Shown one piece after another: positions 1-64,000 of a DNA stretch of 64,000 nt. The stretch is from contig OX387197.1 of assembly GCA_947561715.1 (NCBI GenBank), forward strand, positions 22,594,266 to 22,658,265, written 5' to 3'. The notes under the pieces are model-generated. The model searched no databases, was not told the DNA's origin, and saw only the letters and a list, made by a program, of their open reading frames with translations. A program made the position numbers and the translations under genes. The stretch comes from Ascidia mentula. Lineage: Eukaryota > Chordata > Ascidiacea > Phlebobranchia > Ascidiidae. Each line of letters opens with the position of its first letter. Positions within the stretch are counted from its first letter, which is position 1.

Positions 1-25
1 GATTTAAGCTTTGTTCTTTGTGCAG

Positions 26-237
26 CAGAAGAGCAGTCATCGATGGTGTCGTCTGACTGCAACTCAACGGTCTCCATAATCTTAACGTGTGTTGTTGTGA
101 TCTTGTTAATCTCAAACATCACAACTTGTGTTTTGATAAGGAAACAAAAACATCTTTATAACACTAAAACAATAGATAACACTAATCGTTTGTGTTTTAA
201 GAATAAGTATTTGGTTTTAGGTTCAAATGCAGTTTGA
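26..237 (+). CDS. Gene A (partial): last exon of a type-3 CTLD receptor, membrane segment and short tail
   Basis: The acceptor ttctttgtgcag ends at 25, and the exon is entered in phase 1. It reads AEEQSSMVSSDCNSTVSII, a hydrophobic segment of about 22 residues rich in V, I and L, the stop-transfer RKQKH, then NKYLVLGSNAV and a stop. The upstream exons lie before the window. The exon is nearly identical to the last exon of gene P at 57965-58176, whose gene has CTLD exons, so this is the 3' end of a paralogue made by segmental duplication. YLVL fits a YxxL/YxxPhi signal used for AP-2 sorting or SH2 binding; in gene N it reads SKYLVL, which fits the ITIM consensus. Function is inferred. Exon identity is secure. 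Confidence 0.75.
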
Positions 238-803
238 GTTTCATCCATGTTTCGTGTATTGTGTGTGCAATCTTGCATTTTGCAACTAAAACTTTCATTT
301 GTTAATCCAACTTATATAGTCTGTATGAAGTATACTATTCATATTTGAAAGCCGCAATTAAATTTCGCTGTCGTGTGACTTTTGTTTCATGCTTTCATGC
401 GTCTGGCTTTATTAAACTGTGTCATTTGCAACGGACGTAACAAAGTGGGAGTGATTGTGTTTTGTAGAAAATGGTGGTTAAATACACTTTATACACGTTT
501 CATGTTTATATTCTTTACAACAAGCAAGTGGAAAATTGACATAAATGATTTGGTGTCTCAGGCATTAGGAAGATTGCCAAATATACTTGTCAGTCGAGAG
601 GCTCACCTACGCGTACATACAACAGTGCACAGGAAAACAAGCGGTATTGTTTATACGTTACCTAACAGTGGCAGCATTACGATCGCAAGGCTTTTTTATC
701 ATACACCTTTCTTATATTTTTGCCCTTGACGTAAGTTTGCGTGGCGTAATTTCTGTTGTTGTCAATGTACTCAAAAAATATTATGTACATGATCAGGAAT
801 AAT

Positions 804-820
804 GTGGGTTGTAAACCTGC
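804..820 (+). promoter_or_regulatory. Conserved hairpin motif, copy 1 (GTGGGTTGTAAACCTGC)
   Basis: As RNA, GUGGGUU can pair with AACCUGC through two G-U wobbles. It lies 81 bases before the ATG of the relic exon at 885, so the promoter-proximal unit has persisted beside a dead gene. Confidence 0.45.
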
Positions 821-884
821 GTATGCTTGTAAAGTGAAGCGTCAAAAGTTGGATCATTTGATGAAGATTATCACAAAGGTAAAA

Positions 885-1010
885 ATGTTTAGGATATGGA
901 GTTTAATTATTTGATTGGTTCAAGGTTAAGAGTATTACATTGAATACAATGAAGTCATGTTAAAGCTCAAAGAGGAGCAAGAAATGCTTGTGTGGAAATT
1001 AGGTGAATGC
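885..1010 (+). pseudogene. Relic CTLD exon 1 (type-1 subfamily)
   Basis: The sequence begins atgtttaggatatgg, matching the start of gene I (atgtttaaaatttgg). It continues with decayed versions of the GYEYYIEYS, AQAQSG and ARNA coding segments, but has in-frame stops and deletions. No exon 2 follows. Near-identical relics lie at 30515-30640 and 58837-58962, so the decay preceded the segmental duplication. Confidence 0.7.
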
Positions 1011-1628
1011 TCAATAACATACAATTCCTCAACTAAAAACACAGGATTGGCGTACTTTCGTAAAATAATAACGTTGTAAAATTAGTGAGAAATATTTTTG
1101 GGTTTTCCCGTCTTTCTCGAGAGACCAACAATTGCTGAAGGAGTTCCAACGCATCGACTCCAACATTAACGTGCGATGCCAGGGTACACAAAGCAAATGT
1201 TTTGATTTGTTGCAAAGCAAATATGTGGGATCAACCTAATCCTCAATATCTTGTACTGTTGGTGTGGTTGCACCTGTGAAGGATTTAAAAATGAGGCAGT
1301 TATTTGCGACTGGTCAGTCCGTTGGTGTGACTGTGTTCCTTTCGTTTCTCAGAAATTGTGTAGAGGCGTTTCATTTTGGTTCTAAATTGAGTAAATAGCA
1401 CCCATTCGTTCATCAAAAAGGTTTTTACTTTAACAGAAAATTTTTAAGTCCTGCTCAAATCGTCGCATAAATCATCTTTTATATTAAATAACTTTGTCGC
1501 TCGTGTTTCACGAATTTCGAAGTAAAATATTACTTACGTAAATTGAAAAGTGTCTGTTCCCGCGCTACACAATGTTGCATATCCACCGAATCGCTACCAC
1601 AACATTGTGGTGTTTATTTTCACACCAT

Positions 1629-1645
1629 GTGGGTTGAAAAGCTAC
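1629..1645 (+). promoter_or_regulatory. Conserved hairpin motif, copy 2 (GTGGGTTGAAAAGCTAC)
   Basis: This variant, preceded by acacca, recurs at 31252 and at 32172 upstream of gene H. The CC of the 3' arm is GC here, which weakens the stem. No lectin exon follows at this site; a Gypsy integrase fragment does. Confidence 0.35.
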
Positions 1646-1774
1646 ATGTGTTGTACAGAGATGAAAGGTTGTGTTGGAAATCGAAACACATTGTTAAAGC
1701 ATTACCGCACGGCTGTGACCAATCTCATGTTGCAAGACATACAGGTCACCATACTCTGTGATGTCGCTAAAACG

Positions 1775-2560
1775 TTCCACGGCAGCGAAAAATTTTCGAC
1801 ATTGTGCATGGCTTGTCACACCCATCCATTCGAGCCACCCGCCAGCTAGTTCCTTGCAAATTCGTGTGGCATGGGATGAAACAACAGGTTGGATTATGGG
1901 CACGCAACTACATGCAATGTTAAAAATATAAAATCCAACAACATGTACGTTCGCCGCTCGAAAACTACCCGCCCCCACGGGCTCGTTTTGCTCATGTTAA
2001 TGTGGACATAGTCGGTCCACTCCCGTCTTCACAGGGCAATACTTATTTGTTTACAATGGTCGACCGTATGACGACGTGGCCGGAAGCTGTTCCCCTTTCT
2101 GTTGCTAACACGTCAACGTGTGTCAGGGTCTTTTTTACCACTGGGTGTCGCGTTTTGGTGTACCTCTGGACATCTCCTCAGACCGTGGTCCACAATTCAC
2201 GTCTGATTTTTGGACATCTTTCAATAGGTTTTTTGGTGTCAATTTTCATCGCGCGATGGCATATCACGTCCCGTCAAATGGTCTGGTCGAACGTTTACAT
2301 CGCCACTTGAAGAGTGCCCTTATGGCTCGGCTCACCGACAGCAATTGGATGGACGCGCTTCCCTGGGCTAGCTTAGAATACGCACCGCTCCAAAAGAAGA
2401 TCTCGGGACATAGTCAGCTGAGCTCGTTTACGGTTCACCGTTGGCTGTGTCTGGCGATTTTATGGTTAAACACCCACCGAACCGTCCCTCGTCGACTTTA
2501 CTGTTGAAAGGTTCCCGCCGACACCCATGTCACGTCACTTAAATCCGAATGAAAATGTCC
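1775..2560 (+). mobile_element. Ty3/Gypsy integrase-region fragment
   Basis: Conceptual translation gives stretches typical of Gypsy integrase: RKIFDIVHGLSHPSIRATR and a WHGMK / WAR zinc-binding-like region, then VDIVGPLPSSQG, the catalytic-core signature PLDISSDRGPQFTSDFW and SNGLVERLHRHLKSAL. No LTRs, gag, protease or reverse transcriptase are seen beside it. It is an old, broken fragment with several breaks. It is absent from the paralogous block at 59.49 kb, where the whole 1547-3719 interval is missing. Confidence 0.8.
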
Positions 2561-2608
2561 CGAACTCATTGGACACAAGCTCTTATGCATTCTTGCGCAC
2601 AGACAAAC

Positions 2609-2735
2609 GTTTTGGTGCTTAGTGATTGTTTCTTCAACAAGTGCTTTTGCTAGCGACCGGAAAATATTTTCAACATTTTGAATACCTTAATGTTTACCAG
2701 CAAGTCAGCTCGTTTAAAGAAGCTTTTCTGAAACC
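2609..2735 (+). pseudogene. Relic CTLD exon 1 (type-3 subfamily)
   Basis: Two frames together resemble exon 1 of genes N and P: LVIVSSTSAFASD in one, then after a one-base shift FQHFEYLNVYQQVSSFKEAF. The similarity stops abruptly at about 2735, where the sequence changes to a segment also found at 33045-33190 behind gene H. It is a truncated, frameshifted head fused by rearrangement to the 3' half of a type-1 gene. Confidence 0.65.
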
Positions 2736-2849
2736 AACTTATACTCACCGTATCTATATATTTACGTTCATTTCATGCTGGCTCTTTAATGTTTTGAGGT
2801 AAATTATTGTTTCATAAAAACTGTATCAATGCATCAGTTTTTCAAAAAG

Positions 2850-3978
2850 TAACTACTCCAATAACGCCCTACAAAGGCAACAACTTTACTAATTTCACCA
2901 GTAACAACACAAAAGACAACAACTGCATCAATTTCACCAGCAACAACACAAATGACAACAACTGCATCAATTTCGCCAACATCAACACAAAAGACAACAA
3001 CCACACCAATTTCGCATGCAACACAAGCTGCAGAAAGAGTAGTAACCAACCGATTTTCGTATGGTAAGTATCGCTGCAATGCAAACGTACCACAAACAGC
3101 TGCGACAATATAGTTGCCAGAATCATACTAGCATGTTCTATTCTGTTTAGAATCGACAGCCAGTGGATCGTTACTTCCCACAGAACATATTGAAACATTG
3201 AACAATTTTCTTGGGAGTAAGTAATATATATATAATACTATAGTAGAAAAGGTAATGTGAACAAATTTTCAAATGTTGATCTGCGTTGTGTAGTTTTTTT
3301 TAGCACATCTATAAAATGATTTAGGGGAACAAATGTAATATTAAGTAGACCTCAAACAATATAGGCCTAAGAAGTATATCAATGTATCACAACCTCAACA
3401 TAAAAAACAACTAGTGTTTTTTTTTCCACAGCTGATCGCATTGTACTGATATCTGCCGTTGTGATATTGTTACTGACAAACATGATGTGTTCTGTTGTTA
3501 TCTGGAGACTGCGTAAAGATAAACGGTAACCTTAGACCCTCTATCGCAGTCACTTTAGTCATCTGAAATACATTCAGGAGAGAACCAACTACATACACAC
3601 AAAACGAAACTGTTCGACAACAAGCGTCTCCTGCTAACTATAAAATTGTTAATCCACCACAGCAAAATTGTTAACCCACCACAGCCTTAACATCAACCGG
3701 CATACGAGGAAATACTAGGTACGATTTTGGATAGATCGAGATTACATCGCTCTGTACAAGTTTGGAATGCAAAGTAAATTCACAAACGACAATTTTAGAA
3801 TTCCACTGAATGCAACAAACGAATTTTCTCATTCTTATGCTGCATATTTCAGTTTGCATGACTAATAATCACCTTTTCAGGTACTGCTGGTACTTCCGTG
3901 CTGATACGACCATCTTACGTTAACGCAAAAGGAAACACATCCAATGCACATGAAGCTTACACTGAGTTTTCTGTCTAA
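2850..3978 (+). pseudogene. Gene B relic: Thr-rich stalk, membrane segment and tail of a type-1 receptor without its CTLD
   Basis: Exons recognised by comparison with genes C and Q: a Thr-rich stalk ending NRFSYG at 3063 (donor gtaagt), 3151-3216 (ESTASGSLLPTEHIETLNNF), 3432-3525 (DRIVLISAVVILLLTNMMCSVVIW plus basic stop-transfer), a tail exon from 3578, and the last exon 3881-3978 (GTAGTSVLIRPSYVNAKGN..AYTEFSV, stop). No CTLD exon 2 lies upstream. In the tail exon a 22-base tandem duplication near 3640-3685 and a CAA-to-TAA change remove the YENF and YEEI motifs. The last exon keeps tyrosine motifs but would not be reached in frame. Probably a dead locus. Confidence 0.65.
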
Positions 3979-4987
3979 ATCATGTAATGACCAATACTAA
4001 ACTTTTTTTAATGACCATGACAAAAGTCCTTGACAAAAGTTTTACATGTGTTTATGAGAACTTACATAATGATTATTTCGTTGGTCGTATGTTTTCATTA
4101 CGTTGAATAATCTCCGCAAATAATAAATCATAAAAATTTATTTGCAAATCTATGTTGGATGCCATGGGCTTGTAATATAACGCGTTATTACATGCAATTA
4201 CGCTAAAAGGTATCTTATCCAAATATGTCTTTGTTTTTGGAACTACGTAATCCAAATAGACAACAGATGTCATCATAATCTAACGTATAGCTTAGTCGCA
4301 TATGTATATGTGTAGCTTGAAATGTTTACCGAATAATAGCCTACAACGAATAATAGCCTACAAGCCTACAACAAATAATAGCCTAGTGGTCCTTCGCTGT
4401 TAAAATATATCTAGAACCCGTGAAATTTTGTTGTAGATTGTGGTTGAATGCAATATTCGTCACCAAATGCAATTTTATCAAGCATTTTGAGTAAAACGTA
4501 AATGTAGGAAGTCATGCTGGTTAAATGCACAGTAAAGTTGATATTGGCCTGCGTTACAACATATGTTCGGCATAGCTTGTTTACGGAGGCGTCCAAGCAT
4601 TCATACCAAGGATATGAAAGCCTAGTGGATTTAACGCTTACTCTTCAGCTGCTTAGAGATGGGCTTCTGCGTATGCACTGGGAAATGTAGTCACAACATT
4701 CAAATAGGATACACACCATGTGGGTTGAAACCTACGATTACTTGACGATGTGTTCCAGTGTACTTTTTGGAATGGGAAGCTGATGTGCTCGAATGCTCAA
4801 AATCGCCAGGACCCCGAGTTGTCACCCCATATGATAAGGCGGTTGAGGCCATTTAGCGCGTGATGAAAATGTCGGCAACACGCCAAATGCGCGCAGGACT
4901 CTAAAGAGCGAAATGAAAAACGCACGTCAATACGCTTCGGCACAACAACATAAATAGTAAAAATGCCACAATGTATTTGATTGATGC
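3979..4987 (+). repeat. Shared 3'-flank/intergenic unit, copy 1
   Basis: This unit follows the last exon of a type-1 gene and ends in the next gene's upstream region. Related copies lie at 8560-9250, 31288-31860 and 59750-60740. Landmarks are the tatgttggatgccatgggct segment near 4150, a tandem of aataatagcctaca near 4330-4380, and the hairpin motif at 4720. Apart from the motif I see no gene. Confidence 0.7.
4720..4735 (+). promoter_or_regulatory. Conserved hairpin motif, copy 3 (GTGGGTTGAAACCTAC)
   Basis: The arms GTGGGT and ACCTAC pair around a TGAA loop. No CTLD exon lies within 120 bases; the expected gene seems to have been lost. The same arrangement is at 60490-60505. Confidence 0.45.
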
Positions 4988-5458
4988 TGTAGGGATTTTG
5001 GCTGGTCGTAATTCGAATATTTATTGATATCTTGTTTTAAACTTGGTCTTTCAACTCTTTTACATTTACACCCGTCTTGCTGGCGCCTTCGCTAGTTATC
5101 TTACTTGCGTTACGTCTTTCAACTAGCGCTACTTCTTCTAAGTCTTTTTTGTCGCGTAATCGCAGCAATTATCTCTTTGTTTCTCTCTCGTCTTTGATAT
5201 CGCCCTATATATTTGCGACTCTTTCCACAAATAAACAGATCATAATGTGATCTCTCCTAGATCATGGTTTTCGATATCACAGATCTTGGTTCTCGGTCTA
5301 ACAGATCGCAATGTGATGACACAGATCACGTTGTTCGGTCCCAGATCTCTGTTTTGGTCTCAGACCGAACTTTCCTCCAAGACCATGCGGTGTCGGGACC
5401 TGCTGCCAACATGGTGTCGGAAGCTTGATGTCGGGTCTTCGCCCATGCGACCCTTTAT
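4988..5458 (+). mobile_element. LTR-retrotransposon fragment (LTR plus start of internal region)
   Basis: It begins TGTAGGGATTTTGG and contains an aataaa signal. Toward its right end is ccaacatggtgtcggaagc, which resembles an LTR end followed by a Gypsy-type primer-binding region. An inverted relative is at 26400-26778. The paralogous block reads straight through (near 60745-60755), so the insertion is younger than the duplication. It is a broken remnant. Confidence 0.65.
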
Positions 5459-6035
5459 TGCATACTGTATTCATGCACTATTTTTTTGTCGCTGACTAAC
5501 TTCGTCGCTAAAGTAAAAAGTGCTAAAAGCACGAAGGTTAACTATACCGTTTTGAGTGCAGTTCGTGTTTAATGAATTCGCAGCGTTGCCTTATTTTCAT
5601 ATATGAACCGTTTTCTGAGTACAAATGGTAAATACGCAAATATTTCGTTTAATTACATTTTCCATCTCGGGGTGTAATTTGTTAACATCGTTTGTGCGTT
5701 GTTGTAAATCACAGAATAAAAAAAGGGAAATAAAAATCAATATTTTTTTTATTCTGCGCGGTTGGATCAAATGTTTTCATGCAATTATGTAAAAGAAAAA
5801 GAAAAATCAGAGTATGGTTTTAATGCAGTAAAAGAAAATATCATTCTGCATATGTTTGTGAAGCAAGAAATTGCATCAGTACGAAAAAATATTCCTTCAG
5901 TGTTTTGCTGCACGTAGGAGACTATGTGGGTTGAAATCCTATACGTGTGGTGGTGACGTGGTGAAGAAATTGTTGGAAAGTGAAATAGAATGGTTGTGTA
6001 CTGTTGGTTCTGATATTGTTGTGTCAGTCATGACA
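5459..6035 (+). other. Upstream region of gene C
   Basis: No coding sequence is recognised. It matches 60750-61329 upstream of gene Q almost base for base, and its first 120 bases also match 31870-31990. It carries the hairpin motif at 5926, 110 bases before the chosen start codon. Confidence 0.6.
5926..5945 (+). promoter_or_regulatory. Conserved hairpin motif upstream of gene C
   Basis: It reads GTGGGTTGAAATCCTATACG, preceded by actat as at genes O and Q. It is 110 bases before ATG 6036. The 5' core is perfect; the 3' arm is partly degraded. Confidence 0.5.
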
Positions 6036-8559
6036 ATGGAAATATACATGATTGTGGTTCTAGGTGCTTGTTTAATTTGTCATGGAAAAGCCCAAACCTG
6101 GCATGAGTTTCAAGGTTACAAGTATTACATCGAATACAGTGCAGCTAGTTCTTATGCTCAAGCTCAAAGTTTATGTGCTGAAAGAAATGCTAATTTGGCA
6201 AATGTTAAAACAACTCAAGTGTTCAACTTTCTTGTCAAAAAACTGAATCTAACAGGTGAATACTGAACAAATTTAAATTTTTAAAGTTGAACTTCGGAAT
6301 ACATGTCACAGCGTTGTCGTTATACCATAAAATAAATGACCACTGTATAATGAAAATGTGTAATTGCAGTTTCAGATATTCCCTATTCCTTTTACATCGG
6401 GGCAACGAGAGTCACAGAAACAGACAACTACCGCAAGTTTCAATGGACAGATGGAACAAGTGTTGATGTAGCACAGTGGAGTACAGGGGAACCAAACAAC
6501 AATGGAGTAAATGAGGATTGTGTTATAATGGGTTGGGTTTATGAACTTCATCCAACATTTAGATGGATAGATGTTCCCTGTTCATATTTTTCAAGATACA
6601 TTTGTCAAAGAAATGCATGTAAGGAATACTGTAAATCTAGTAAATTTGTGTTTCATTTGCTAACTTCCTTGTAATCGAGTGTTTTGGTTGTTTAGAATGT
6701 TATGAAGTCTTGGTTGAACAGCCCACACAAAGTTAAGGCACATGGCGTTATAGCCTATGATTTCAGTATAAGTTGTATCTGCGTATTCCATCCAACTATC
6801 AGTTCAAGTTTCTCTTCAAAACTATAGCATTTGTTGTATCGTCACCAAGTCCAGCAACAACTGAAGACAAAAGGGAGTCTACACCTATAACCACAATACG
6901 AAACGAAAAATCTACATCTCTCCAAAAATTTCCTACGAATGAAGCAACAACTGCCCCTTCTTTTGGTTTGCATTAGCACTTTTCTATTTTGCAAATATAC
7001 AATTAAATGAAAAACCTACTGCGGATGTGAAAAACTAACATAACAAACTACTTCTTGTGGCATGCTAAAAGTATAATTCGAAAAGTTAATTTTTATCTTT
7101 CGTTGATTTTTATTCCATGAAGAAGCAACCACTAAAGAAAGTAATGAAAACTATGAATTAGATTTTCGACAAAAAGCGTTATACAGCAGCAAATAATTGA
7201 ACTATGTTCTCTGCGTTAACTAATTTCACTGGTAACAACACAAAAAACATTAACTGCATTAATTTTACCAGCAACAGCACAAAAGGCAACAACAGCTTCA
7301 ACAAGACAAAAAGTAACAGCTTCACCCACTTTACATGCAATACATACTGTAAAAAGTGTGGGAACCAACCGATTTTCGTATGGTAAGTATCGCTGTGATT
7401 CAAATTCAGCACCAACAGTTACGTAAAAATAGACGCCATACTTACATGCTTTTTCTGTTTAGAATCCCCAACCATTGAATCTATATTTGCAGCAAAAAGT
7501 GTTGAAACATTAATTAGCCCTTTTCTTGCGGGAAAGCTTACGTAATAAAAATTTCCTTTTTTGGTTAAATTAAGTTCTTTGTGAAGCCTATTTGCGCAGT
7601 GTAGTTTGATTCTTTAAAATTTGATCAAATGATTTGTCAAGCAAGAGTATTAGTAAAACACATATTTAGCTTAAAATTAAACAAATATGAAAACAATTAA
7701 TGACATAATTAATCTAAATCTGAAGGCTAGTATGCTTCTCATGCATCGTCAGTTCTAATTCGGAATAAGTTGCAGCAAAGCGCGCGTAGAGATAGGCAGG
7801 TAACTGAGCAAAGAAAAAACAACAATACAACTGAAACACATCACGTGACAGTAGCTAACTTAGAGGGGTACGGCAGTGACGTCATCATTTCACATGTCAA
7901 ATGATGTTTTTCAGTTGTGTTGTTGATTTTGTCTGCTCAGTTGCCTGCATTCATATTCACATTAATTAAATAATCAACGGAGTTTTCTCATCTAAACTAG
8001 TAATTATTTTTTTTTCTACAGCCGAACGAATTGTACTGATATCTGCCGTTGTGATATTGTTTCTGACAAACATGATGTGTTGTGTTATCATCTGGAAACA
8101 ACGTAGAGACAAACGGTAATCTTAACATCTGTCGCACAGACACAATTTGAGTCAACTGTAATTTATTCAGCAGAGAACCAACTACAAACACACAAAACGA
8201 AACCACTCAACAACAAACGTCTCAAGCTAACTATGAAAATTTTAATCCAGCTCACCCTCAACACCAACGGGCGTACGAGGAAATATCAGGTACGATTATG
8301 GGTACATTAACACTTTACGAGGTACTGTACATGTTAGGATCAATCAATGCAAACTGATGAACATAAAGTATCAGGAATACCACTGAATGCATGAAATGAC
8401 ATTACGCATTTTATGCTACATATTTCAGCTTGCATGAGAAATAACTTCCTTTTTTTAGTTACTGCTGGTGCTTCCCTGTCGATAAAACCATCTTACATAA
8501 ACGTGAAAGGAAACGCATCTGGTACAAATGAAGTTGCTCACACTGAGATTTCTGTGTAA
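6036..8559 (+). CDS. Gene C: type-1 CTLD receptor with phosphotyrosine-motif tail (one splice donor damaged)
   Basis: Exons: 6036-6255 (signal peptide MEIYMIVVLGACLICHGKA and CTLD first half), 6376-6618 (second half, GEPNNNGVNEDCVIMGW, WIDVPC, YICQ), 6828-6965 and 7272-7382 (Thr-rich stalk), 7463-7531, 8022-8115 (membrane segment, VLISAVVILFLTNMMCCVII), 8171-8289 (NYENF..AYEEIS) and 8459-8559 (SYINVKGN, stop). Phases are consistent and give about 364 residues. The ATG was chosen because gene Q starts at the same place. After the 69-base exon 5 the donor reads GAAAGC, whereas gene Q has GTAAGC; read-through would stop at 7543-7545 before the membrane exon and give a soluble protein. Likely a surface lectin-like receptor or a secreted derivative. 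Confidence 0.8.
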
Positions 8560-9250
8560 ATCATGTAATGACCTTTACCAAAGTCCTTTATACGTGCTTT
8601 GATGTGAGCTTGCATAATGACCATTTCGTTGGTGGTATGTTTCGTTACGTTGTCTAATCTCCAAAATTAATGACTTATAAACATTTATTTGCAAATTTAT
8701 GTTGGATGCCATGGGCTTGTAACACAACGCGTTATGACATGCAAATTTGCTAAAAGGTATCTTATCCAAATATGTCTTTGTTTTTGGAACTACGTAATTC
8801 AAACAGACAACAGATGTCATCATAATGTAATTTATAGCTTTGTCGCATATGTATATGTGTACATTAGCTTGACATGTTTACCGAATAATAGCCTACACAG
8901 TAGTGGTCCTTCGTTGTTAAAACTTATCTGGAACCTGTCGGTGACATTGTGGTGTTACATGTGGTTGAATGCAATATTTGTAACCAAATACAATTTTATC
9001 AAATATTTTGAGTAAAACGTTAATGCAACAAGTCATGCTGCTTAAATGCACAGTAAAGCTGACATTTCCCGCGTTACAACATGTTCGGCATAGCATTTCC
9101 AAGGAGAAATCCAAGCATTCATATCAAGGACATGAAAGCTTAGTGGAGTTAACTCTTACAATGTAATTGCTTTGGGCGTCTGCATATGTACAGCGAAGTG
9201 TTTTCACAACATTCAAATAGGATACACACTACGTGGGCTAAAACCTACGA
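8560..9250 (+). repeat. Shared 3'-flank/intergenic unit, copy 2
   Basis: It is a diverged copy of 3979-4735, with the same landmarks and an upstream motif at its right end. No gene is visible. Confidence 0.65.
9233..9248 (+). promoter_or_regulatory. Conserved hairpin motif, copy upstream of relic exon/gene D
   Basis: It reads GTGGGCTAAAACCTAC; a 5 bp stem GTGGG/CCTAC remains. A decayed CTLD exon 1 follows about 140 bases later. Confidence 0.4.
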
Positions 9251-9374
9251 TAGCTTGACGAAATGTTCCAATGTAGTATTAGCACTAGAAGCATTGCACA
9301 GTAAATCGTTTTTTTGTATCTCGTCTCTGTGATAAAGAGTTGCATCTGCATGAGTTACATCAGTTTTTTAGCTT

Positions 9375-9535
9375 TGAGCTGAAACTTGGCACCAGTTTGA
9401 AGGTTACAGGTATTAAATCGATTGCAGTCAAGTCAGCTCTAATGCCCAAGTTGAAAATGGATGCGGATAAATGCCACCTTTGAAAACGTTTACATAGATC
9501 AAGTGTTCAAATTCTGCACACAAATTTAATGAACG
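9375..9535 (+). pseudogene. Relic CTLD exon 1 upstream of gene D
   Basis: DNA similarity to gcaccagtttgaaggttac, aatgcc and caagtgttcaa segments of intact exon 1 is clear, but stops and indels disrupt the reading frame. No CTLD exon 2 follows before gene D's downstream exons. Confidence 0.65.
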
Positions 9536-9986
9536 AATCACTTGAAGAGAATGTACATCCAAAACAACAAAGCGTGATAAACCTGCATCAACTAGTATCA
9601 AGTGCGATACCTGAAACCAAACAAAGACAATGTTTGATGTAAATGATTTTATGTTTAACTGTTTTAAAGAATATAGCGCTAGGTTAAAACATTGTATTTC
9701 CGGAACTTTCTAACCAGCAGATAGCCCAACAACACATTCAACAGTTGAATTGAAATTGGTAACGACATTGCAGTTAGGATTATGTCTGTGCCCACGTCGC
9801 CTTCTACAAATCATTCAATCGGCAAGTAACACGTGTAAAATATTCGTAGTTTTATTTTACTTGAAAACAACACCAAGACCGATGGAAGCAATATACAACC
9901 ATGCTGCCAAAAAGTAATATAAAAGTAATACGAGCGGAACGACTAATGATGCTCTTCTGGCATTAATTAATGTGTTGTTTGCACAG

Positions 9987-10510
9987 ATGAAAGAATAGCT
10001 TGCTTGAACATAACTCACAAATCTGCTCGCAACTTAACGTATGCTGAAAAGATAATGGAATTTACAGGTAAACACGCAAAAATAAATGTATCAGTTTAAT
10101 TCTATTTTGAAAGCCATTTGTTTTAGTTGACTGCTGGATCTGGATTTCTGTCGTTTCGTTGTTGCTGGTCGTGACCCTAGTTTGGTGTCTCGTCGCACAT
10201 TGGAAGCTAAGAAAAGCCACAAAGTATAATATGAAATACAAAGTACCTGCACAATATAACTTAAAAGTCGCGTTTTCATAGGGGCACACCACAAAGCACA
10301 ACAGGCAGAGAAGGTGAAATACATGATGAGGCTGCCGATCGACCCCCTACATTACCGAACTACGTGAATTGCAATCCGGACCTGCAGCAACATATTGTAT
10401 ACAATGGCATACAACCAGGTTGTGATGATGTCGGTCACTCATCTTACGTTAACGTAGGGGGCGTTGGACTGGAAAGCAGTGGAGTCTCTTACATCCAGTT
10501 TTCAGCCTAA
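9987..10510 (+). CDS. Gene D: membrane segment and divergent phosphotyrosine tail, no intact CTLD
   Basis: Exons: 9987-10067 (DERIACLNITHKSARNLTYAE), 10127-10223 (membrane segment VDCWIWISVVSLLLVVTLVW then HWKLRKA) and 10282-10510 (tail, stop). All junctions are GT/AG and the phases fit. The 75-residue tail keeps YVNC, YNGI, SSYVNV and SYIQF, related in order to the type-1 tail YENF-YEEI-YVNV-YxxF but much diverged, and it is encoded by one exon instead of two. A Thr-containing stalk-like stretch lies at 9718-9830 but its donor is unclear. The 58-base intron 10224-10281 is open in frame up to a stop at its end, so retention would give another tail. With only a dead CTLD exon upstream, this is a decaying paralogue or a receptor with an unseen head. 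Confidence 0.5.
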
Positions 10511-11208
10511 CGACAAGTAATTAAAGTGGTTTAAATCAACTCACATTTTAAAACAACACGTCTTGTTCGTTTGGGATTAAGGGATATATTTGTCTGATTT
10601 ACATCTTCATCCCATTTTTTGTGCGAGCAAAAACTGGTCTCGTATGTATGCTGCATTATTGCTATGTAACACCACATTGTAAACAAGCAAGCACAAAACA
10701 TTTAAATGTACGCAAGGAATGTGTTTGGTTGTGCTTTTATTAACATTGCAAAGATTCGAAATAAAACAGTATCTGGGAAACGCTGATGCGTGCAAAATCC
10801 GAACAATTATATTTCAGTGTCTTTGCATCTGATAATTCACACCTAAGCTGCAAGAAATGCATATCCTTCGCTGTGCGCGCACCTGGCGTTCGCTTATTTT
10901 GCATTGTTGTCCCTGCAAATTGTAATTGCTTTAATATATTTCGGACATTTTCTGCTTTTAAAATAAAAGGTGCAGTTAATGTCATGTTTTGCTTAGTATC
11001 GGTAACACCGCACCCACAGTCACGGAGTATTTTGTTTGTTTTTGTATCTTTTATATCTATTTGAAACGTTTGACAAGCAATACAGTTCAGCCAGACCTTT
11101 TTAACTGTGCAATGTAAACGGTCTAGACACTATACATATCTAATTGATAACGGTTGAAGATTTAGTAGCACGTTCTGCAGTACAGACACTTAAAGACAGC
11201 TTATCTTT
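10511..11208. other. Intergenic, no gene recognised
   Basis: Both strands have only short open frames without recognisable motifs or homology to other parts of the window. It separates gene D from the 3' end of the minus-strand methyltransferase. Confidence 0.5.
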
Positions 11209-11499
11209 TTACAAACTGTTGTGAAATGACCTTGCGCCCTCCGCCTTTCTGCAAACGTAGAGAACAGCTACGCCGTGATCCTTGCAAGATGTGTCTAAGA
11301 TTTTCTCCAAAACAACAATTTTCCGTTGGTCAATGAGTCGCTGGATGTTGTCACTAACAGCAGCATCAAATGAGGCATCCTTTGTTTTTCTAACGTTAAA
11401 AATGAGAAAACCGCCCGATTTAACCACACCCAGCATGATCTGAAAAGAGCAGAAAAAAATTTAGATTTAAAAATATTATGGTGAAGGCCGTCTGGTGCC

Positions 11500-11625
11500 T
11501 GCGCACCAACGTAATTAAAGCGTTGATCTTTGTTAGTTTAGTTAGTGAAGAAGTGGACCCGGTATGTCTAGGGTCGTGAGTTCTAATCTCACCGACAGCA
11601 CGAATTTTCGTATCCGACTACATTT
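11500..11625 (+). repeat. tRNA-related SINE-like segment (tentative)
   Basis: It contains tagtttagttagtg (A-box-like) and, about 45 bases later, gagttctaatctc (B-box-like), inside the last intron of the minus-strand methyltransferase. No tRNA fold is apparent. Weak call. Confidence 0.3.
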
Positions 11626-11848
11626 AACCAACATGGCCGTAGTACACTGACTTGCGTTGCCAGTAAACCTCATGTTCGATTTATGATAAGATCGCAGAAG
11701 CCTTCATACGGTAACGATCACGTCTTGTTACACAAATCTATGCATCACAATGCGCCGTTTACGTCAGCAATAAACAAGGTCGAAACAAATCATGACGCAT
11801 CGGGTGTGAGCATAAAAGAGGACAAAATTTTGAAAAACGTAAAACAAT

Positions 11849-12236
11849 TGCTGAGTATGAATAGACTGGCCCATATTGTTATTAACACTGTCATGTTAAA
11901 GACGTTTCGACAAAAACTTTTGTTTTCGACAACTTCTGCACCACTATTTTTATTTAACGTGTAATGTGTTTGTTGCGTTTTATGCCGTTTATTGTGTATT
12001 TTGCGTTTTGCGTCGCTTTCTGCGCATTTTCCGCCTCTCAGTGGTGTGTGGCCGATAGCAAAATGACGTCACCACCCGCGCGAGCCTTATCTGTGACGTC
12101 GGTCAGGTCAGCTCCTTATATTGATGGAGCTCTACCAATCGCGTCAGTCAAACTGATGATGACAAAAGTTTTTGTCGAAACGTCTTTAACATGACAGTGT
12201 TAATAACAATATGGGCCAGTCTATTCATACTCAGCA
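11849..12236. mobile_element. Foldback/MITE-like element with 75 bp perfect inverted repeats
   Basis: Arm 11849-11923 is the exact reverse complement of 12162-12236, around a centre of about 240 bases. A direct repeat cgtaaaacaatt lies just outside on the left (11838-11849) and again at 12250-12261. No transposase is present. It sits in the last intron of methyltransferase paralogue 1. Perfect identity of the arms argues for a young or gene-converted element. Confidence 0.75.
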
Positions 12237-13353
12237 TTATGAGAAAACCCGTAAAACAATTCATTTCAAATTAATTTTACCTCGATGGTGGACGGTGGAC
12301 AATGCAGAGGAAGAATTGATCCCAAGCAAAATGCGGCATCGTACGTTTCGACACGCATGGGCAACGGACCGTTAACCTTGTGGCAAATGATATTCCTGTT
12401 TAATAAATATACATTTACAGTATATCACGAACTTTTATATAGTATATTACCAGAAACAAAGATGAAATTTGCCCAGGGGTTTGTTTGCACCTAGTTTGGT
12501 TATGCATGCCATTAAGTGGAAAAGTAACACCAAGTGGAAAACTGTTAGGCTAGCGTAGTAGCTAGTCTAGAACCACATTCACCAGCTGCACTGATAAGAC
12601 CGCATGGGTCTAAAGAGTTTGCACTGCATGCAGATCATTTACATAGTTATATGTGTTTTTTTTGTGAGGGGCTCGGTACATTCATATCGCAACATATTAG
12701 CATAACTTCCCACCTGAAATTTAACCCCTTCTTGCTGACACGGTGTAACATTTCCATGTTGGCATCCAAGATGTCTATAACGCCAACAAAACCTTCGTCG
12801 TTTCGTAAGTGATATCCAAGCAATCCGGTTCCTACAACGTAAAGCAATTGTACATTTACTATGTCTGAGAAATAAACAGGATTATAAAGTGCTTTATCCC
12901 ATTGTACGACACAGAAAAAAGCGTCAACAATGAGCAGCGTGCTGCAGACAATTGTGCACATATTATTTCCATCTATCAGTAATAGTAAGCCGGAAAGACC
13001 GTAGTCAGTCACCAGCTGCACAGATGAAACCTGATATAACTGTTTGTAGCACATTCTTACATTGCACTAAAAACTCGTCAATTCCTTCAAAATAAATACT
13101 GAGTATACAATGTGAGAATCAACTCAGCCTTTCACACATACCAGCTCCAATATCCAGTATAGCAGTTTTACAATCGTTGTGCCGATAGTTGTGCCGATAG
13201 TTTGGGGATAGCGTAGGAAAGATTTTTCGCATCCTCGTCGTAAGTTCTGCTCCAAACACTCAATGCTTTCTGAGATTCTTCATAGGTGCTGCTTCTCCAC
13301 ACTGCCGCATGTTGGTTTGTGGATGGGCGAAACGAAGACTCAGGCATTGTCAT

Positions 13354-14910
13354 TTTACCTGTTCTTACATAACATTATAGTGTTTCGTTATAGTTGATGT
13401 ATGCAACATAGTATTTGTGTCAACATTTGCACAACGTATTTCCAAACTTATTCAGCACATTTCATTATTATTTGTTTATTTCTGGTTCATTTTATAAACA
13501 GTTAATTGCATAATGTAAATTTTTTTCAGTAAAAATGAGTTTAGCGAGTGGTCTGCGATCCAAGAAACTTAACGAGAATTGTTTGAGCAACGCGGCTAGT
13601 CATGCCAAAAGTGCCCTTAGCGAAATTTGTTCGTCATATATCTCGCTTAACTTAGCAAGCAGTATCATCTTACCGTCCCAGGCTACAGCCCAACGATTTA
13701 CACAATGACCAAATCCATGCCGTGTACATCAACAATCTTTCAAGCAAAACTTTATGTCTATTTTCTGCAAACCGTAATTATAGTGGGTCTCTTCGTCTAA
13801 TCTGCAATTACGCAGCTAGTCAACTATGAGTCGAGCTATTACAGTAGTAATTTAGATTTTCACTCTCCAAAACGGAATCGACGATTGGGCACTAACGTTA
13901 TTTCAACACTCAGTCTTGGGTCATTAAACCGCAGGCTCGTCACGGTGGCTATCACAGTGCTAGTCACGACCACCACGCACTGGCGCCTAGAGGAAACAAG
14001 AGGAAATATTTGAAAACCCGATTTGCTTTGTCCTACTGCCCGACAAGTCATGGCCTCCTTTTCTTTGCTCGCTATTGAAAACTGATTGCGTTGCTAAAAG
14101 GTAAATGCTGTTCAGAATTGTGTGCACAAATCAATTATTTCTGACAGCTCTTTTTTAACAAATTCATGTTGGATGCCAAGGGCTGTAATACATAACGATA
14201 AAAAATTGGAATTGACTCTGCTACGTGGTAATTAACAATGCCTCAGATTATTAGTTTAATTCTGTGTACACAAGTTTGAACACTGAAAGTTAAAGTGAAG
14301 TTACAATTTCAACAACGACATGGCCCATACTCATGCATTTTTTATCGCCTCTCAAAACAGCATCTCTCCTTCGAAAGAAATAACATTTCATCAGAGTCAG
14401 CTAACTCTCAGCTAGTTTTTAAATGGATTTCTACAGAAAAAATAAGCTTTCAGAGATTCACTTAAAGTATGTTGCACGTATCTACACTTAAAACGCCCCG
14501 TCAAGGTGGCAGTAGGAACAGAAAAAAGTGACCTAACAGTTGAGCGAGCGATACGCTTACGAGAAAAACAGCGCATGCGTTGGTAAAAAATACTGATGCC
14601 AAAAATAGCTAACGTTAGCACGAACAGATTACAGCTGCCACTTGTCGGCAACTTACACAATTCAAGTTGGTTTTAAGAAAATTTCCGGTGGATTTTGTAA
14701 AACAGTGAACCACTTTTTGTTCAGTTCCAAGCCAACAACTCGAACAGGTTTCAGTGACCAACACAGCGATGCCCAGCTAGTATCTGTATATGACGGACAT
14801 AAAATACGAAACAATCGTCACAATCTACTCGGCAACGCGAGAGGCGTTGTCAGGTGTGCAGCGAGTGCATTTATGTGAGTGAAAGAAAAACAACTTTTCT
14901 TTCCTTATGG
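13354..14910. other. Intergenic, no gene recognised
   Basis: I find no lectin exon or known domain on either strand. A stretch near 14160-14200 (aaattcatgttggatgcc..) is a remnant of the shared 3'-flank unit found at 4140, 8690 and 59920, showing that an older lectin spacer once lay here. Confidence 0.45.
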
Positions 14911-14975
14911 TCTGCAGACAGGGCAACTGTTTCGACCTAATAGGTCTCATGAAAGCAGCTTGGCGTGACGAAGTA
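14911..14975 (+). repeat. Fragment of the GTTTCGACCT foldback family
   Basis: Carries the family core actgtttcgacctaataggt followed by ctcatgaaagcagc. It is one arm only. Confidence 0.55.
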
Positions 14976-15048
14976 GCCTACAAGACTTTAACTTTGTTGT
15001 GACTACATACAGCTGCCATTGTGTACAGACATGGGTGTTTTTGTGGAA

Positions 15049-15320
15049 GCTGCGGACAGATGGCCACTGTTTCGACCTAAAAGGTCTCACCAGTGCAGCT
15101 GGTGTGACTTTCAGATGACTTTGCTGCCCAAACGGCCATAGTGTTTCCACCTTGTTTTCTCCGTAAGGTTGCACCTAGTTTTGGTGCCCAACGTGATTAT
15201 ATAGTCACCACAAAGTGGAAGTCTTTGCTTGGCCGTTTGGCCAGCAAAGTCGTCTGATAGTCACGCAAGCTGCACTGATAGGAACTTTTAGGTCGAAACA
15301 GTGGCCTTCTCTCTGCAGCT
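15049..15320. mobile_element. Foldback element, GTTTCGACCT family
   Basis: The left arm (15049-15139: ggccactgtttcgacctaaa..gtgcagctgg..gactttgctg) is repeated in reverse complement at about 15229-15320. Related single arms lie at 14911, 22857, 23951 and 55730. No coding capacity. Probably a non-autonomous DNA element. Confidence 0.65.
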
Positions 15321-15372
15321 TACACAATTCATATCATTGGCCCCACTTTGCTTATGGGAGATTTTATTTTTA

Positions 15373-15919
15373 CCTTTCTTTAGATATTACTTACACTATA
15401 GGTTCTGCCATCGAGTATCATCATATGTACCAAGGTGCACCATGCCTTCAAGGCTTGCCGAGACTCCAACAACAGAATGGCTAGGAAGGTTTGTGGGCGC
15501 AGTGTGACGCAACGAGGAGGAAGTGGGCGTTCCCAGCATGAAGCAGTTGCCTGCAAAAACAGCACCAAGAGATATACAATATAAAAGATGCATTCTTCCA
15601 TACACGAATGAGTTTTCTTACTCTATCAGATAGGTGGAGGCGGACACAATGTAGTAAAAACGAACACAGCAACCTAAATTTAGATTTTCAGTAAAGCATC
15701 TCTTTGTGGTTCATCTTACATCTTGTCTCGCAGCAACAACAATGCGTAAGTTGTCACGTCATAAAACTCAAATAATCATCAATTGTGTGGGTAGCTTTCC
15801 TTCTGCATGTAGTAACTTTCGTTAAAGAAACGCCCAGGCTGGTATAGGCTGGGTTGAGCTTAATTGGACAAAGAGAACAGAATAATTTCACGGTTCGGAC
15901 TGACAGCTAGTCTGGCTCA
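15373..15919 (+). promoter_or_regulatory. Upstream region shared by genes E and F
   Basis: It matches 24335-24865 over its whole length with small indels and runs up to the start codon. It must contain any proximal promoter of these two secreted-type genes. It has gtgtgggtagctttcc near 15784 in place of the type-1 hairpin motif; the same position in F reads gtgtgggttttcattc. I see no separate gene. Confidence 0.55.
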
Positions 15920-16510
15920 ATGGATATTTTTTTAATTTTTTGTTCGATTCTTCTTTCAGTCAGAGCTCAAACATGGCACCAGTTTGAAGGTTACGAGTAT
16001 TACATCGAATACAGTGCAGTCAGTTCTTACGCTCAAGCTCAAAGTGGATGTGCTGCAAGAAATGCCAATGTGGCAAATGTTAAAACAACTCAAGTGTTCA
16101 ACTTTCTTGTTGGAAATATCAGTGTAGCAGGTTGAGTCTGAATGTAAAGCAATTTTTTCGAAAATAACTCAGTATTCAAAACTATTGCTATGTGCATAGG
16201 TCTATGTTGCAATAATTGTTATCAAAAACAAATGATTTTGAAACATTTAAATTGGCAAAATTTTCATTCCTGTTATGCAGACATTCCCTACTCGTTTTAC
16301 ATCGGTGCTACGAGAGTCAAAGGAACCAACAAGTTTCAGTGGACAGATGGAACGAGTGTTGATGTAGCACAGTGGGGTACAGGGGAACCAAACAACGCAG
16401 GAGGAAATGACGGTTGCGTGATAATGGGTTGGATTTATTCACTTTATCCAACATTCAGATGGAGAAATGTTCCCTGTTCATACCAATCAAGATATATTTG
16501 TCAAAGAAAC

Positions 16511-16725
16511 TGTTGAGGTCACGCCTCATTACGTACGGCGGCAACAATGCGCTTGCATACCACAGTCGCGTGATGCGTGGAATGTGCCGCAGTCCTTTCC
16601 ACGTGATTATTATTTGTGCGTGTTACTTGAAATGCAATTAATTTCCCTTTAAATGCGTGTACGCAGTACCTTGTTTTCATTCTATGATTTGCAACGATAC
16701 GAACAAAATATAAAGAAACACAACA
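16511..16725 (+). repeat. 5' LTR
   Basis: 215 bases, TG...CA termini, the same as the 3' LTR by eye. Confidence 0.93.
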
Positions 16726-16809
16726 GAGTTATTGGCGACGAGGACGGATTCAATCAACTGAACGAGGTACACGCAGTTTGTTATTGAATATATTTAAGTT
16801 CGCCCGAAG

Positions 16810-19800
16810 ATGGAAAAAGTTGCGAAGCTCATTCAAGAACAGTTACAACAGCAGCAAAAACGTCACGATGAACAGCAAGAAGAGCAGCAAAAACGTCACG
16901 ATGAACAGCAAGAAGAGCAGCAAAGGCGTCACGATGAACAGCGAGAAGAACAACGAAGGTGTTACGAAGAACAACGTAAGTGTCACGAAGAACAAATGAA
17001 GTTGATTCTTGCCCTAGTTGAAAAGGCTGGTTCAAGTGGAAACGCTGCACCTTCTGTTGCTACGCCAAGCTTTTCGTCATTCGACGCAACATCGGAGTTG
17101 TGGGACGACTATTGGTCGAGGTTTGCTACGTTTATACGTGCACATGCTGTACCAGAAACGAGGGTGGCTCAGGTTTTTTTGACCAACCAAACTACCACCA
17201 CGTACAAGCTTTTATCAAATCTGGCGGGACAAAGCTCACCTGCAAAGACCGTCAACGATCTTTCTGTTAAAGACATCGAAGCCTTTATGAAAGAACAGTT
17301 CGATCCAAAGCGATTTGTTATTCGGGAACGTTTCAAGTTTTGGAGCAACATGCAACGCAATCCAGGGGAAACGGTGCAAGAATTGGCTGCACGCATTCGC
17401 CAGGACGCAGGCACGTGTGATTTTCCCTCGATCGAAAACCCTCTGGACGAAGCGCTGCGCACAAGGTTTATTTGCTCCATAGCCAATGAGGCAGTGCTGA
17501 AGGCAATTTTCAAAATCAACGCTGATGAGCTGACATTTACGCGTGCTATTGAAGTTGCCATGCAAACTGAAGACGCTGCCAAGGTTGCAAAGGAAACCGT
17601 TTACGGAACACGGGGATCGGTGCATAAAGTTCGGGATGCAAAGAAAACTGCTGTTACGTCACCAGGTACGGTTGTTCAAGGTCAGTTCAAGAAGAAGATT
17701 TCTTGCTACCGCTGCGGAAAGGCAGATCATATTGCACCCAATTGCCGATTTAAAACAGCAACATACCGTTTTTGCAAACGTTTGGGACATTTGGAGGCAG
17801 CTTGCAGAAAGAAGAGGGCATCTAACGACAATGTCAATTTGTTGTTTTCGATCAAGCCGCAAGTCATTTCACGTACGAAGTTGGGGGTAACCGTTACCAT
17901 TAACGGCAAAGCATGTCTATTGGAGATGGACACCGCAACAAACGGAAACTTTATTTCTGTCGAGACATGGAGAAAAGTTGGCAAACCGTTTTTGAAGAAG
18001 TCAAATCGGCGTTTCAACTCAGCGACAGAACATGTTGTTCCGATTGTGGGGGCGTTTGAGGCAGAAGTTCAACATGGACCAAACATAAACAAGGTGGAAT
18101 TTTTCGTCACCCAAATGCCGCATTTAAATCTGCTTGGACGATGCGCTATCCAATCCCTGCACATTTCGTTGGACAAGCTACTTCACAGTCCCGACGAGCA
18201 GTTGCACGCATTATCTGACGATCGACGTCCGGACACTCATTTACAAGAAGCTTGCACACAACTTTGTGGACAATACCCAGATCTTTTCAAGACCGAATTG
18301 GGATGTTTAAAGGATTTTGAACTAGAGGTAAAGTTTACGAAGGACGTGAAACCCATATTCTGCAAGCCGAGACCTGTTCCATTCGCGTTACAAGACGATG
18401 TCAACCAAGCATATGACGCTGGCATAGCAAGAGGTATTTGGACTCCTGTGAAATTTAACAAGTGGGGAACACCAGTGGTTCCAATACGAAAGTCACCGCT
18501 TCCAGGACAAACCAAAGCCAAGATACGGGTTTGCGGAGATTACTCTGTAACCGTTAACCCGCAGTTATCTACACACCGTCATCCACTTCCACTTCCTGAA
18601 GACTTAATGCGCAAGTTGCGAGGTGGATACAGCTTTACAAAAATTGATTTGGCTGACGCCTATAACCAAATCCGATTGGGGCCAGAGAGTCGCAAGAGAC
18701 TGGCAATCAGTACGCACAGAGGTGTTCTACTGCAAAACGTTTTACCATTTGGTATAACCTCCGCTCCAGGCTATTTCCAATCGATAATGGACGACATTAC
18801 AAAAGATTTGCAAGGTGTAACCGTCTATCTGGATGATCTTTTGGTTAGCGGATCAACGGCCGAAGAACACATTCACAATCTTCGCCAACTTCTTCAAAGG
18901 CTAAACGACAAGGGTTTACGCTGTCGTATAGAGAAATGCAAATTTGCATTACCACAAGTGGAATACTTGGGGCACATTCTTTCCAAAGAAGGCATTTCCA
19001 AAGGTTCAAAATTGGATGCGGTTGTCAACATGTTACCACCGGAAGATGTGCCAAGTCTACGTTCATTTCTTGGTTCAGTGCAGTTCTACAGCAAGTTCCT
19101 GCCATCGCAATTCGCAAATGTTGCGGAACCTTTGTATCGACTTACCAGGTCAAATATTGCGTGGAAATGGGGCAGGAACGAGAATGCTGCATTTTGTAAA
19201 TTGAAGGAATGGTTGTCAGCGGACACAGTTCTGACTCATTTCGACCCTTCATTGCCTGTTGGAATTTCCTGCGATGCAGCAAACGTTGGAATTGGAGCAG
19301 TTCTGTTTCACCGCTATCCAGATGGAAGCGAGAGGCCAATTGCAAACGTGTCAAAATCATTGACCAAAAGCCAGCGCAACTACAGCCAAATTCAGAAAGA
19401 GGCTCTTGCAATAATTTTCGCGCTGAAGAAGTTTTACCAGTATCTCTTTGGCAGGAAATTTGTTTTGGTGACCGACCATAAGCCACTGATAGCTTTGTTT
19501 GGTCCCACTAAAGCGACACCTGCTTTAGCAGCTAACCGCCTAGCAAGGTGGGCACTTTTTGTGAGTCAATTTCAATACGAGATTGAATACAGGAAGACAT
19601 CGGAACATCAGAATGCCGATGCACTTAGTCGTTTACCGGTTGGGGAAGATGCAGACTTTGACAGAGAGGAAAGTGCACAGGACACCGACATAGTTTGTGC
19701 AATCACCAGTCTGAGTTTACAAGTGCAACCCACCGATTCGGCATCGCTCCGAAAGGAAAGTGGAAAAGATACGGTCTTATCCAAAGTCATGCGCTTTACA

Positions 19801-20991
19801 AGAGAGGGTTGGCCATCTTCTTTGGCAAACAGTGACCCAGTTGCCAAGTTTCGCAAAGTAGCGGATTCGTTGAGTACAAGTTACGGATGTCTACTATATG
19901 GTTCGCGGTTAGTCATACCGGAATCACTTCGTTCTACTGTTCTGCAGATCTTACATACTGGACATTTTGGGATCCAACGAATGAAGCAGCTGGCGAGGAC
20001 CGCAGTTTACTGGCCGAATATTGATGATGACATTACAGTTCTTTGTCACAAGTGCCAAACTTGTGCCGAACACCAAAACGCTCCGTCAAAGGCAGCAGTT
20101 CATCCATGGATGATGCCAGAAAAGCCATGGAGTCGATTACATATCGATCACGCAGTTAACTTTCTGGGAAGTAACTGGCTTCTGATGATCGATGCATATT
20201 CAAAGTACCCTTGCGTACATCAAACGCAATCTATGTCATCAAGAACAACTATGGAATTGCTGGAAAGAGATTTTGCTCATTTCGGCTACCCACACACTAT
20301 TGTGTCGGATAATGCACAAGCATTTATGTCTGCTGACTTTCAGGAATTTTGCAAGCAAAGGGGCATCGTACATTTGACAGGAGCACCGTATTTTCCTGCA
20401 ACCAATGGCGCTGCGGAAAGATTGGTCCAAACTTTTAAGAAGGCAATGAAGAAATCTTGCAAAACCCCTAAAGAAGCATTGCAGGAGTTTCTGTTGCAGT
20501 ATAGGCGTACTCCCAACGCTAGTGGTTTTTCACCAAGTGAACTCCTTAACGGCAGACAGATCCGAGCAAAAATTGATACTCTGTTACCTTCACCAGCACA
20601 CGTTATGCAACGCAATCAAGTACGGCCGACACGAAAATCCGAAGATATAATTTCTTTTAAACCAGGCGATCCATGTTATGGTTTATACATGGGCCCGAGA
20701 CACAGCAAGGATGGTCGCTGGGTTCCTGCCACTATTATCAAATGTTTTGGCAGTCGAATGTTTCATGTGAAAGTGTTTCCCCGAGGTCCAATCTGGCGAC
20801 GTCACATCGACCAGTTACGCGTTCGATACGTTTCTGACCAAGATTTGGAACCGGTGGAAGAAGGAAGATTTCTGCAGCCTCCGTCTCCAGAAATAGACGT
20901 TCCAACCAATCCCAGCACTCCTGCGTTCGGTCCCAGCAATCCACAAAGTGGCAAGCGATCGCGCAGACCTCCAGAGCGGTTTCACTATTAA
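16810..20991 (+). CDS. Gag-pol polyprotein of the Ty3/Gypsy element
   Basis: A single 1393-residue frame. The N-terminus has imperfect EEQQKRHDEQQ repeats, probably a coiled coil. A gag region follows (FDATSELWDDYWSRF), then a CCHC zinc knuckle (CYRCGKADHIAPNC) with a second Cys/His cluster, an aspartic-protease region (LLEMDTATNGNF), reverse transcriptase (KIDLADAYNQI, YLDDLLVSG), RNase H (VGISCDAANVGIGAVL, VTDHKPL, NADALSRLP) and integrase (HxxH-CxxC region near CHKCQTC, then LHIDHAVNF, VSDNAQAF, ATNGAAERLVQTFKKAM). The PR-RT-RH-IN order is Ty3/Gypsy. Fusion of gag and pol in one frame and the integrase sequence resemble the Mag/K02A2.6-like elements; clade assignment is tentative. Confidence 0.93.
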   Translation: MEKVAKLIQEQLQQQQKRHDEQQEEQQKRHDEQQEEQQRRHDEQREEQRRCYEEQRKCHEEQMKLILALVEKAGSSGNAAPSVATPSFSSFDATSELWDDYWSRFATFIRAHAVPETRVAQVFLTNQTTTTYKLLSNLAGQSSPAKTVNDLSVKDIEAFMKEQFDPKRFVIRERFKFWSNMQRNPGETVQELAARIRQDAGTCDFPSIENPLDEALRTRFICSIANEAVLKAIFKINADELTFTRAIEVAMQTEDAAKVAKETVYGTRGSVHKVRDAKKTAVTSPGTVVQGQFKKKISCYRCGKADHIAPNCRFKTATYRFCKRLGHLEAACRKKRASNDNVNLLFSIKPQVISRTKLGVTVTINGKACLLEMDTATNGNFISVETWRKVGKPFLKKSNRRFNSATEHVVPIVGAFEAEVQHGPNINKVEFFVTQMPHLNLLGRCAIQSLHISLDKLLHSPDEQLHALSDDRRPDTHLQEACTQLCGQYPDLFKTELGCLKDFELEVKFTKDVKPIFCKPRPVPFALQDDVNQAYDAGIARGIWTPVKFNKWGTPVVPIRKSPLPGQTKAKIRVCGDYSVTVNPQLSTHRHPLPLPEDLMRKLRGGYSFTKIDLADAYNQIRLGPESRKRLAISTHRGVLLQNVLPFGITSAPGYFQSIMDDITKDLQGVTVYLDDLLVSGSTAEEHIHNLRQLLQRLNDKGLRCRIEKCKFALPQVEYLGHILSKEGISKGSKLDAVVNMLPPEDVPSLRSFLGSVQFYSKFLPSQFANVAEPLYRLTRSNIAWKWGRNENAAFCKLKEWLSADTVLTHFDPSLPVGISCDAANVGIGAVLFHRYPDGSERPIANVSKSLTKSQRNYSQIQKEALAIIFALKKFYQYLFGRKFVLVTDHKPLIALFGPTKATPALAANRLARWALFVSQFQYEIEYRKTSEHQNADALSRLPVGEDADFDREESAQDTDIVCAITSLSLQVQPTDSASLRKESGKDTVLSKVMRFTREGWPSSLANSDPVAKFRKVADSLSTSYGCLLYGSRLVIPESLRSTVLQILHTGHFGIQRMKQLARTAVYWPNIDDDITVLCHKCQTCAEHQNAPSKAAVHPWMMPEKPWSRLHIDHAVNFLGSNWLLMIDAYSKYPCVHQTQSMSSRTTMELLERDFAHFGYPHTIVSDNAQAFMSADFQEFCKQRGIVHLTGAPYFPATNGAAERLVQTFKKAMKKSCKTPKEALQEFLLQYRRTPNASGFSPSELLNGRQIRAKIDTLLPSPAHVMQRNQVRPTRKSEDIISFKPGDPCYGLYMGPRHSKDGRWVPATIIKCFGSRMFHVKVFPRGPIWRRHIDQLRVRYVSDQDLEPVEEGRFLQPPSPEIDVPTNPSTPAFGPSNPQSGKRSRRPPERFHY

Positions 20992-21026
20992 CCTGATGGA
21001 GGGTTTTTCTATCTTCGGTTGGGAGG

Positions 21027-21241
21027 TGTTGAGGTCACGCCTCATTACGTACGGCGGCAACAATGCGCTTGCATACCACAGTCGCGTGATGCGTGGAATG
21101 TGCCGCAGTCCTTTCCACGTGATTATTATTTGTGCGTGTTACTTGAAATGCAATTAATTTCCCTTTAAATGCGTGTACGCAGTACCTTGTTTTCATTCTA
21201 TGATTTGCAACGATACGAACAAAATATAAAGAAACACAACA
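21027..21241 (+). repeat. 3' LTR
   Basis: 215 bases, preceded by a purine-rich tract and followed by the GAAAC duplication and the rest of gene E exon 2. Confidence 0.93.
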
Positions 21242-21842
21242 GAAACAATGAAAGTAAGTTATTCTCGTAAACGACAACTAATGTTTGTTTGTTGCCAGCT
21301 GTACACGAAATATCAAAACTAAATTGCATTTGTGTAAGGTTCCAATGAAACACAATCGCGAGTACAAAACATAAAGTAAATTCGTTGTTTATTTTTTAGG
21401 CACCAGTTATTTGAGGCAATTTGAGATATGTTCGTGTGGCAGAAAAAATCGACAATCAGGCAGTTGCGCATTGTTAAATCTTTTTAATAATTAATTGAAA
21501 TTGTATCAAAAAAAATTTCCAATCTTACGTACTTACTTAAACCGGAATATGATATCTTCACAAATTAACACGTCAATGCACTACTGTCATTAGGTGATGC
21601 ATTATTCAAGCGCTTTGCAGTTCGTTCAAGCAAATAACAACAGTTCTTAGGATAGTTAGACATTCCGCAGATAACACAAGGTTTGTGTTTTACAATCTAC
21701 AGACATAACAGGCACCGAAAAACAAACAACAGCAGATCCAACCTCGCCAACGAGCAATGAAACACCACACACGAATATTCCTGATGATATTGGGATCAAA
21801 GGCTGTCGTTGTCAGCGTTTATGCATTACATTTTGCAATTAG

Positions 21843-22856
21843 ACAGTTCAAAAAAGGGCAGTATAATGCTTGTTTTGTTGTTGAGCAATTGAGGCAAATT
21901 AAGATTTTTCTGTTGCTTTGTAAATATGGTGCACTATTATACATTGTATTATATTTTACTTTTATTTCTGTGGTTAGTATGCTCAAAATTCCTTTGCACT
22001 TCTGACTGGCGCAATTTTACTTGCATCAAACCAAAGAATAATTATAAATAATATATGTTATAACAAATTATATTTCTTACATTTCTAGTTTCGATATTTT
22101 TTTCGCATAACATGTGAATGTCACAATGCGACATCTGACCAAATTGTGCACGTCATGAAACGGTTGGCAACAATTGTGTGGGTGGTTTTCCTGCTCGTAA
22201 AAGTGTTGGCAGCAGTACAGCCCAGCAGTGCCAATGCAGATTCTATGAAATGCAATCTTGTCAAACAGCAACAGCAACAAGTTTGTACCGTGTGGAAACT
22301 GTCCCGGTTAAACTTTGCCGTTATGCTGTTGTAAGCCTTGTTCCCACTCAGATTATGCCTCGATTGATACAGGTTCTACGCTGACTATAATTTACAATCT
22401 CTGTTTGACCGCATGCCACAACAAATTCAAAGCTTAACCATCCAGCTAACAATTGCTGGGGCCGGCGGCCATAGTGTATCGTTATGGGGCTCGTGTAAAT
22501 AACACATTCAAGTTGCTGGGATGCAGGGTCAATTAGACGTTTTGGTATTTCCTTCAGACCAACTCATGCATTGTTAACTACAGTGACATGACTCTAAAAG
22601 GGGAATGGGGAAGTTGCACTTGTGATCTAAACCAGGTATCACTGTTACGTGTTTTGTGAAAGAATTTTGTAATCAGTCTCCATTCACCCTTTTACGGAAC
22701 TTGTAGTTTCAGGTTGTGTGTGTGCTCATGAAGATTTCCCTACGTTTGCCTTGCAACAGAGCATTAACGTTGAGCAGAAACGAGCATTGGATCAAAAAAG
22801 TTTCTATTACAGTGTTGCAAACGCATCCTTCGTGACTTGTCTTTTGATATTGTGTA
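21843..22856. other. Intergenic; contains one arm of a diverged inverted repeat
   Basis: 22155-22290 (ggcaacaattgtgtgggtgg..) recurs in reverse complement at 23165-23020. Its tgtgtgggtggttttcc core resembles the upstream regions of genes E and F, so these may be relic promoters of lost E/F-type genes. No gene is supported. Confidence 0.4.
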
Positions 22857-23035
22857 TAAGCTGCAGACAGATGGCCACTGTTTCGACCTAAAAGGTCTCA
22901 TCAGTGCAGCTGGTGTGACTATCAGACGACTTTGCTGACCAACCGGCCAAGCAAAGACTTCCACTTTGTGGTGACTATACAGTCACCGTCATCCGTTGGG
23001 CACCAAACTAGGTGCAACCTTACGGAGCAAACCAC
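22857..23035 (+). repeat. GTTTCGACCT-family copy
   Basis: gctgcagacagatggccactgtttcgacctaaaa and the continuation through ccactttgtggtgac to accaaactaggtgcaacc match the 15049-15320 element and its flanks. Confidence 0.55.
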
Positions 23036-23165
23036 ATTGTCTTTTGATGTTTGACAATATTGCATTACATGCAATCTGCACTGAAACTGATAGGCTTTAA
23101 TTCTCCCAATACGAATGCGTTCGGAAAACCACCCACACAATTGTTGCCAATTGTTGATGGCGTCA

Positions 23166-24334
23166 TCACGCTTCTATAATTGGGTTGTTAAGTGCCCCGA
23201 AGTGTGACATTAGTGAAAGGTTTGAGGCGCTGATATAGATGATAAAATTTCATATTGAATTATGTTTTGCTGCCATGAAGTGCGACAGTAGCTTTTGCAT
23301 ATGGAATATAGAATATTCACTTCCTCCCAATATTATCACACAGGGCCTGCAAATCTCCTTGCCCACTTATTGTGTTGCTAAACCTAAAGTCCTGGTGTTC
23401 AAAGTAAAAAATGAACAGTAGAACTTCTGAAACTGCAAGAAAAGTATTCTAAAAACTACCGCAGAATTCAACTTCGTTCTCATGAAGTTTTCTATGCTAA
23501 TATAGAGATTATAAGAGAAACACCAAGGCTTTGCAGATTCAGTTTCCACATAACATAAATATTGTTGGCCTGTATAAAGTTGATATAATATTGTCATGAT
23601 ACACAAATTAACAGGCATCACTCATCCGACGCATAGCTGCTCTAGTTTCAACACAATTAGAAAGTTAATTTTTTTCGTCCTCTAGAGCCCAATGGGTCAC
23701 AGGCGAGAAAATGGGGGTTACGGTCAACCATCTCAAACTTTTTTTGAAATGTGTTATCGGACCCATCAACGCAACAAAACGCCAAAACGGAACCAACAAG
23801 TGGCCCCTATAACGTTATTGCATTTCACCACGCAGTCTTAAATCATTTAATCAGAGGCTCGTCACGTCACAAACCCGGCCAACGTGGTTCTCTCGTGTTT
23901 TTGTTGAATCGGTTTGGGCAAAAGCACAGTGACCTTCTTTAGTGCAGTGATCTGCAGACAGGGCCACTGTTTTTTTTTTTTTTTTATTCCGAGCGCGCTA
24001 AGTTACATGACAACGAAAAAAGAAAAAGAAGTGGTATAGACACTGAAAAGCGGCAAAGTCAGCAGGTTAATTGCGCGACAGGCAAAAAACTAGCAATAGC
24101 GCTATATTGTTGTGTTGAAATCTTGTGGTAGTGTAATTCCACATAGGCAGGTTTCATTTTTGGTGAGATAGTTGCACTGCCCTCATGTACACCGGAGATG
24201 AAGCCGTATGTCCAAAAATTGTATTGCAGCAGCTTATAGCTAAATAGCCAGAACAACTTCCATTTTGTGGTGACTTTACAACCGCCATTAACCATTGGGT
24301 ACCAAATCAGATGTTTTTGATGTTGGCTGCATTT
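23166..24334. other. Intergenic with fragments of the GTTTCGACCT family
   Basis: 23951-23970 (ctgcagacagggccactg) and 24248-24310 (ccattttgtggtgac..ccattgggtaccaaa) are the two ends of a family member whose middle has been replaced by other sequence with a T-run. Nothing else is recognised. Confidence 0.4.
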
Positions 24335-24865
24335 CTACCTTCCTACAGACATTACTTACAATAGGTTCCGCCTGCGAGTATCATCATATCGACCAAGCTA
24401 CATCAGACTTTCATGGCTTGATGAGTTTCCAACAACAGAATGGGTCGGAAGTTTTGTGGGCGCAGTGTGATGGAATTAGGAGGTAGTGTGCGTTTCCTGC
24501 ATGGAGCTACCGCCTGCAAAAACAGCACCAAAGATATACAATATATAATACACATTCTCCCATACTCGAATGAGATTTCTTTCTATCTCAAAGAGGTGAA
24601 AACGAACACAGAAATGTAAATTTAGATATTCAGTAACGCATGCCATTGTGGTTCATCATACATCTTGTCTCGTAGCGACAACACTGAAGAAGTTGTTACA
24701 AAAACATGTTGAACCATTATCAACTGTGTGGGTTTTCATTCTGCACGTGGTAACTCGGAAGCGGAAGAAACACTCAGGCTTGTACAGCGGGATTAGAGTT
24801 GATTGGACAAAAAAAAAAAAAAACAGAATAATTTAACGGTTCGGACTGACAGCTGGTCTGGTTTA
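24335..24865 (+). promoter_or_regulatory. Upstream region of gene F, shared with gene E
   Basis: It is the diverged copy of 15373-15919. The duplication boundary falls in the same place relative to both start codons. Confidence 0.55.
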
Positions 24866-27829
24866 ATGGATAGGTTTTTAATTTTTTATTCGATTCTTCT
24901 CTCAGTCAATGCTCAAACCTGGCACCAGTTTCAAGGTTACGAGTATTACATCGAATACAGTGCAGTCAGTTCTTATGCTGAAGCTCAAGGTACATGTGCT
25001 GTATACAATGCTTATGTGGCAAATGTTAAAACAACTCAAGTGTTCGACTTCCTTGTTGGGAAAATCAATTTTTCAGGTAAATGTGTATAAACATATACGT
25101 AACAACAAAACAAAAAAAGTGTAACAAATTTAAGCATATTTACAATATCTGAAACTTTGGGAAATATGGGATATAAGATTTATGAGTTTGCACTGTTATT
25201 TGCAACCAAGATAAGTCTAAAATCCTGAACTTGTAGTTAATCGATGGTTACCCGATACTATAGCAATGGGCCTGGATGCCTTGACACAGTATCCCTCCAA
25301 GCCGTTTAACTGCATAGTAAAAAATAGCAGGACGATAACTCTTTAGGCTTCACGGAATAAATTCCATGCCATTATATTGGGCCTATGCGTGATAATAAAC
25401 CAATAAATTTTGTTAGTCACACACTAGACTTCCAAATCTTGAGGTGACATGTGACCCATTACACAGCACACCAGGAAGTATTGTAGAAAGCATAGCGATA
25501 TTCTACCTCGTTACTAAGTGGGAAAAGTAAACACACGTTACTCACATAAAGGAATTCATGTGTCCTCATAGGTCAATTATTGCAGGGTAAAATCTAAGGA
25601 TTGCTGGTGTAGGGGTTATTTATTGTTTTTGCAGCAAATTTTGAATACATGCATGCAAAAATGATTTTGTTGGTAAAAGACGCGGTGTGATACCAAGGTA
25701 TGATAAAAATCTGGGTGGCATAAACATACAAAAACATTCTCACAACTGTTTACGAGATACGAGATTCTTAAAGTTTTAGATGTTCCCTACTCGTTTTACA
25801 TCGGTGCTACGAGAGTCAAAGGAACCAACAACTTTCAGTGGACAGATGGAACAAGTGTTGATGTAGCACAGTGGAGTACATGGGAACCAAACAACCAAGG
25901 AGGAAATGAGGATTGTATGATAATGGGTTGGATTTATGAACTTGATTCAACATTCGAATGGAGAGATGTTTCCTGTTCACACACATCAAGATATATTTGT
26001 CAAACGAACACAGCCGGTCAGAATAAATTATTATTCTTCTCTGTCATTAGTCAAAGATGTAACGGTGTGTCGTGGATTTGAATGACTTATATCCAATTTA
26101 TCATGTTCAGTGTAAAGAATTGTTATTTATTTAGGCAATAAAAAATGATTGCACTGCTTTTTTTGCTCCAATATAATTTACATAGATTGTTCGACTCATG
26201 AAAGCCCTCAACATGCTTAAATAACTGACATTTCAACTTTTTAGCTGTACTTGATACATCCCAGCTTGAATCAACAGCTGGATTCGAATCCACAGCACAA
26301 TCTACACCAGGTAGGTTTGTCAATTTTATTCCTTTCAAAGATACTGAAGGGTTTTCAGTTGGTTTGTCGGAAGATTTTGAAGGAATTGCATCGTCGCCGG
26401 TGAGACAACATACTGCCTGCAGGTCCTGTCAGAACAAAATGAGACCAAAAGCCATGATCTGAGAGATCGAAAACTATGATCTCAGAGAGATCACATTATG
26501 ATCTGTGAGATCCAAAATCATGATCTGTTTATTTGTGGAAAGATTCGCAGATATATAGGGATACATCAAAGACGAGACAGAAACAAAGAGATAATTGCTG
26601 GGATTACGCGACAACGGAGACGTAGAAGAAGTAGCGCTATAGTTGAAAGACGTAACGCAAGTGAGATAACAAGCGATGGCGTCAGAAAGACTGGGTGTAA
26701 ATGTAAAAGAGTAGAAAGAACAAGTTTAAAACAAAACATCAATAAATATTCGAATTACGACAAGCCAAAATCCCTACAATACCATTGTTTAACGTTAGTA
26801 AGGTGCAGTTTGTATTGGCACCGATAAGGAATCACCTTTCCCAACCCACGCACAGCTATGACACAGTACACAGCTACGGATATGATTACAGACACAGCAG
26901 TGGCTAGTCAACACTCAGCTAGTCAAGAAATTTCCACCACATGGGAAGCAATTACAAGCTCAACACTTTCCCAAGTTTTATTGGCCAAAACAACTGCAAC
27001 TGAACCTAAAACTAAACCTACTACGACGATCGTCACAGCTTATCAATCAACCACTTTCTATGCAATTAAGGAAACTGGTATGTTCATTTTGTATGACAGC
27101 GCAACCGTGCCGGCTAAAATTTCGACCCGATATTTTACTTTAGATCAGACTACACCACCTACGCTCAAGTCAACACTTGGGCTCCACACTACAGCACCAG
27201 CAATCCGAGGTAGACGTTCAAAAAAACATGCATGTTTTGCATAAATGCAAGCAATGGGACATAAATGCAAGTCCCATGGGACAGAAATGCAAGCAAACTG
27301 GTATATTTTTCTATCAGATAAGACTCTTACCACCACACTCAAATCAACAGCTGGAATAAAGGCTACAACAAAATCAATATCACGTAAGAAGCATAGTTTC
27401 ATTGTTTTAATAAACAGCAAATTATGACACTGAAATATTGTTGTAATGGTTGACAAACGTTTTCACAAAATTGATCTTTTCTCACCACTAGCGTCAGTAG
27501 CGAGCATACTTAAATATCTACTCGTCTTGCGGCCAGAGTCGAGTAAATTTCGTCGCAATAAGTTTTGGATATAGTAACATCCCTAGAGAAAGTTTTGAAC
27601 CTGCGGCCAGCAAAATACTTATACCAGGCGTTACGCTTTTTTTTATCTATTCACCTATAACATTATTCTGTAATCTACAGAAACCGGAAATACTGAGAAG
27701 CAAACAACACAGGAACCAACATCTGCGACGAGCAATGAAACACCACACACGAATATAAACGACTACATTGGTGGAAAAGGCAACAGTAGTTGTCGTTGTC
27801 AGCGTTTTTGCGTTACAATTTGTAATTGA
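24866..27829 (+). CDS. Gene F: secreted CTLD protein with Thr-rich stalk and Cys-rich end
   Basis: Exons: 24866-25076 (MDRFLIFYSILLSVNAQTWHQ, CTLD first half), 25780-26016 (second half; STWEPNNQGGNEDCMIMGW, WRDVSC, YICQ), 26245-26310, 26856-27077, 27144-27209, 27318-27383 (Thr/Ser-rich) and 27681-27829 (ETGNTEKQTTQEPTS.., CRCQRFCVTICN, stop). All introns are phase 1 and the sum is 1017 bases, 338 residues. Three stalk exons are exactly 66 bases and similar (LKSTAG / LKSTLG), so they arose by exon duplication. The donor after exon 2 (gtcaga) is weak. No membrane segment, so the protein is expected outside the cell, heavily O-glycosylated; the Cys-rich end could cross-link. An LTR fragment lies in intron 3. 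Confidence 0.8.
26400..26778 (-). mobile_element. LTR fragment, inverted relative of 4988-5458
   Basis: Read on the minus strand it starts TGTAGGGATTTTGGC and parallels the fragment at 4988 through the aataaa signal and the repeated agatcat units. It lies within intron 3 of gene F. It is a solitary LTR or broken remnant; the left end is approximate. Confidence 0.65.
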
Positions 27830-29195
27830 TCAAATTTATGTGTTGTGTATTTCGTGTATTTTAACGTTACACGTGGTTCTGCAAATTGTATTACTGTGGT
27901 TAGTTTATTTAGATTGTTGTTAACATAAGCGGAAGAACCAATCTCGTTTGGCGTCAACTCACCTAACTACGCAATTGAGTAACGTAAGTAACGTGTTTAC
28001 ACTTGTGTATTTCGTGCATTTTAACGTCATTACTGTGATTCGTATGTGTAGGTTCTTTCGTTAACATAACTGGCGCGATTTCTCTTGCCGCATACTTACT
28101 GTCACACGTTGGAATAATTACATACAATGTAGCTTTACGATATTTGCGTTTTATTAAATACTTATACCCTTACATGATTTCAAAGGTCAATGACATCCCA
28201 ATTGCCGATTAATGCCCGCAGTTGCTCTTAAGTTAAAATTAGGTTAATCGTTTTGCCCCGGTGAGAATAAATTTGAGTTTATTAGATTTTCCTTCTATAT
28301 GGACGATCCTTGCCAAACAACGTCTTGCCAGCAAGTCGTATATCATGCGCAAAGAGGGTATGTAGGTGGCAAAATCATAAGTAGACGTTTACGAGTCAGC
28401 TTTGCTGGCAACCTATGACGAGGAAGTAAATAAGTAGCAGGTATAGTGACGTATGTGAGAAAACAAATTGTCAGTAATGCATCAAAGTTTCAAAATCTTG
28501 CCAAGTAATGACAAACTTCACTAAATTGCAAACGTTTGAAACGGTTGGACGATGTGATGCAAACTCTTCTGTCCAGTAAACGATTGTTCCCTCCGTTAAA
28601 ACTCAATACTGGCATAAGTGCCAAGGTTACTTACGAGCATGCCTTCCCAAGTTTAAGTTGGTGTGTAGGAAATATTAAAACCGTGTTCAACATTTCACCG
28701 TTCAAAATTGTGGCTATATGTAAATTGTTGTATCTTAATCTCTAACCTTTGACCATAGTAATTCGTGCCACAAAAGAAAGCAGCCCATACTGCGTTACAG
28801 TAATTGGTACCACAACTTATTGATGAAAAGAATGTAGCCAAAAATGATGATTGGAATTATGATTTATGATGATGGCATCAATGTCTAATAAAAGAAACTG
28901 CCATATTTTGGCCGCTTTATATACATACAGCAGTTGTTCCTCACGATTGCATTCAATTTGTTTTTAAGTTAATGAAATGTTTTTTGTATCACTGAGACGT
29001 CAACGTGTCTCTGTTCATATTAATTTGTTTTTAATACGTTTATTTTCAGATATGCTGATGATGTTGTTATATTTTCTTGTAAAATAATAATAATAGAGCG
29101 TATTACTTCAAATCCTTGTGGGTGGCATGAGTAAACCTTCATGCAGTCATTAGTTGCACATCACTGATATTTCCCATTCTGCAGCAGTTTTAGTG
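27830..29195. other. Intergenic, no gene recognised
   Basis: A phrase cgtgtattttaacgt.. occurs twice (27855 and 28013) as a local diverged duplication. A gtgggtggcatgagtaaacct segment at 29118 precedes gene G by about 80 bases and may be a diverged form of the upstream motif. Otherwise nothing is supported. Confidence 0.4.
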
Positions 29196-29810
29196 ATGGA
29201 CCTTCTGTGGTTTCTGCATTTAATACTAGTTTCTTGCACAAGCGAGGTTGTTTCTCAGAATTGGGGAAAGTTTCAGGGTTTTGAGTACCTGGTTGCTAAT
29301 GACGTCGACGGGTCGTTTGAGGAGGCCGTTTTAGGCTGTGCAAGTCACAATGCCAGTGTTGTGAATGTCAAATCGAATGAACTACACACATTTCTCATTG
29401 CACAAATTCGGAACTTTAAAAGTAGATCTTTCGTTTTAGTACAACAGTGGTTTGCGGTTAAACTATGCTGTTGTAACTTTCTTTAAAGCTATGTCTTGAT
29501 TTCAACCCCCAAGGAATTTTTGTTGACAAAATATATATTCTTAACTTGCCTTAAAAATGTTTGTTGACTTTGTTGACCGTGGATTCATCATATTCCTACT
29601 ACATTGGAGCGACAGAAGTCGGCAACACCCGGGAATTTCGTTGGATGGACGGATCTAATGTTTGGAATGTTGACACAGGGGAACCGAAAGGGAGAAATGA
29701 ACATTGTGTGATCATGGGTAGACACGACAATCACTTTGATGAAAAATACAGATGGGAAGACATTTCCTGTGATCACACTTCAAGATACATTAGCCAGAGA
29801 ATAGTCGCAG
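29196..29810 (+). pseudogene. Gene G: type-3 CTLD pseudogene
   Basis: Exon 1, 29196-29421, is intact: MDLLWFLHLILVSCTSEV, then FQGFEYLVANDVDGSFEEAV and GCASHNASVVNVK. Exon 2, about 29582-29810, resembles N and P (SYYIGATEVGNTREFRWMDG..GEPKGRNEHCVIMG) but has lost the acceptor (gacag is now gaccg), about 15 bases coding the DVTQW segment, and the last conserved cysteine (YICQ is YISQ). No stalk or membrane exon follows; the block at 29965 is a segmental duplication. Best read as a dead type-3 gene. Confidence 0.75.
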
Positions 29811-29844
29811 GTAGGTGTTTAATGTGACATGTAAACGTTATAAA

Positions 29845-29962
29845 TGTGACTATAAATAGGTCTCGTCAGTGCACCTGGTGACTGTTGCGCTGAACTGGCT
29901 GATAAGCTAACTAGTAACAATTTGTGGTGATGGTACGATCTGTTGGGTACACATAACTAGGT
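29845..29962 (+). repeat. Diverged GTTTCGACCT-family fragment
   Basis: ataggtctcgtcagtgcacctgg and later ttgtggtgatgg..gggtacacataactaggt follow the family order but are much decayed. Confidence 0.4.
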
Positions 29963-30433
29963 AATAGACAATAAAGTATCCTATTCGTATTTGAAAGGCG
30001 CAATTAAATTTCGATGTTGTGACTATTGTTTCGTCTGGATTTGTTAAACTGTGTCATTTGCAACGGACGTAACCAAATGGGAGTGATTGTGTTTTGTATA
30101 AAAAGGTGGTTAAATACACTTTATACACGTTTCATGTTTATATTCTTTACAACAAGCAAGTGGAAAATTGACATAAACGATTTAGTGACTCAGGCATTAG
30201 AAATATTGCCAAATATACTTGTCAGTCGAGAGGCTCACCTACGCGTACATACAACAGTGCACAGGAAAACAAACGATATTGTTCATACGCTACCTAACAG
30301 TGGCAGCATTATGATCACAAAGCTTTTATCAATCACCTTTCTTGTATTTTTGCCTATTACGTAAGTTTGCGTGGCGTACTTTCTTTTGTTGTCAATGTAC
30401 TCAAAAAATATTACGTAAATGATCATGAATAAT

Positions 30434-30450
30434 GTGGGTTGTAAACCTGT
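30434..30450 (+). promoter_or_regulatory. Conserved hairpin motif, copy in gamma block
   Basis: It reads GTGGGTTGTAAACCTGT, 81 bases before the relic ATG at 30515. Confidence 0.4.
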
Positions 30451-30514
30451 GTATGTTTGTAAAGTGAAGCGTCAAAAGTTGGATCATTTGATGAAGATTA
30501 TCACAAAGGTAAAA

Positions 30515-30640
30515 ATGTTTAGGATATGGAGTTTAATTATTTGATTGGTTCAAGGTTAAGAGTATTACATTGAATACAATGAAGTCATGTTAAAGCTCAA
30601 AGAAGAGCAAGAAATGCTTGTGTGGAAATTAGGTGAATGC
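30515..30640 (+). pseudogene. Relic CTLD exon 1 (gamma copy)
   Basis: Same decayed exon as 885-1010, with the same stops. Confidence 0.65.
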
Positions 30641-31189
30641 TCAATAACATACAATTCCTCAACTAAAAACACTGGATTGGCGTACTTTCGTAAAATAATA
30701 ACGTTGTAAAATTAGTGAGAAATATTTTTGGGTTTTCCCGTCTTTCTCGAGAGACCAACAATTGCTGAAGGAGTTGTTGTTTTCCAACGCATCGACTCCA
30801 ACATTAACGTGTGATGCCAGGGTACACAAAGCAAATGTTTCGATTTGTTGCAAAGCAAATATGTGGGATCAACCTAATCCTCAATATCTTGTACTGTTGG
30901 TGTGGTTGCACCTGTGAAGGATTTAAAAATGAGGCAGTTATTTGCGACTGGTCAGTCCGTTGGTGTGACTGTGTTCCTTTCGTTTCTCAGAAATTGTGTA
31001 GAGGCGTTTCATTTTGGTTCTAAATTGAGTAAATAGCACCCATTTGTTTGTCATAAAGGTTTGTACTCTAACAGAAAATTGTTATTTCATGTTCAAATCG
31101 TTTATATTAAATAACTTTGGCGCTCGTGTTTCACGAGTTTTGGAGTAAAATATTCTTTACGCAAATTGAAAACTGACTGTTCACGCGCT

Positions 31190-31990
31190 ACCCAATGCTG
31201 CATATCCACCGAACAGCTATCACAATATTGTGGTGTTTATTTTAACACCATGTGGGTTGAAAAGCTGCTTGTGTTGTACAGAGATTAGCTTGGCATGTTT
31301 ACCGAATAATAGTGGTCCTTTGTTAAAACTTCTCTGGAACCTGTCGGTGACATTTTGGTGTTGTATGTGGTTGAATGCATTATTCTGCACCAAATACAAT
31401 TGTATCAAATATTTTAATTCAAACGTAAACGTAGGAAGTCATGTTGGTTAGATGTACAGTAAAGCTGATATTGGCCTTCGTTACAACATATGTTCGGCGT
31501 AGCATTGTACGGAGGCGTCTAAGCATTCATATTGAGGATATGAAAGCCTAGTGGATTTAAAACTTACTCTTTAGCTGCTTAGAGATGGGTTTCTGCGTAT
31601 GCACTGGGAAATTTAGTCACAACATTCAAATAGGATACAAACGATGTGGGTTGAGACCAACTGTTACTTGACGAGGTGTTCCAGTGTACTTTTAGAAAGG
31701 GAAGCTGATGTCTTCCCATATGAAAAGGCGGTTGAGATCATTTGGTGCGTGATGAAAATGTCGGTAACACGCCATATGCGCGCATGACTCTAAAGAGCGA
31801 AAAGAAAAACGCACGTTAATACGCTTCGGCACAACTACTGAAATAGTGAATGAAGATGCTACAATATTTATTTTTTAATGCATACTTTATTCATGCACAA
31901 TTTCTTTGTCGCTGACTATCTTCGTCGCTAAAGCAAAAAGAGCTAAAAGCGTGAATGTTAACTTTTTCGTTTTGAGTGCAGTTTATGTTT
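31190..31990 (+). repeat. Rearranged copy of the lectin intergenic unit
   Basis: 31190-31285 matches 1550-1660, including the motif variant at 31252. From 31288 it jumps to the 4308-4980 unit, and 31870-31990 matches 5465-5580. The junction shows an internal deletion relative to the alpha block. Hairpin motifs are at 31252 and 31646; no coding exon follows either. Confidence 0.65.
31646..31661 (+). promoter_or_regulatory. Conserved hairpin motif, decayed copy
   Basis: It reads GTGGGTTGAGACCAAC; the outer stem is broken. No CTLD exon lies within the usual distance. Confidence 0.3.
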
Positions 31991-32171
31991 AACATTCCAA
32001 TCGTTTTTAGGGAAAAAAATTGTTTTTCACCATTTTCAGCCATGCACATGGAAACGTAACACTGCTGAAGTGTCATTTAAGCGAATCGTGAAAACACTGT
32101 TCCCGCGCTACACAATGTTGCATATCCACCGAATCGCTATCAAAATATTGTGGTGTTTATTTTAATACCAT

Positions 32172-32188
32172 GTGGGTTGAAAAGCTAC
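32172..32188 (+). promoter_or_regulatory. Conserved upstream motif of gene H
   Basis: It reads GTGGGTTGAAAAGCTAC, 117 bases before ATG 32289. The 5' half is perfect; the 3' arm pairs poorly. Confidence 0.4.
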
Positions 32189-32288
32189 TTGTGTTTGTAC
32201 AGAGACTAAAGGTTGTTTTGGAATTGTTGTTCGTTACTGGTTCGTCGTTCTTGCATAGCTCATGCTTGTTCAACACAAGACAACATAA

Positions 32289-32965
32289 ATGTTTAGCTTC
32301 TGGATTTTAAACGTTTGTTTCGTTTCACAAGTTGAATCCCTAATATGGCATCAGTTTGAAGGTGGAGAGTATTACATGGAATACAGTGCAGTCAGTTCAT
32401 ATGCTCAAGCTCAAAGTGGATGTGCTGCAAGAAATGCTAATGTGGCAAATGTTAAAACAACACAAGTGTTCAACTTTCTTGTCGAAAAGATAAGTGTGAC
32501 AGGTGCTCCAGAAATTCGTAAAATATAGCGTTAAAATTAGTGATATACAATTAATTTCTGTTGGTAACTCTTTATCAAAGCGCCAAACAATAATTGCAAA
32601 AAATTTATAAGTGCCAAAAACATTGCAGTTAATGAAATGTTTGTTAGTAAAATTGTACAATGTAAGCAATATTTCAGCATTTACGAAACTCTTTGTTCAC
32701 GCGCGTAGTTGATTTTCAGACATTCCCTACTCGTTTTACATTGGTGCTACGAGAGTCACCGGAACCAACAAGTTTCAGTGGACAGATGGAACAAGTGTTG
32801 ATGTAGCACAGTGGAGTACAGGAGAACCAACCCACAAAGGATTAAATGATGAGCCAGAGAATTGTGTGATAATGGGCTGGATTTATGAACTTGATTCAAC
32901 ATTCAGATGGAGAGATCAACCATGTTCACAAACATCGAGATATATTTGTCAAAGGACAATTTTAT
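32289..32965 (+). CDS. Gene H: CTLD exons 1 and 2 without stalk or membrane exons
   Basis: Exon 1, 32289-32502: MFSFWILNVCFVSQVESLIWHQFEGGEYYMEYS through to VEKISVTG. Exon 2, 32720-32965: DIPYSFYIGATRVTGTNKFQ..GEPTHKGLNDEPENCVIMGW..WRDQPC..YICQRTIL. The EPN motif is EPT, and two extra residues lie before the second cysteine. Downstream, 33045-33190 matches 2745-2850, which in relic B leads into a stalk exon; here it runs into gene I's upstream region instead, so the 3' half is deleted. Without splicing at the donor gtgaga, translation would stop about 30 bases further on (..CENLCKLRA), giving a secreted CTLD of about 160 residues. Either a truncated gene or a small soluble lectin. Confidence 0.65.
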
Positions 32966-33044
32966 GTGAGAATCTTTGTAAATTGCGTGCGTAATGCTGA
33001 TGGTAAAGCCGACTAAATGACATTTATAGCAGCCAACAAACCAA

Positions 33045-33190
33045 TGTATGCTCACCGTATCTATATATTTACGTTCATTTCATACTGGCACTTTATGGTT
33101 CAAAAGTCTAGAATGAAAATATTAAAACGTGCGAATATTTTTTTAATAAAAGCTGTATCAATCCATCCGTTTTTCAAAGTAATGGATTCA
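33045..33190 (+). repeat. Segment shared with 2745-2850
   Basis: ctcaccgtatctatatattt..catccgtttttcaaagtaa is common to both. It marks the intron between CTLD exon 2 and the stalk in an ancestral gene, now followed by unrelated sequence here. Confidence 0.6.
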
Positions 33191-33341
33191 TGTCTGTCAG
33201 TCATATCATATAATCATGAAGCGTTACCGTTTCGGTCATGCGTAATTAACATCAAAATTATCAACGATATTGTCAGTGTGAAACAAAATATTGCATTTAC
33301 ACTCTTTTCTTATTACAATACATTGTGTAATCATACGTAGC

Positions 33342-33358
33342 GTGGGTTGAAAACCTAC
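33342..33358 (+). promoter_or_regulatory. Conserved hairpin motif upstream of gene I
   Basis: It reads GTGGGTTGAAAACCTAC: a 7 bp stem with one G-U pair and a GAA loop, 107 bases before ATG 33449. This is the best-formed copy. Confidence 0.55.
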
Positions 33359-33448
33359 TGATGTTCGTGCAGTTATAAAAGGAAGTGTTGGAAATGGGAT
33401 CATTTTTTGTGCAATGTAATTATTCTTGTTTATGTTACAAAGGCAAAA

Positions 33449-35151
33449 ATGTTTAAAATTTGGATTTCAATTATTTATTTGTTTTTACAAGTGGAAACCC
33501 CAGTCTGGAATCAGTTTCAAGATTACGAGTATTTCATCGAATACAGTGCAGCCAGTTCTTATGCTCAAGCTCAAAGTGGATGTGCTGCAAGAAATGCTAA
33601 TGTGACTAATGTTAAAACAACTCGAGTGTTCGACTTTCTTGTTAGGAAAATAAATGTAACAAGTAAGAAACTTTTTGCAGGCCGGGTTGATTTTGAAAAT
33701 GATAATGTGCATGTTCATAAAGACGTTCCCTACTCGTTTTACATCGGTGCTACGAGAGTCACAGGAACCAACAAGTTTCAGTGGACAGATAGAACAAGTG
33801 TTGATGTAGCACAGTGGAGTACAGGGGCACCAAACAACCAAGGAGGAAATGAGGATTGTGTGATAATGGGTTGGATTTATGAACTTGATTCAACATTCGG
33901 GTGGAGAGATGTTTCCTGTTCACACACATCAAGATATATTTGTCAAAGTAAGAAGAAATGATAACCTACATATTGCGCTTCTGGAAGATTTAATGTGAGA
34001 ATAATCGTCAATAATCATTATGATGCGGTCTCAGGACAGTTAATTTTTAACTGAACTGCTTACGATTTCCACGCTACATGCGCTTGATATTTTCGAGCAA
34101 AGTTGAATTACTTTTAATACGAAAAGGCGTAGAAAAATGATGCATTTTCAAAAACCCGGACATTAGACTAAAAACATAATTACTAATATTTTGTTCTGAA
34201 TCCTTAACGTAGAACGGAATATTCTGTAGTTGCATCAATTCGCCTACGATAAACATGCCAACACACACTACAAAAATATTCATTTTACAGAAATCAAAAC
34301 ACAACAGTCAACGACTAAGCTTAGTCTTGTAACAACAACAGACTCAACAACAGCATCTACGTCACCTGTAACAACACAAGCAGCAACTACACGCCCATCA
34401 ACACACGAAACCAAACCTGCGTCCACTCCACATGCATCCTCACGTACATCTCAATCTACAATGAACAACCGAATATCGTATGGTATGGGTCATTGTACCG
34501 AAAGTTCATTAACATTCAAAAGCCTACTTAAAAAAACGTCAGAATTCTTCTTGTATTTTAACATTAAGAATCAACAACTGCACCGAGTTCAATTTCTTTC
34601 GTGAAAAATGCAGGAACGTCTGATAGCAGTCTTAAAGGTAAACTGGAAATTGTTGAAATATAACAACCTTAAATATAATGTGGCACGTGTTTCCTTCTTT
34701 GTATGAAGATCCCATCTTTGTTTGTATTATTGTGTTCCTGGTTATAACAAACATCGTTTCCTGTGTTGTGATCTGGAAACAACGAAATGACAAACGGTAA
34801 AATTACATCCAACGAAACAATTTTGAACTTAAATAGCATTTGGCTCAGAAGTGAATCACTAAGCAACACAGAATGTGAAAGGGCTCGTCATAGAGAGTGC
34901 ACAGAGAACTACGAAAACCTTGATCCTGCACAACAACAAAATCAATACGCATACGAGAAAATATCAGGTATGAATTTGGACGTAGACTTCGTAAACCCAG
35001 TATTCATGTCCGCGTTTAAGAAAAAAGCGTCACCGTTTTAGGTGTTACCGCAACTAGTGGTTCCGCGTCGAGAAATCCATGTTACGTGAACGTGAAAGGC
35101 AACGTATCTGCAACAAATGAAGATGCGTCTTACATTACTTTTTCTGTCTAG
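33449..35151 (+). CDS. Gene I: complete type-1 CTLD receptor
   Basis: Exons: 33449-33662 (MFKIWISIIYLFLQVETPVW, CTLD first half), 33723-33947 (second half; STGAPNNQGGNEDC, YICQ), 34291-34482 (Thr-rich stalk ending NRISYG), 34569-34637 (ESTTAPSSISFVKNAG), 34709-34796 (DPIFVCIIVFLVITNIVSCV and basic stop), 34849-34967 (NYENL..YAYEKIS) and 35042-35151 (CYVNVKGN..SYITFSV, stop). Total 1017 bases, 338 residues. EPN has become APN, so Ca2+-dependent sugar binding is doubtful. The first intron is only 60 bases, a multiple of three, open, and has a weak acceptor (cataaag), so a retained-intron form with 20 extra residues within the CTLD is possible. Tail: YENL and YVNV fit pYxN Grb2-type sites, YEKI a Src-type SH2 site. 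Confidence 0.85.
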
Positions 35152-36375
35152 TTTACATTCGCACGCATTAATAAAACTTCGTGGTGTGTATTTGCGCAAT
35201 GATCATTTGGTAACGACGACACTGTTATGCTTTACTTAGCCTACATACCTTACATGATTTATGTCTTTTTCTTGCATCTAGTTCACTGCAAATGCATTTT
35301 TATGATCGTCCCATAGAGGCTGCGCAGTGCTTGTGCTTACTATTGGGCAGGATTACATTTTTCTGGGTGATGTGTGGCATTTACATTATGTGATCCTAAG
35401 TGTTACTTCATGTCTCCTATCGCCGTTGTACTGGGCATAACGTTTTTTTGCACTGAAATCATGCAATAATTAGATACTGAACGTATTTCTTGCTGTTAAC
35501 ACATTAAATGATTCTACAGCAATTTCTGTACATTGTAGTTGACAAAGACAAGTTTTAACGGTATTACGGCAACGTTGCCTACTTCCTCTGCTGTATTCCA
35601 TTAGAATCTATTATCGCTTGGACAGGCACAGCTTTCTTGACAGAGAAGCATTATACTGTTCTCCGGCTTAAAATTTGTTAAGACTGATAATCATCTGTTC
35701 ATTTTGATTTAACCGTTTGCCAACTGAATCTTGCAGAAAGAATAGAAAATTGTGAATTATTGTGATTTTTTTCTGATTTATGCTGCGAAAATGCATATAA
35801 AAGTATACTTGCATTTTCTTGTTAAAATGATCCTGTTTTGCGTCATTTTTGCATAACTTGACCAGTAAATTATACAAAAGACAGGAACTCTGATTGTCTT
35901 ATGGTCCCACAGACACCGAAAACTCAAAATTCGCTTAAATAAACAACTTAAAGAAAAAATTATAAGATGTAATCGCCTGTTTATAAATGAGAGTCGTCAT
36001 GGTGTTACTCTCACAATATATCGCAACATTATAGGATCGGAGTATAGAGTGAAAGCATATATTTACACAAAAGTGGATAAAACAGATTTCTTTGTACACA
36101 AACCGATGACAACACAATTCAAATTTCATGCTTAACCTCAACAAACAAGTTTGAGCAAATTTGGATTTTAAGTTCATTATAAATATCCTTGACAAATAAA
36201 TTGATGCAAGTTGAGGTCCTTTGTAATACAAAATACAAAACAAAGCCCATTCTATTGAACATTCTACACAAAGTTAAATAGTTCTTGTACCTTTATGCTA
36301 CCACAGTACAGATTCACACATAAAAGGAAGGGGAACAAAGCGAAAAGGTAAAACAAACATAACAAATTACGTTCG
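35152..36375. other. 3' flank of gene I and intergenic
   Basis: 35160-35860 resembles 42330-42830 behind gene K (caatgatcatttggtaa.., later gcatataaaa..cttgcattt), so I and K arose from one duplicated gene-plus-flank unit. The rest shows nothing recognisable. Confidence 0.5.
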
Positions 36376-36740
36376 TCTTTTTTTTGGACCACATCGGGAT
36401 TTGAACCCAGGATATCCTGAACACAAATCCCGATCAGGTTTTATTTTTGGTATACGGGTCGAGCGTTTGGTCAATGCAGCCACCGGTGGCGCTGCATGAA
36501 ATTAAGGCTTACTCCACCTAACGGACACGGCTCGCCTCACGCGTAGGAAAGAAGCGGCAGTATTGAGCATGTCAAAAACAAATTCGTTATTAGGTGGGCG
36601 GGGTATTGGCAATATCGGTCATGCGCCCGTCTAAGATACCTAGAAGTAAACCTGATCGGGATTCGTGCCAAAGATATTTTTTTGTTTTTTTATTTTTTTG
36701 ACCACACCTGGGTTTGAACCCCTAAGCCTGACACCCCACC
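36376..36740 (-). repeat. tRNA-related SINE-like pieces around a small TIR element
   Basis: On the minus strand two copies of a Pol III B box occur: ggttcaaatcc near 36390-36400 and ggttcaaaccc near 36705-36715, each followed by (g/t)tggtc and an A/T tail. Between them aatcccgatcaggttt (36426-36441) and its exact reverse complement (36645-36660) bound about 235 bases, like a MITE. No cloverleaf is evident, so these are not called tRNA genes. Confidence 0.5.
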
Positions 36741-36956
36741 GACCAAGAGCGACGTCAAGCGGACACTCATCTGTAAAACACTCATCTGTAATACCTCGGC
36801 ATACCGTGATGTCAGCAAGTCTAAATAAACCCTCTGTGTTCAAAACGACAAAAATTAGCGTAAAACCACTTTCCTGGAAGCACTTTTTTGTGGTGAACAA
36901 ATCTTTCCCTTTGCAACTGCCCCACCATACCGCCCTCTGGCGTTGCACTTATACTT
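36741..36956. other. Remainder of the SINE-like region
   Basis: An open minus-strand frame (ending LGRWGVRLRGSNPG) is the kind of translation tRNA-derived SINEs give. I do not regard it as a gene. Confidence 0.35.
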
Positions 36957-38335
36957 TTAGTTGCTTGTTACTTTTCCTGTAAATTTGTAGTTGCGTAAAT
37001 CGTTCCCGGATTCAGTGACGGTTTGATTGACGTAAGTTACGGTGTTGGGTTGCTCGCTTGTAATTTTTGCTCCTTCTGTTATTAAAAATAAATATATTAA
37101 AGTTTTAATGTAATATAACAGGCAACTTACATAATACATTACTTTCACAACACACATTAACATGTCCATTTCTTAGCAATTTCGGCGTATTTGTGTTGAT
37201 TTCGCTTACGTGGCCTAGAAATATTTTGGATTTTTTTTATGATTGATTTTCCAGGTTCTATGTTAATTTATGGGAACTTAAATAAAAACTTTTTTAAATT
37301 TTAAAAGTTACCAGAGCTTTACTTAAATAAACTTTTTTAATTTTTTTAAATGTAACCAGAGCTATGTCACGTTTGAAACCCAATGCACCTTTCATTTCTA
37401 CTTTAATTTATGTAAGTACGTAACCTAGAGTAAATACAAATAACAAACATTTTGTTACCTTTTCCGCCTGCGAAAGCAAATGAACAAGACAATGCCTGTT
37501 GCCAGGATAACAACTCCCACCAATGAGACAATAAGAGCAGGTGAAAAAATGTCACTCGTTCCCTTAACTAAATGTGCAAAAATAATAATAAAAAATAATA
37601 ACAATAATAATTAATCTAAATCTGACGGTTTTGGTGTGTTAGATTGGTTTGTTTGTTTATTAATTTTGTACCTAATTGTTCTTCTGGTTTCGTTGTTGAA
37701 GCCCAGTAATTAGAAGTTGTTTCTGAAAATGTTATTTTCAATATTAGTTACGTAAATAGTTTGTTATTGCTGCAGGCATGACGCCACAAATAAATCATTG
37801 TCATGTTTATTGCAGTGTTTAATCAAGGTGATTTTTACCTTGATTAAGGTTTTGGACAAATCGAATTTAAATTAATTGAGTTACTTTATTCAAATTCCTG
37901 TTATCTTTGGAACAACCAAGTTTACCTATACCTTTAATCAAAGTTTTGACGACGAACATTTGCAGTAGGGGTTGTAAGCATGTTAGATAGATTACTTGAC
38001 GCAATAGTAGAAAATTCCGTGTAAAGTGACGTTTGTTCATTCGCCGTGCTTGTTGTAGCACCTGATTTCCAAACACAAACATATCGAAATCACAACGTGT
38101 GTACCATTAAAACAAAAAATGCACTTGTAACATATATCTTTCCAACAAGAAAGTTGAACACTTGAGTTGTTTTAACATTTGCCACATTAGCATTTCTTGC
38201 AGCACATCTACGTAGAGCTTGAACAAGAGAACTGGCTGTACTGTATTCGATGTAATACTCTTCAACTTGAAACTGATGCCAGGTTTGAGCGTTAACAATA
38301 TGTTCAATGGTTATCACATAGATGAACTTTGACAT
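36957..38335 (-). CDS. Gene J: inverted type-1 receptor with half a CTLD
   Basis: Minus-strand exons: 38335-38125 (MSKFIYVITIEHIVNAQTWHQF.., CTLD first half), 38061-37954 (Thr-rich stalk SATTSTANEQTSLYTEFST), 37722-37672 (ETTSNYWASTTKPEEQ), 37567-37459 (SDIFSPALIVSLVGVV..VLFICFRRRK, membrane segment) and 37214-37157 (PRKRNQHKYAEIAKKW, stop). Phases fit: 537 bases, 178 residues. A further tail-like exon (TVTYVNQTVTESGNDLRNYKF) lies at 37085-36957, but joining it would create an immediate stop. CTLD exon 2 is absent; only about 63 bases separate exon 1 and the stalk. It is the only minus-strand lectin gene seen. The membrane segment is unlike the others. Either a decayed copy or a receptor with a reduced head; some donors are weak. 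Confidence 0.55.
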
Positions 38336-39857
38336 GTTGACACAGAAGCCAAAAAAATGCTGCTAAAAGTGCATTGAAAAAGTATCTATTTTCTCTGCGT
38401 GTTGCTACATATACAAAACACACAAATCTTAACTTTTAAGCGTGAATATTTAGACATTTTACGCATGTATATGTAATACCTCGCAGTCTGTGCGCTATAT
38501 TTTTTCCACATATCCTGCATTGCAACACAGAATAATTATAGCTTTAAAACGCGTGCGATTATCGATGAACCGTGACACTGTGATTACGTAACGCTTTAAA
38601 ACATGACTTTGAGGCAATACGATGTTCATGACTAACACATTCTCCTTAAACTCTCATACCAAATCGATTTCTTGGTCTAACATTGACGTTCAGGTTTTAA
38701 ATGTCAACATTGCAGCTCACGAAATAATGTTTATGCTCTTCGAATTCATGTAAAACATAATTATGCAAAAGTGCGTCCTATTAAAAGGGAAGTCTTTGTA
38801 TGATTTCTGTAAATAAATCACCTTTTAGACATTATAGGTGTTTCTCCCTTGTATGACTTCCTCTTGGAATTCGATGTACATACAGTCTTTACATTTGTTT
38901 ACCACAGGTAACTTGCAAGTGGGTATATGTATACGTGTGCTTAAGGACACCTCTTATAAAATCCTGAATTGTGTTATAAACGCTGTTGCTTTTTCACAGA
39001 AAGACAATGGATGTATTGGCGATCACTCCTATAATTAAACTACTACTGCAGTTTTGTATTTTATTATTTAATGTCCAAATTATTTTACGTTCAGTCTTGG
39101 AGATGAGCATCAACACCGAAAGCCAAAAGACTGCAAACAGAGATATATGTGCCACATAAAATTTATACATAGAACATTACTAGAGCAAGCTTGTTCAATT
39201 GTTTGTGACACAACTTATGCAAGCCTACGTACGTTTCACCCACACAATACGTCAGGGAAACCTCTGTGACGTTTTGTGTTACATGATGCTGTTTCCTGGT
39301 TTCTCATACATGTATGATCAGTAAAATTTTGTAGAGTAAGAGTCAACTACTAAGGTATACCTGTAGGAAAAAGGAAAACCAGTACTACGGTTCGCAAACT
39401 GTGAGTATTATGTAGGTTTTTCTTACGATTCAAAATAAGAGTTGTTTTGTAAGACCTGCGGTTGCTCTCAATGTTTATATCAAGGTAACAAATAAACAGT
39501 AAAAATGTATTAATTTAATTATGTCAAACGTTTTGCGACTTGTACGTACGCGTTTCTTAATTGCAAGAAAATGAAATGGGTGACAGGCGACCAGAAACCA
39601 TAGAAAAAGGTATTTCGACAATTTGAGACAATTTTGATCGTTTAGATTTGTGTTTGATTTCTGTCTCAAAACATGTTGCTGGGGTTAAACCATCACAATT
39701 ACTGAATTTCGATTTGCTTTCACAATGTTTGTCCATATGTAGCACAAACACTAGTTTGAAAACATGCGCGTGTTTGCACAGTGATGGAGGAAAGTTTTGA
39801 CAAGGGAATCACTTTCTTGTGCAATGTTTGTTATTCGTTATTCTTTTGTAGGTCATT
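38336..39857. other. Intergenic between divergent genes J and K
   Basis: No exon or repeat family is recognised. About 107 bases before gene K, tagtttgaaaacatgcgcg (39752) looks like a decayed hairpin motif. Confidence 0.4.
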
Positions 39858-42327
39858 ATGGTGGGAAAACTTGGGTTTGCTAGTTCGATCATTTTGTTAG
39901 TTTTACGTGTCGAAGCTCAAACCTGGCACCAGTTTCAAGGTGAAGAATTTTACATCGAATACACTGCAGCCAGTTCCTACACTCAAGCTCAAAGTGGATG
40001 TGCTGCAAGAAATGCAAGTGTGGCAAATGTTAAAACAACTCAAGTGTTCAACTTTCTTATTGGAAAGATAAATGTAACTGGTAAGACAATTTCTGTGTTC
40101 TAAGTGAGGTTAAAAAATGCTCATATCAATGTTTATTATGAATTTCCGCTTAGAGGTTTCTAGTCGGAGAGAGAGCTGCAACATGTTAATTTTCAATAAA
40201 ATGTAAATTTGCTTCAAAGAAAATTTCTTTCGTTGCAAACGTCATCATTGACGTGGGATCATTTAACAAATAAAAATAGGAAAACCTGTGATAAAAATAT
40301 GTCTTTCCTTCTCGTTTCTAACAAATGAACCTAAAAATGTAATTAGATTCTACAGAAATTGTAGAAGGTTTATTGCCCTGATTGTTTCAACATCAGTTTT
40401 AAATACTTGGTAGGCCTATGTGTTTGAGTCACACTCACTTAACCTGATGTGGAGCAAATATTAATAACGATATACGGGAAGAAAACAAGCTTTTGAAATT
40501 GACACCACAATCTGTTCCACAGGCTACCCCTTTTCGTTTTACATCGGTGCTACGAGAGTCACAGGAACCAACAAGTTTCAGTGGACAGATGGAACAAGTG
40601 TTGATGTAGCACAGTGGGTTCCAGGTACAGGGGAACCGGGCAACACTGGAGGAAATGAGGATTGTGTGATAATGGGTTGGATTTATGTACTTGATTCAAC
40701 ATTCGGATGGAGAGATGTTCCCTGTTCATACACATCAAGATATATTTGTCAAAGTAAGAATTAATGACTTCACTTTAATAATGCTCTCCCGACGAAAATC
40801 TTTTATTATAATCCCAAACAGCGACAAATTGTTAAAATTTAATGTAAAATCATTCTTCTGCAAGGAACATAATGTGGTTGTGGAATTTACGGCTTTAATT
40901 CAAAGTTTCCAGCTTTGATGTCACACAAACTTTTATTTAGCAAATATCCACGCACAACACAACTATACAGCAACTATATCAACCACACATGAAACAACTA
41001 TACCAACCACACATGACACAACAATACCAACCACACATGTAACAACAATACCAACCACACATGAAACAACTATACCAACCACCCATGAAACAACTATACC
41101 AACCACACATGAAACAACTACACAAACCACACATGAAACAACTATACCAACCAACCATGAAACAACTATACAAACCTCACATGAAACAACTATACAAACC
41201 ACACATGAAACAACTATACCAACCACACACAAAACAACTATACCAACCACACATAAAACAACTATACCAACCACACATGAAACAACTATACCAACCACAC
41301 ATGAAACAACTATACCAACCACACATGAAACAACTATACAAACCACACATGAAACAACTATACCAACTACACATGAAACAACTACACAAACCTCACATGA
41401 AACAACTATACAAACCACACATGAAACAACTATACCAACCACACATAAAACAACTATACCAACCACACATGAAACAGCTATGAGAACCACAACATCAACA
41501 TCACTTGCAACAACAAAAGAGTCAACAACAGCAACTACGCCATCAGTTACAACACAAGCACCAGCTACCCGTCCATCAACACACGGAACCAAACATGCAC
41601 CCGGCACTCCACATGCATCCCCACGTCCATCCCAATCAACAATCAACCACCGAGTATCGAATGGTATGTGTCATTGTACCAAAATTTCATTACCATTTGA
41701 TATCCTACATAAAAAAACGCCAGATTCAACAACTGATGAAAGTACAATTTCTTGCGTGAAAAATGCAGCAACCACTGATGGTAATTTTAAAGGTAAGATG
41801 ACAATTTATAAAATAGATTTTCTTTAGTATGAATGTTAAGCTGAAATATCCCATCAAACGGTTTTTTTCCTTGGTAGATCCCATCTTTGTTTGTATTATT
41901 GTGATCCTGGTTATAACAAACATCGTGTCCTGTGTTGTGATCTGGAAACAACGGAATGACAAACGGTAAAATTACAATGTATCCAACGAAACAATTTTAA
42001 TCTTAAAAAGTGTTTTATTTGACAGAGAATCTCAAAGAAGCACAGAAAATAATAATGTTCAGAGAGCGTCCACAGAAAACTACGAAAACCTTAACCCTGC
42101 TCTACAACAACAAAATCAAAGCGCATACGAAGAAATATCAGGTACGGCTTTGGACAAGTACACATTGTAAAACGAATGTGCATGACCGCGGTTAAGAAAA
42201 AAACATCGCCCTTTTAGGTGTTACTGCAACTGGTGGTTATACTTTGGAAAATCCATGTTACGTGAACGTGAAAGACAACTTGTCTCCAACAAATGAAGAA
42301 GCTGCTTACATTACTTTTTCTGTCTAG
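39858..42327 (+). CDS. Gene K: complete type-1 CTLD receptor with a long repeat-built mucin stalk
   Basis: Exons: 39858-40080 (MVGKLGFASSIILLVLRVEA, CTLD first half), 40523-40753 (second half; VPGTGEPGNTGGNEDC, WRDVPC, YICQ), 40941-41663 (723-base stalk), 41724-41792 (DSTTDESTISCVKNAA), 41878-41965 (DPIFVCIIVILVITNIVSCV), 42026-42141 (NYENLNPALQQQNQSAYEEIS) and 42218-42327 (CYVNVKDN..AYITFSV, stop). Total 1560 bases, 519 residues. The stalk carries about 21 units of TTIPTTHE, dense in Thr/Pro, predicted to be O-glycosylated and extended. GEPN reads GEPG. Sister of gene I by exon 5 onward and by 3' flank. Expected at the cell surface with phosphotyrosine signalling through SH2 proteins. Confidence 0.87.
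40965..41478 (+). repeat. Coding minisatellite, 24 bp unit (TTIPTTHE)
   Basis: About 21 tandem units of acaactataccaaccacacat plus gaa. Variants at fixed positions (I/T, P/Q, T/S/N, E/K/D/V) show homogenisation with drift. Its length being a multiple of three keeps gene K open; copy number is probably polymorphic. Confidence 0.9.
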
Positions 42328-43628
42328 TGTGCAATCGCGCAATGATCATTTGGTAATTAAGACACTGTTATGCTTTACTGACAAATACCTTACGTGATTT
42401 CTTGCAGTTAATTTACTGCAAATGCATTCTTATCAGCGTCCAATAGTGGCTGCACAGTGATGATCAAGTTTAATTTTTCCCAACTGTTACGTCATGTCTC
42501 CTATTGCGTCGTCATTGTACTTGTCAAAATCTTTCCAGCCCTACAAAACACTCAAATACTAAACGAAATGCTCGCCGCCAACACAACATATGACAGTAAT
42601 TCATGTAAAATGCAGCAGCGGACAGGCAAATTTTAACTGTATTAACGTCGCTTTCCTCCTCTCCCACTTTATGTTGCTGCTATATCATGCCGTTTACTTT
42701 TAAATCGCAGTGTATTTACATTTCCAGTTCAGTTTTCAGATGTTGCTCCATATATTTTTTTCTGAATTATACTGCAAAAATGCATGCAAATATATTCTTG
42801 CATTTCCTTGTTAATTTGTGCTTTTAATTTGTGATATTTTTGCGTAACAAGAACTGTATATCTTATTACATGCAGGCACACTGATTGCCATATACGGTTT
42901 AATTACTATCAAAATACACAGCGACTCGCTGTGTGGTAGTGATATTGCAGTAATTACTTGTGACCAATCCAGGCATTTGTCGAGTTTAAAATAGAAAATT
43001 ATTAAAGTTTGGGCTTCTATTTACGTAAAAGAATGCGAAGTAGAAATTGTCGTGTGGACTTTCAATACAGATGAACCTGAAAGAACGCAATACGTTTCTC
43101 ATATCTTTTTTTACTTCTCGTAGTTATAGTTTATAGGTGCATTTGTAATAATAAAGGCCAGAACTTTTACTGTGGCCACTTTCTAATGAAAACACACGCC
43201 TAGTGTTTTTTGAGTGAGGTAACAATGTCTACCCAGCTATGACAAGATCTCGTGAAGAAACTCCAGCTTCCTCAACACTTGCGCATTATATTTTGGCTTA
43301 TTGCCTTACGACTAAACATTGAAGTGGAGATGAGGTTTTTGACATTATGCGTACTACGGTTATCAGTAGCAAACAGACCGATTTTGTATCTCGTTACTTC
43401 GCATCTTTTGAAACCTGGAACACCTAGGACACATTTTTAGGGATGGCGATGATTGGTCAGGAAAAACAGCCACCCGAAACAGTTTTCTGAGGATAATTTA
43501 TTTGTTTTATTGGCAGTTATAATTACTGCCTATTTGATGCAATCACCTGTGTCATGCGTACTGTTTTCACCAATTGATGTACGAAGAAAACACACACATG
43601 AGATGGGAACAGTTATTTGTTTTTGTTC
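42328..43628. other. 3' flank of gene K and intergenic
   Basis: The first 500 bases parallel the flank of gene I. A 19-base near-perfect palindrome (acacagcga c tcgctgtgt, 42916-42934) lies inside a longer imperfect inverted repeat (42901-42956). No gene is supported. Confidence 0.45.
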
Positions 43629-45042
43629 TCACATCATTTTCTTATACACATATAATACAGTTTTGCCCTCGGTATTATAAACTGGCTCGGTGCGTTTTTC
43701 CATCAACAAAATCTTATTTGTCTTCTCCAGACGTTGCAACAAGCTACTGATATCCGCGTTGAAGTTTGCGGTCGGTGTTTGGCTAATGTTGAAGATCAGA
43801 ACTCCATTCGGTTTCACCACATCGAACATGGCCTGTGACATTCGCAGGAAAATGTTAAGACATTTACAAGGGCAAATCGCTTTGAACCATACTGAAAGGC
43901 GCACCTAAACGCCAACTTCTTCGATCACGTTGACGGAGTTGTAATATTAAAAAAAAGTAGTAGGTAATTTAAAAAATAATTTTGAATGCGCTACCGCGTT
44001 GACAGTCTGCCACGTAGCAGATGTCTTTATGTATGTACTTTGTAAACGGTAAAATTACACAGACTTGCCTGTATTGTACTTGATGGGCAATGTTGAGGGA
44101 GAATTGCTCCTATGCAGGTCGCTGCGTCGTAACTATCGGAACTTAGAGGAAGCTTGTTATCCACAAAATGACGAATAATGTTTCTGGAAACAGAAGTTTT
44201 GAACTGTTTTCAATTAAACAGCAAAATAACTGTTGAAAGTGTGTGGAATTGGAGTGGATTGAAATACATCAAACTGTCCTGTGTACTGATTTTTTGCATT
44301 CTGGTAGGAATATGTTGTTAATTTTGGGTGGAGAATATAAAACAACACATGAATGTAATCTTATTTACTGTGTTTCTTCAAACCAATAGCTTGTATGCGG
44401 TCGGCTTGTCACCATTCAGGAAAAATGCCACCACTTTTACCTGTAGTTAAGTCCCTTCTTGCTGGCAACATATAACATTTCCATGTTGGCGTCTAGAATG
44501 TCAATAGCGCCGACGAAACTTTCGTTTTTGCGTAGATGATTGCCGACAAGACCTGTTCCTGTTGAGGGTAATGCCCGTTTTATAGTCCATATAAACTTGA
44601 CTTTCGTTACTTCACTAAAGTTAGGAATCATGGTTCGATGTGGCATTTAAACTTGCTTTACTACAATATACTATATACAGATTGCCCTAAAGCGCTATCT
44701 GTTGCTTTCTATAGGAATATTAAGTCTGATTTGTTTTTGTTGCCATCATGCACCTAAAATACGAAAATAATCACCTGCTCCACGGTAGCCACCTTGCAGT
44801 CAGTACCTACCTCCGCCAATATCAAGTATTGTGGTGTCTTCATTGTTGGTAGTGTACTTGCTACATAGTTGGGCGGCAAGCTTAGGAAGAATGTAAGACG
44901 CCTTCTCCAGATCGCTGTCATAGAGTGTGCTCCACTCATCGTAACCTTCTTGCGATGCAATTGCGTTTTTGCTATTCAGCACCGCAGCATGAAGGCTGGA
45001 GGCCGGTTGGATCGGTGAGACGACAGACGTATCTTTCTGCAT
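43629..45042 (-). CDS. METTL27/WBSCR27-like methyltransferase paralogue 2, intact
   Basis: Minus-strand exons: 45042-44811 (MQKDTSVVSPIQPASS.., GYDEWSTLYDSDLEKASYI, ILDIGGG), 44558-44441 (GTGLVGNHLRKNESFVGAID..GLNYR), 44183-44069 (NIIRHFVDN..SYDAATCIGAIL) and 43832-43629 (AMFDVVKPNGVLIFNIS.., stop). Sum 669 bases, 222 residues, matching the family size. The Rossmann motif I ILDIGGGTGLVG is split by intron 1; VKPNGVLIF is the post-motif III strand. The third intron starts GCAAGT, a GC-AG intron. SAM-dependent methyltransferase is secure by motif; the METTL27 assignment is by recall of the family, and its substrate is unknown. No relation to lectin function is implied beyond being duplicated with the cluster. 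Confidence 0.85.
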
Positions 45043-45770
45043 AATGTTAACAAAACAATCTGCAGAAAAAAACAGTGGCGCTATGAACTTTTGCAGCTCC
45101 TTTTGTGTTCAGGTCAAAACACTCAGCTACTTTGGAAAGGAAGTCTTTTCGAGATCACTCACGTTGGTATAAGCTGCCGCAGTCATAGCTATAACGTTAT
45201 GAAAACGTTATACATGCTGGCGTAGACGTCTGCACAATGTCAATATTACTCTTTTCTCTACCAAGATGTACGTGCGATCTCTACTTATACTTGCTTCTGT
45301 CAAGCCTAAACAACTCTTGTCCGTTTTTGCCTATTTGGTCTATTAGTAACTACATCAGACTATAAAGCCAGCACATACTTGCAAAAATTCAGCCCAATAT
45401 TGCATTGAACGACTGCCTTAATCACAAAGTCTGTTGTGATCTCAATCAAACGTAAATATAGCGGGGTCTTGTGAAAGCGATACTATGGTATCAAATCATA
45501 TGTTAGTGAAGGCTTAAAGTAGGCCTTATGTATACCATCATAATGCACAGTGAACATCTCTCCAGCGCTAACAGGAAACAGTATATATTCGGTCAGGAAA
45601 TGTGTGACTTGTGACATATGGGCCGAATCCTTTTCAACTGTGGATTTTTCGTTTCAATGACTCTTCCAATTGAAATACAGAGATGAATAGGACATAATGT
45701 TGAATAATGTAGGGCATGGAACTACACGCGTGAGCATTATTTTATTTTTACTAAATATTCCTTTCAACAG
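45043..45770. other. Intergenic, no gene recognised
   Basis: Upstream of the minus-strand methyltransferase; no domain or repeat is identified. Confidence 0.4.
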
Positions 45771-45880
45771 AGCATCTCATAAGGAGCGATCTCGGCAACA
45801 AACTTCGTCTCCAGGTTACGAAAATTTTCTACCCACACAACATCAGCTAAACACCACCTATTTATTTACAATGCCTCAGA
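45771..45880 (+). pseudogene. Orphan receptor tail exon
   Basis: After the acceptor ttcaacag the sequence reads ASHKERSRQQTSSPGYENFL then PTQHQL, closely like the type-1 tail exon (RQQASPANYENFNPAQHQH). YLFT stands where YEEI is expected. No membrane exon upstream or standard last exon downstream is found. Relic of a lost type-1 gene. Confidence 0.5.
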
Positions 45881-46079
45881 TTACGTTAATTCGCTACAAA
45901 TATCTTAGAGCATTCAAAGTTAAACACTTTACCATACTCAAGGGTCAACAACAGTGACTTAGCAAAATCACATTTAGATAATGTCTTACGCTGACTAACA
46001 CAATTTAGTGATCAAAATTGCACCTCAACTCCATCTGCCTGTTTTACTGTAATAAGCGTTTTTTTATAAATATTTACAG

Positions 46080-46302
46080 AAAAGAAGCAAGTGCAAAAGC
46101 TGAGCTTTACCTGAACATGTGCAGGCATTCGGCTTTCAGCTTGGCAAGACAGAAAAAGGCGAAAAAGGCGGCTGACCACACGACGTCAAAGCAAACAGGA
46201 AAACTGCTGATGCGAACGATAGCAAAACTGTACTTCGGCCCTTCTCACGCAATCTCGAACAGTTTAATGTCCAATGTAAAGAAGAGGACATCAGTTACCT
46301 AA
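46080..46302 (+). CDS. Candidate lone exon, basic, unknown
   Basis: After a good acceptor (tatttacag) an open stretch of about 73 codons reads KEASAKAELYLNMCRHSAF.. with a Lys-rich run RQKKAKKAADH, ending VKKRTSVT and a stop. I recognise no family. It lies just behind the orphan tail exon and could be a divergent tail, part of another gene, or chance. Confidence 0.25.
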
Positions 46303-46544
46303 CAACTGCAATTTAAACGTTTGACGTTACCATGACGTCAAAACTATAAATTAATTCTTGAAATCACAGTGCTATGTATAAGATATGAAATGCTGATTGT
46401 ATTGCCTTTTTCTAAGTTGTCCGAATTTGGTTGGAAATTATGGCCTATTGTAAACCCTTTTGTTATCTGCAACCTCTTTGTCGAAACTTAAAGCTATTTG
46501 ATATTAGTGTAGTGCAACAAAGTGGATTTTGCCTCAAAATCTGT

Positions 46545-46772
46545 GAATAAATACACTTTGTACACATTGCTGGTTTTTATGCTGTGCAAGAAGCAATTGC
46601 TGATTTGAGAAGAATGGTCGCAGCGGGATTTACAAACATTTCTTGCAGACTCAGCTTTCAATATTTACCAAACATTATAGCCATTGAAGTGGATACTGAC
46701 TTACGCGTGCTCACTGCAGCGCACAGGAAAAGGTTCATAAACGTCATTGTCCATACGTTGCCCAACAATTGA
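46545..46772 (+). repeat. Fourth, diverged member of the repeat seen at 480-680
   Basis: It aligns with 480-680, 30110-30310 and 58435-58630 both as DNA (aaatacacttt(a/g)tacac.., cacaggaaaa) and in translation (LPNI..LRVxT..HRK..I(V/Y)TLPN). The unit predates the segmental duplication. Confidence 0.5.
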
Positions 46773-47732
46773 CTTTGGGTATTTGCCTTCTAGAAATTTT
46801 GCTTCAGATGTTTTGTGAGGTTCGGGTCAAGTAATGGATCGAATATGTAACCCCGGAATACCCAGGCTACAAGGTCAAAGTGCATGGGAGGTCAGGTACT
46901 CCAATGCCAGGGAATTAAAGATTCAATTCCCTTTCATAGCGTGAGCCACTTTCCACCCCAACCAATTTTCACTATTTCAGATTACCGTGTGCGGACATAA
47001 TGCATACTATATTAGCAGTCTACCACTATGCCTACAATATTGCACCATGCCAGCAATATTGCATTGTTTATCTCACATGACGGAAAAGCTGACAAGAAAC
47101 ACTGCAGACCTGATATTTTCCAGACGAGGTTGCCAATTAATTTCCCACGATCTTTATCGACCATACCCCCATTTTTTCATAGGAAACGAATAATTTTGTT
47201 TCACAGCAGAAAGCTGAATAAATATGAGTATTTGGATAAATATGCGACCCTATTGATGTCCAACTTTTGACTGGGGCCGGTACCACACGACTATGAAGCA
47301 AGAAAACAACGACGAATGTGCTATATTAATTCAACTTAAATAAATAGTTTTTCGCTAGATTATCCCGGCAACACACCGGTCTCAACTGTGATAAATTTTA
47401 AATTTTCCTATCTCACTTGTCGCATCTGCTTGCAATATTTGAAGCCAATGGGATGAAATTGATTAGTTCGTTACTCAGGAATTGCAAAAAAATAACAGCT
47501 TCTTGCTCTTGCATTTGACTGCATTTAAATCTAAAGACATAGAATATATAAAGAAACTTCTTGTTGAGTTCAATTTCTATAAAATGAAGGCATGGAGGCA
47601 ATAATCCGCACAATAAACGAGTTTATCAGGAACTTAATGGCATATGTGTAAGCATGATGAAATGTGCTGCGAAAAATAGCATGCATTCAATGTACTGCTA
47701 TTTTTGTATTTGGTTGATACGTATTGCACTAT
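46773..47732. other. Intergenic, no gene recognised
   Basis: Includes a short tandem of cctacaatattgcaccatgcc-like units near 47030. Ends in the upstream motif of gene M. Confidence 0.4.
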
Positions 47733-47749
47733 GTGGGTTGGAATCCTAC
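47733..47749 (+). promoter_or_regulatory. Conserved hairpin motif upstream of gene M
   Basis: It reads GTGGGTTGGAATCCTAC, 100 bases before ATG 47833; stem GTGGG/CCTAC with a larger loop. Confidence 0.5.
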
Positions 47750-47832
47750 GTGCGTCTGTACAGTTGTGAATGTTTTGGAAAGTGAATGGATTCTTCTATG
47801 TTCAATCAGTCACTGTTGTGTAAGTCGTGAGA

Positions 47833-49990
47833 ATGAAAGTTTGGAAGATTTTAACTGTGGGTGTCTGTTTGGTTTTACAAGGCAAAGCACAAACATGGCA
47901 CCAGTTTCAAGGTCACGAGTATTACATTGAATACAGTAATGTCAGTTCTTATGCTCAAGCTCAAAGTGGATGTGCTGCAAGGAATGCTAATGTGGCAAAT
48001 GTTAAAACAACAGATGTATTTCACTTTCTTATCAGCCAGATAAATATAACAGGTAAACACTACATGCAATATATAGTCATTTTCTGTCAAATTACTTATT
48101 GACGCAATTGTTAACTAAAGTTTCATACCAAATATTATTCTTTAAAATATAATGCTTTGAACTGATTGTTCCCATTTCACAAAATCTAGTATAAATTTCC
48201 AAGTTACAGATGAAAAAGATTGTTTACATTTCAATTTTTTTCACATTATGTTTGTACTCGAATTGATAGTGTTAAAACGACTACATTGGAGTATTCTTCC
48301 AGATTCTCCCTATTCGTTTTATATCGGTGGTGCGAGAGTCATGGGAACCAACAAGTTTCAGTGGATAGATGGAACAAGTGTTGATGTAGCACAGTGGGGT
48401 GGATCGGAGCCAAACAACCGCGGAGGAAATGAGGATTGTGTGATAATGGGTTGGGTTTATGAACTTGATTCAACATTCGGATGGAGAGATGTTCCCTGCT
48501 CATACTGGTCAAGATATATTTGTCGAAAAAACTATGAAGGTAACACAATTATTGTCTTAAATTTTAACAAGAAATATAACATATACATGCCGTAAACGGT
48601 AAAAAATAAGCGTAGTTTTTTTCTCAGGAAGCACATCATATCAGACTACGATTAGTACAAGTGCTCTACAAACCACGCGAAAAACAACTTCATCTACACT
48701 GCATCCAACAACACACAAATTAACAACTGGATTTACGTCTCGCTTGTCAAGTTACGAGAAAACAACTGAATCCACATCAATTCCAACAACACATATTTCG
48801 GAGACAATAAACCAGCGATTATCTTATGGTTGGTATCCTTTTTTCGTAAATTACAGTAAACTATACATCAAAACTTGTTGTCGGCATTACTATCTGGCTT
48901 ATATTTTACGAAACAAGTGTATAATTATGAATGTTTTGTAAAATAACTACTTTTGCGTAGTGACTAAGGCAAAGTTAAATTTGAATATCCTTTATCTCCT
49001 ACCAAACGTATGAAAAGAACGTAAATAGAGTGATATTTCATCCTATTCATGTTCACAAAAACTACAACAATTTTCCCTTCAGAATCAACCAGCGAACGAA
49101 CAATTTCACCCTTAAAAACCGAAGCAATATCGAGAGCCAGTTTTCTTGATAGTAAGTTTTGAGACTTGTGATCCTGTCTCGCCAAAGTATTTTAGGGATA
49201 TACAAACACTTTTACTCAACTGATAAAAGCAAGCAATGTGTTTAACGAATACTGCCCTTCTGGCAAATTATAGGGCAGTATTCAGCAATAAAATATGCCT
49301 GGCAGCATCAGTAACAATTTATTTAAATGTGTTTAACTACAACCATATCTAGACAAAAACCAAGAAACAAAATTAAGTATTTTCCTTAGTTGAACGCATC
49401 ATCTTTATGTCTGCCGTTGCGACTTTGCTTTTGACAAACATTGCGTGTTGTATTGTGATATGGAGGCTGCGAAAAGGAAAAAGGTAGATTAATATAAGCC
49501 TTACCATCTCAAAGAAACTTAAAAGGTAATATTTTTGGAAGAGTACAACACCTAATACCGCAAGAAGAACCACATCGTCAACAAATAACACCAGGAAACT
49601 ACGAAAATTTCGATCTGTTGCAACAACAACAACAACACCGATATGAAGATATAATATTAGGTGAAGTGCAGAATAAATAACACAACAGAAATTTTCCCCC
49701 CAATTTTTTTTCAGTCGTTCCCATGCGGATACAAGTCCAAAGTACAAATCGTAAAACGAGTTATTATGAAGTGCTTTGGCTAAAACTGATATTCGGAAAC
49801 CTTGGCATATGTTTATGCAATCATACAATTATAGAATAATTTGTTTTAAATAACATTTAGTTGGTTTATAATTGAAACAATTTTGCCAGGTATTCGTGGT
49901 ACGTCAGCTAACCAGCGTCCATCTTACGTGAACGTGAAACTGAACACACCAAGGAGTAATGGAGCTGTATGTGCTGACTTTGCTGTCTAA
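47833..49990 (+). CDS. Gene M: complete type-1 CTLD receptor
   Basis: Exons: 47833-48052 (MKVWKILTVGVCLVLQGKAQ, CTLD first half), 48303-48539 (second half; GGSEPNNRGGNEDCVIMGW, WRDVPC, YICR), 48628-48828 (Thr-rich stalk ending NQRLSYG), 49083-49151 (ESTSERTISPLKTEAIS), 49390-49483 (IERIIFMSAVATLLLTNIAC, membrane), 49542-49660 (GNYENFDLLQQQQQHRYEDI) and 49890-49990 (PSYVNVKLNTPR.., stop). Total 1041 bases, 346 residues. EPN is intact. The tail keeps YENF, YEDI and YVNV but lacks the terminal YxxF. A CAA run in the tail exon makes a polyglutamine stretch. The upstream GTG in frame was not used as start. Confidence 0.87.
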
Positions 49991-50477
49991 TTGCCATCAC
50001 AAACAATTTCGCGTGCTTAGTTTCAATGTTTTGTCTACATGATTTATTACATTGTCTGCATGATTCAGATGAAAGATTTTGCGCTTTTTTTATGAGCAGC
50101 TCACATGTTACACTGATGTTTCGTTTCAAGTAGTTCAACATTTACAGTATTGCTATAATTTCTGTTGTATTGGCTTTTGTTGTCATACTTGAGAAAAAGT
50201 ATGTAAACATGTCGCTTTTACACGCATTGATCACGTGCCGTAGAAGAAGAAAGTGCGTTTACTCAGATGACTTGACATGTACATGCAGTCTTGACAAATA
50301 TTTACTACAGATCACTGGCGATTACGTAAGTGCGACCTACGTGTTTCAGCAAGAGCTCACAAGATGACTTAAAACTGCGTCATAAACAAAATTAACTACT
50401 GAATGTTCCACTTTGGTTGTGTTGTGCTGGGATTTGTTTTCATCAGTGTTCCGTTTGTGCATTTAGTCTGCTATTAT
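49991..50477. other. 3' flank of gene M
   Basis: No gene recognised; ends at the hAT-type insertion. Confidence 0.4.
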
Positions 50478-50889
50478 TAGTGATGCACCGAAACAGCTAT
50501 TTTTATATTCGGCCGAAACCGAATATTCGGCAAAAGTTGCCGAATTAATTCGGCCGAATAAACCGAAATTAATTTTGGTATCCATCTCTTTAAACGCAAT
50601 AAATTTAAACAAAACATATACTGGATTACATCTTATCCAATCACACAGCCTTTTTTGGCGCTTGAACAATAACCTCGTCTTCTGTACCATAAGTGCTTAA
50701 AGTTGATTTTTATCATTTCTGTGAAAGTGAACAAATGCAACGAACATATTCGTACAGTTTAAACAATGATTTTGACCTTTTCTAACTTTGCGTTTCAGCG
50801 TTACATGCAAAAAAAAAGTTTCGAATAATTGCGAAAACCTTAGTTTCGGCCGAATAAATTCGGCAAACCGAACTTTCGGTGCATCCCTA
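50478..50889. mobile_element. hAT-type MITE
   Basis: Terminal inverted repeats TAG(T/G)GATGCACCGAA at 50478-50492 and 50875-50889, internal attcggccgaa palindromes, 412 bases, no transposase. Flanked by an 8 bp target-site duplication, gctattat (50470-50477) and gttattat (50890-50897), with one mismatch. This is the widespread short hAT-derived type. Confidence 0.88.
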
Positions 50890-50897
50890 GTTATTAT

Positions 50898-51756
50898 TTC
50901 ATGGAGAAACCCCATTTTAAGCATTAAAGTAATTTTTTTGCAAAACATTGCGATGGACCATACATAAAACACTGCATCAAATGTGTTGAAATCTATTGCA
51001 AACATTTACGAGTTATCTACAGTGAAAAACATTACGTGTTATCTTCAGTAGGCGAGGATTCCACCTACATGACAAGACGCAAGGCATAGGGATTGTGACG
51101 TTCTGTGCTACACGATTGCGACAGCTTAAATAGCAGTCATGTATTTACGAGAGTGAAATGTGAAAACAATCGCCTTAAGGGGATCAGATGATATAATTGA
51201 CCTTTGCATAAGCTCGCTTGTGCCCTTTGCACTATGCAAATCAACCCCCTTGATAACGATTATCACAAATAAAAAGTTTTTTTGTTGTTGCAGTTAGTAG
51301 ACGTTACCGCTAGGAAAACGTAAGTGAAGCACAGATACTAATTCGTATTTCTTTGTTCTGAATGGAACTGAACGATATTGTGTTAAAAAACTTCATTTAA
51401 AAAAACAAAGTTGTGATTTTCCCAACCAATTTTTGTCCTGGACATAAAATCTTTGCGCCCGACTTCAGTCAAACCCTAAATTGTGAAGGCATTGACAATT
51501 TTTTGAAACTTTGATTAGCAAAGTTTTACAACATAAAGAATCCTACACTTCTGCTATTTTGAAAATGTTCTGACGTCACCACAAAAGTTTGCAGTTTGTA
51601 AAATCTTTACTTGCTATGGTTTGAGTACCAGTTTTTTCCTATGAACATGTAACGTCATGATATCCGAGTGCAGGTTAATTTCTTTTTCCTAGGTGAATTA
51701 AAAGTAAATGCATGTATACAGAGGAGTGGTTTCACGCATTCTGTTGGACACACTAT
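50898..51756. other. Intergenic upstream of gene O
   Basis: No gene or repeat recognised. Confidence 0.4.
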
Positions 51757-51772
51757 GTGGGTTGAAGCCTAC
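51757..51772 (+). promoter_or_regulatory. Conserved hairpin motif upstream of gene O
   Basis: It reads GTGGGTTGAAGCCTAC, 97 bases before ATG 51854. The A-to-G change in the 3' arm turns a U-A pair into U-G, so the stem is kept. Confidence 0.5.
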
Positions 51773-51853
51773 GTTTACTTGACGAAACGTTGTTGTGGAT
51801 TGTGACAAATCTTTGTATCGTGCACTGTTTTCTTGATCAATATATCATGTGCG

Positions 51854-53582
51854 ATGGAGAGGTTTATTTATATACGCTTGATCGCAGGTTTAGCTTTGCT
51901 CGGTAAAGCCCAAACCTGGCACCAGTTTGGAGGTTACGAGTATTACATCGAAAACAGTGCAGTCCGTTCTTATACTCAAGCTCAAAGTGGATGTGCTGCA
52001 AGAAATGCTAATGTGGCAAATGTTAAAACAACTCAAGTGTTCAATTTTCTTGTCGGAAAGATAAACGCAACAGAAGAAAGATGGTCAACAATTGGTAAAA
52101 CTTTTTAAATGTTAAAACTCAATTCGGTTTCGTGAACAAGAAAATTTGTTTCGGTTTTTTGAATTAGAAAGTGCTTAGGGGTGTTTTAGTTGTACGCCGC
52201 TTATAATCCTTTCGCTTTTGAAATTGTTTGTTGGCATGTTCCTAATGTTTCAGACCAATATGTATACTCGTTTTACATCGGTGCTGCGAGAGTCACAGAC
52301 GCCAAAAGGTTTCAGTGGACAGATGGAACAAGTGTTGATGTTGCACAGTGGAATAATGGGGAACCAAACAACTCAGGAGGAAATGAGAATTGTGTGATAA
52401 TGGGTTGGATTTATGAACTTGATTCAACATTCAGATGGAGAGATGTTCCCTGTTCAAAAATATCAAAATATTTTTGTCAAAGAATCATTGAATGTAAATA
52501 TTCGTTAGTCGTATCTAGTGGTACTTAACCGAAAATTTTGTGCACTGTATTTAGTGTGATTATACACACAACATGTTGGACTAAAACCTTGCACATATAT
52601 CATACAATAATTTCAAGTGTTTTATCGCAGCGCAACTGTTAACAAACAAAATTAATTCCATGGAAACCACACAAAAATTAACAACTGTAGTACAATTGCC
52701 TGTAACAACACAAAAAATAACAACTACATCAAGTTTACCTCCCACAATATATATAATGGAAACGACAATGAACGACCATTTTTCGTATGGTATGTATCGT
52801 GGTGTAACACAAACGATATCTAAAAAACTAGTTCCATAACATTTTTTGTGTAGAATCAACAATCGAAGAAAGTGTTTCAATGACAATTTCAGAACCATCC
52901 AGTTGCAGTTGTTTTCGGGGTAAGATATGTACGCACCAAAGTAACGATATAATGTTCGTTGCAAACTTATTAAACGCTCTGCATTTACACGATGGGAAAG
53001 GAAATGTGCAGTAAGTTTGCAGTAAACTAATTTTTATTAAAAGTAGGACATATTAAAAAAGGCATAAAAAGTTGTAACAATAACTACGATTTGTTGCTTC
53101 AGGCGATCACATTGTCTTAATACTTGCTGTTGTGTTCTTGTTCATAACAAACATTGTGTGCTGTGTTGTGATCTGGAAACAGAGAAACGCTAAACGGTAA
53201 CCTCAAATCTACACCACAAATCGCAATTTGATTAAAACTGCAATTTAATCAGGAGTGAACCGAAACAAAACGTTACAATTCTGCCGAAAGCATCTGCCGC
53301 TACGTTAATTCGTCACAACTACAAAATGAACATGCATACAAGAAAATAGCAGGTACTATTTATGACTTGTTGAAATTATGACACTCTCTTTAGGTTTGAG
53401 TGGAACAATGCAATTCGTGTAAATTAATTATTTGCGGATTTCCTCTGCAAACCGTGATTGGTACATAAAATATCCCATATTTAGGTGATACTGGTGCCTC
53501 TGTGTCGAAGAATCCATTTTACGTAAACATAAAAGGCACCGATTCCATAGAAATTGATGCTTTCACAGAGCTTTCGGTTTAA
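51854..53582 (+). CDS. Gene O: type-1 CTLD receptor with frameshifted tail
   Basis: Exons: 51854-52094 (MERFIYIRLIAGLALLGKAQ, CTLD first half, longer end ATEERWSTIG), 52254-52493 (second half; NNGEPNNSGGNENC, WRDVPC, YFCQ), 52631-52789 (Thr-rich stalk ending NDHFSYG), 52854-52919 (ESTIEESVSMTISEPSSCSC), 53103-53196 (GDHIVLILAVVFLFITNIVC, membrane), 53253-53352 (tail) and 53485-53582 (FYVNIKGT..FTELSV, stop). The tail exon is 100 bases where paralogues have 116-119. In the expected frame it stops at a TAG just before the donor; the frame carrying RYVNS..HAYKKI is shifted. The receptor head and membrane segment are sound, so the product would be a surface protein with a non-signalling tail. Confidence 0.78.
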
Positions 53583-54125
53583 ATCTCACAACAACTCTTA
53601 TGGAAAAACTGGATTCAGCTTTTTATATCCTAATATTGATGATTTCTGTATCAAAGCTGTTGTGATAATAATTGTTTTTCTGACTGTTCAAAACACATGA
53701 CATTGAAGAACTTTTGCAAATGCCTTTTTGGAGGATAACAGTGTGCATTGGATGTTGATTCGAACAGTGCATTGTATGGACGTTTATGTCTTCGATGATG
53801 CCGATACTATCGCTCGGTAGTTATTTTTTTTCTTCGCATTTATTGTTTTGTTAATGTTTCATTGCTAACAATAGTTCTTTGTATGGTAGCGTTAACGGTT
53901 TATGTCAACGCGCAATATAGTCGTACGCTCTGTTAAGCCTTCATGCGAAAGCAGTTTTCCTGTGAGCGTATATTTGCCTCGCTTGATCGCTTTTGTACTG
54001 TTTCGACTTACCAGCTGAATGGATTTACAGCCAATGTCAAACTTTGTGAAGCTCAGAGAGTAGCCTATTCGTTGAAACTGCCTTAGTACCACTAGATATT
54101 GATACTGCAGAAGTTTTTGCGATGA
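53583..54125. other. 3' flank of gene O and upstream region of gene N
   Basis: 53880-54125 resembles 56320-56540 upstream of gene P (gaatggatttacagccaa..gaaactgccttagt), marking a shared type-3 upstream unit. This unit lacks the type-1 hairpin motif. Confidence 0.5.
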
Positions 54126-55245
54126 AGCGTTTTGGTACTTGATTGTTGTTTCTATAACAAGTGCTTTTGCCAGCGACTGGAAAAGATTTCAGCATTTCGA
54201 ATACCTAATTGTTTACGAGCAAGTCAGTTCGTTTGAGGAAGCTGTTACTGCATGTGAAATCGGCAACGCCAACGTTGTTAATTTTAAGACGGATTCTATA
54301 CAAAGTTTTCTTGTGAAGAATGTTCGCAAATTGACAGGTAAAGTTTATTCGTGAACTACTATTTTATTGGGTATTTGTGAAATTTGCTGTTTATGTTGAC
54401 AGTATCTTGCCTAAAATATGTTTTACTGACTTTATTGACAGAGTATCCGTATTCCTTCTACATTGGAGCGACAGAAATCGGCGACACCAGGAAATTTCGT
54501 TGGATGGACGGAACTAATGTTGACGAAACGCAGTGGGATGTTGAATCAGGAGAACCAAATGGGGCCAATGAACATTGTGTGATCATGGGTAATTACGGCA
54601 ATGACTTTGATGAAATGTACGGATGGCAAGATATTTCCTGTGATCACACTTCAAGATGCATTTGCCAGAGGAAGGTCGCAGGTAACTTAAAATAATACAT
54701 CATGTACTGTTTTCGCGTGTAAATGTGAACTGAAAAAATCAATCTGGCAGACAGCTTAAACGGTAATCGATCGACAGCCTGCCAGGGTAGCTTGATTCAC
54801 GGATCCAGTAAAGTTCAAACTACTGATTTTTGATCATATACCGTTTTTAATGTTAAAATCAGCTATCCGGTATATAACATTTATCTTTAGTAGGGCCCGT
54901 TCTAAACCTAACTTGCATGTATATGCCTTTAATAAAAAAAGTATTCAAAAGCAAACTTTTCACGCAACACGTCCTTCGCGGTACTACCACGGAAATATAC
55001 TTTCATTCAACCAAACCAAAAAGTCTTACGGCCATCCAGCATTTGTTTCTTGTGCAGAAGAAGTACGGCCATCCGCCTCGGTGCCAACTCCGTCGTCTGA
55101 CCCAATAACGGTCCCTATCATCTTAATATGTGCTGTTGTGCTCGTGTTAATAACAATCATCACTTGTGTTTTGGTAAGGAAGAATAACACCAACCTTTAC
55201 TGTTTTAAGAGTAAGTATTTAGTTTTGGGAACAAATGCAATTTGA
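54126..55245 (+). CDS. Gene N: type-3 CTLD receptor with a short sorting/ITIM-like tail (start codon out of frame)
   Basis: Exons: about 54126-54337 (FWYLIVVSITSAFASDWKRF.., CTLD first half), 54442-54681 (EYPYSFYIGATEIGDTRKF..GEPNGANEHCVIMG..WQDISC..CICQ) and 55058-55245 (EEVRPSASVPTPSSDPITVP, membrane segment IILICAVVLVLITIITCVLV, then KSKYLVLGTNAI, stop). The ATG at 54122 is out of frame: compared with gene P, 4 bases are missing between ATG and TTTTGG, and no other in-frame ATG precedes the signal peptide. SKYLVL fits (S/I/V/L)xYxxL, an ITIM, as well as a YxxPhi endocytic signal. No Thr-rich stalk exon is seen. Probably dead or using an unseen upstream exon. Confidence 0.65.
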
Positions 55246-56537
55246 GTTCGAACTTTGTTTCGTGTATCCTGTCTGCAACTTTTGCTTTTTGCTACTAACA
55301 CTATCATTTATTAATCCAACGTATATCGTTTCCATGTTAGTATACTAGTTAACTGTGTGCTACCGCGCACGTGTTCTGTTCTAGTGTATAAGTGTAATTT
55401 CTTTTTCTTATCCAAACGTCATGTACTGTTTTCTTTTGTCGTTTTTGTTTTGCAGTTGTGTCTAAGTTATAGTGTCATAAACCCGCCAAAAAAGCGATTA
55501 ATGTCATGACAGAATACAAACAAGTCACCTGTACAAAGTGTATTCCATGACTGTTTTATATACAAAACACAATCGCGAATTTATTACTAGCAAAATCTTT
55601 CTGAGCTTTTCCTCAACAAGTGATGACATCATTCGTGTCTCTAGATTCAGAATGCTTGTCATAATACATGACGTAATTCACAACTGTGTCTTAATATATG
55701 CGCAAAAGAGCCATTATGATCAATGAGAGCTGCAGACAGGTTGTATACACGCACTGTTTCGACCTGTAAGGTCTCATCAGTGCAGCTGTTGAAGTGGCTC
55801 TGGCACACAGATTTCCACTTTGTGGTACCTTTCGGTCAATCGTCGATATATTGGGTACCAAACTAGGTACCAATCAACACAGACGACCCACGTGGAGCGC
55901 ACTATGGCCAAAAAAACTGTCTGTGTCATATTCTTATGACGATACCATGGTGTCGTATCCGAAATTACGACTTAAAGCTATCAGATACCAAATATCAACG
56001 ATACTGCAAAGCTCAATATATTATTTCATCTCTCTCCGATTTTTGTAACAGCAGACTGAACTAAAATACGTAGCGTGGGTTGTGGTGCAACAATGTTAAT
56101 GCCTCTACAGTTTAAAAGAAATGCTTTTACTGCTTTTACCGAACAACTTTAAAACTGAGAATACAATCTGCATCTTATTCATAGCACTGTGATATCAAGA
56201 AATAATTCCTCGTTATGACGTCATGGTAACGTCAGACGCCTAAACAGCAGTTGTTACGAAATGACTGTTGTCATGTACTTTACATTCGTCAATAAACTTT
56301 CAAAGATGGCGTTAGAGACGCCGATAGAAAGTTTTGTTGTCGTTGGCCTTCATGTGTCAGCAGTTTTCTTGTGTGAGAAATTTAGCATCGCTTGATCGCC
56401 TTTATACTGTATTAACTTTCTGGCTGAATGGATTTACAGCCAACGTCGGCCTTTGTGAACCTCAGAGTCTTTTCAGAGAAACTGCCTTAGTGCCACTGGT
56501 TCTTGATACAGCGACTGGAAAAGCAGAATTGTTTGCG
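55246..56537. other. Intergenic and upstream region of gene P
   Basis: A GTTTCGACCT-family copy lies at about 55730-55885. A decayed motif gtgggttgtggtgc is near 56075. 56320-56537 is the shared type-3 upstream unit. Confidence 0.45.
55730..55885 (+). repeat. GTTTCGACCT-family copy
   Basis: gctgcagacagg..cactgtttcgacctgtaa and, further on, ccactttgtgg..gggtaccaaactaggtacc follow the same order as at 22857-23035. Confidence 0.55.
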
Positions 56538-58176
56538 ATGCAGCTGGCGTTTTGGTACTTGGTGATTGTTTCTTCAACAAGTGCTTTAGCTAGCGACTGG
56601 AAAAGGTTTCTGCATTACCTAATGGTTTACGAGCAAGTCAGTGCGTTCAAAGAAGCTTTTACTGAATGTAAAAATTTGAACGCTAGTATTGTTGATGTTA
56701 AGACGGATGCAGTACATAGTTTTCTGGTGAACAATACACGAAAACTGACTGGTAAATTTTTTTGTTGTTTTTACTTAATTGTTACCGTTTTTGTTACTAT
56801 TATATATGTTTACTTTGCCTCATAGAAAATTTTCTGACTTTGTTGACAGAGTATCCATATTCCTTCTATATTGGCGCTATAGAAATCGGTAACACTAAGG
56901 TATTTCGTTGGATGGACGGAAGTATTGTTGATGTCACGCAGTGGAATGTGGACACAGGGGAACCAAATGGGGCCAATGAACATTGTGTAATCATGGGTAA
57001 TTACGGCAATCACTTTGATAAAAAATACAGATGGCAAGATATTTCCTGTGATCACACTTCAAGATACATTTGCCAGAGGAAGGTCGCAGGTATAACTTAG
57101 TAGGGTGTATATATTTTTTAGAAAACAGTAAAATTGATAAGCCTTAGAAGATATGGCGATCAATAAGCTACACATTCTTAGCATTACTTCCACGCATGCA
57201 TACTCATTCAACCAAACCCAAACCCGCCATAGAAGTTATGGCGATAAAATCCTTATGAGGTAAAGATTTTGTTTGTTATGAAAGTATTTATGCCGTCTAC
57301 GTCATTACGTTCAAACCAGTGGGTCGAAAGATGAAACATAATGTTCCCAAGTTTGGGCTAAAATTACTTCCACATGCACATTTTTTAAAAAAGTTCTTGT
57401 ATTTATTCATACCTGTTTAATAGATTAAAAGTGACGCGCAAACTCTGTTAATGAATTGTATATAGATTATTGCACAAACGAATGCTACAATAGCATAAAT
57501 GGCAGTAGGCCGACGTTTCAAGTAAATACACCTTTCGTACAATAGAAATATCAACAACAGCGCAAACAATTCCTGCAACTACGACGCAGGAACAGGCGAC
57601 AACATCCCCGTCTGGATCAACTAAAGGTGGGTGGTCCTGAGTACTTTATCACGGGAATCACAGGCAACCACTATAGGGTCGTATGAAGTATGACGATAAA
57701 ACATGTAACATTATGAGGTAAAGATCTTGGGGAAACACAGGTTGCGGTTACAGTTGTGATGTTTTCCTGCAAGTGGGTTGCAAATCGCCAAAGCGCAAGG
57801 TTGGCATTGAATTTTACTGTGAAAGCTATTACTCAACAAAGGCATACATTGCAAAGTTGTTAGCCAAACTTGTTTCTGTTTGATCTAATGGAGTCTTGAA
57901 ACATAGAACTGTCTGTATCTATGTTTCAAGACTCCATTAGATTTAAGCTTTGTTCTTTGTGCAGCAGAAGAGCAGTCATCGATGGTGTCGTCTGACTGCA
58001 ACTCAACGGTCTCCATAATCTTATCGTGTGTTGTTGTGATCTTGTTAATCTCAAACATCACGACTTGTGTTTTGATAAGGAAACAAAAACATCTATTTAA
58101 CACAAAAACAATAGATAACACTAATCGTTTGTGTTTTCAGAATAAGTATTTGGTTTTAGGTTCAAATGCAGTTTAA
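56538..58176 (+). CDS. Gene P: complete type-3 CTLD receptor
   Basis: Exons: 56538-56751 (MQLAFWYLVIVSSTSALASD, CTLD first half), 56850-57089 (EYPYSFYIGAIEIGNTKVF..GEPNGANEHCVIMG..WQDISC..YICQRKVAG), 57546-57626 (EISTTAQTIPATTTQEQ, Thr-rich) and 57965-58176 (membrane segment VSIILSCVVVILLISNITTC, RKQKH.., NKYLVLGSNAV, stop). Sum 747 bases, 248 residues. About three residues are missing near FLHYLMVYEQ compared with gene N. The CTLD has EPN and WQD in place of the canonical WND. The tail has one tyrosine motif. A perfect 23 bp inverted repeat lies just before the last exon. Best example of the type-3 subfamily here. Confidence 0.85.
57884..57941. repeat. Perfect 23 bp inverted repeat in the last intron of gene P
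   Basis: Arm 57884-57906 (tctaatggagtcttgaaaca plus tag) and its exact reverse complement 57919-57941 enclose 12 bases. It ends 23 bases before the last exon, so the hairpin would sit across the branch-site region. Confidence 0.85.
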
Positions 58177-59488
58177 GTTCCATCCATGTTTCGTGTATAG
58201 TGTGTGCAATCTTGCATTTTGCAACTAAAACTTTTATTCATTAATCCAACCTGTATAGTCTGCATAAAGTATAATATTTATATTTGAAAGCCGCAATTAA
58301 ATTTCGCTGTTGTGTGACTTCTGTTTCGAGCTGTCATGCGTGTTGATTTTTTAAACTGTGCCATTTGCAAAAGGCCTTATTTTTGCATAATTTGTGCTAC
58401 GTAACAAAGCGATTGTGTTTTGCATAAAACGGTGGTTAAATACACTTTATACACGTTTCATGTTTATATTCTCAGCAAGCATGTGGAAATTTGACATAAA
58501 TGATTTGGTGTATCTTGCATTAAAAGGGTTGCCAAATATACTTGTCAGTCGAGAGACTCATCTATACATACATACAACAGTGCACAGGAAAAGAAACGAT
58601 ATTGTTCAAACGTTACCTAACAGTGACAGCATTACGATCGCAAAGCTTTATACCCATCACATATGTTGTATTTTTGCCTTTGACGTAAGTTAGCGCAGCT
58701 TAGTTTCTGTTTTTGTCAATGTGCTTAAAAATATTACGTACATGATCATGAATAATGTGAGTTGTAAACCTGTGTATGTTTGTAAAGTGAAGTGTCAAAA
58801 TTTGGATCATTTGTTGAAGATTATCACAAAGGTAAAATGTTTAGGATATGGAGTTTGAATATTCGATTGGTTCAAGGTTAAGAGTATTACATTGAATACA
58901 ATGAAGTCATGTTAAAGCTCAAAGTGGGGCAAGAAATGCTTGTGTGGAAATTAGGTGAATGCTCAATAACATACAATTCCTCAACTAAAAACACGGGATT
59001 GGCGTACTTTCGTAAAATAATAACGTTGGAAAATTAGTGAGAAATATTTTCGGGTTTTCCCTTCTTTCTCGAGAGACCAGCAATTGCTGAAGGATTTGTT
59101 GTTTTCCAACGCATCGACTCCAACATTAACGTGCGATGCCAGGGTACACAAAGCAAATGTTTTGATTTCTTGCAAAGCAAATATTTGGGATCAACCTAAT
59201 CCTCAATATCTTGTACTGATGGTGTGGTTGATTTTAAAATGAGGCAGTTATTTGCGACTGGTCAGTCCGTTGGTGTGACTGTGTTCCTTTCGTTCCTCAG
59301 AAATCTTTTCATTTTGGTTCCAAATTGAGTAAATAGTACGCATTCGTTCATCAAAAAGGTTTTTACTTTAACAGAAAATTTTTAAGTCCTGCTCAAATCG
59401 TCGCATAAATCATCTTTTATATTAAATAACTTTGTCGTTCGTGTTTCACGAATTTCGAAGTAAAATATTACTCACGTAAATTGAAACG
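58177..59488 (+). repeat. Segmental duplication, copy beta
   Basis: It matches 238-1546 with small indels, including the relic CTLD exon at 58837-58962. At 59488 it joins directly to sequence matching 3720 onward; the 2.17 kb corresponding to 1547-3719 is missing. Confidence 0.8.
58837..58962 (+). pseudogene. Relic CTLD exon 1 (beta copy)
   Basis: Same decayed exon as 885-1010, preceded at 58760 by a weakened motif (gtgagttgtaaacctgtg). Confidence 0.6.
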
Positions 59489-59651
59489 TGACGATTTTGG
59501 ATAGATCGAGATTACATCGCTCTGTACAAGTTTGGAATGCAAAGTAAATTCACAAACGACAATTTTAAGAATTCCACTGAATGCAACAAACGAATTTTCT
59601 CATTCTTATGCTGCATATTTCAGTTTGCATGACTAATAATCACCTTTTCAG

Positions 59652-59749
59652 GTGCTGCTGGTACTTCCGTGCTGATACGACCATCTCACGTTAACGTAAA
59701 AGGAAACACATCCAATGCACATGAAGCTTACACTGAGTTTTCTCTCTAA
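59652..59749 (+). pseudogene. Orphan last exon of a type-1 receptor
   Basis: The acceptor ccttttcag is followed by GAAGTSVLIRPSHVNVKGN..AYTEFSL and a stop. The upstream exons are removed by the deletion at 59488. The conserved SYVNV tyrosine is histidine, consistent with loss of constraint. Confidence 0.7.
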
Positions 59750-60489
59750 ATCATGTAATGACCAATACTAAATTTTTTTAATAACCATGACAAAAGTCCT
59801 TGACAAAACTTTTACATGTGTTTATGAGAACTTACATAATGATTATTTCGTTGGTCGTATGTTTTCATTACGTTGAATAATCTCCCCAAATAATAACTTG
59901 TAAAAATTTATTTGCAAATCTATGTTGGATGCCATTGGCTTGTAATATAACGCGTTATTACATGCAATTACGCTAAAAGGTATCTTATCCAAATATGTCT
60001 TTGTTTTTGGAACTACGTAATCCAAATAGACAACAGATGTCATCATAATCTAACGTATAGCTTAGTCGCATATGTATATGTTTAGCTTGAAATGTTTACC
60101 GAATAATAGCCTACAACGAATAATAGCCTACAAGCCTACAACAAATAATAGCCTATTGGTCCTTCGTTGTTAAAATATATCTAGAACCCGTGAAATTTTG
60201 TTGTAGATTGTGGTTGAATGCAATATTCGTCACCAAATGCAATTTTATCAAGCATTTTGAGTAAAACGTAAATGTAGGAAGTCATGATGGTTAAATGCAC
60301 AGTAAAGCTGATATTGGCCTGCGTTACTACATATGTTCGGCATAGCTTGTTTACGGAGGCGTCCAAGCATTCATACCAAGGATATGAAAGCCTAGTGGAT
60401 TTAACACTTACTCTTCAGCTGCTTAGAGATGGGCTTCTGCGTATGCACTGGGAAATGTAGTCACAACATTCAAATAGGATACACACCAT

Positions 60490-60505
60490 GTGGGTTGAAA
60501 CCTAC
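60490..60505 (+). promoter_or_regulatory. Conserved hairpin motif, beta copy
   Basis: GTGGGTTGAAACCTAC, identical to 4720-4735. No CTLD exon follows within the usual distance. Confidence 0.45.
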
Positions 60506-60740
60506 GATTACTTGACGATGTGTTCCAGTGTACTTTTAGAAAGGGAAGCTGATGTGCTCGAATGCTCAAAATCGCCAGGACCCCGAGTTGTCACCCCATA
60601 TGATAAGGCGGTTGAGATCATTTACCGCGTGATAAAAATGTCGGCAACACGCCATATGCGCGCAGGACTGTAAAGAGCGAAATGAAAAACGCACGTCAAT
60701 ACGCTTCGGCACCACAACATAAATAGTAAAAATGCCACAA

Positions 60741-61329
60741 TGTATTTGTTTGATGCATACTGTATTCATGCACTATTTTTTTGTCGCTGACTATCTTCGT
60801 CGCTAAAGCAAAAAGTGCTAAAAGCACGAATGTTAACTATACCGTTTTGAGTGCAGTTCATGTTTAATGAATTCGCAGCGTTGCCTTATTTTCATATATG
60901 AACCGTTTTCTGAGTACAAATGGTAAATACGCAAATATTTCGTTTAATTACATTTTCCATCTCGGGGTGTAATTTGTTAACATCGTTTGTGCGTTGTTGT
61001 AAATCACAGAATAAAAAAAGGGAAATAAAAATCAATATTTTTTTTTATTCTGCGCTGTTGGATCAAATGTTTTGATGCAATTATGTAAAAGCAAAGAAAA
61101 AGCAGAGTATGGTTTTATTGCAGTAAAAGAAAATATCATTCTGCATATGTTTGTGAAGCAAGAAATTGCATCAGTACGAAAAAATATTCCTTCAGTGTTT
61201 TGTTACACGTAGGAGACTATGTGGGTTGAAATCCTATACGTGTGGTGGTGACGTGGTGAAGGAATTGTTGGAAATGAAATAGAATGGTTCTGTACTGTTG
61301 GTTCTGATATTGTTGTGCCAGTCATTACG
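60741..61329 (+). other. Upstream region of gene Q
   Basis: It parallels 5459-6035 and reads through the position where the LTR fragment 4988-5458 sits in the alpha block. Confidence 0.6.
61221..61240 (+). promoter_or_regulatory. Conserved hairpin motif upstream of gene Q
   Basis: GTGGGTTGAAATCCTATACG, identical to the gene C copy, 109 bases before ATG 61330. Confidence 0.5.
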
Positions 61330-63885
61330 ATGGAAATGCACAAGATTATGGTTTTAGGTGCTTGTTTGTTTTTTCATGGAAAAGCTCAAACCTGGCACGA
61401 GTATCAAGGTCATGAGTATCACATCGAATATAGTGCAGTTAGTACTTATGCTCAAGCTCAAAGTGGATGTGCTGCAACAAACGCTCATTTAGCAAATGTT
61501 AAAACAAATGAAGTTTTCAACTTTCTTGTCAAGAAACTAAATCTAACAGGTGAATACTGAACAAATTTAAACTTTTCAAAGTTAAACTTCGGAATACATG
61601 TCACAGCATTGTTGTTAAACCATCAAATAAATGACCACTGTATAATGAAAATGTGTAATTGCAGTTTTAGATATTCCATATTCCTTTTACATCGGGGCAA
61701 CGAGAGTCACAGAAACAGTCAAATACCGCAAGTTTCAATGGACAGATGGAACGAGTGTTGATGTGGGACAATGGAGTGAACGTACAGGGGAACCAAACAA
61801 CTCAGGAGAAAATGAGGATTGTGTGATAATGGGTTGGATTTATGAACTTGATCCAACATTTAGATGGATAGATGTTCCCTGTTCATATTTGTCAAGATAC
61901 ATTTGTCAAAGAAATACATGTAAGAAATACTGTAATGTAGTAAATTTGTGTTTTTTGTGCTAACTTACTTGTAATAGAGTGTTTTGGTTGTTTAGAATGC
62001 TAAATGTTATTAAGTCTTTAATAAACCGCACACACAAAATTAAGGCATATGGCGACATTTACTAGCCTGATTTCACTATAAGTTGTATCTGCGTATTCCA
62101 TCCAACTATTAGTTTAAATTTCTCTTCAAAACTATAGCATTCGTTGTATCGTCACCAAGTCCAGCAACAACTGAAGACAAAAGGGAATCTACACCCATAA
62201 CCACAATACAAAACAAAAAATATACATCTCTCCAAAAATTACCTACGAATGAAGCAACAACTGCCTCTTCTTTTGGTTTGCATTAGCACTTTTCTATTTT
62301 GCAAATAAACCATTAAGTGAAAAACCTACTGCGGATGGAAAAACTAACATAACGAGCTACTTCTTTTAGCATGCTAAAAGTAAATTCGAAAAGTTAATTC
62401 TTGTCTTTCGTTGATTTTTTTCTATGAAGAAGCAACCACCAAAGAAAATAATGAAAACTATGAATAACGTTTTCTGCAAAATAGTTGTACAGCAGCGAAT
62501 GATTAAACTAAGTTCTCTGCGTTAACTATTTCACCGGTAACAACACAAAAAAACATTAACCGCATTAGTTTTACCAGCAAAAGCACAAAAGGTAACAACA
62601 GCTTCAACAACACAGAAAGTAACAACACAGAAAGTAACAACTTCACCCACTTTACATGCAATACATACTGTAAAAAGTGTGGGAATCAACCGATTTTGGT
62701 TTGGTAAGTATCGCTGTAATTTTAATTCAGCACCAACAGTTACGTAAAAATAGACACCATCCTTACATGCTTTTTCTGTTTAGAATCCCCAACCATTGAA
62801 TCTATATTTGTAGCAAAAAGTGTTGAAACATTGAATAGCCGTTTTCTAGCGGGTAAGCTTAAGTAATAAAAATTTCCTTTTGGGTTAAATTCAGTTCTTT
62901 GTGAAGCCTATTTGCGCAGTGAAGCTTGATTCTTTAAAATTTAATCAAATGATTTGTCAAGCAAAAGTATTAGTAAAACACATATTAAGCTTAAAATTAA
63001 ACAAATATGAAAACAACTAATGAACATTCAGAATCTAAATCTGAATGCCAAAGCTAGTATGCTTATCATGTATCGTCAGTGCTAAGTCGAAACAAGTTGC
63101 AGCAAAGCGCGCGTAGAGATAGACAGGTAACTGAGCAAAGAAATAACAACAACACAATTAAAACACATCACGTGACAGTAGATAACTTAGAGGTGTACGG
63201 CAGTGACTTCATCATTTCACATGTCACGTGATGTTTTTTAGTTGTGTTGATGATTTTGTCTGCTCAGTTGCCTGCATTCATATTCACATTAATTAAATAA
63301 TCAACGAGTTTTTCGCACCTAAATTAGCAATTATTTTTCTTTTTTCTGCAGCCGATCGGATTGTACTGATATCTGCCGTTGTGATATTGTTTCTGACAAA
63401 CATGATGTGTTGTGTTATCGTCGGGAAACAACGTAGAGATAAACGGTAATCTCAATATCTGTCGCACAGACAAAATTTGAGTCGTCTGTAATTTATTCAG
63501 AAGAGAATCAACTAGAAACACACGAAATGAAACCGTTCAACAACAAGCGTCTCCTGCTAACTATGAAAATTTTAATCCAGCACAGCATCAACATCAATCG
63601 GCATACGAGGAAATATCAGGTACGATTATGGATACATTAACACTTTACGACGCACTGTAAATGTTTGGATCAATCAATGCAAATTAGCAAAACAAAAATA
63701 TTAGGAATACCAATGAATGCATGAAATGACATTACTTATTTTATGCCATATATTTCAGCTTGCATGAGTAATAACTTCCTTTTTCAGTTACTGCTGGTGC
63801 TTCTCTGTCGATAAGAACATCTTACATAAACGTGAAAGGAAACCCATCCAATGCAAATGAAGCTTACACTGAGTTTTCTGTCTAA
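61330..63885 (+). CDS. Gene Q: complete type-1 CTLD receptor (sister of gene C)
   Basis: Exons: 61330-61549 (MEMHKIMVLGACLFFHGKAQ, CTLD first half), 61671-61919 (second half; ERTGEPNNSGENEDCVIMGW, WIDVPC, YICQ), 62138-62275 and 62578-62703 (Thr-rich stalk), 62784-62852 (ESPTIESIFVAKSVETLN), 63352-63445 (VLISAVVILFLTNMMCCVIV, membrane), 63501-63619 (ANYENFNPAQ..SAYEEIS) and 63788-63885 (TSYINVKGN..AYTEFSV, stop). Total 1113 bases, 370 residues. The donor after 62275 (gtttgc) is weak and overlaps a downstream TAG, so failure to splice gives a secreted form. The exon-5 donor is normal GTAAGC, unlike gene C. Four tail tyrosines are present. The juxtamembrane Trp of the paralogues is Gly here. Confidence 0.87.
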
Positions 63886-64000
63886 ATCATGTAATGACCA
63901 TTACAAAAGTCCTTTATACGTGCTTTTATGTGAGCTTGTATAATGACCATTTCGTTGGTCGTATGTTTTGTTACGTTGTATAATCTCCAAAATTAATGAC
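63886..64000 (+). repeat. Start of another 3'-flank unit
   Basis: It matches 8560-8675, continuing past the window end. Confidence 0.6.

Follow-up and report, generated by a model that had tools for sequence, protein, structure and literature searches.

A one-way sequence box common to many promoters of an ascidian C-type-lectin array

When a short motif recurs at a nearly constant distance from the start codons of neighbouring genes, and when its two ends are able to pair with one another, does it denote an RNA structure, a promoter element, a landmark of recombination or simply the common ancestry of the genes? This question is raised by a window of 64,000 nucleotides (the whole stretch of DNA that was analysed; contig OX387197.1, positions 22,594,266 to 22,658,265) of the ascidian Ascidia mentula, which lies inside a C-type-lectin array of ~0.55 Mb whose products probably serve innate immunity. 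An initial annotation, made from the letters of the window, had described a hairpin-forming motif about 100 bases upstream of lectin start codons. Here we report that the conserved unit is instead a linear, one-way box, TGTGGGT, which takes the longer form TGTGGGTTGRAA in the main sub-lineage.

Copies of the box in the window

A search with a 17-mer at up to 3 mismatches returned ten matches in the window, all of them on the + strand, compared to a mean of 0.17 in shuffled sequences. All six lectin genes that had been assigned a motif 97-117 bases 5' of the ATG do possess one, in each case on the + strand, at 5926..5942 (exon 1 6087-6260, ATG 104 bases on), 32172..32188 (exon 1 32346-32504, ATG 117 bases on), 33342..33358 (exon 1 33494-33667, ATG 107 bases on), 47733..47749 (exon 1 47884-48057, ATG 100 bases on), 51757..51772 (the 16-base form; exon 1 51905-52072, ATG 97 bases on) and 61221..61237 (exon 1 61381-61554, ATG 109 bases on). 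The further copies proposed at relic or lost genes are likewise present on the + strand. The copy at 804..820 belongs to a relic lectin exon 1, a piece of coding sequence ~117 bases downstream that contains a stop, and the copy at 30434..30450, also with a relic exon 1, is a duplicate of the 804 unit; 16-base forms reside in truncated promoter relics at 4720..4735 and 31646..31661 and, as a duplicate of the 4720 unit, at 60490..60505. At 9233..9248 a diverged box precedes a broken lectin exon (9378-9467) and, because it reads GTGGGC, falls outside the 35 genes counted below. To these we add copies in two truncated promoter relics (1629..1645 and 31252..31268) and short GTGGGT boxes preceding lectin exons at 15787..15792 (in a TGTGGGT context; exon 1 at 15962, ATG 133 bases on), 24728..24733 (exon 1 at 24911, ATG 138 bases on) and, in a diverged gene, 29118..29123 (exon 1 at 29253, ATG 78 bases on), again all on the + strand.

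Position, spread and conservation

Across the array we sampled 82 genes (including L126 and L135, which lie within the array bounds), and 35 of them carry GTGGGT on the sense strand between -230 and -50 relative to the exon-1 anchor, while 47 do not. In all 35 the box lies 67-138 bases from the ATG; the antisense word was found in the same interval in none of 84 upstream regions, and 37 of the 42 sense occurrences within -470..0 fall into -180..-118. Fixed orientation and a narrow position are both properties of proximal promoter elements. The box is thus common to many promoters of one array and absent from the relatives sampled elsewhere, none of the 62 lectins outside the array having GTGGGT at the box position; ten other matches outside the array were left out of this sample. 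In other lectin clusters the interval -230..-40 likewise holds no sense box in 60 upstream regions, and three antisense ones; L110, L120 and L122, which are among these 60, have a sense GTGGGT at -238 to -243, just beyond that interval.

Genome-wide, matches with up to 2 mismatches occur at 47 places, 18 of which are inside the array, which makes up ~0.3% of the genome. A lectin exon lies within 1.5 kb of 16 of these 18, versus none of the 12 checked among the 29 places outside. For close matches, equal frequency away from lectin genes, which the initial annotation had named as a refutation, was thus not observed. A general core-promoter element is rejected; at up to 3 mismatches the genome yields 593 matches versus 613 for a reversed control, which is background.

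The promoters fall into 23 classes that blastn does not join, many of which comprise recent duplicates, and the box is present in 11. TGTGGGT is the commonest 7-mer among the 23 class representatives (8 occurrences versus 0.28 expected), and in 200 shuffles no 7-mer exceeded a count of 7; in the same representatives the test at 6 bases is not significant. Since the classes are not independent lineages, this enrichment is partly due to shared descent. On a poorly resolved exon-1 tree the box label requires 15 changes versus 26 when shuffled, and is hence clustered. A candidate partner box upstream, TACGTA, was discarded: taking one member per class, it lies near the box in 4 of the 11 box classes at varying distance, and genome-wide the composite pattern is at background (28 versus 27 in the control).

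The surroundings of the motif had been described as far less conserved than the motif itself, and two alignments bear this out. In 12 promoters picked by homology, with no regard to the box, the stretch that covers it scores 0.746, only ~2 sd above the mean of 0.42 (sd 0.17). The highest score, 0.753, belongs to this stretch moved on by two bases, which makes it the best conserved part of the upstream region. Among 13 mostly box-selected promoters the box reaches 0.83 versus 0.40, which is near the level of coding exons. Conservation above the flanks is a further property of a proximal promoter element.

Competing explanations

On balance we favour an array-specific proximal promoter element as the explanation of the motif: a DNA box, linear and one-way, that was duplicated together with the genes and kept by selection. 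The initial annotation had considered a core-promoter or 5' UTR element, and what survives of this idea is a shared promoter-type element, supported by orientation, narrow position, stronger conservation than in the flanks and, as far as lectins were sampled, confinement to the array; the support that it drew from a hairpin does not survive. The box would be recognised in its DNA form by a sequence-specific protein, a short way upstream of the transcription start, and may drive or coordinate expression of the array; it would have been copied with the duplicating genes and retained while the promoter around it diverged. A shared gene switch inherited through gene duplication is most likely. Searches of titles and abstract openings on TGTGGGT as a binding motif, on ATGTGGGT, on tunicate lectin promoters and on lectin-family expansion found nothing on the box among the papers listed, which for ATGTGGGT were 15 of 73.

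The two main rivals are both unlikely in our estimation, and to the same degree. According to the first, the box is a linear RNA motif of the outron that is transcribed and read in single-stranded form, for example by a protein affecting spliced-leader (SL) trans-splicing or leader stability. The strict strand bias is compatible with this, as are the Ciona-type SL copies that a 16-mer search located in the genome (many at a spacing of 720 bases) and the pyrimidine-rich AG found within 25 bases of the ATG in 34 of 72 array genes under a loose rule applied without a control. Passages of PMC11155486 describe Ciona outrons as long, with a median of 458 bases, and G+U-rich near start sites; because ascidian outrons are long, the box could be transcribed. 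However, strand-fixed boxes also occur among orthodox promoter elements, and apart from the box itself the G+T content, which we used in an attempt to locate the transcription start, does not clearly change level there. The second rival is shared descent without function, in which case the box is nothing more than a remnant of recent duplications and gene conversion. The clustering of close copies in one array, the many classes with recent duplicates and the retention of the box by relics are all consistent with this, but the flanks of the very same promoters have diverged to ~40% identity where the box retains 75-83%, and, within the motif, the right arm has drifted further.

A recombination landmark, with the breakpoints of duplication units clustering just past the motif, is very unlikely. 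This part of the earlier interpretation has thin support from five relics (1629, 31252, 4720, 31646 and 60490) whose homology to intact promoters ends 19-34 bases past the motif, at 34 bases for 1629, compared with the 32172 promoter, and at 19 for 31252. Three of the five appear to descend from one ancestral unit and there are hence only about three events, too small a number; moreover, other duplicate blocks begin and end at many different points, and the box is missing from the majority of the array genes sampled.

A functional RNA hairpin or DNA cruciform is the least probable of these explanations, with a chance that we regard as marginal. The arms that had been said to pair do form a perfect stem at 33342 (7/7) and 51757 (6/6), but only 6/7 pairs at 5926 (one T-T mismatch), 32172 (one G-G mismatch), 47733 and 61221. 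Single copies do fold, with z-scores from +0.35 to -3.98 in 12 copies, 7 of them between -1.88 and -2.45. Substitutions that preserve pairing through G-U occur as claimed in gene O and the copy at 804, whereas right-arm changes elsewhere (of the TTC, GCTAC and CAAC types) break it. In 21 copies pairing amounts to 83.7% versus 83.1% with shuffled partners, the covariation score is reached in 217 of 500 shuffles with both sides changed in a single cell, and RNAalifold returns a consensus of 0 pairs; nor does Rfam have a match in the window at gathering scores. Exchanging the arms between copies favoured a hairpin in one form of the test (21 copies, 17-mer only, P 0.03), but this was lost once four CTGG/CTAG variants were dropped, the native arms of the 17 GTGG copies folding no better than swapped ones (P 0.70 and 0.86), and with flanks P was 0.36 for all copies.

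The constraint on the two arms is also unequal. With one further copy left out besides the four CTGG/CTAG variants, 11 distinct 17-mers have 0 changes in the 7 left-arm columns and 7 in the 7 right-arm columns, and 6 distinct 16-mers have 1 left-arm and 4 right-arm changes. Left arm, loop and right arm score 0.92, 0.78 and 0.44 in the 13-promoter set and 0.77, 0.78 and 0.57 in the homology-chosen set; the right arm thereby still exceeds the upstream mean of the latter (0.57 versus 0.42), which speaks for the hairpin. Because the tests of covariation, folding, arm swaps and arm constraint are negative, the arm substitutions do not behave as though pairing were preserved, an outcome that the initial annotation had itself named as refuting its proposal. 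The hairpin is incidental, and the case illustrates that duplicated DNA may present a tempting hairpin as the by-product of a one-sided conserved motif.

Known systems and the meaning of the box

The tRNA T-arm and pol III B box have the consensus GGTTCGANNCC, and GTGGG-7-CCTAC equals a T-arm in size; six of the matches outside the array lie at C69:8.50-8.54 Mb, and both of those fetched sit in the T-arm end of a tRNA gene. For the lectin box this identity is ruled out: the C of tRNA position 56 is replaced in 17 of 17 distinct GTGGG cores (the variants not included), ARAGORN detects no tRNA in the window, and Rfam none in 8 box loci at E up to 10.

Of the sites found in the literature, the one closest to the box is that of Gcm (glial cells missing), a factor active in fly hemocytes, which passages of PMC4701085 give as ATG(A/C)GGG(T/C) with positions 2, 3, 6 and 7 indispensable. 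ATGTGGGT agrees with it at 7 of 8 positions, including these four, but position 4 of the box is T and lies outside the consensus. Gcm was set aside as the binding factor since its site is only a near match. The GCM domain PF03615 had no match in this genome, nor in any control genome, and the Ciona passages of two glia papers (PMC11193209, PMC6123671) hold nothing on gcm in ascidians.

Promoter choice is a feature of clustered protocadherins. Their CSE (CGCT box), in the parts of PMC4978886 that describe it, is like the lectin box a short element common to many promoters of a tandem surface-protein family, at a roughly similar distance from the start codon (~200 bp versus 67-138 bases), and in both systems some members lack the element or carry another motif. 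The sequences differ, and the same source reports binding of CTCF to the CSE. By this analogy there is a slim chance that the box is the switch of a promoter-choice system, whereby each immune cell would express one or a few array lectins via a TGTGGGT-binding factor; if so, the box-bearing and box-less promoter classes would represent two expression programmes.

One short box thus sets lectins of the array apart from those sampled elsewhere and splits the array into promoter classes, and it offers a concrete and testable way into the regulation of a large lectin array in an invertebrate closely related to the vertebrates.

The motif and its genomic distribution

The window occupies C1:22594266-22658265 in a genome of 196 Mb and 79 contigs, and five of its seven scanned ORFs gave a Lectin_C match, identifying the genes as C-type lectins. 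Searches with exon 1 returned at least 150 scored matches, which cluster in an array spanning C1:22.41-22.95 Mb; those beyond the array lie mostly at 23-27.6 Mb, with some on contigs C71 and C73. A 17-mer motif composed of a left arm (GTGGGTT), a loop and a right arm has ten matches in the window, compared to 0.17 expected by chance, and the six intact genes for which the initial annotation placed it 97-117 bases before the ATG do carry it there. The motif is real. Allowing one mismatch it is found at four places genome-wide, three of them in the window, and allowing two at 47 places, 18 of them in the array. With as many as three mismatches allowed, the 593 places do not exceed the 613 of the reversed control, and hence the motif is no general genomic element. 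A lectin exon lies within 1.5 kb of 16 of the 18 array places, the remaining two being the relics at window positions 804 and 1629, and of none of the 12 places checked among the 29 outside.

A degenerate 19-place pattern matches exactly at 11 places, ten of which are in the array, and with up to one mismatch at 49 (17 in the array) versus 21 for the control. Six of the 32 outside matches of the latter search fall at C69:8.50-8.54 Mb, where the two that were fetched both sit inside a tRNA gene. The tRNA genes of this region (loci L170 and L171) are clustered in repeated units, and one of them resembles the motif at its T-arm end; some are detected by Rfam only and span 119 bases, perhaps containing introns.

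Tests of RNA pairing

The initial annotation proposed that the arms pair as an RNA hairpin, a claim that neither pair counts nor covariation, RNAalifold or arm-swap folding support. The 21 copies were aligned twice, both alignments omitting the core of the copy at 22917109 and the second also the copy at 30434. The 7-pair stem has 83.7% of its cells paired compared to 83.1% in shuffles, its covariation score was matched by 217 of 500 shuffles, with a similar picture in the other alignment, and RNAalifold predicted no pair on the aligned copies. In both alignments, sliding the stem by 1-3 columns lowers the number of paired cells, as expected of a structure derived from these same sequences. 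Changes among 11 distinct 17-mers number none in the seven left-arm columns and seven in the right arm, and among six distinct 16-mers one and four, respectively, a count that leaves out four CTGG/CTAG variants whose left arm does change. When arms were exchanged between the 17 GTGG copies, the native combinations had no folding advantage (P 0.70 for the 17-mer, 0.86 for 39 bases); all 21 copies gave P 0.03 and 0.36, the former, in our reading, because the four variants differ in both halves by descent. Individual copies do fold, some of them well, but this is the outcome expected of a single conserved GTGGG opposite a CCTAC that is only partly retained. In the variants, CTGGGTT, CTGGTTT or CTAGTTT replaces GTGGGTT at the same position upstream of related lectin genes (loci L065, L085 and L062, and window 39751-39767).

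A linear box upstream of lectin genes

Of the 84 upstream regions assembled, 80 come from the array and some precede broken exons; blastn single linkage resolved the 84 into 23 classes. Between -230 and -50, sense GTGGGT is present in 35 genes from 11 classes, always 67-138 bases from the ATG (35/35), and the antisense word in none of the collected upstreams; over 470 bases, 37 of 42 sense occurrences lie at -180 to -118. TGTGGGT is the top 7-mer among class representatives (8/23, with 0.28 expected), the maximum for a 7-mer over 200 shuffles being seven; at six bases the corresponding test gives no significance, since AT-rich words are just as frequent. The box region of 60 further lectin upstreams holds no sense and three antisense GTGGGT, with three sense copies just beyond it. 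As tested, the box separates 35/80 from 0/64 (P 2e-11, relatedness ignored); loci L126 and L135, two of the 60, lie within the array bounds, so that the fair comparison is 35/82 array genes versus 0/62 outside, a sample that excludes ten more outside exon-1 matches. Four of six minus-strand genes in one class devoid of GTGGGT have ATGTG followed directly by TTGAAA at the same place, as if GG had been lost. Exon 1 is similar throughout the array, whose promoters nevertheless belong to 23 classes left unjoined by blastn; this would fit homogenisation of the exons or a faster turnover of the promoters.

Twelve representatives of the largest promoter class were selected by promoter homology rather than by the box, which four of them lack, and their best-conserved upstream 12 bases are the box stretch (box window 0.746, window two bases on 0.753; mean 0.42, sd 0.17). 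In 13 mostly motif-selected representatives the box scores 0.83 versus 0.40, the coding exon reaching 0.73-0.89. Split by part, the 12 homology-chosen representatives score 0.77 in the left arm, 0.78 in the loop and 0.57 in the right arm, and the 13 score 0.92, 0.78 and 0.44, respectively; the right arm is thus weaker in both sets, although in the 12, the set with less selection bias, it still exceeds the average over the upstream region.

At five relic promoters (window 1629, 4720, 31252, 31646 and 60490) homology to intact ones ends 19-34 bases past the box, with about three independent breakpoints. An uninterrupted ORF of 1393 aa from a Ty3/Gypsy-type LTR retrotransposon (16810-20991; matches to RT, RNase H and integrase, protease below cut-off) follows just after a lectin exon 2 at 16280-16507. 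Overlapping short ORFs at 2002-2507, some 360 bases past the truncated promoter at 1629, have translations that on visual inspection resemble part of an integrase from another retroelement; no Pfam family was matched in 2002-2310. A lectin exon 1 at 38123-38290 lies on the minus strand, opposite to its neighbours, and is without a box, and a 24-base tandem repeat of about 22 registers (40845-41634) is situated near a lectin gene.

Promoter DNA, RNA or mere duplication

A proximal-promoter DNA box best accounts for a linear, one-way element that has been retained while drift affected both its flanks and the other half of the motif, and we consider a promoter-type box of the array lectin genes likely. 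It would lie just upstream of the transcription start and be read as DNA by a putative binding protein, affecting expression. Alternatively, the box could be part of the transcript and function as a linear motif in the RNA. Exact matches to the 16-base spliced leader of Ciona number 1091 + 1066 genome-wide (control 0); many copies are spaced 720 bases apart, and GT directly follows the 16-mer in 4/4 inspected. By a loose rule applied without a control, 34/72 array genes have a pyrimidine-rich AG in the last 25 bases before the ATG, the pattern that trans-splice or 5' UTR acceptors would be expected to produce in an ascidian that uses a spliced leader. In Ciona, trans-splicing is thought to affect about half of the genes, and the median outron length is 458 bases (PMC11155486, in excerpt), which is why the box could be transcribed. 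The third option, duplication without function, gives no reason to expect box and flanks to differ.

In arrangement, the box resembles the CSE that clustered protocadherin promoters have in common some 200 bp upstream of the start codon, and in whose place some frog isoforms carry a different 13-bp motif (excerpts of PMC4978886). The Gcm consensus, ATG(A/C)GGG(T/C) in an excerpt of PMC4701085, differs from ATGTGGGT at one position; a GCM domain search of the genome, run without a positive control, gave no match. In the available part of a Ciona promoter survey (PMC3333190) the YR initiator is the sole element reported. In Ascidia mentula, the box marks out one large lectin array.
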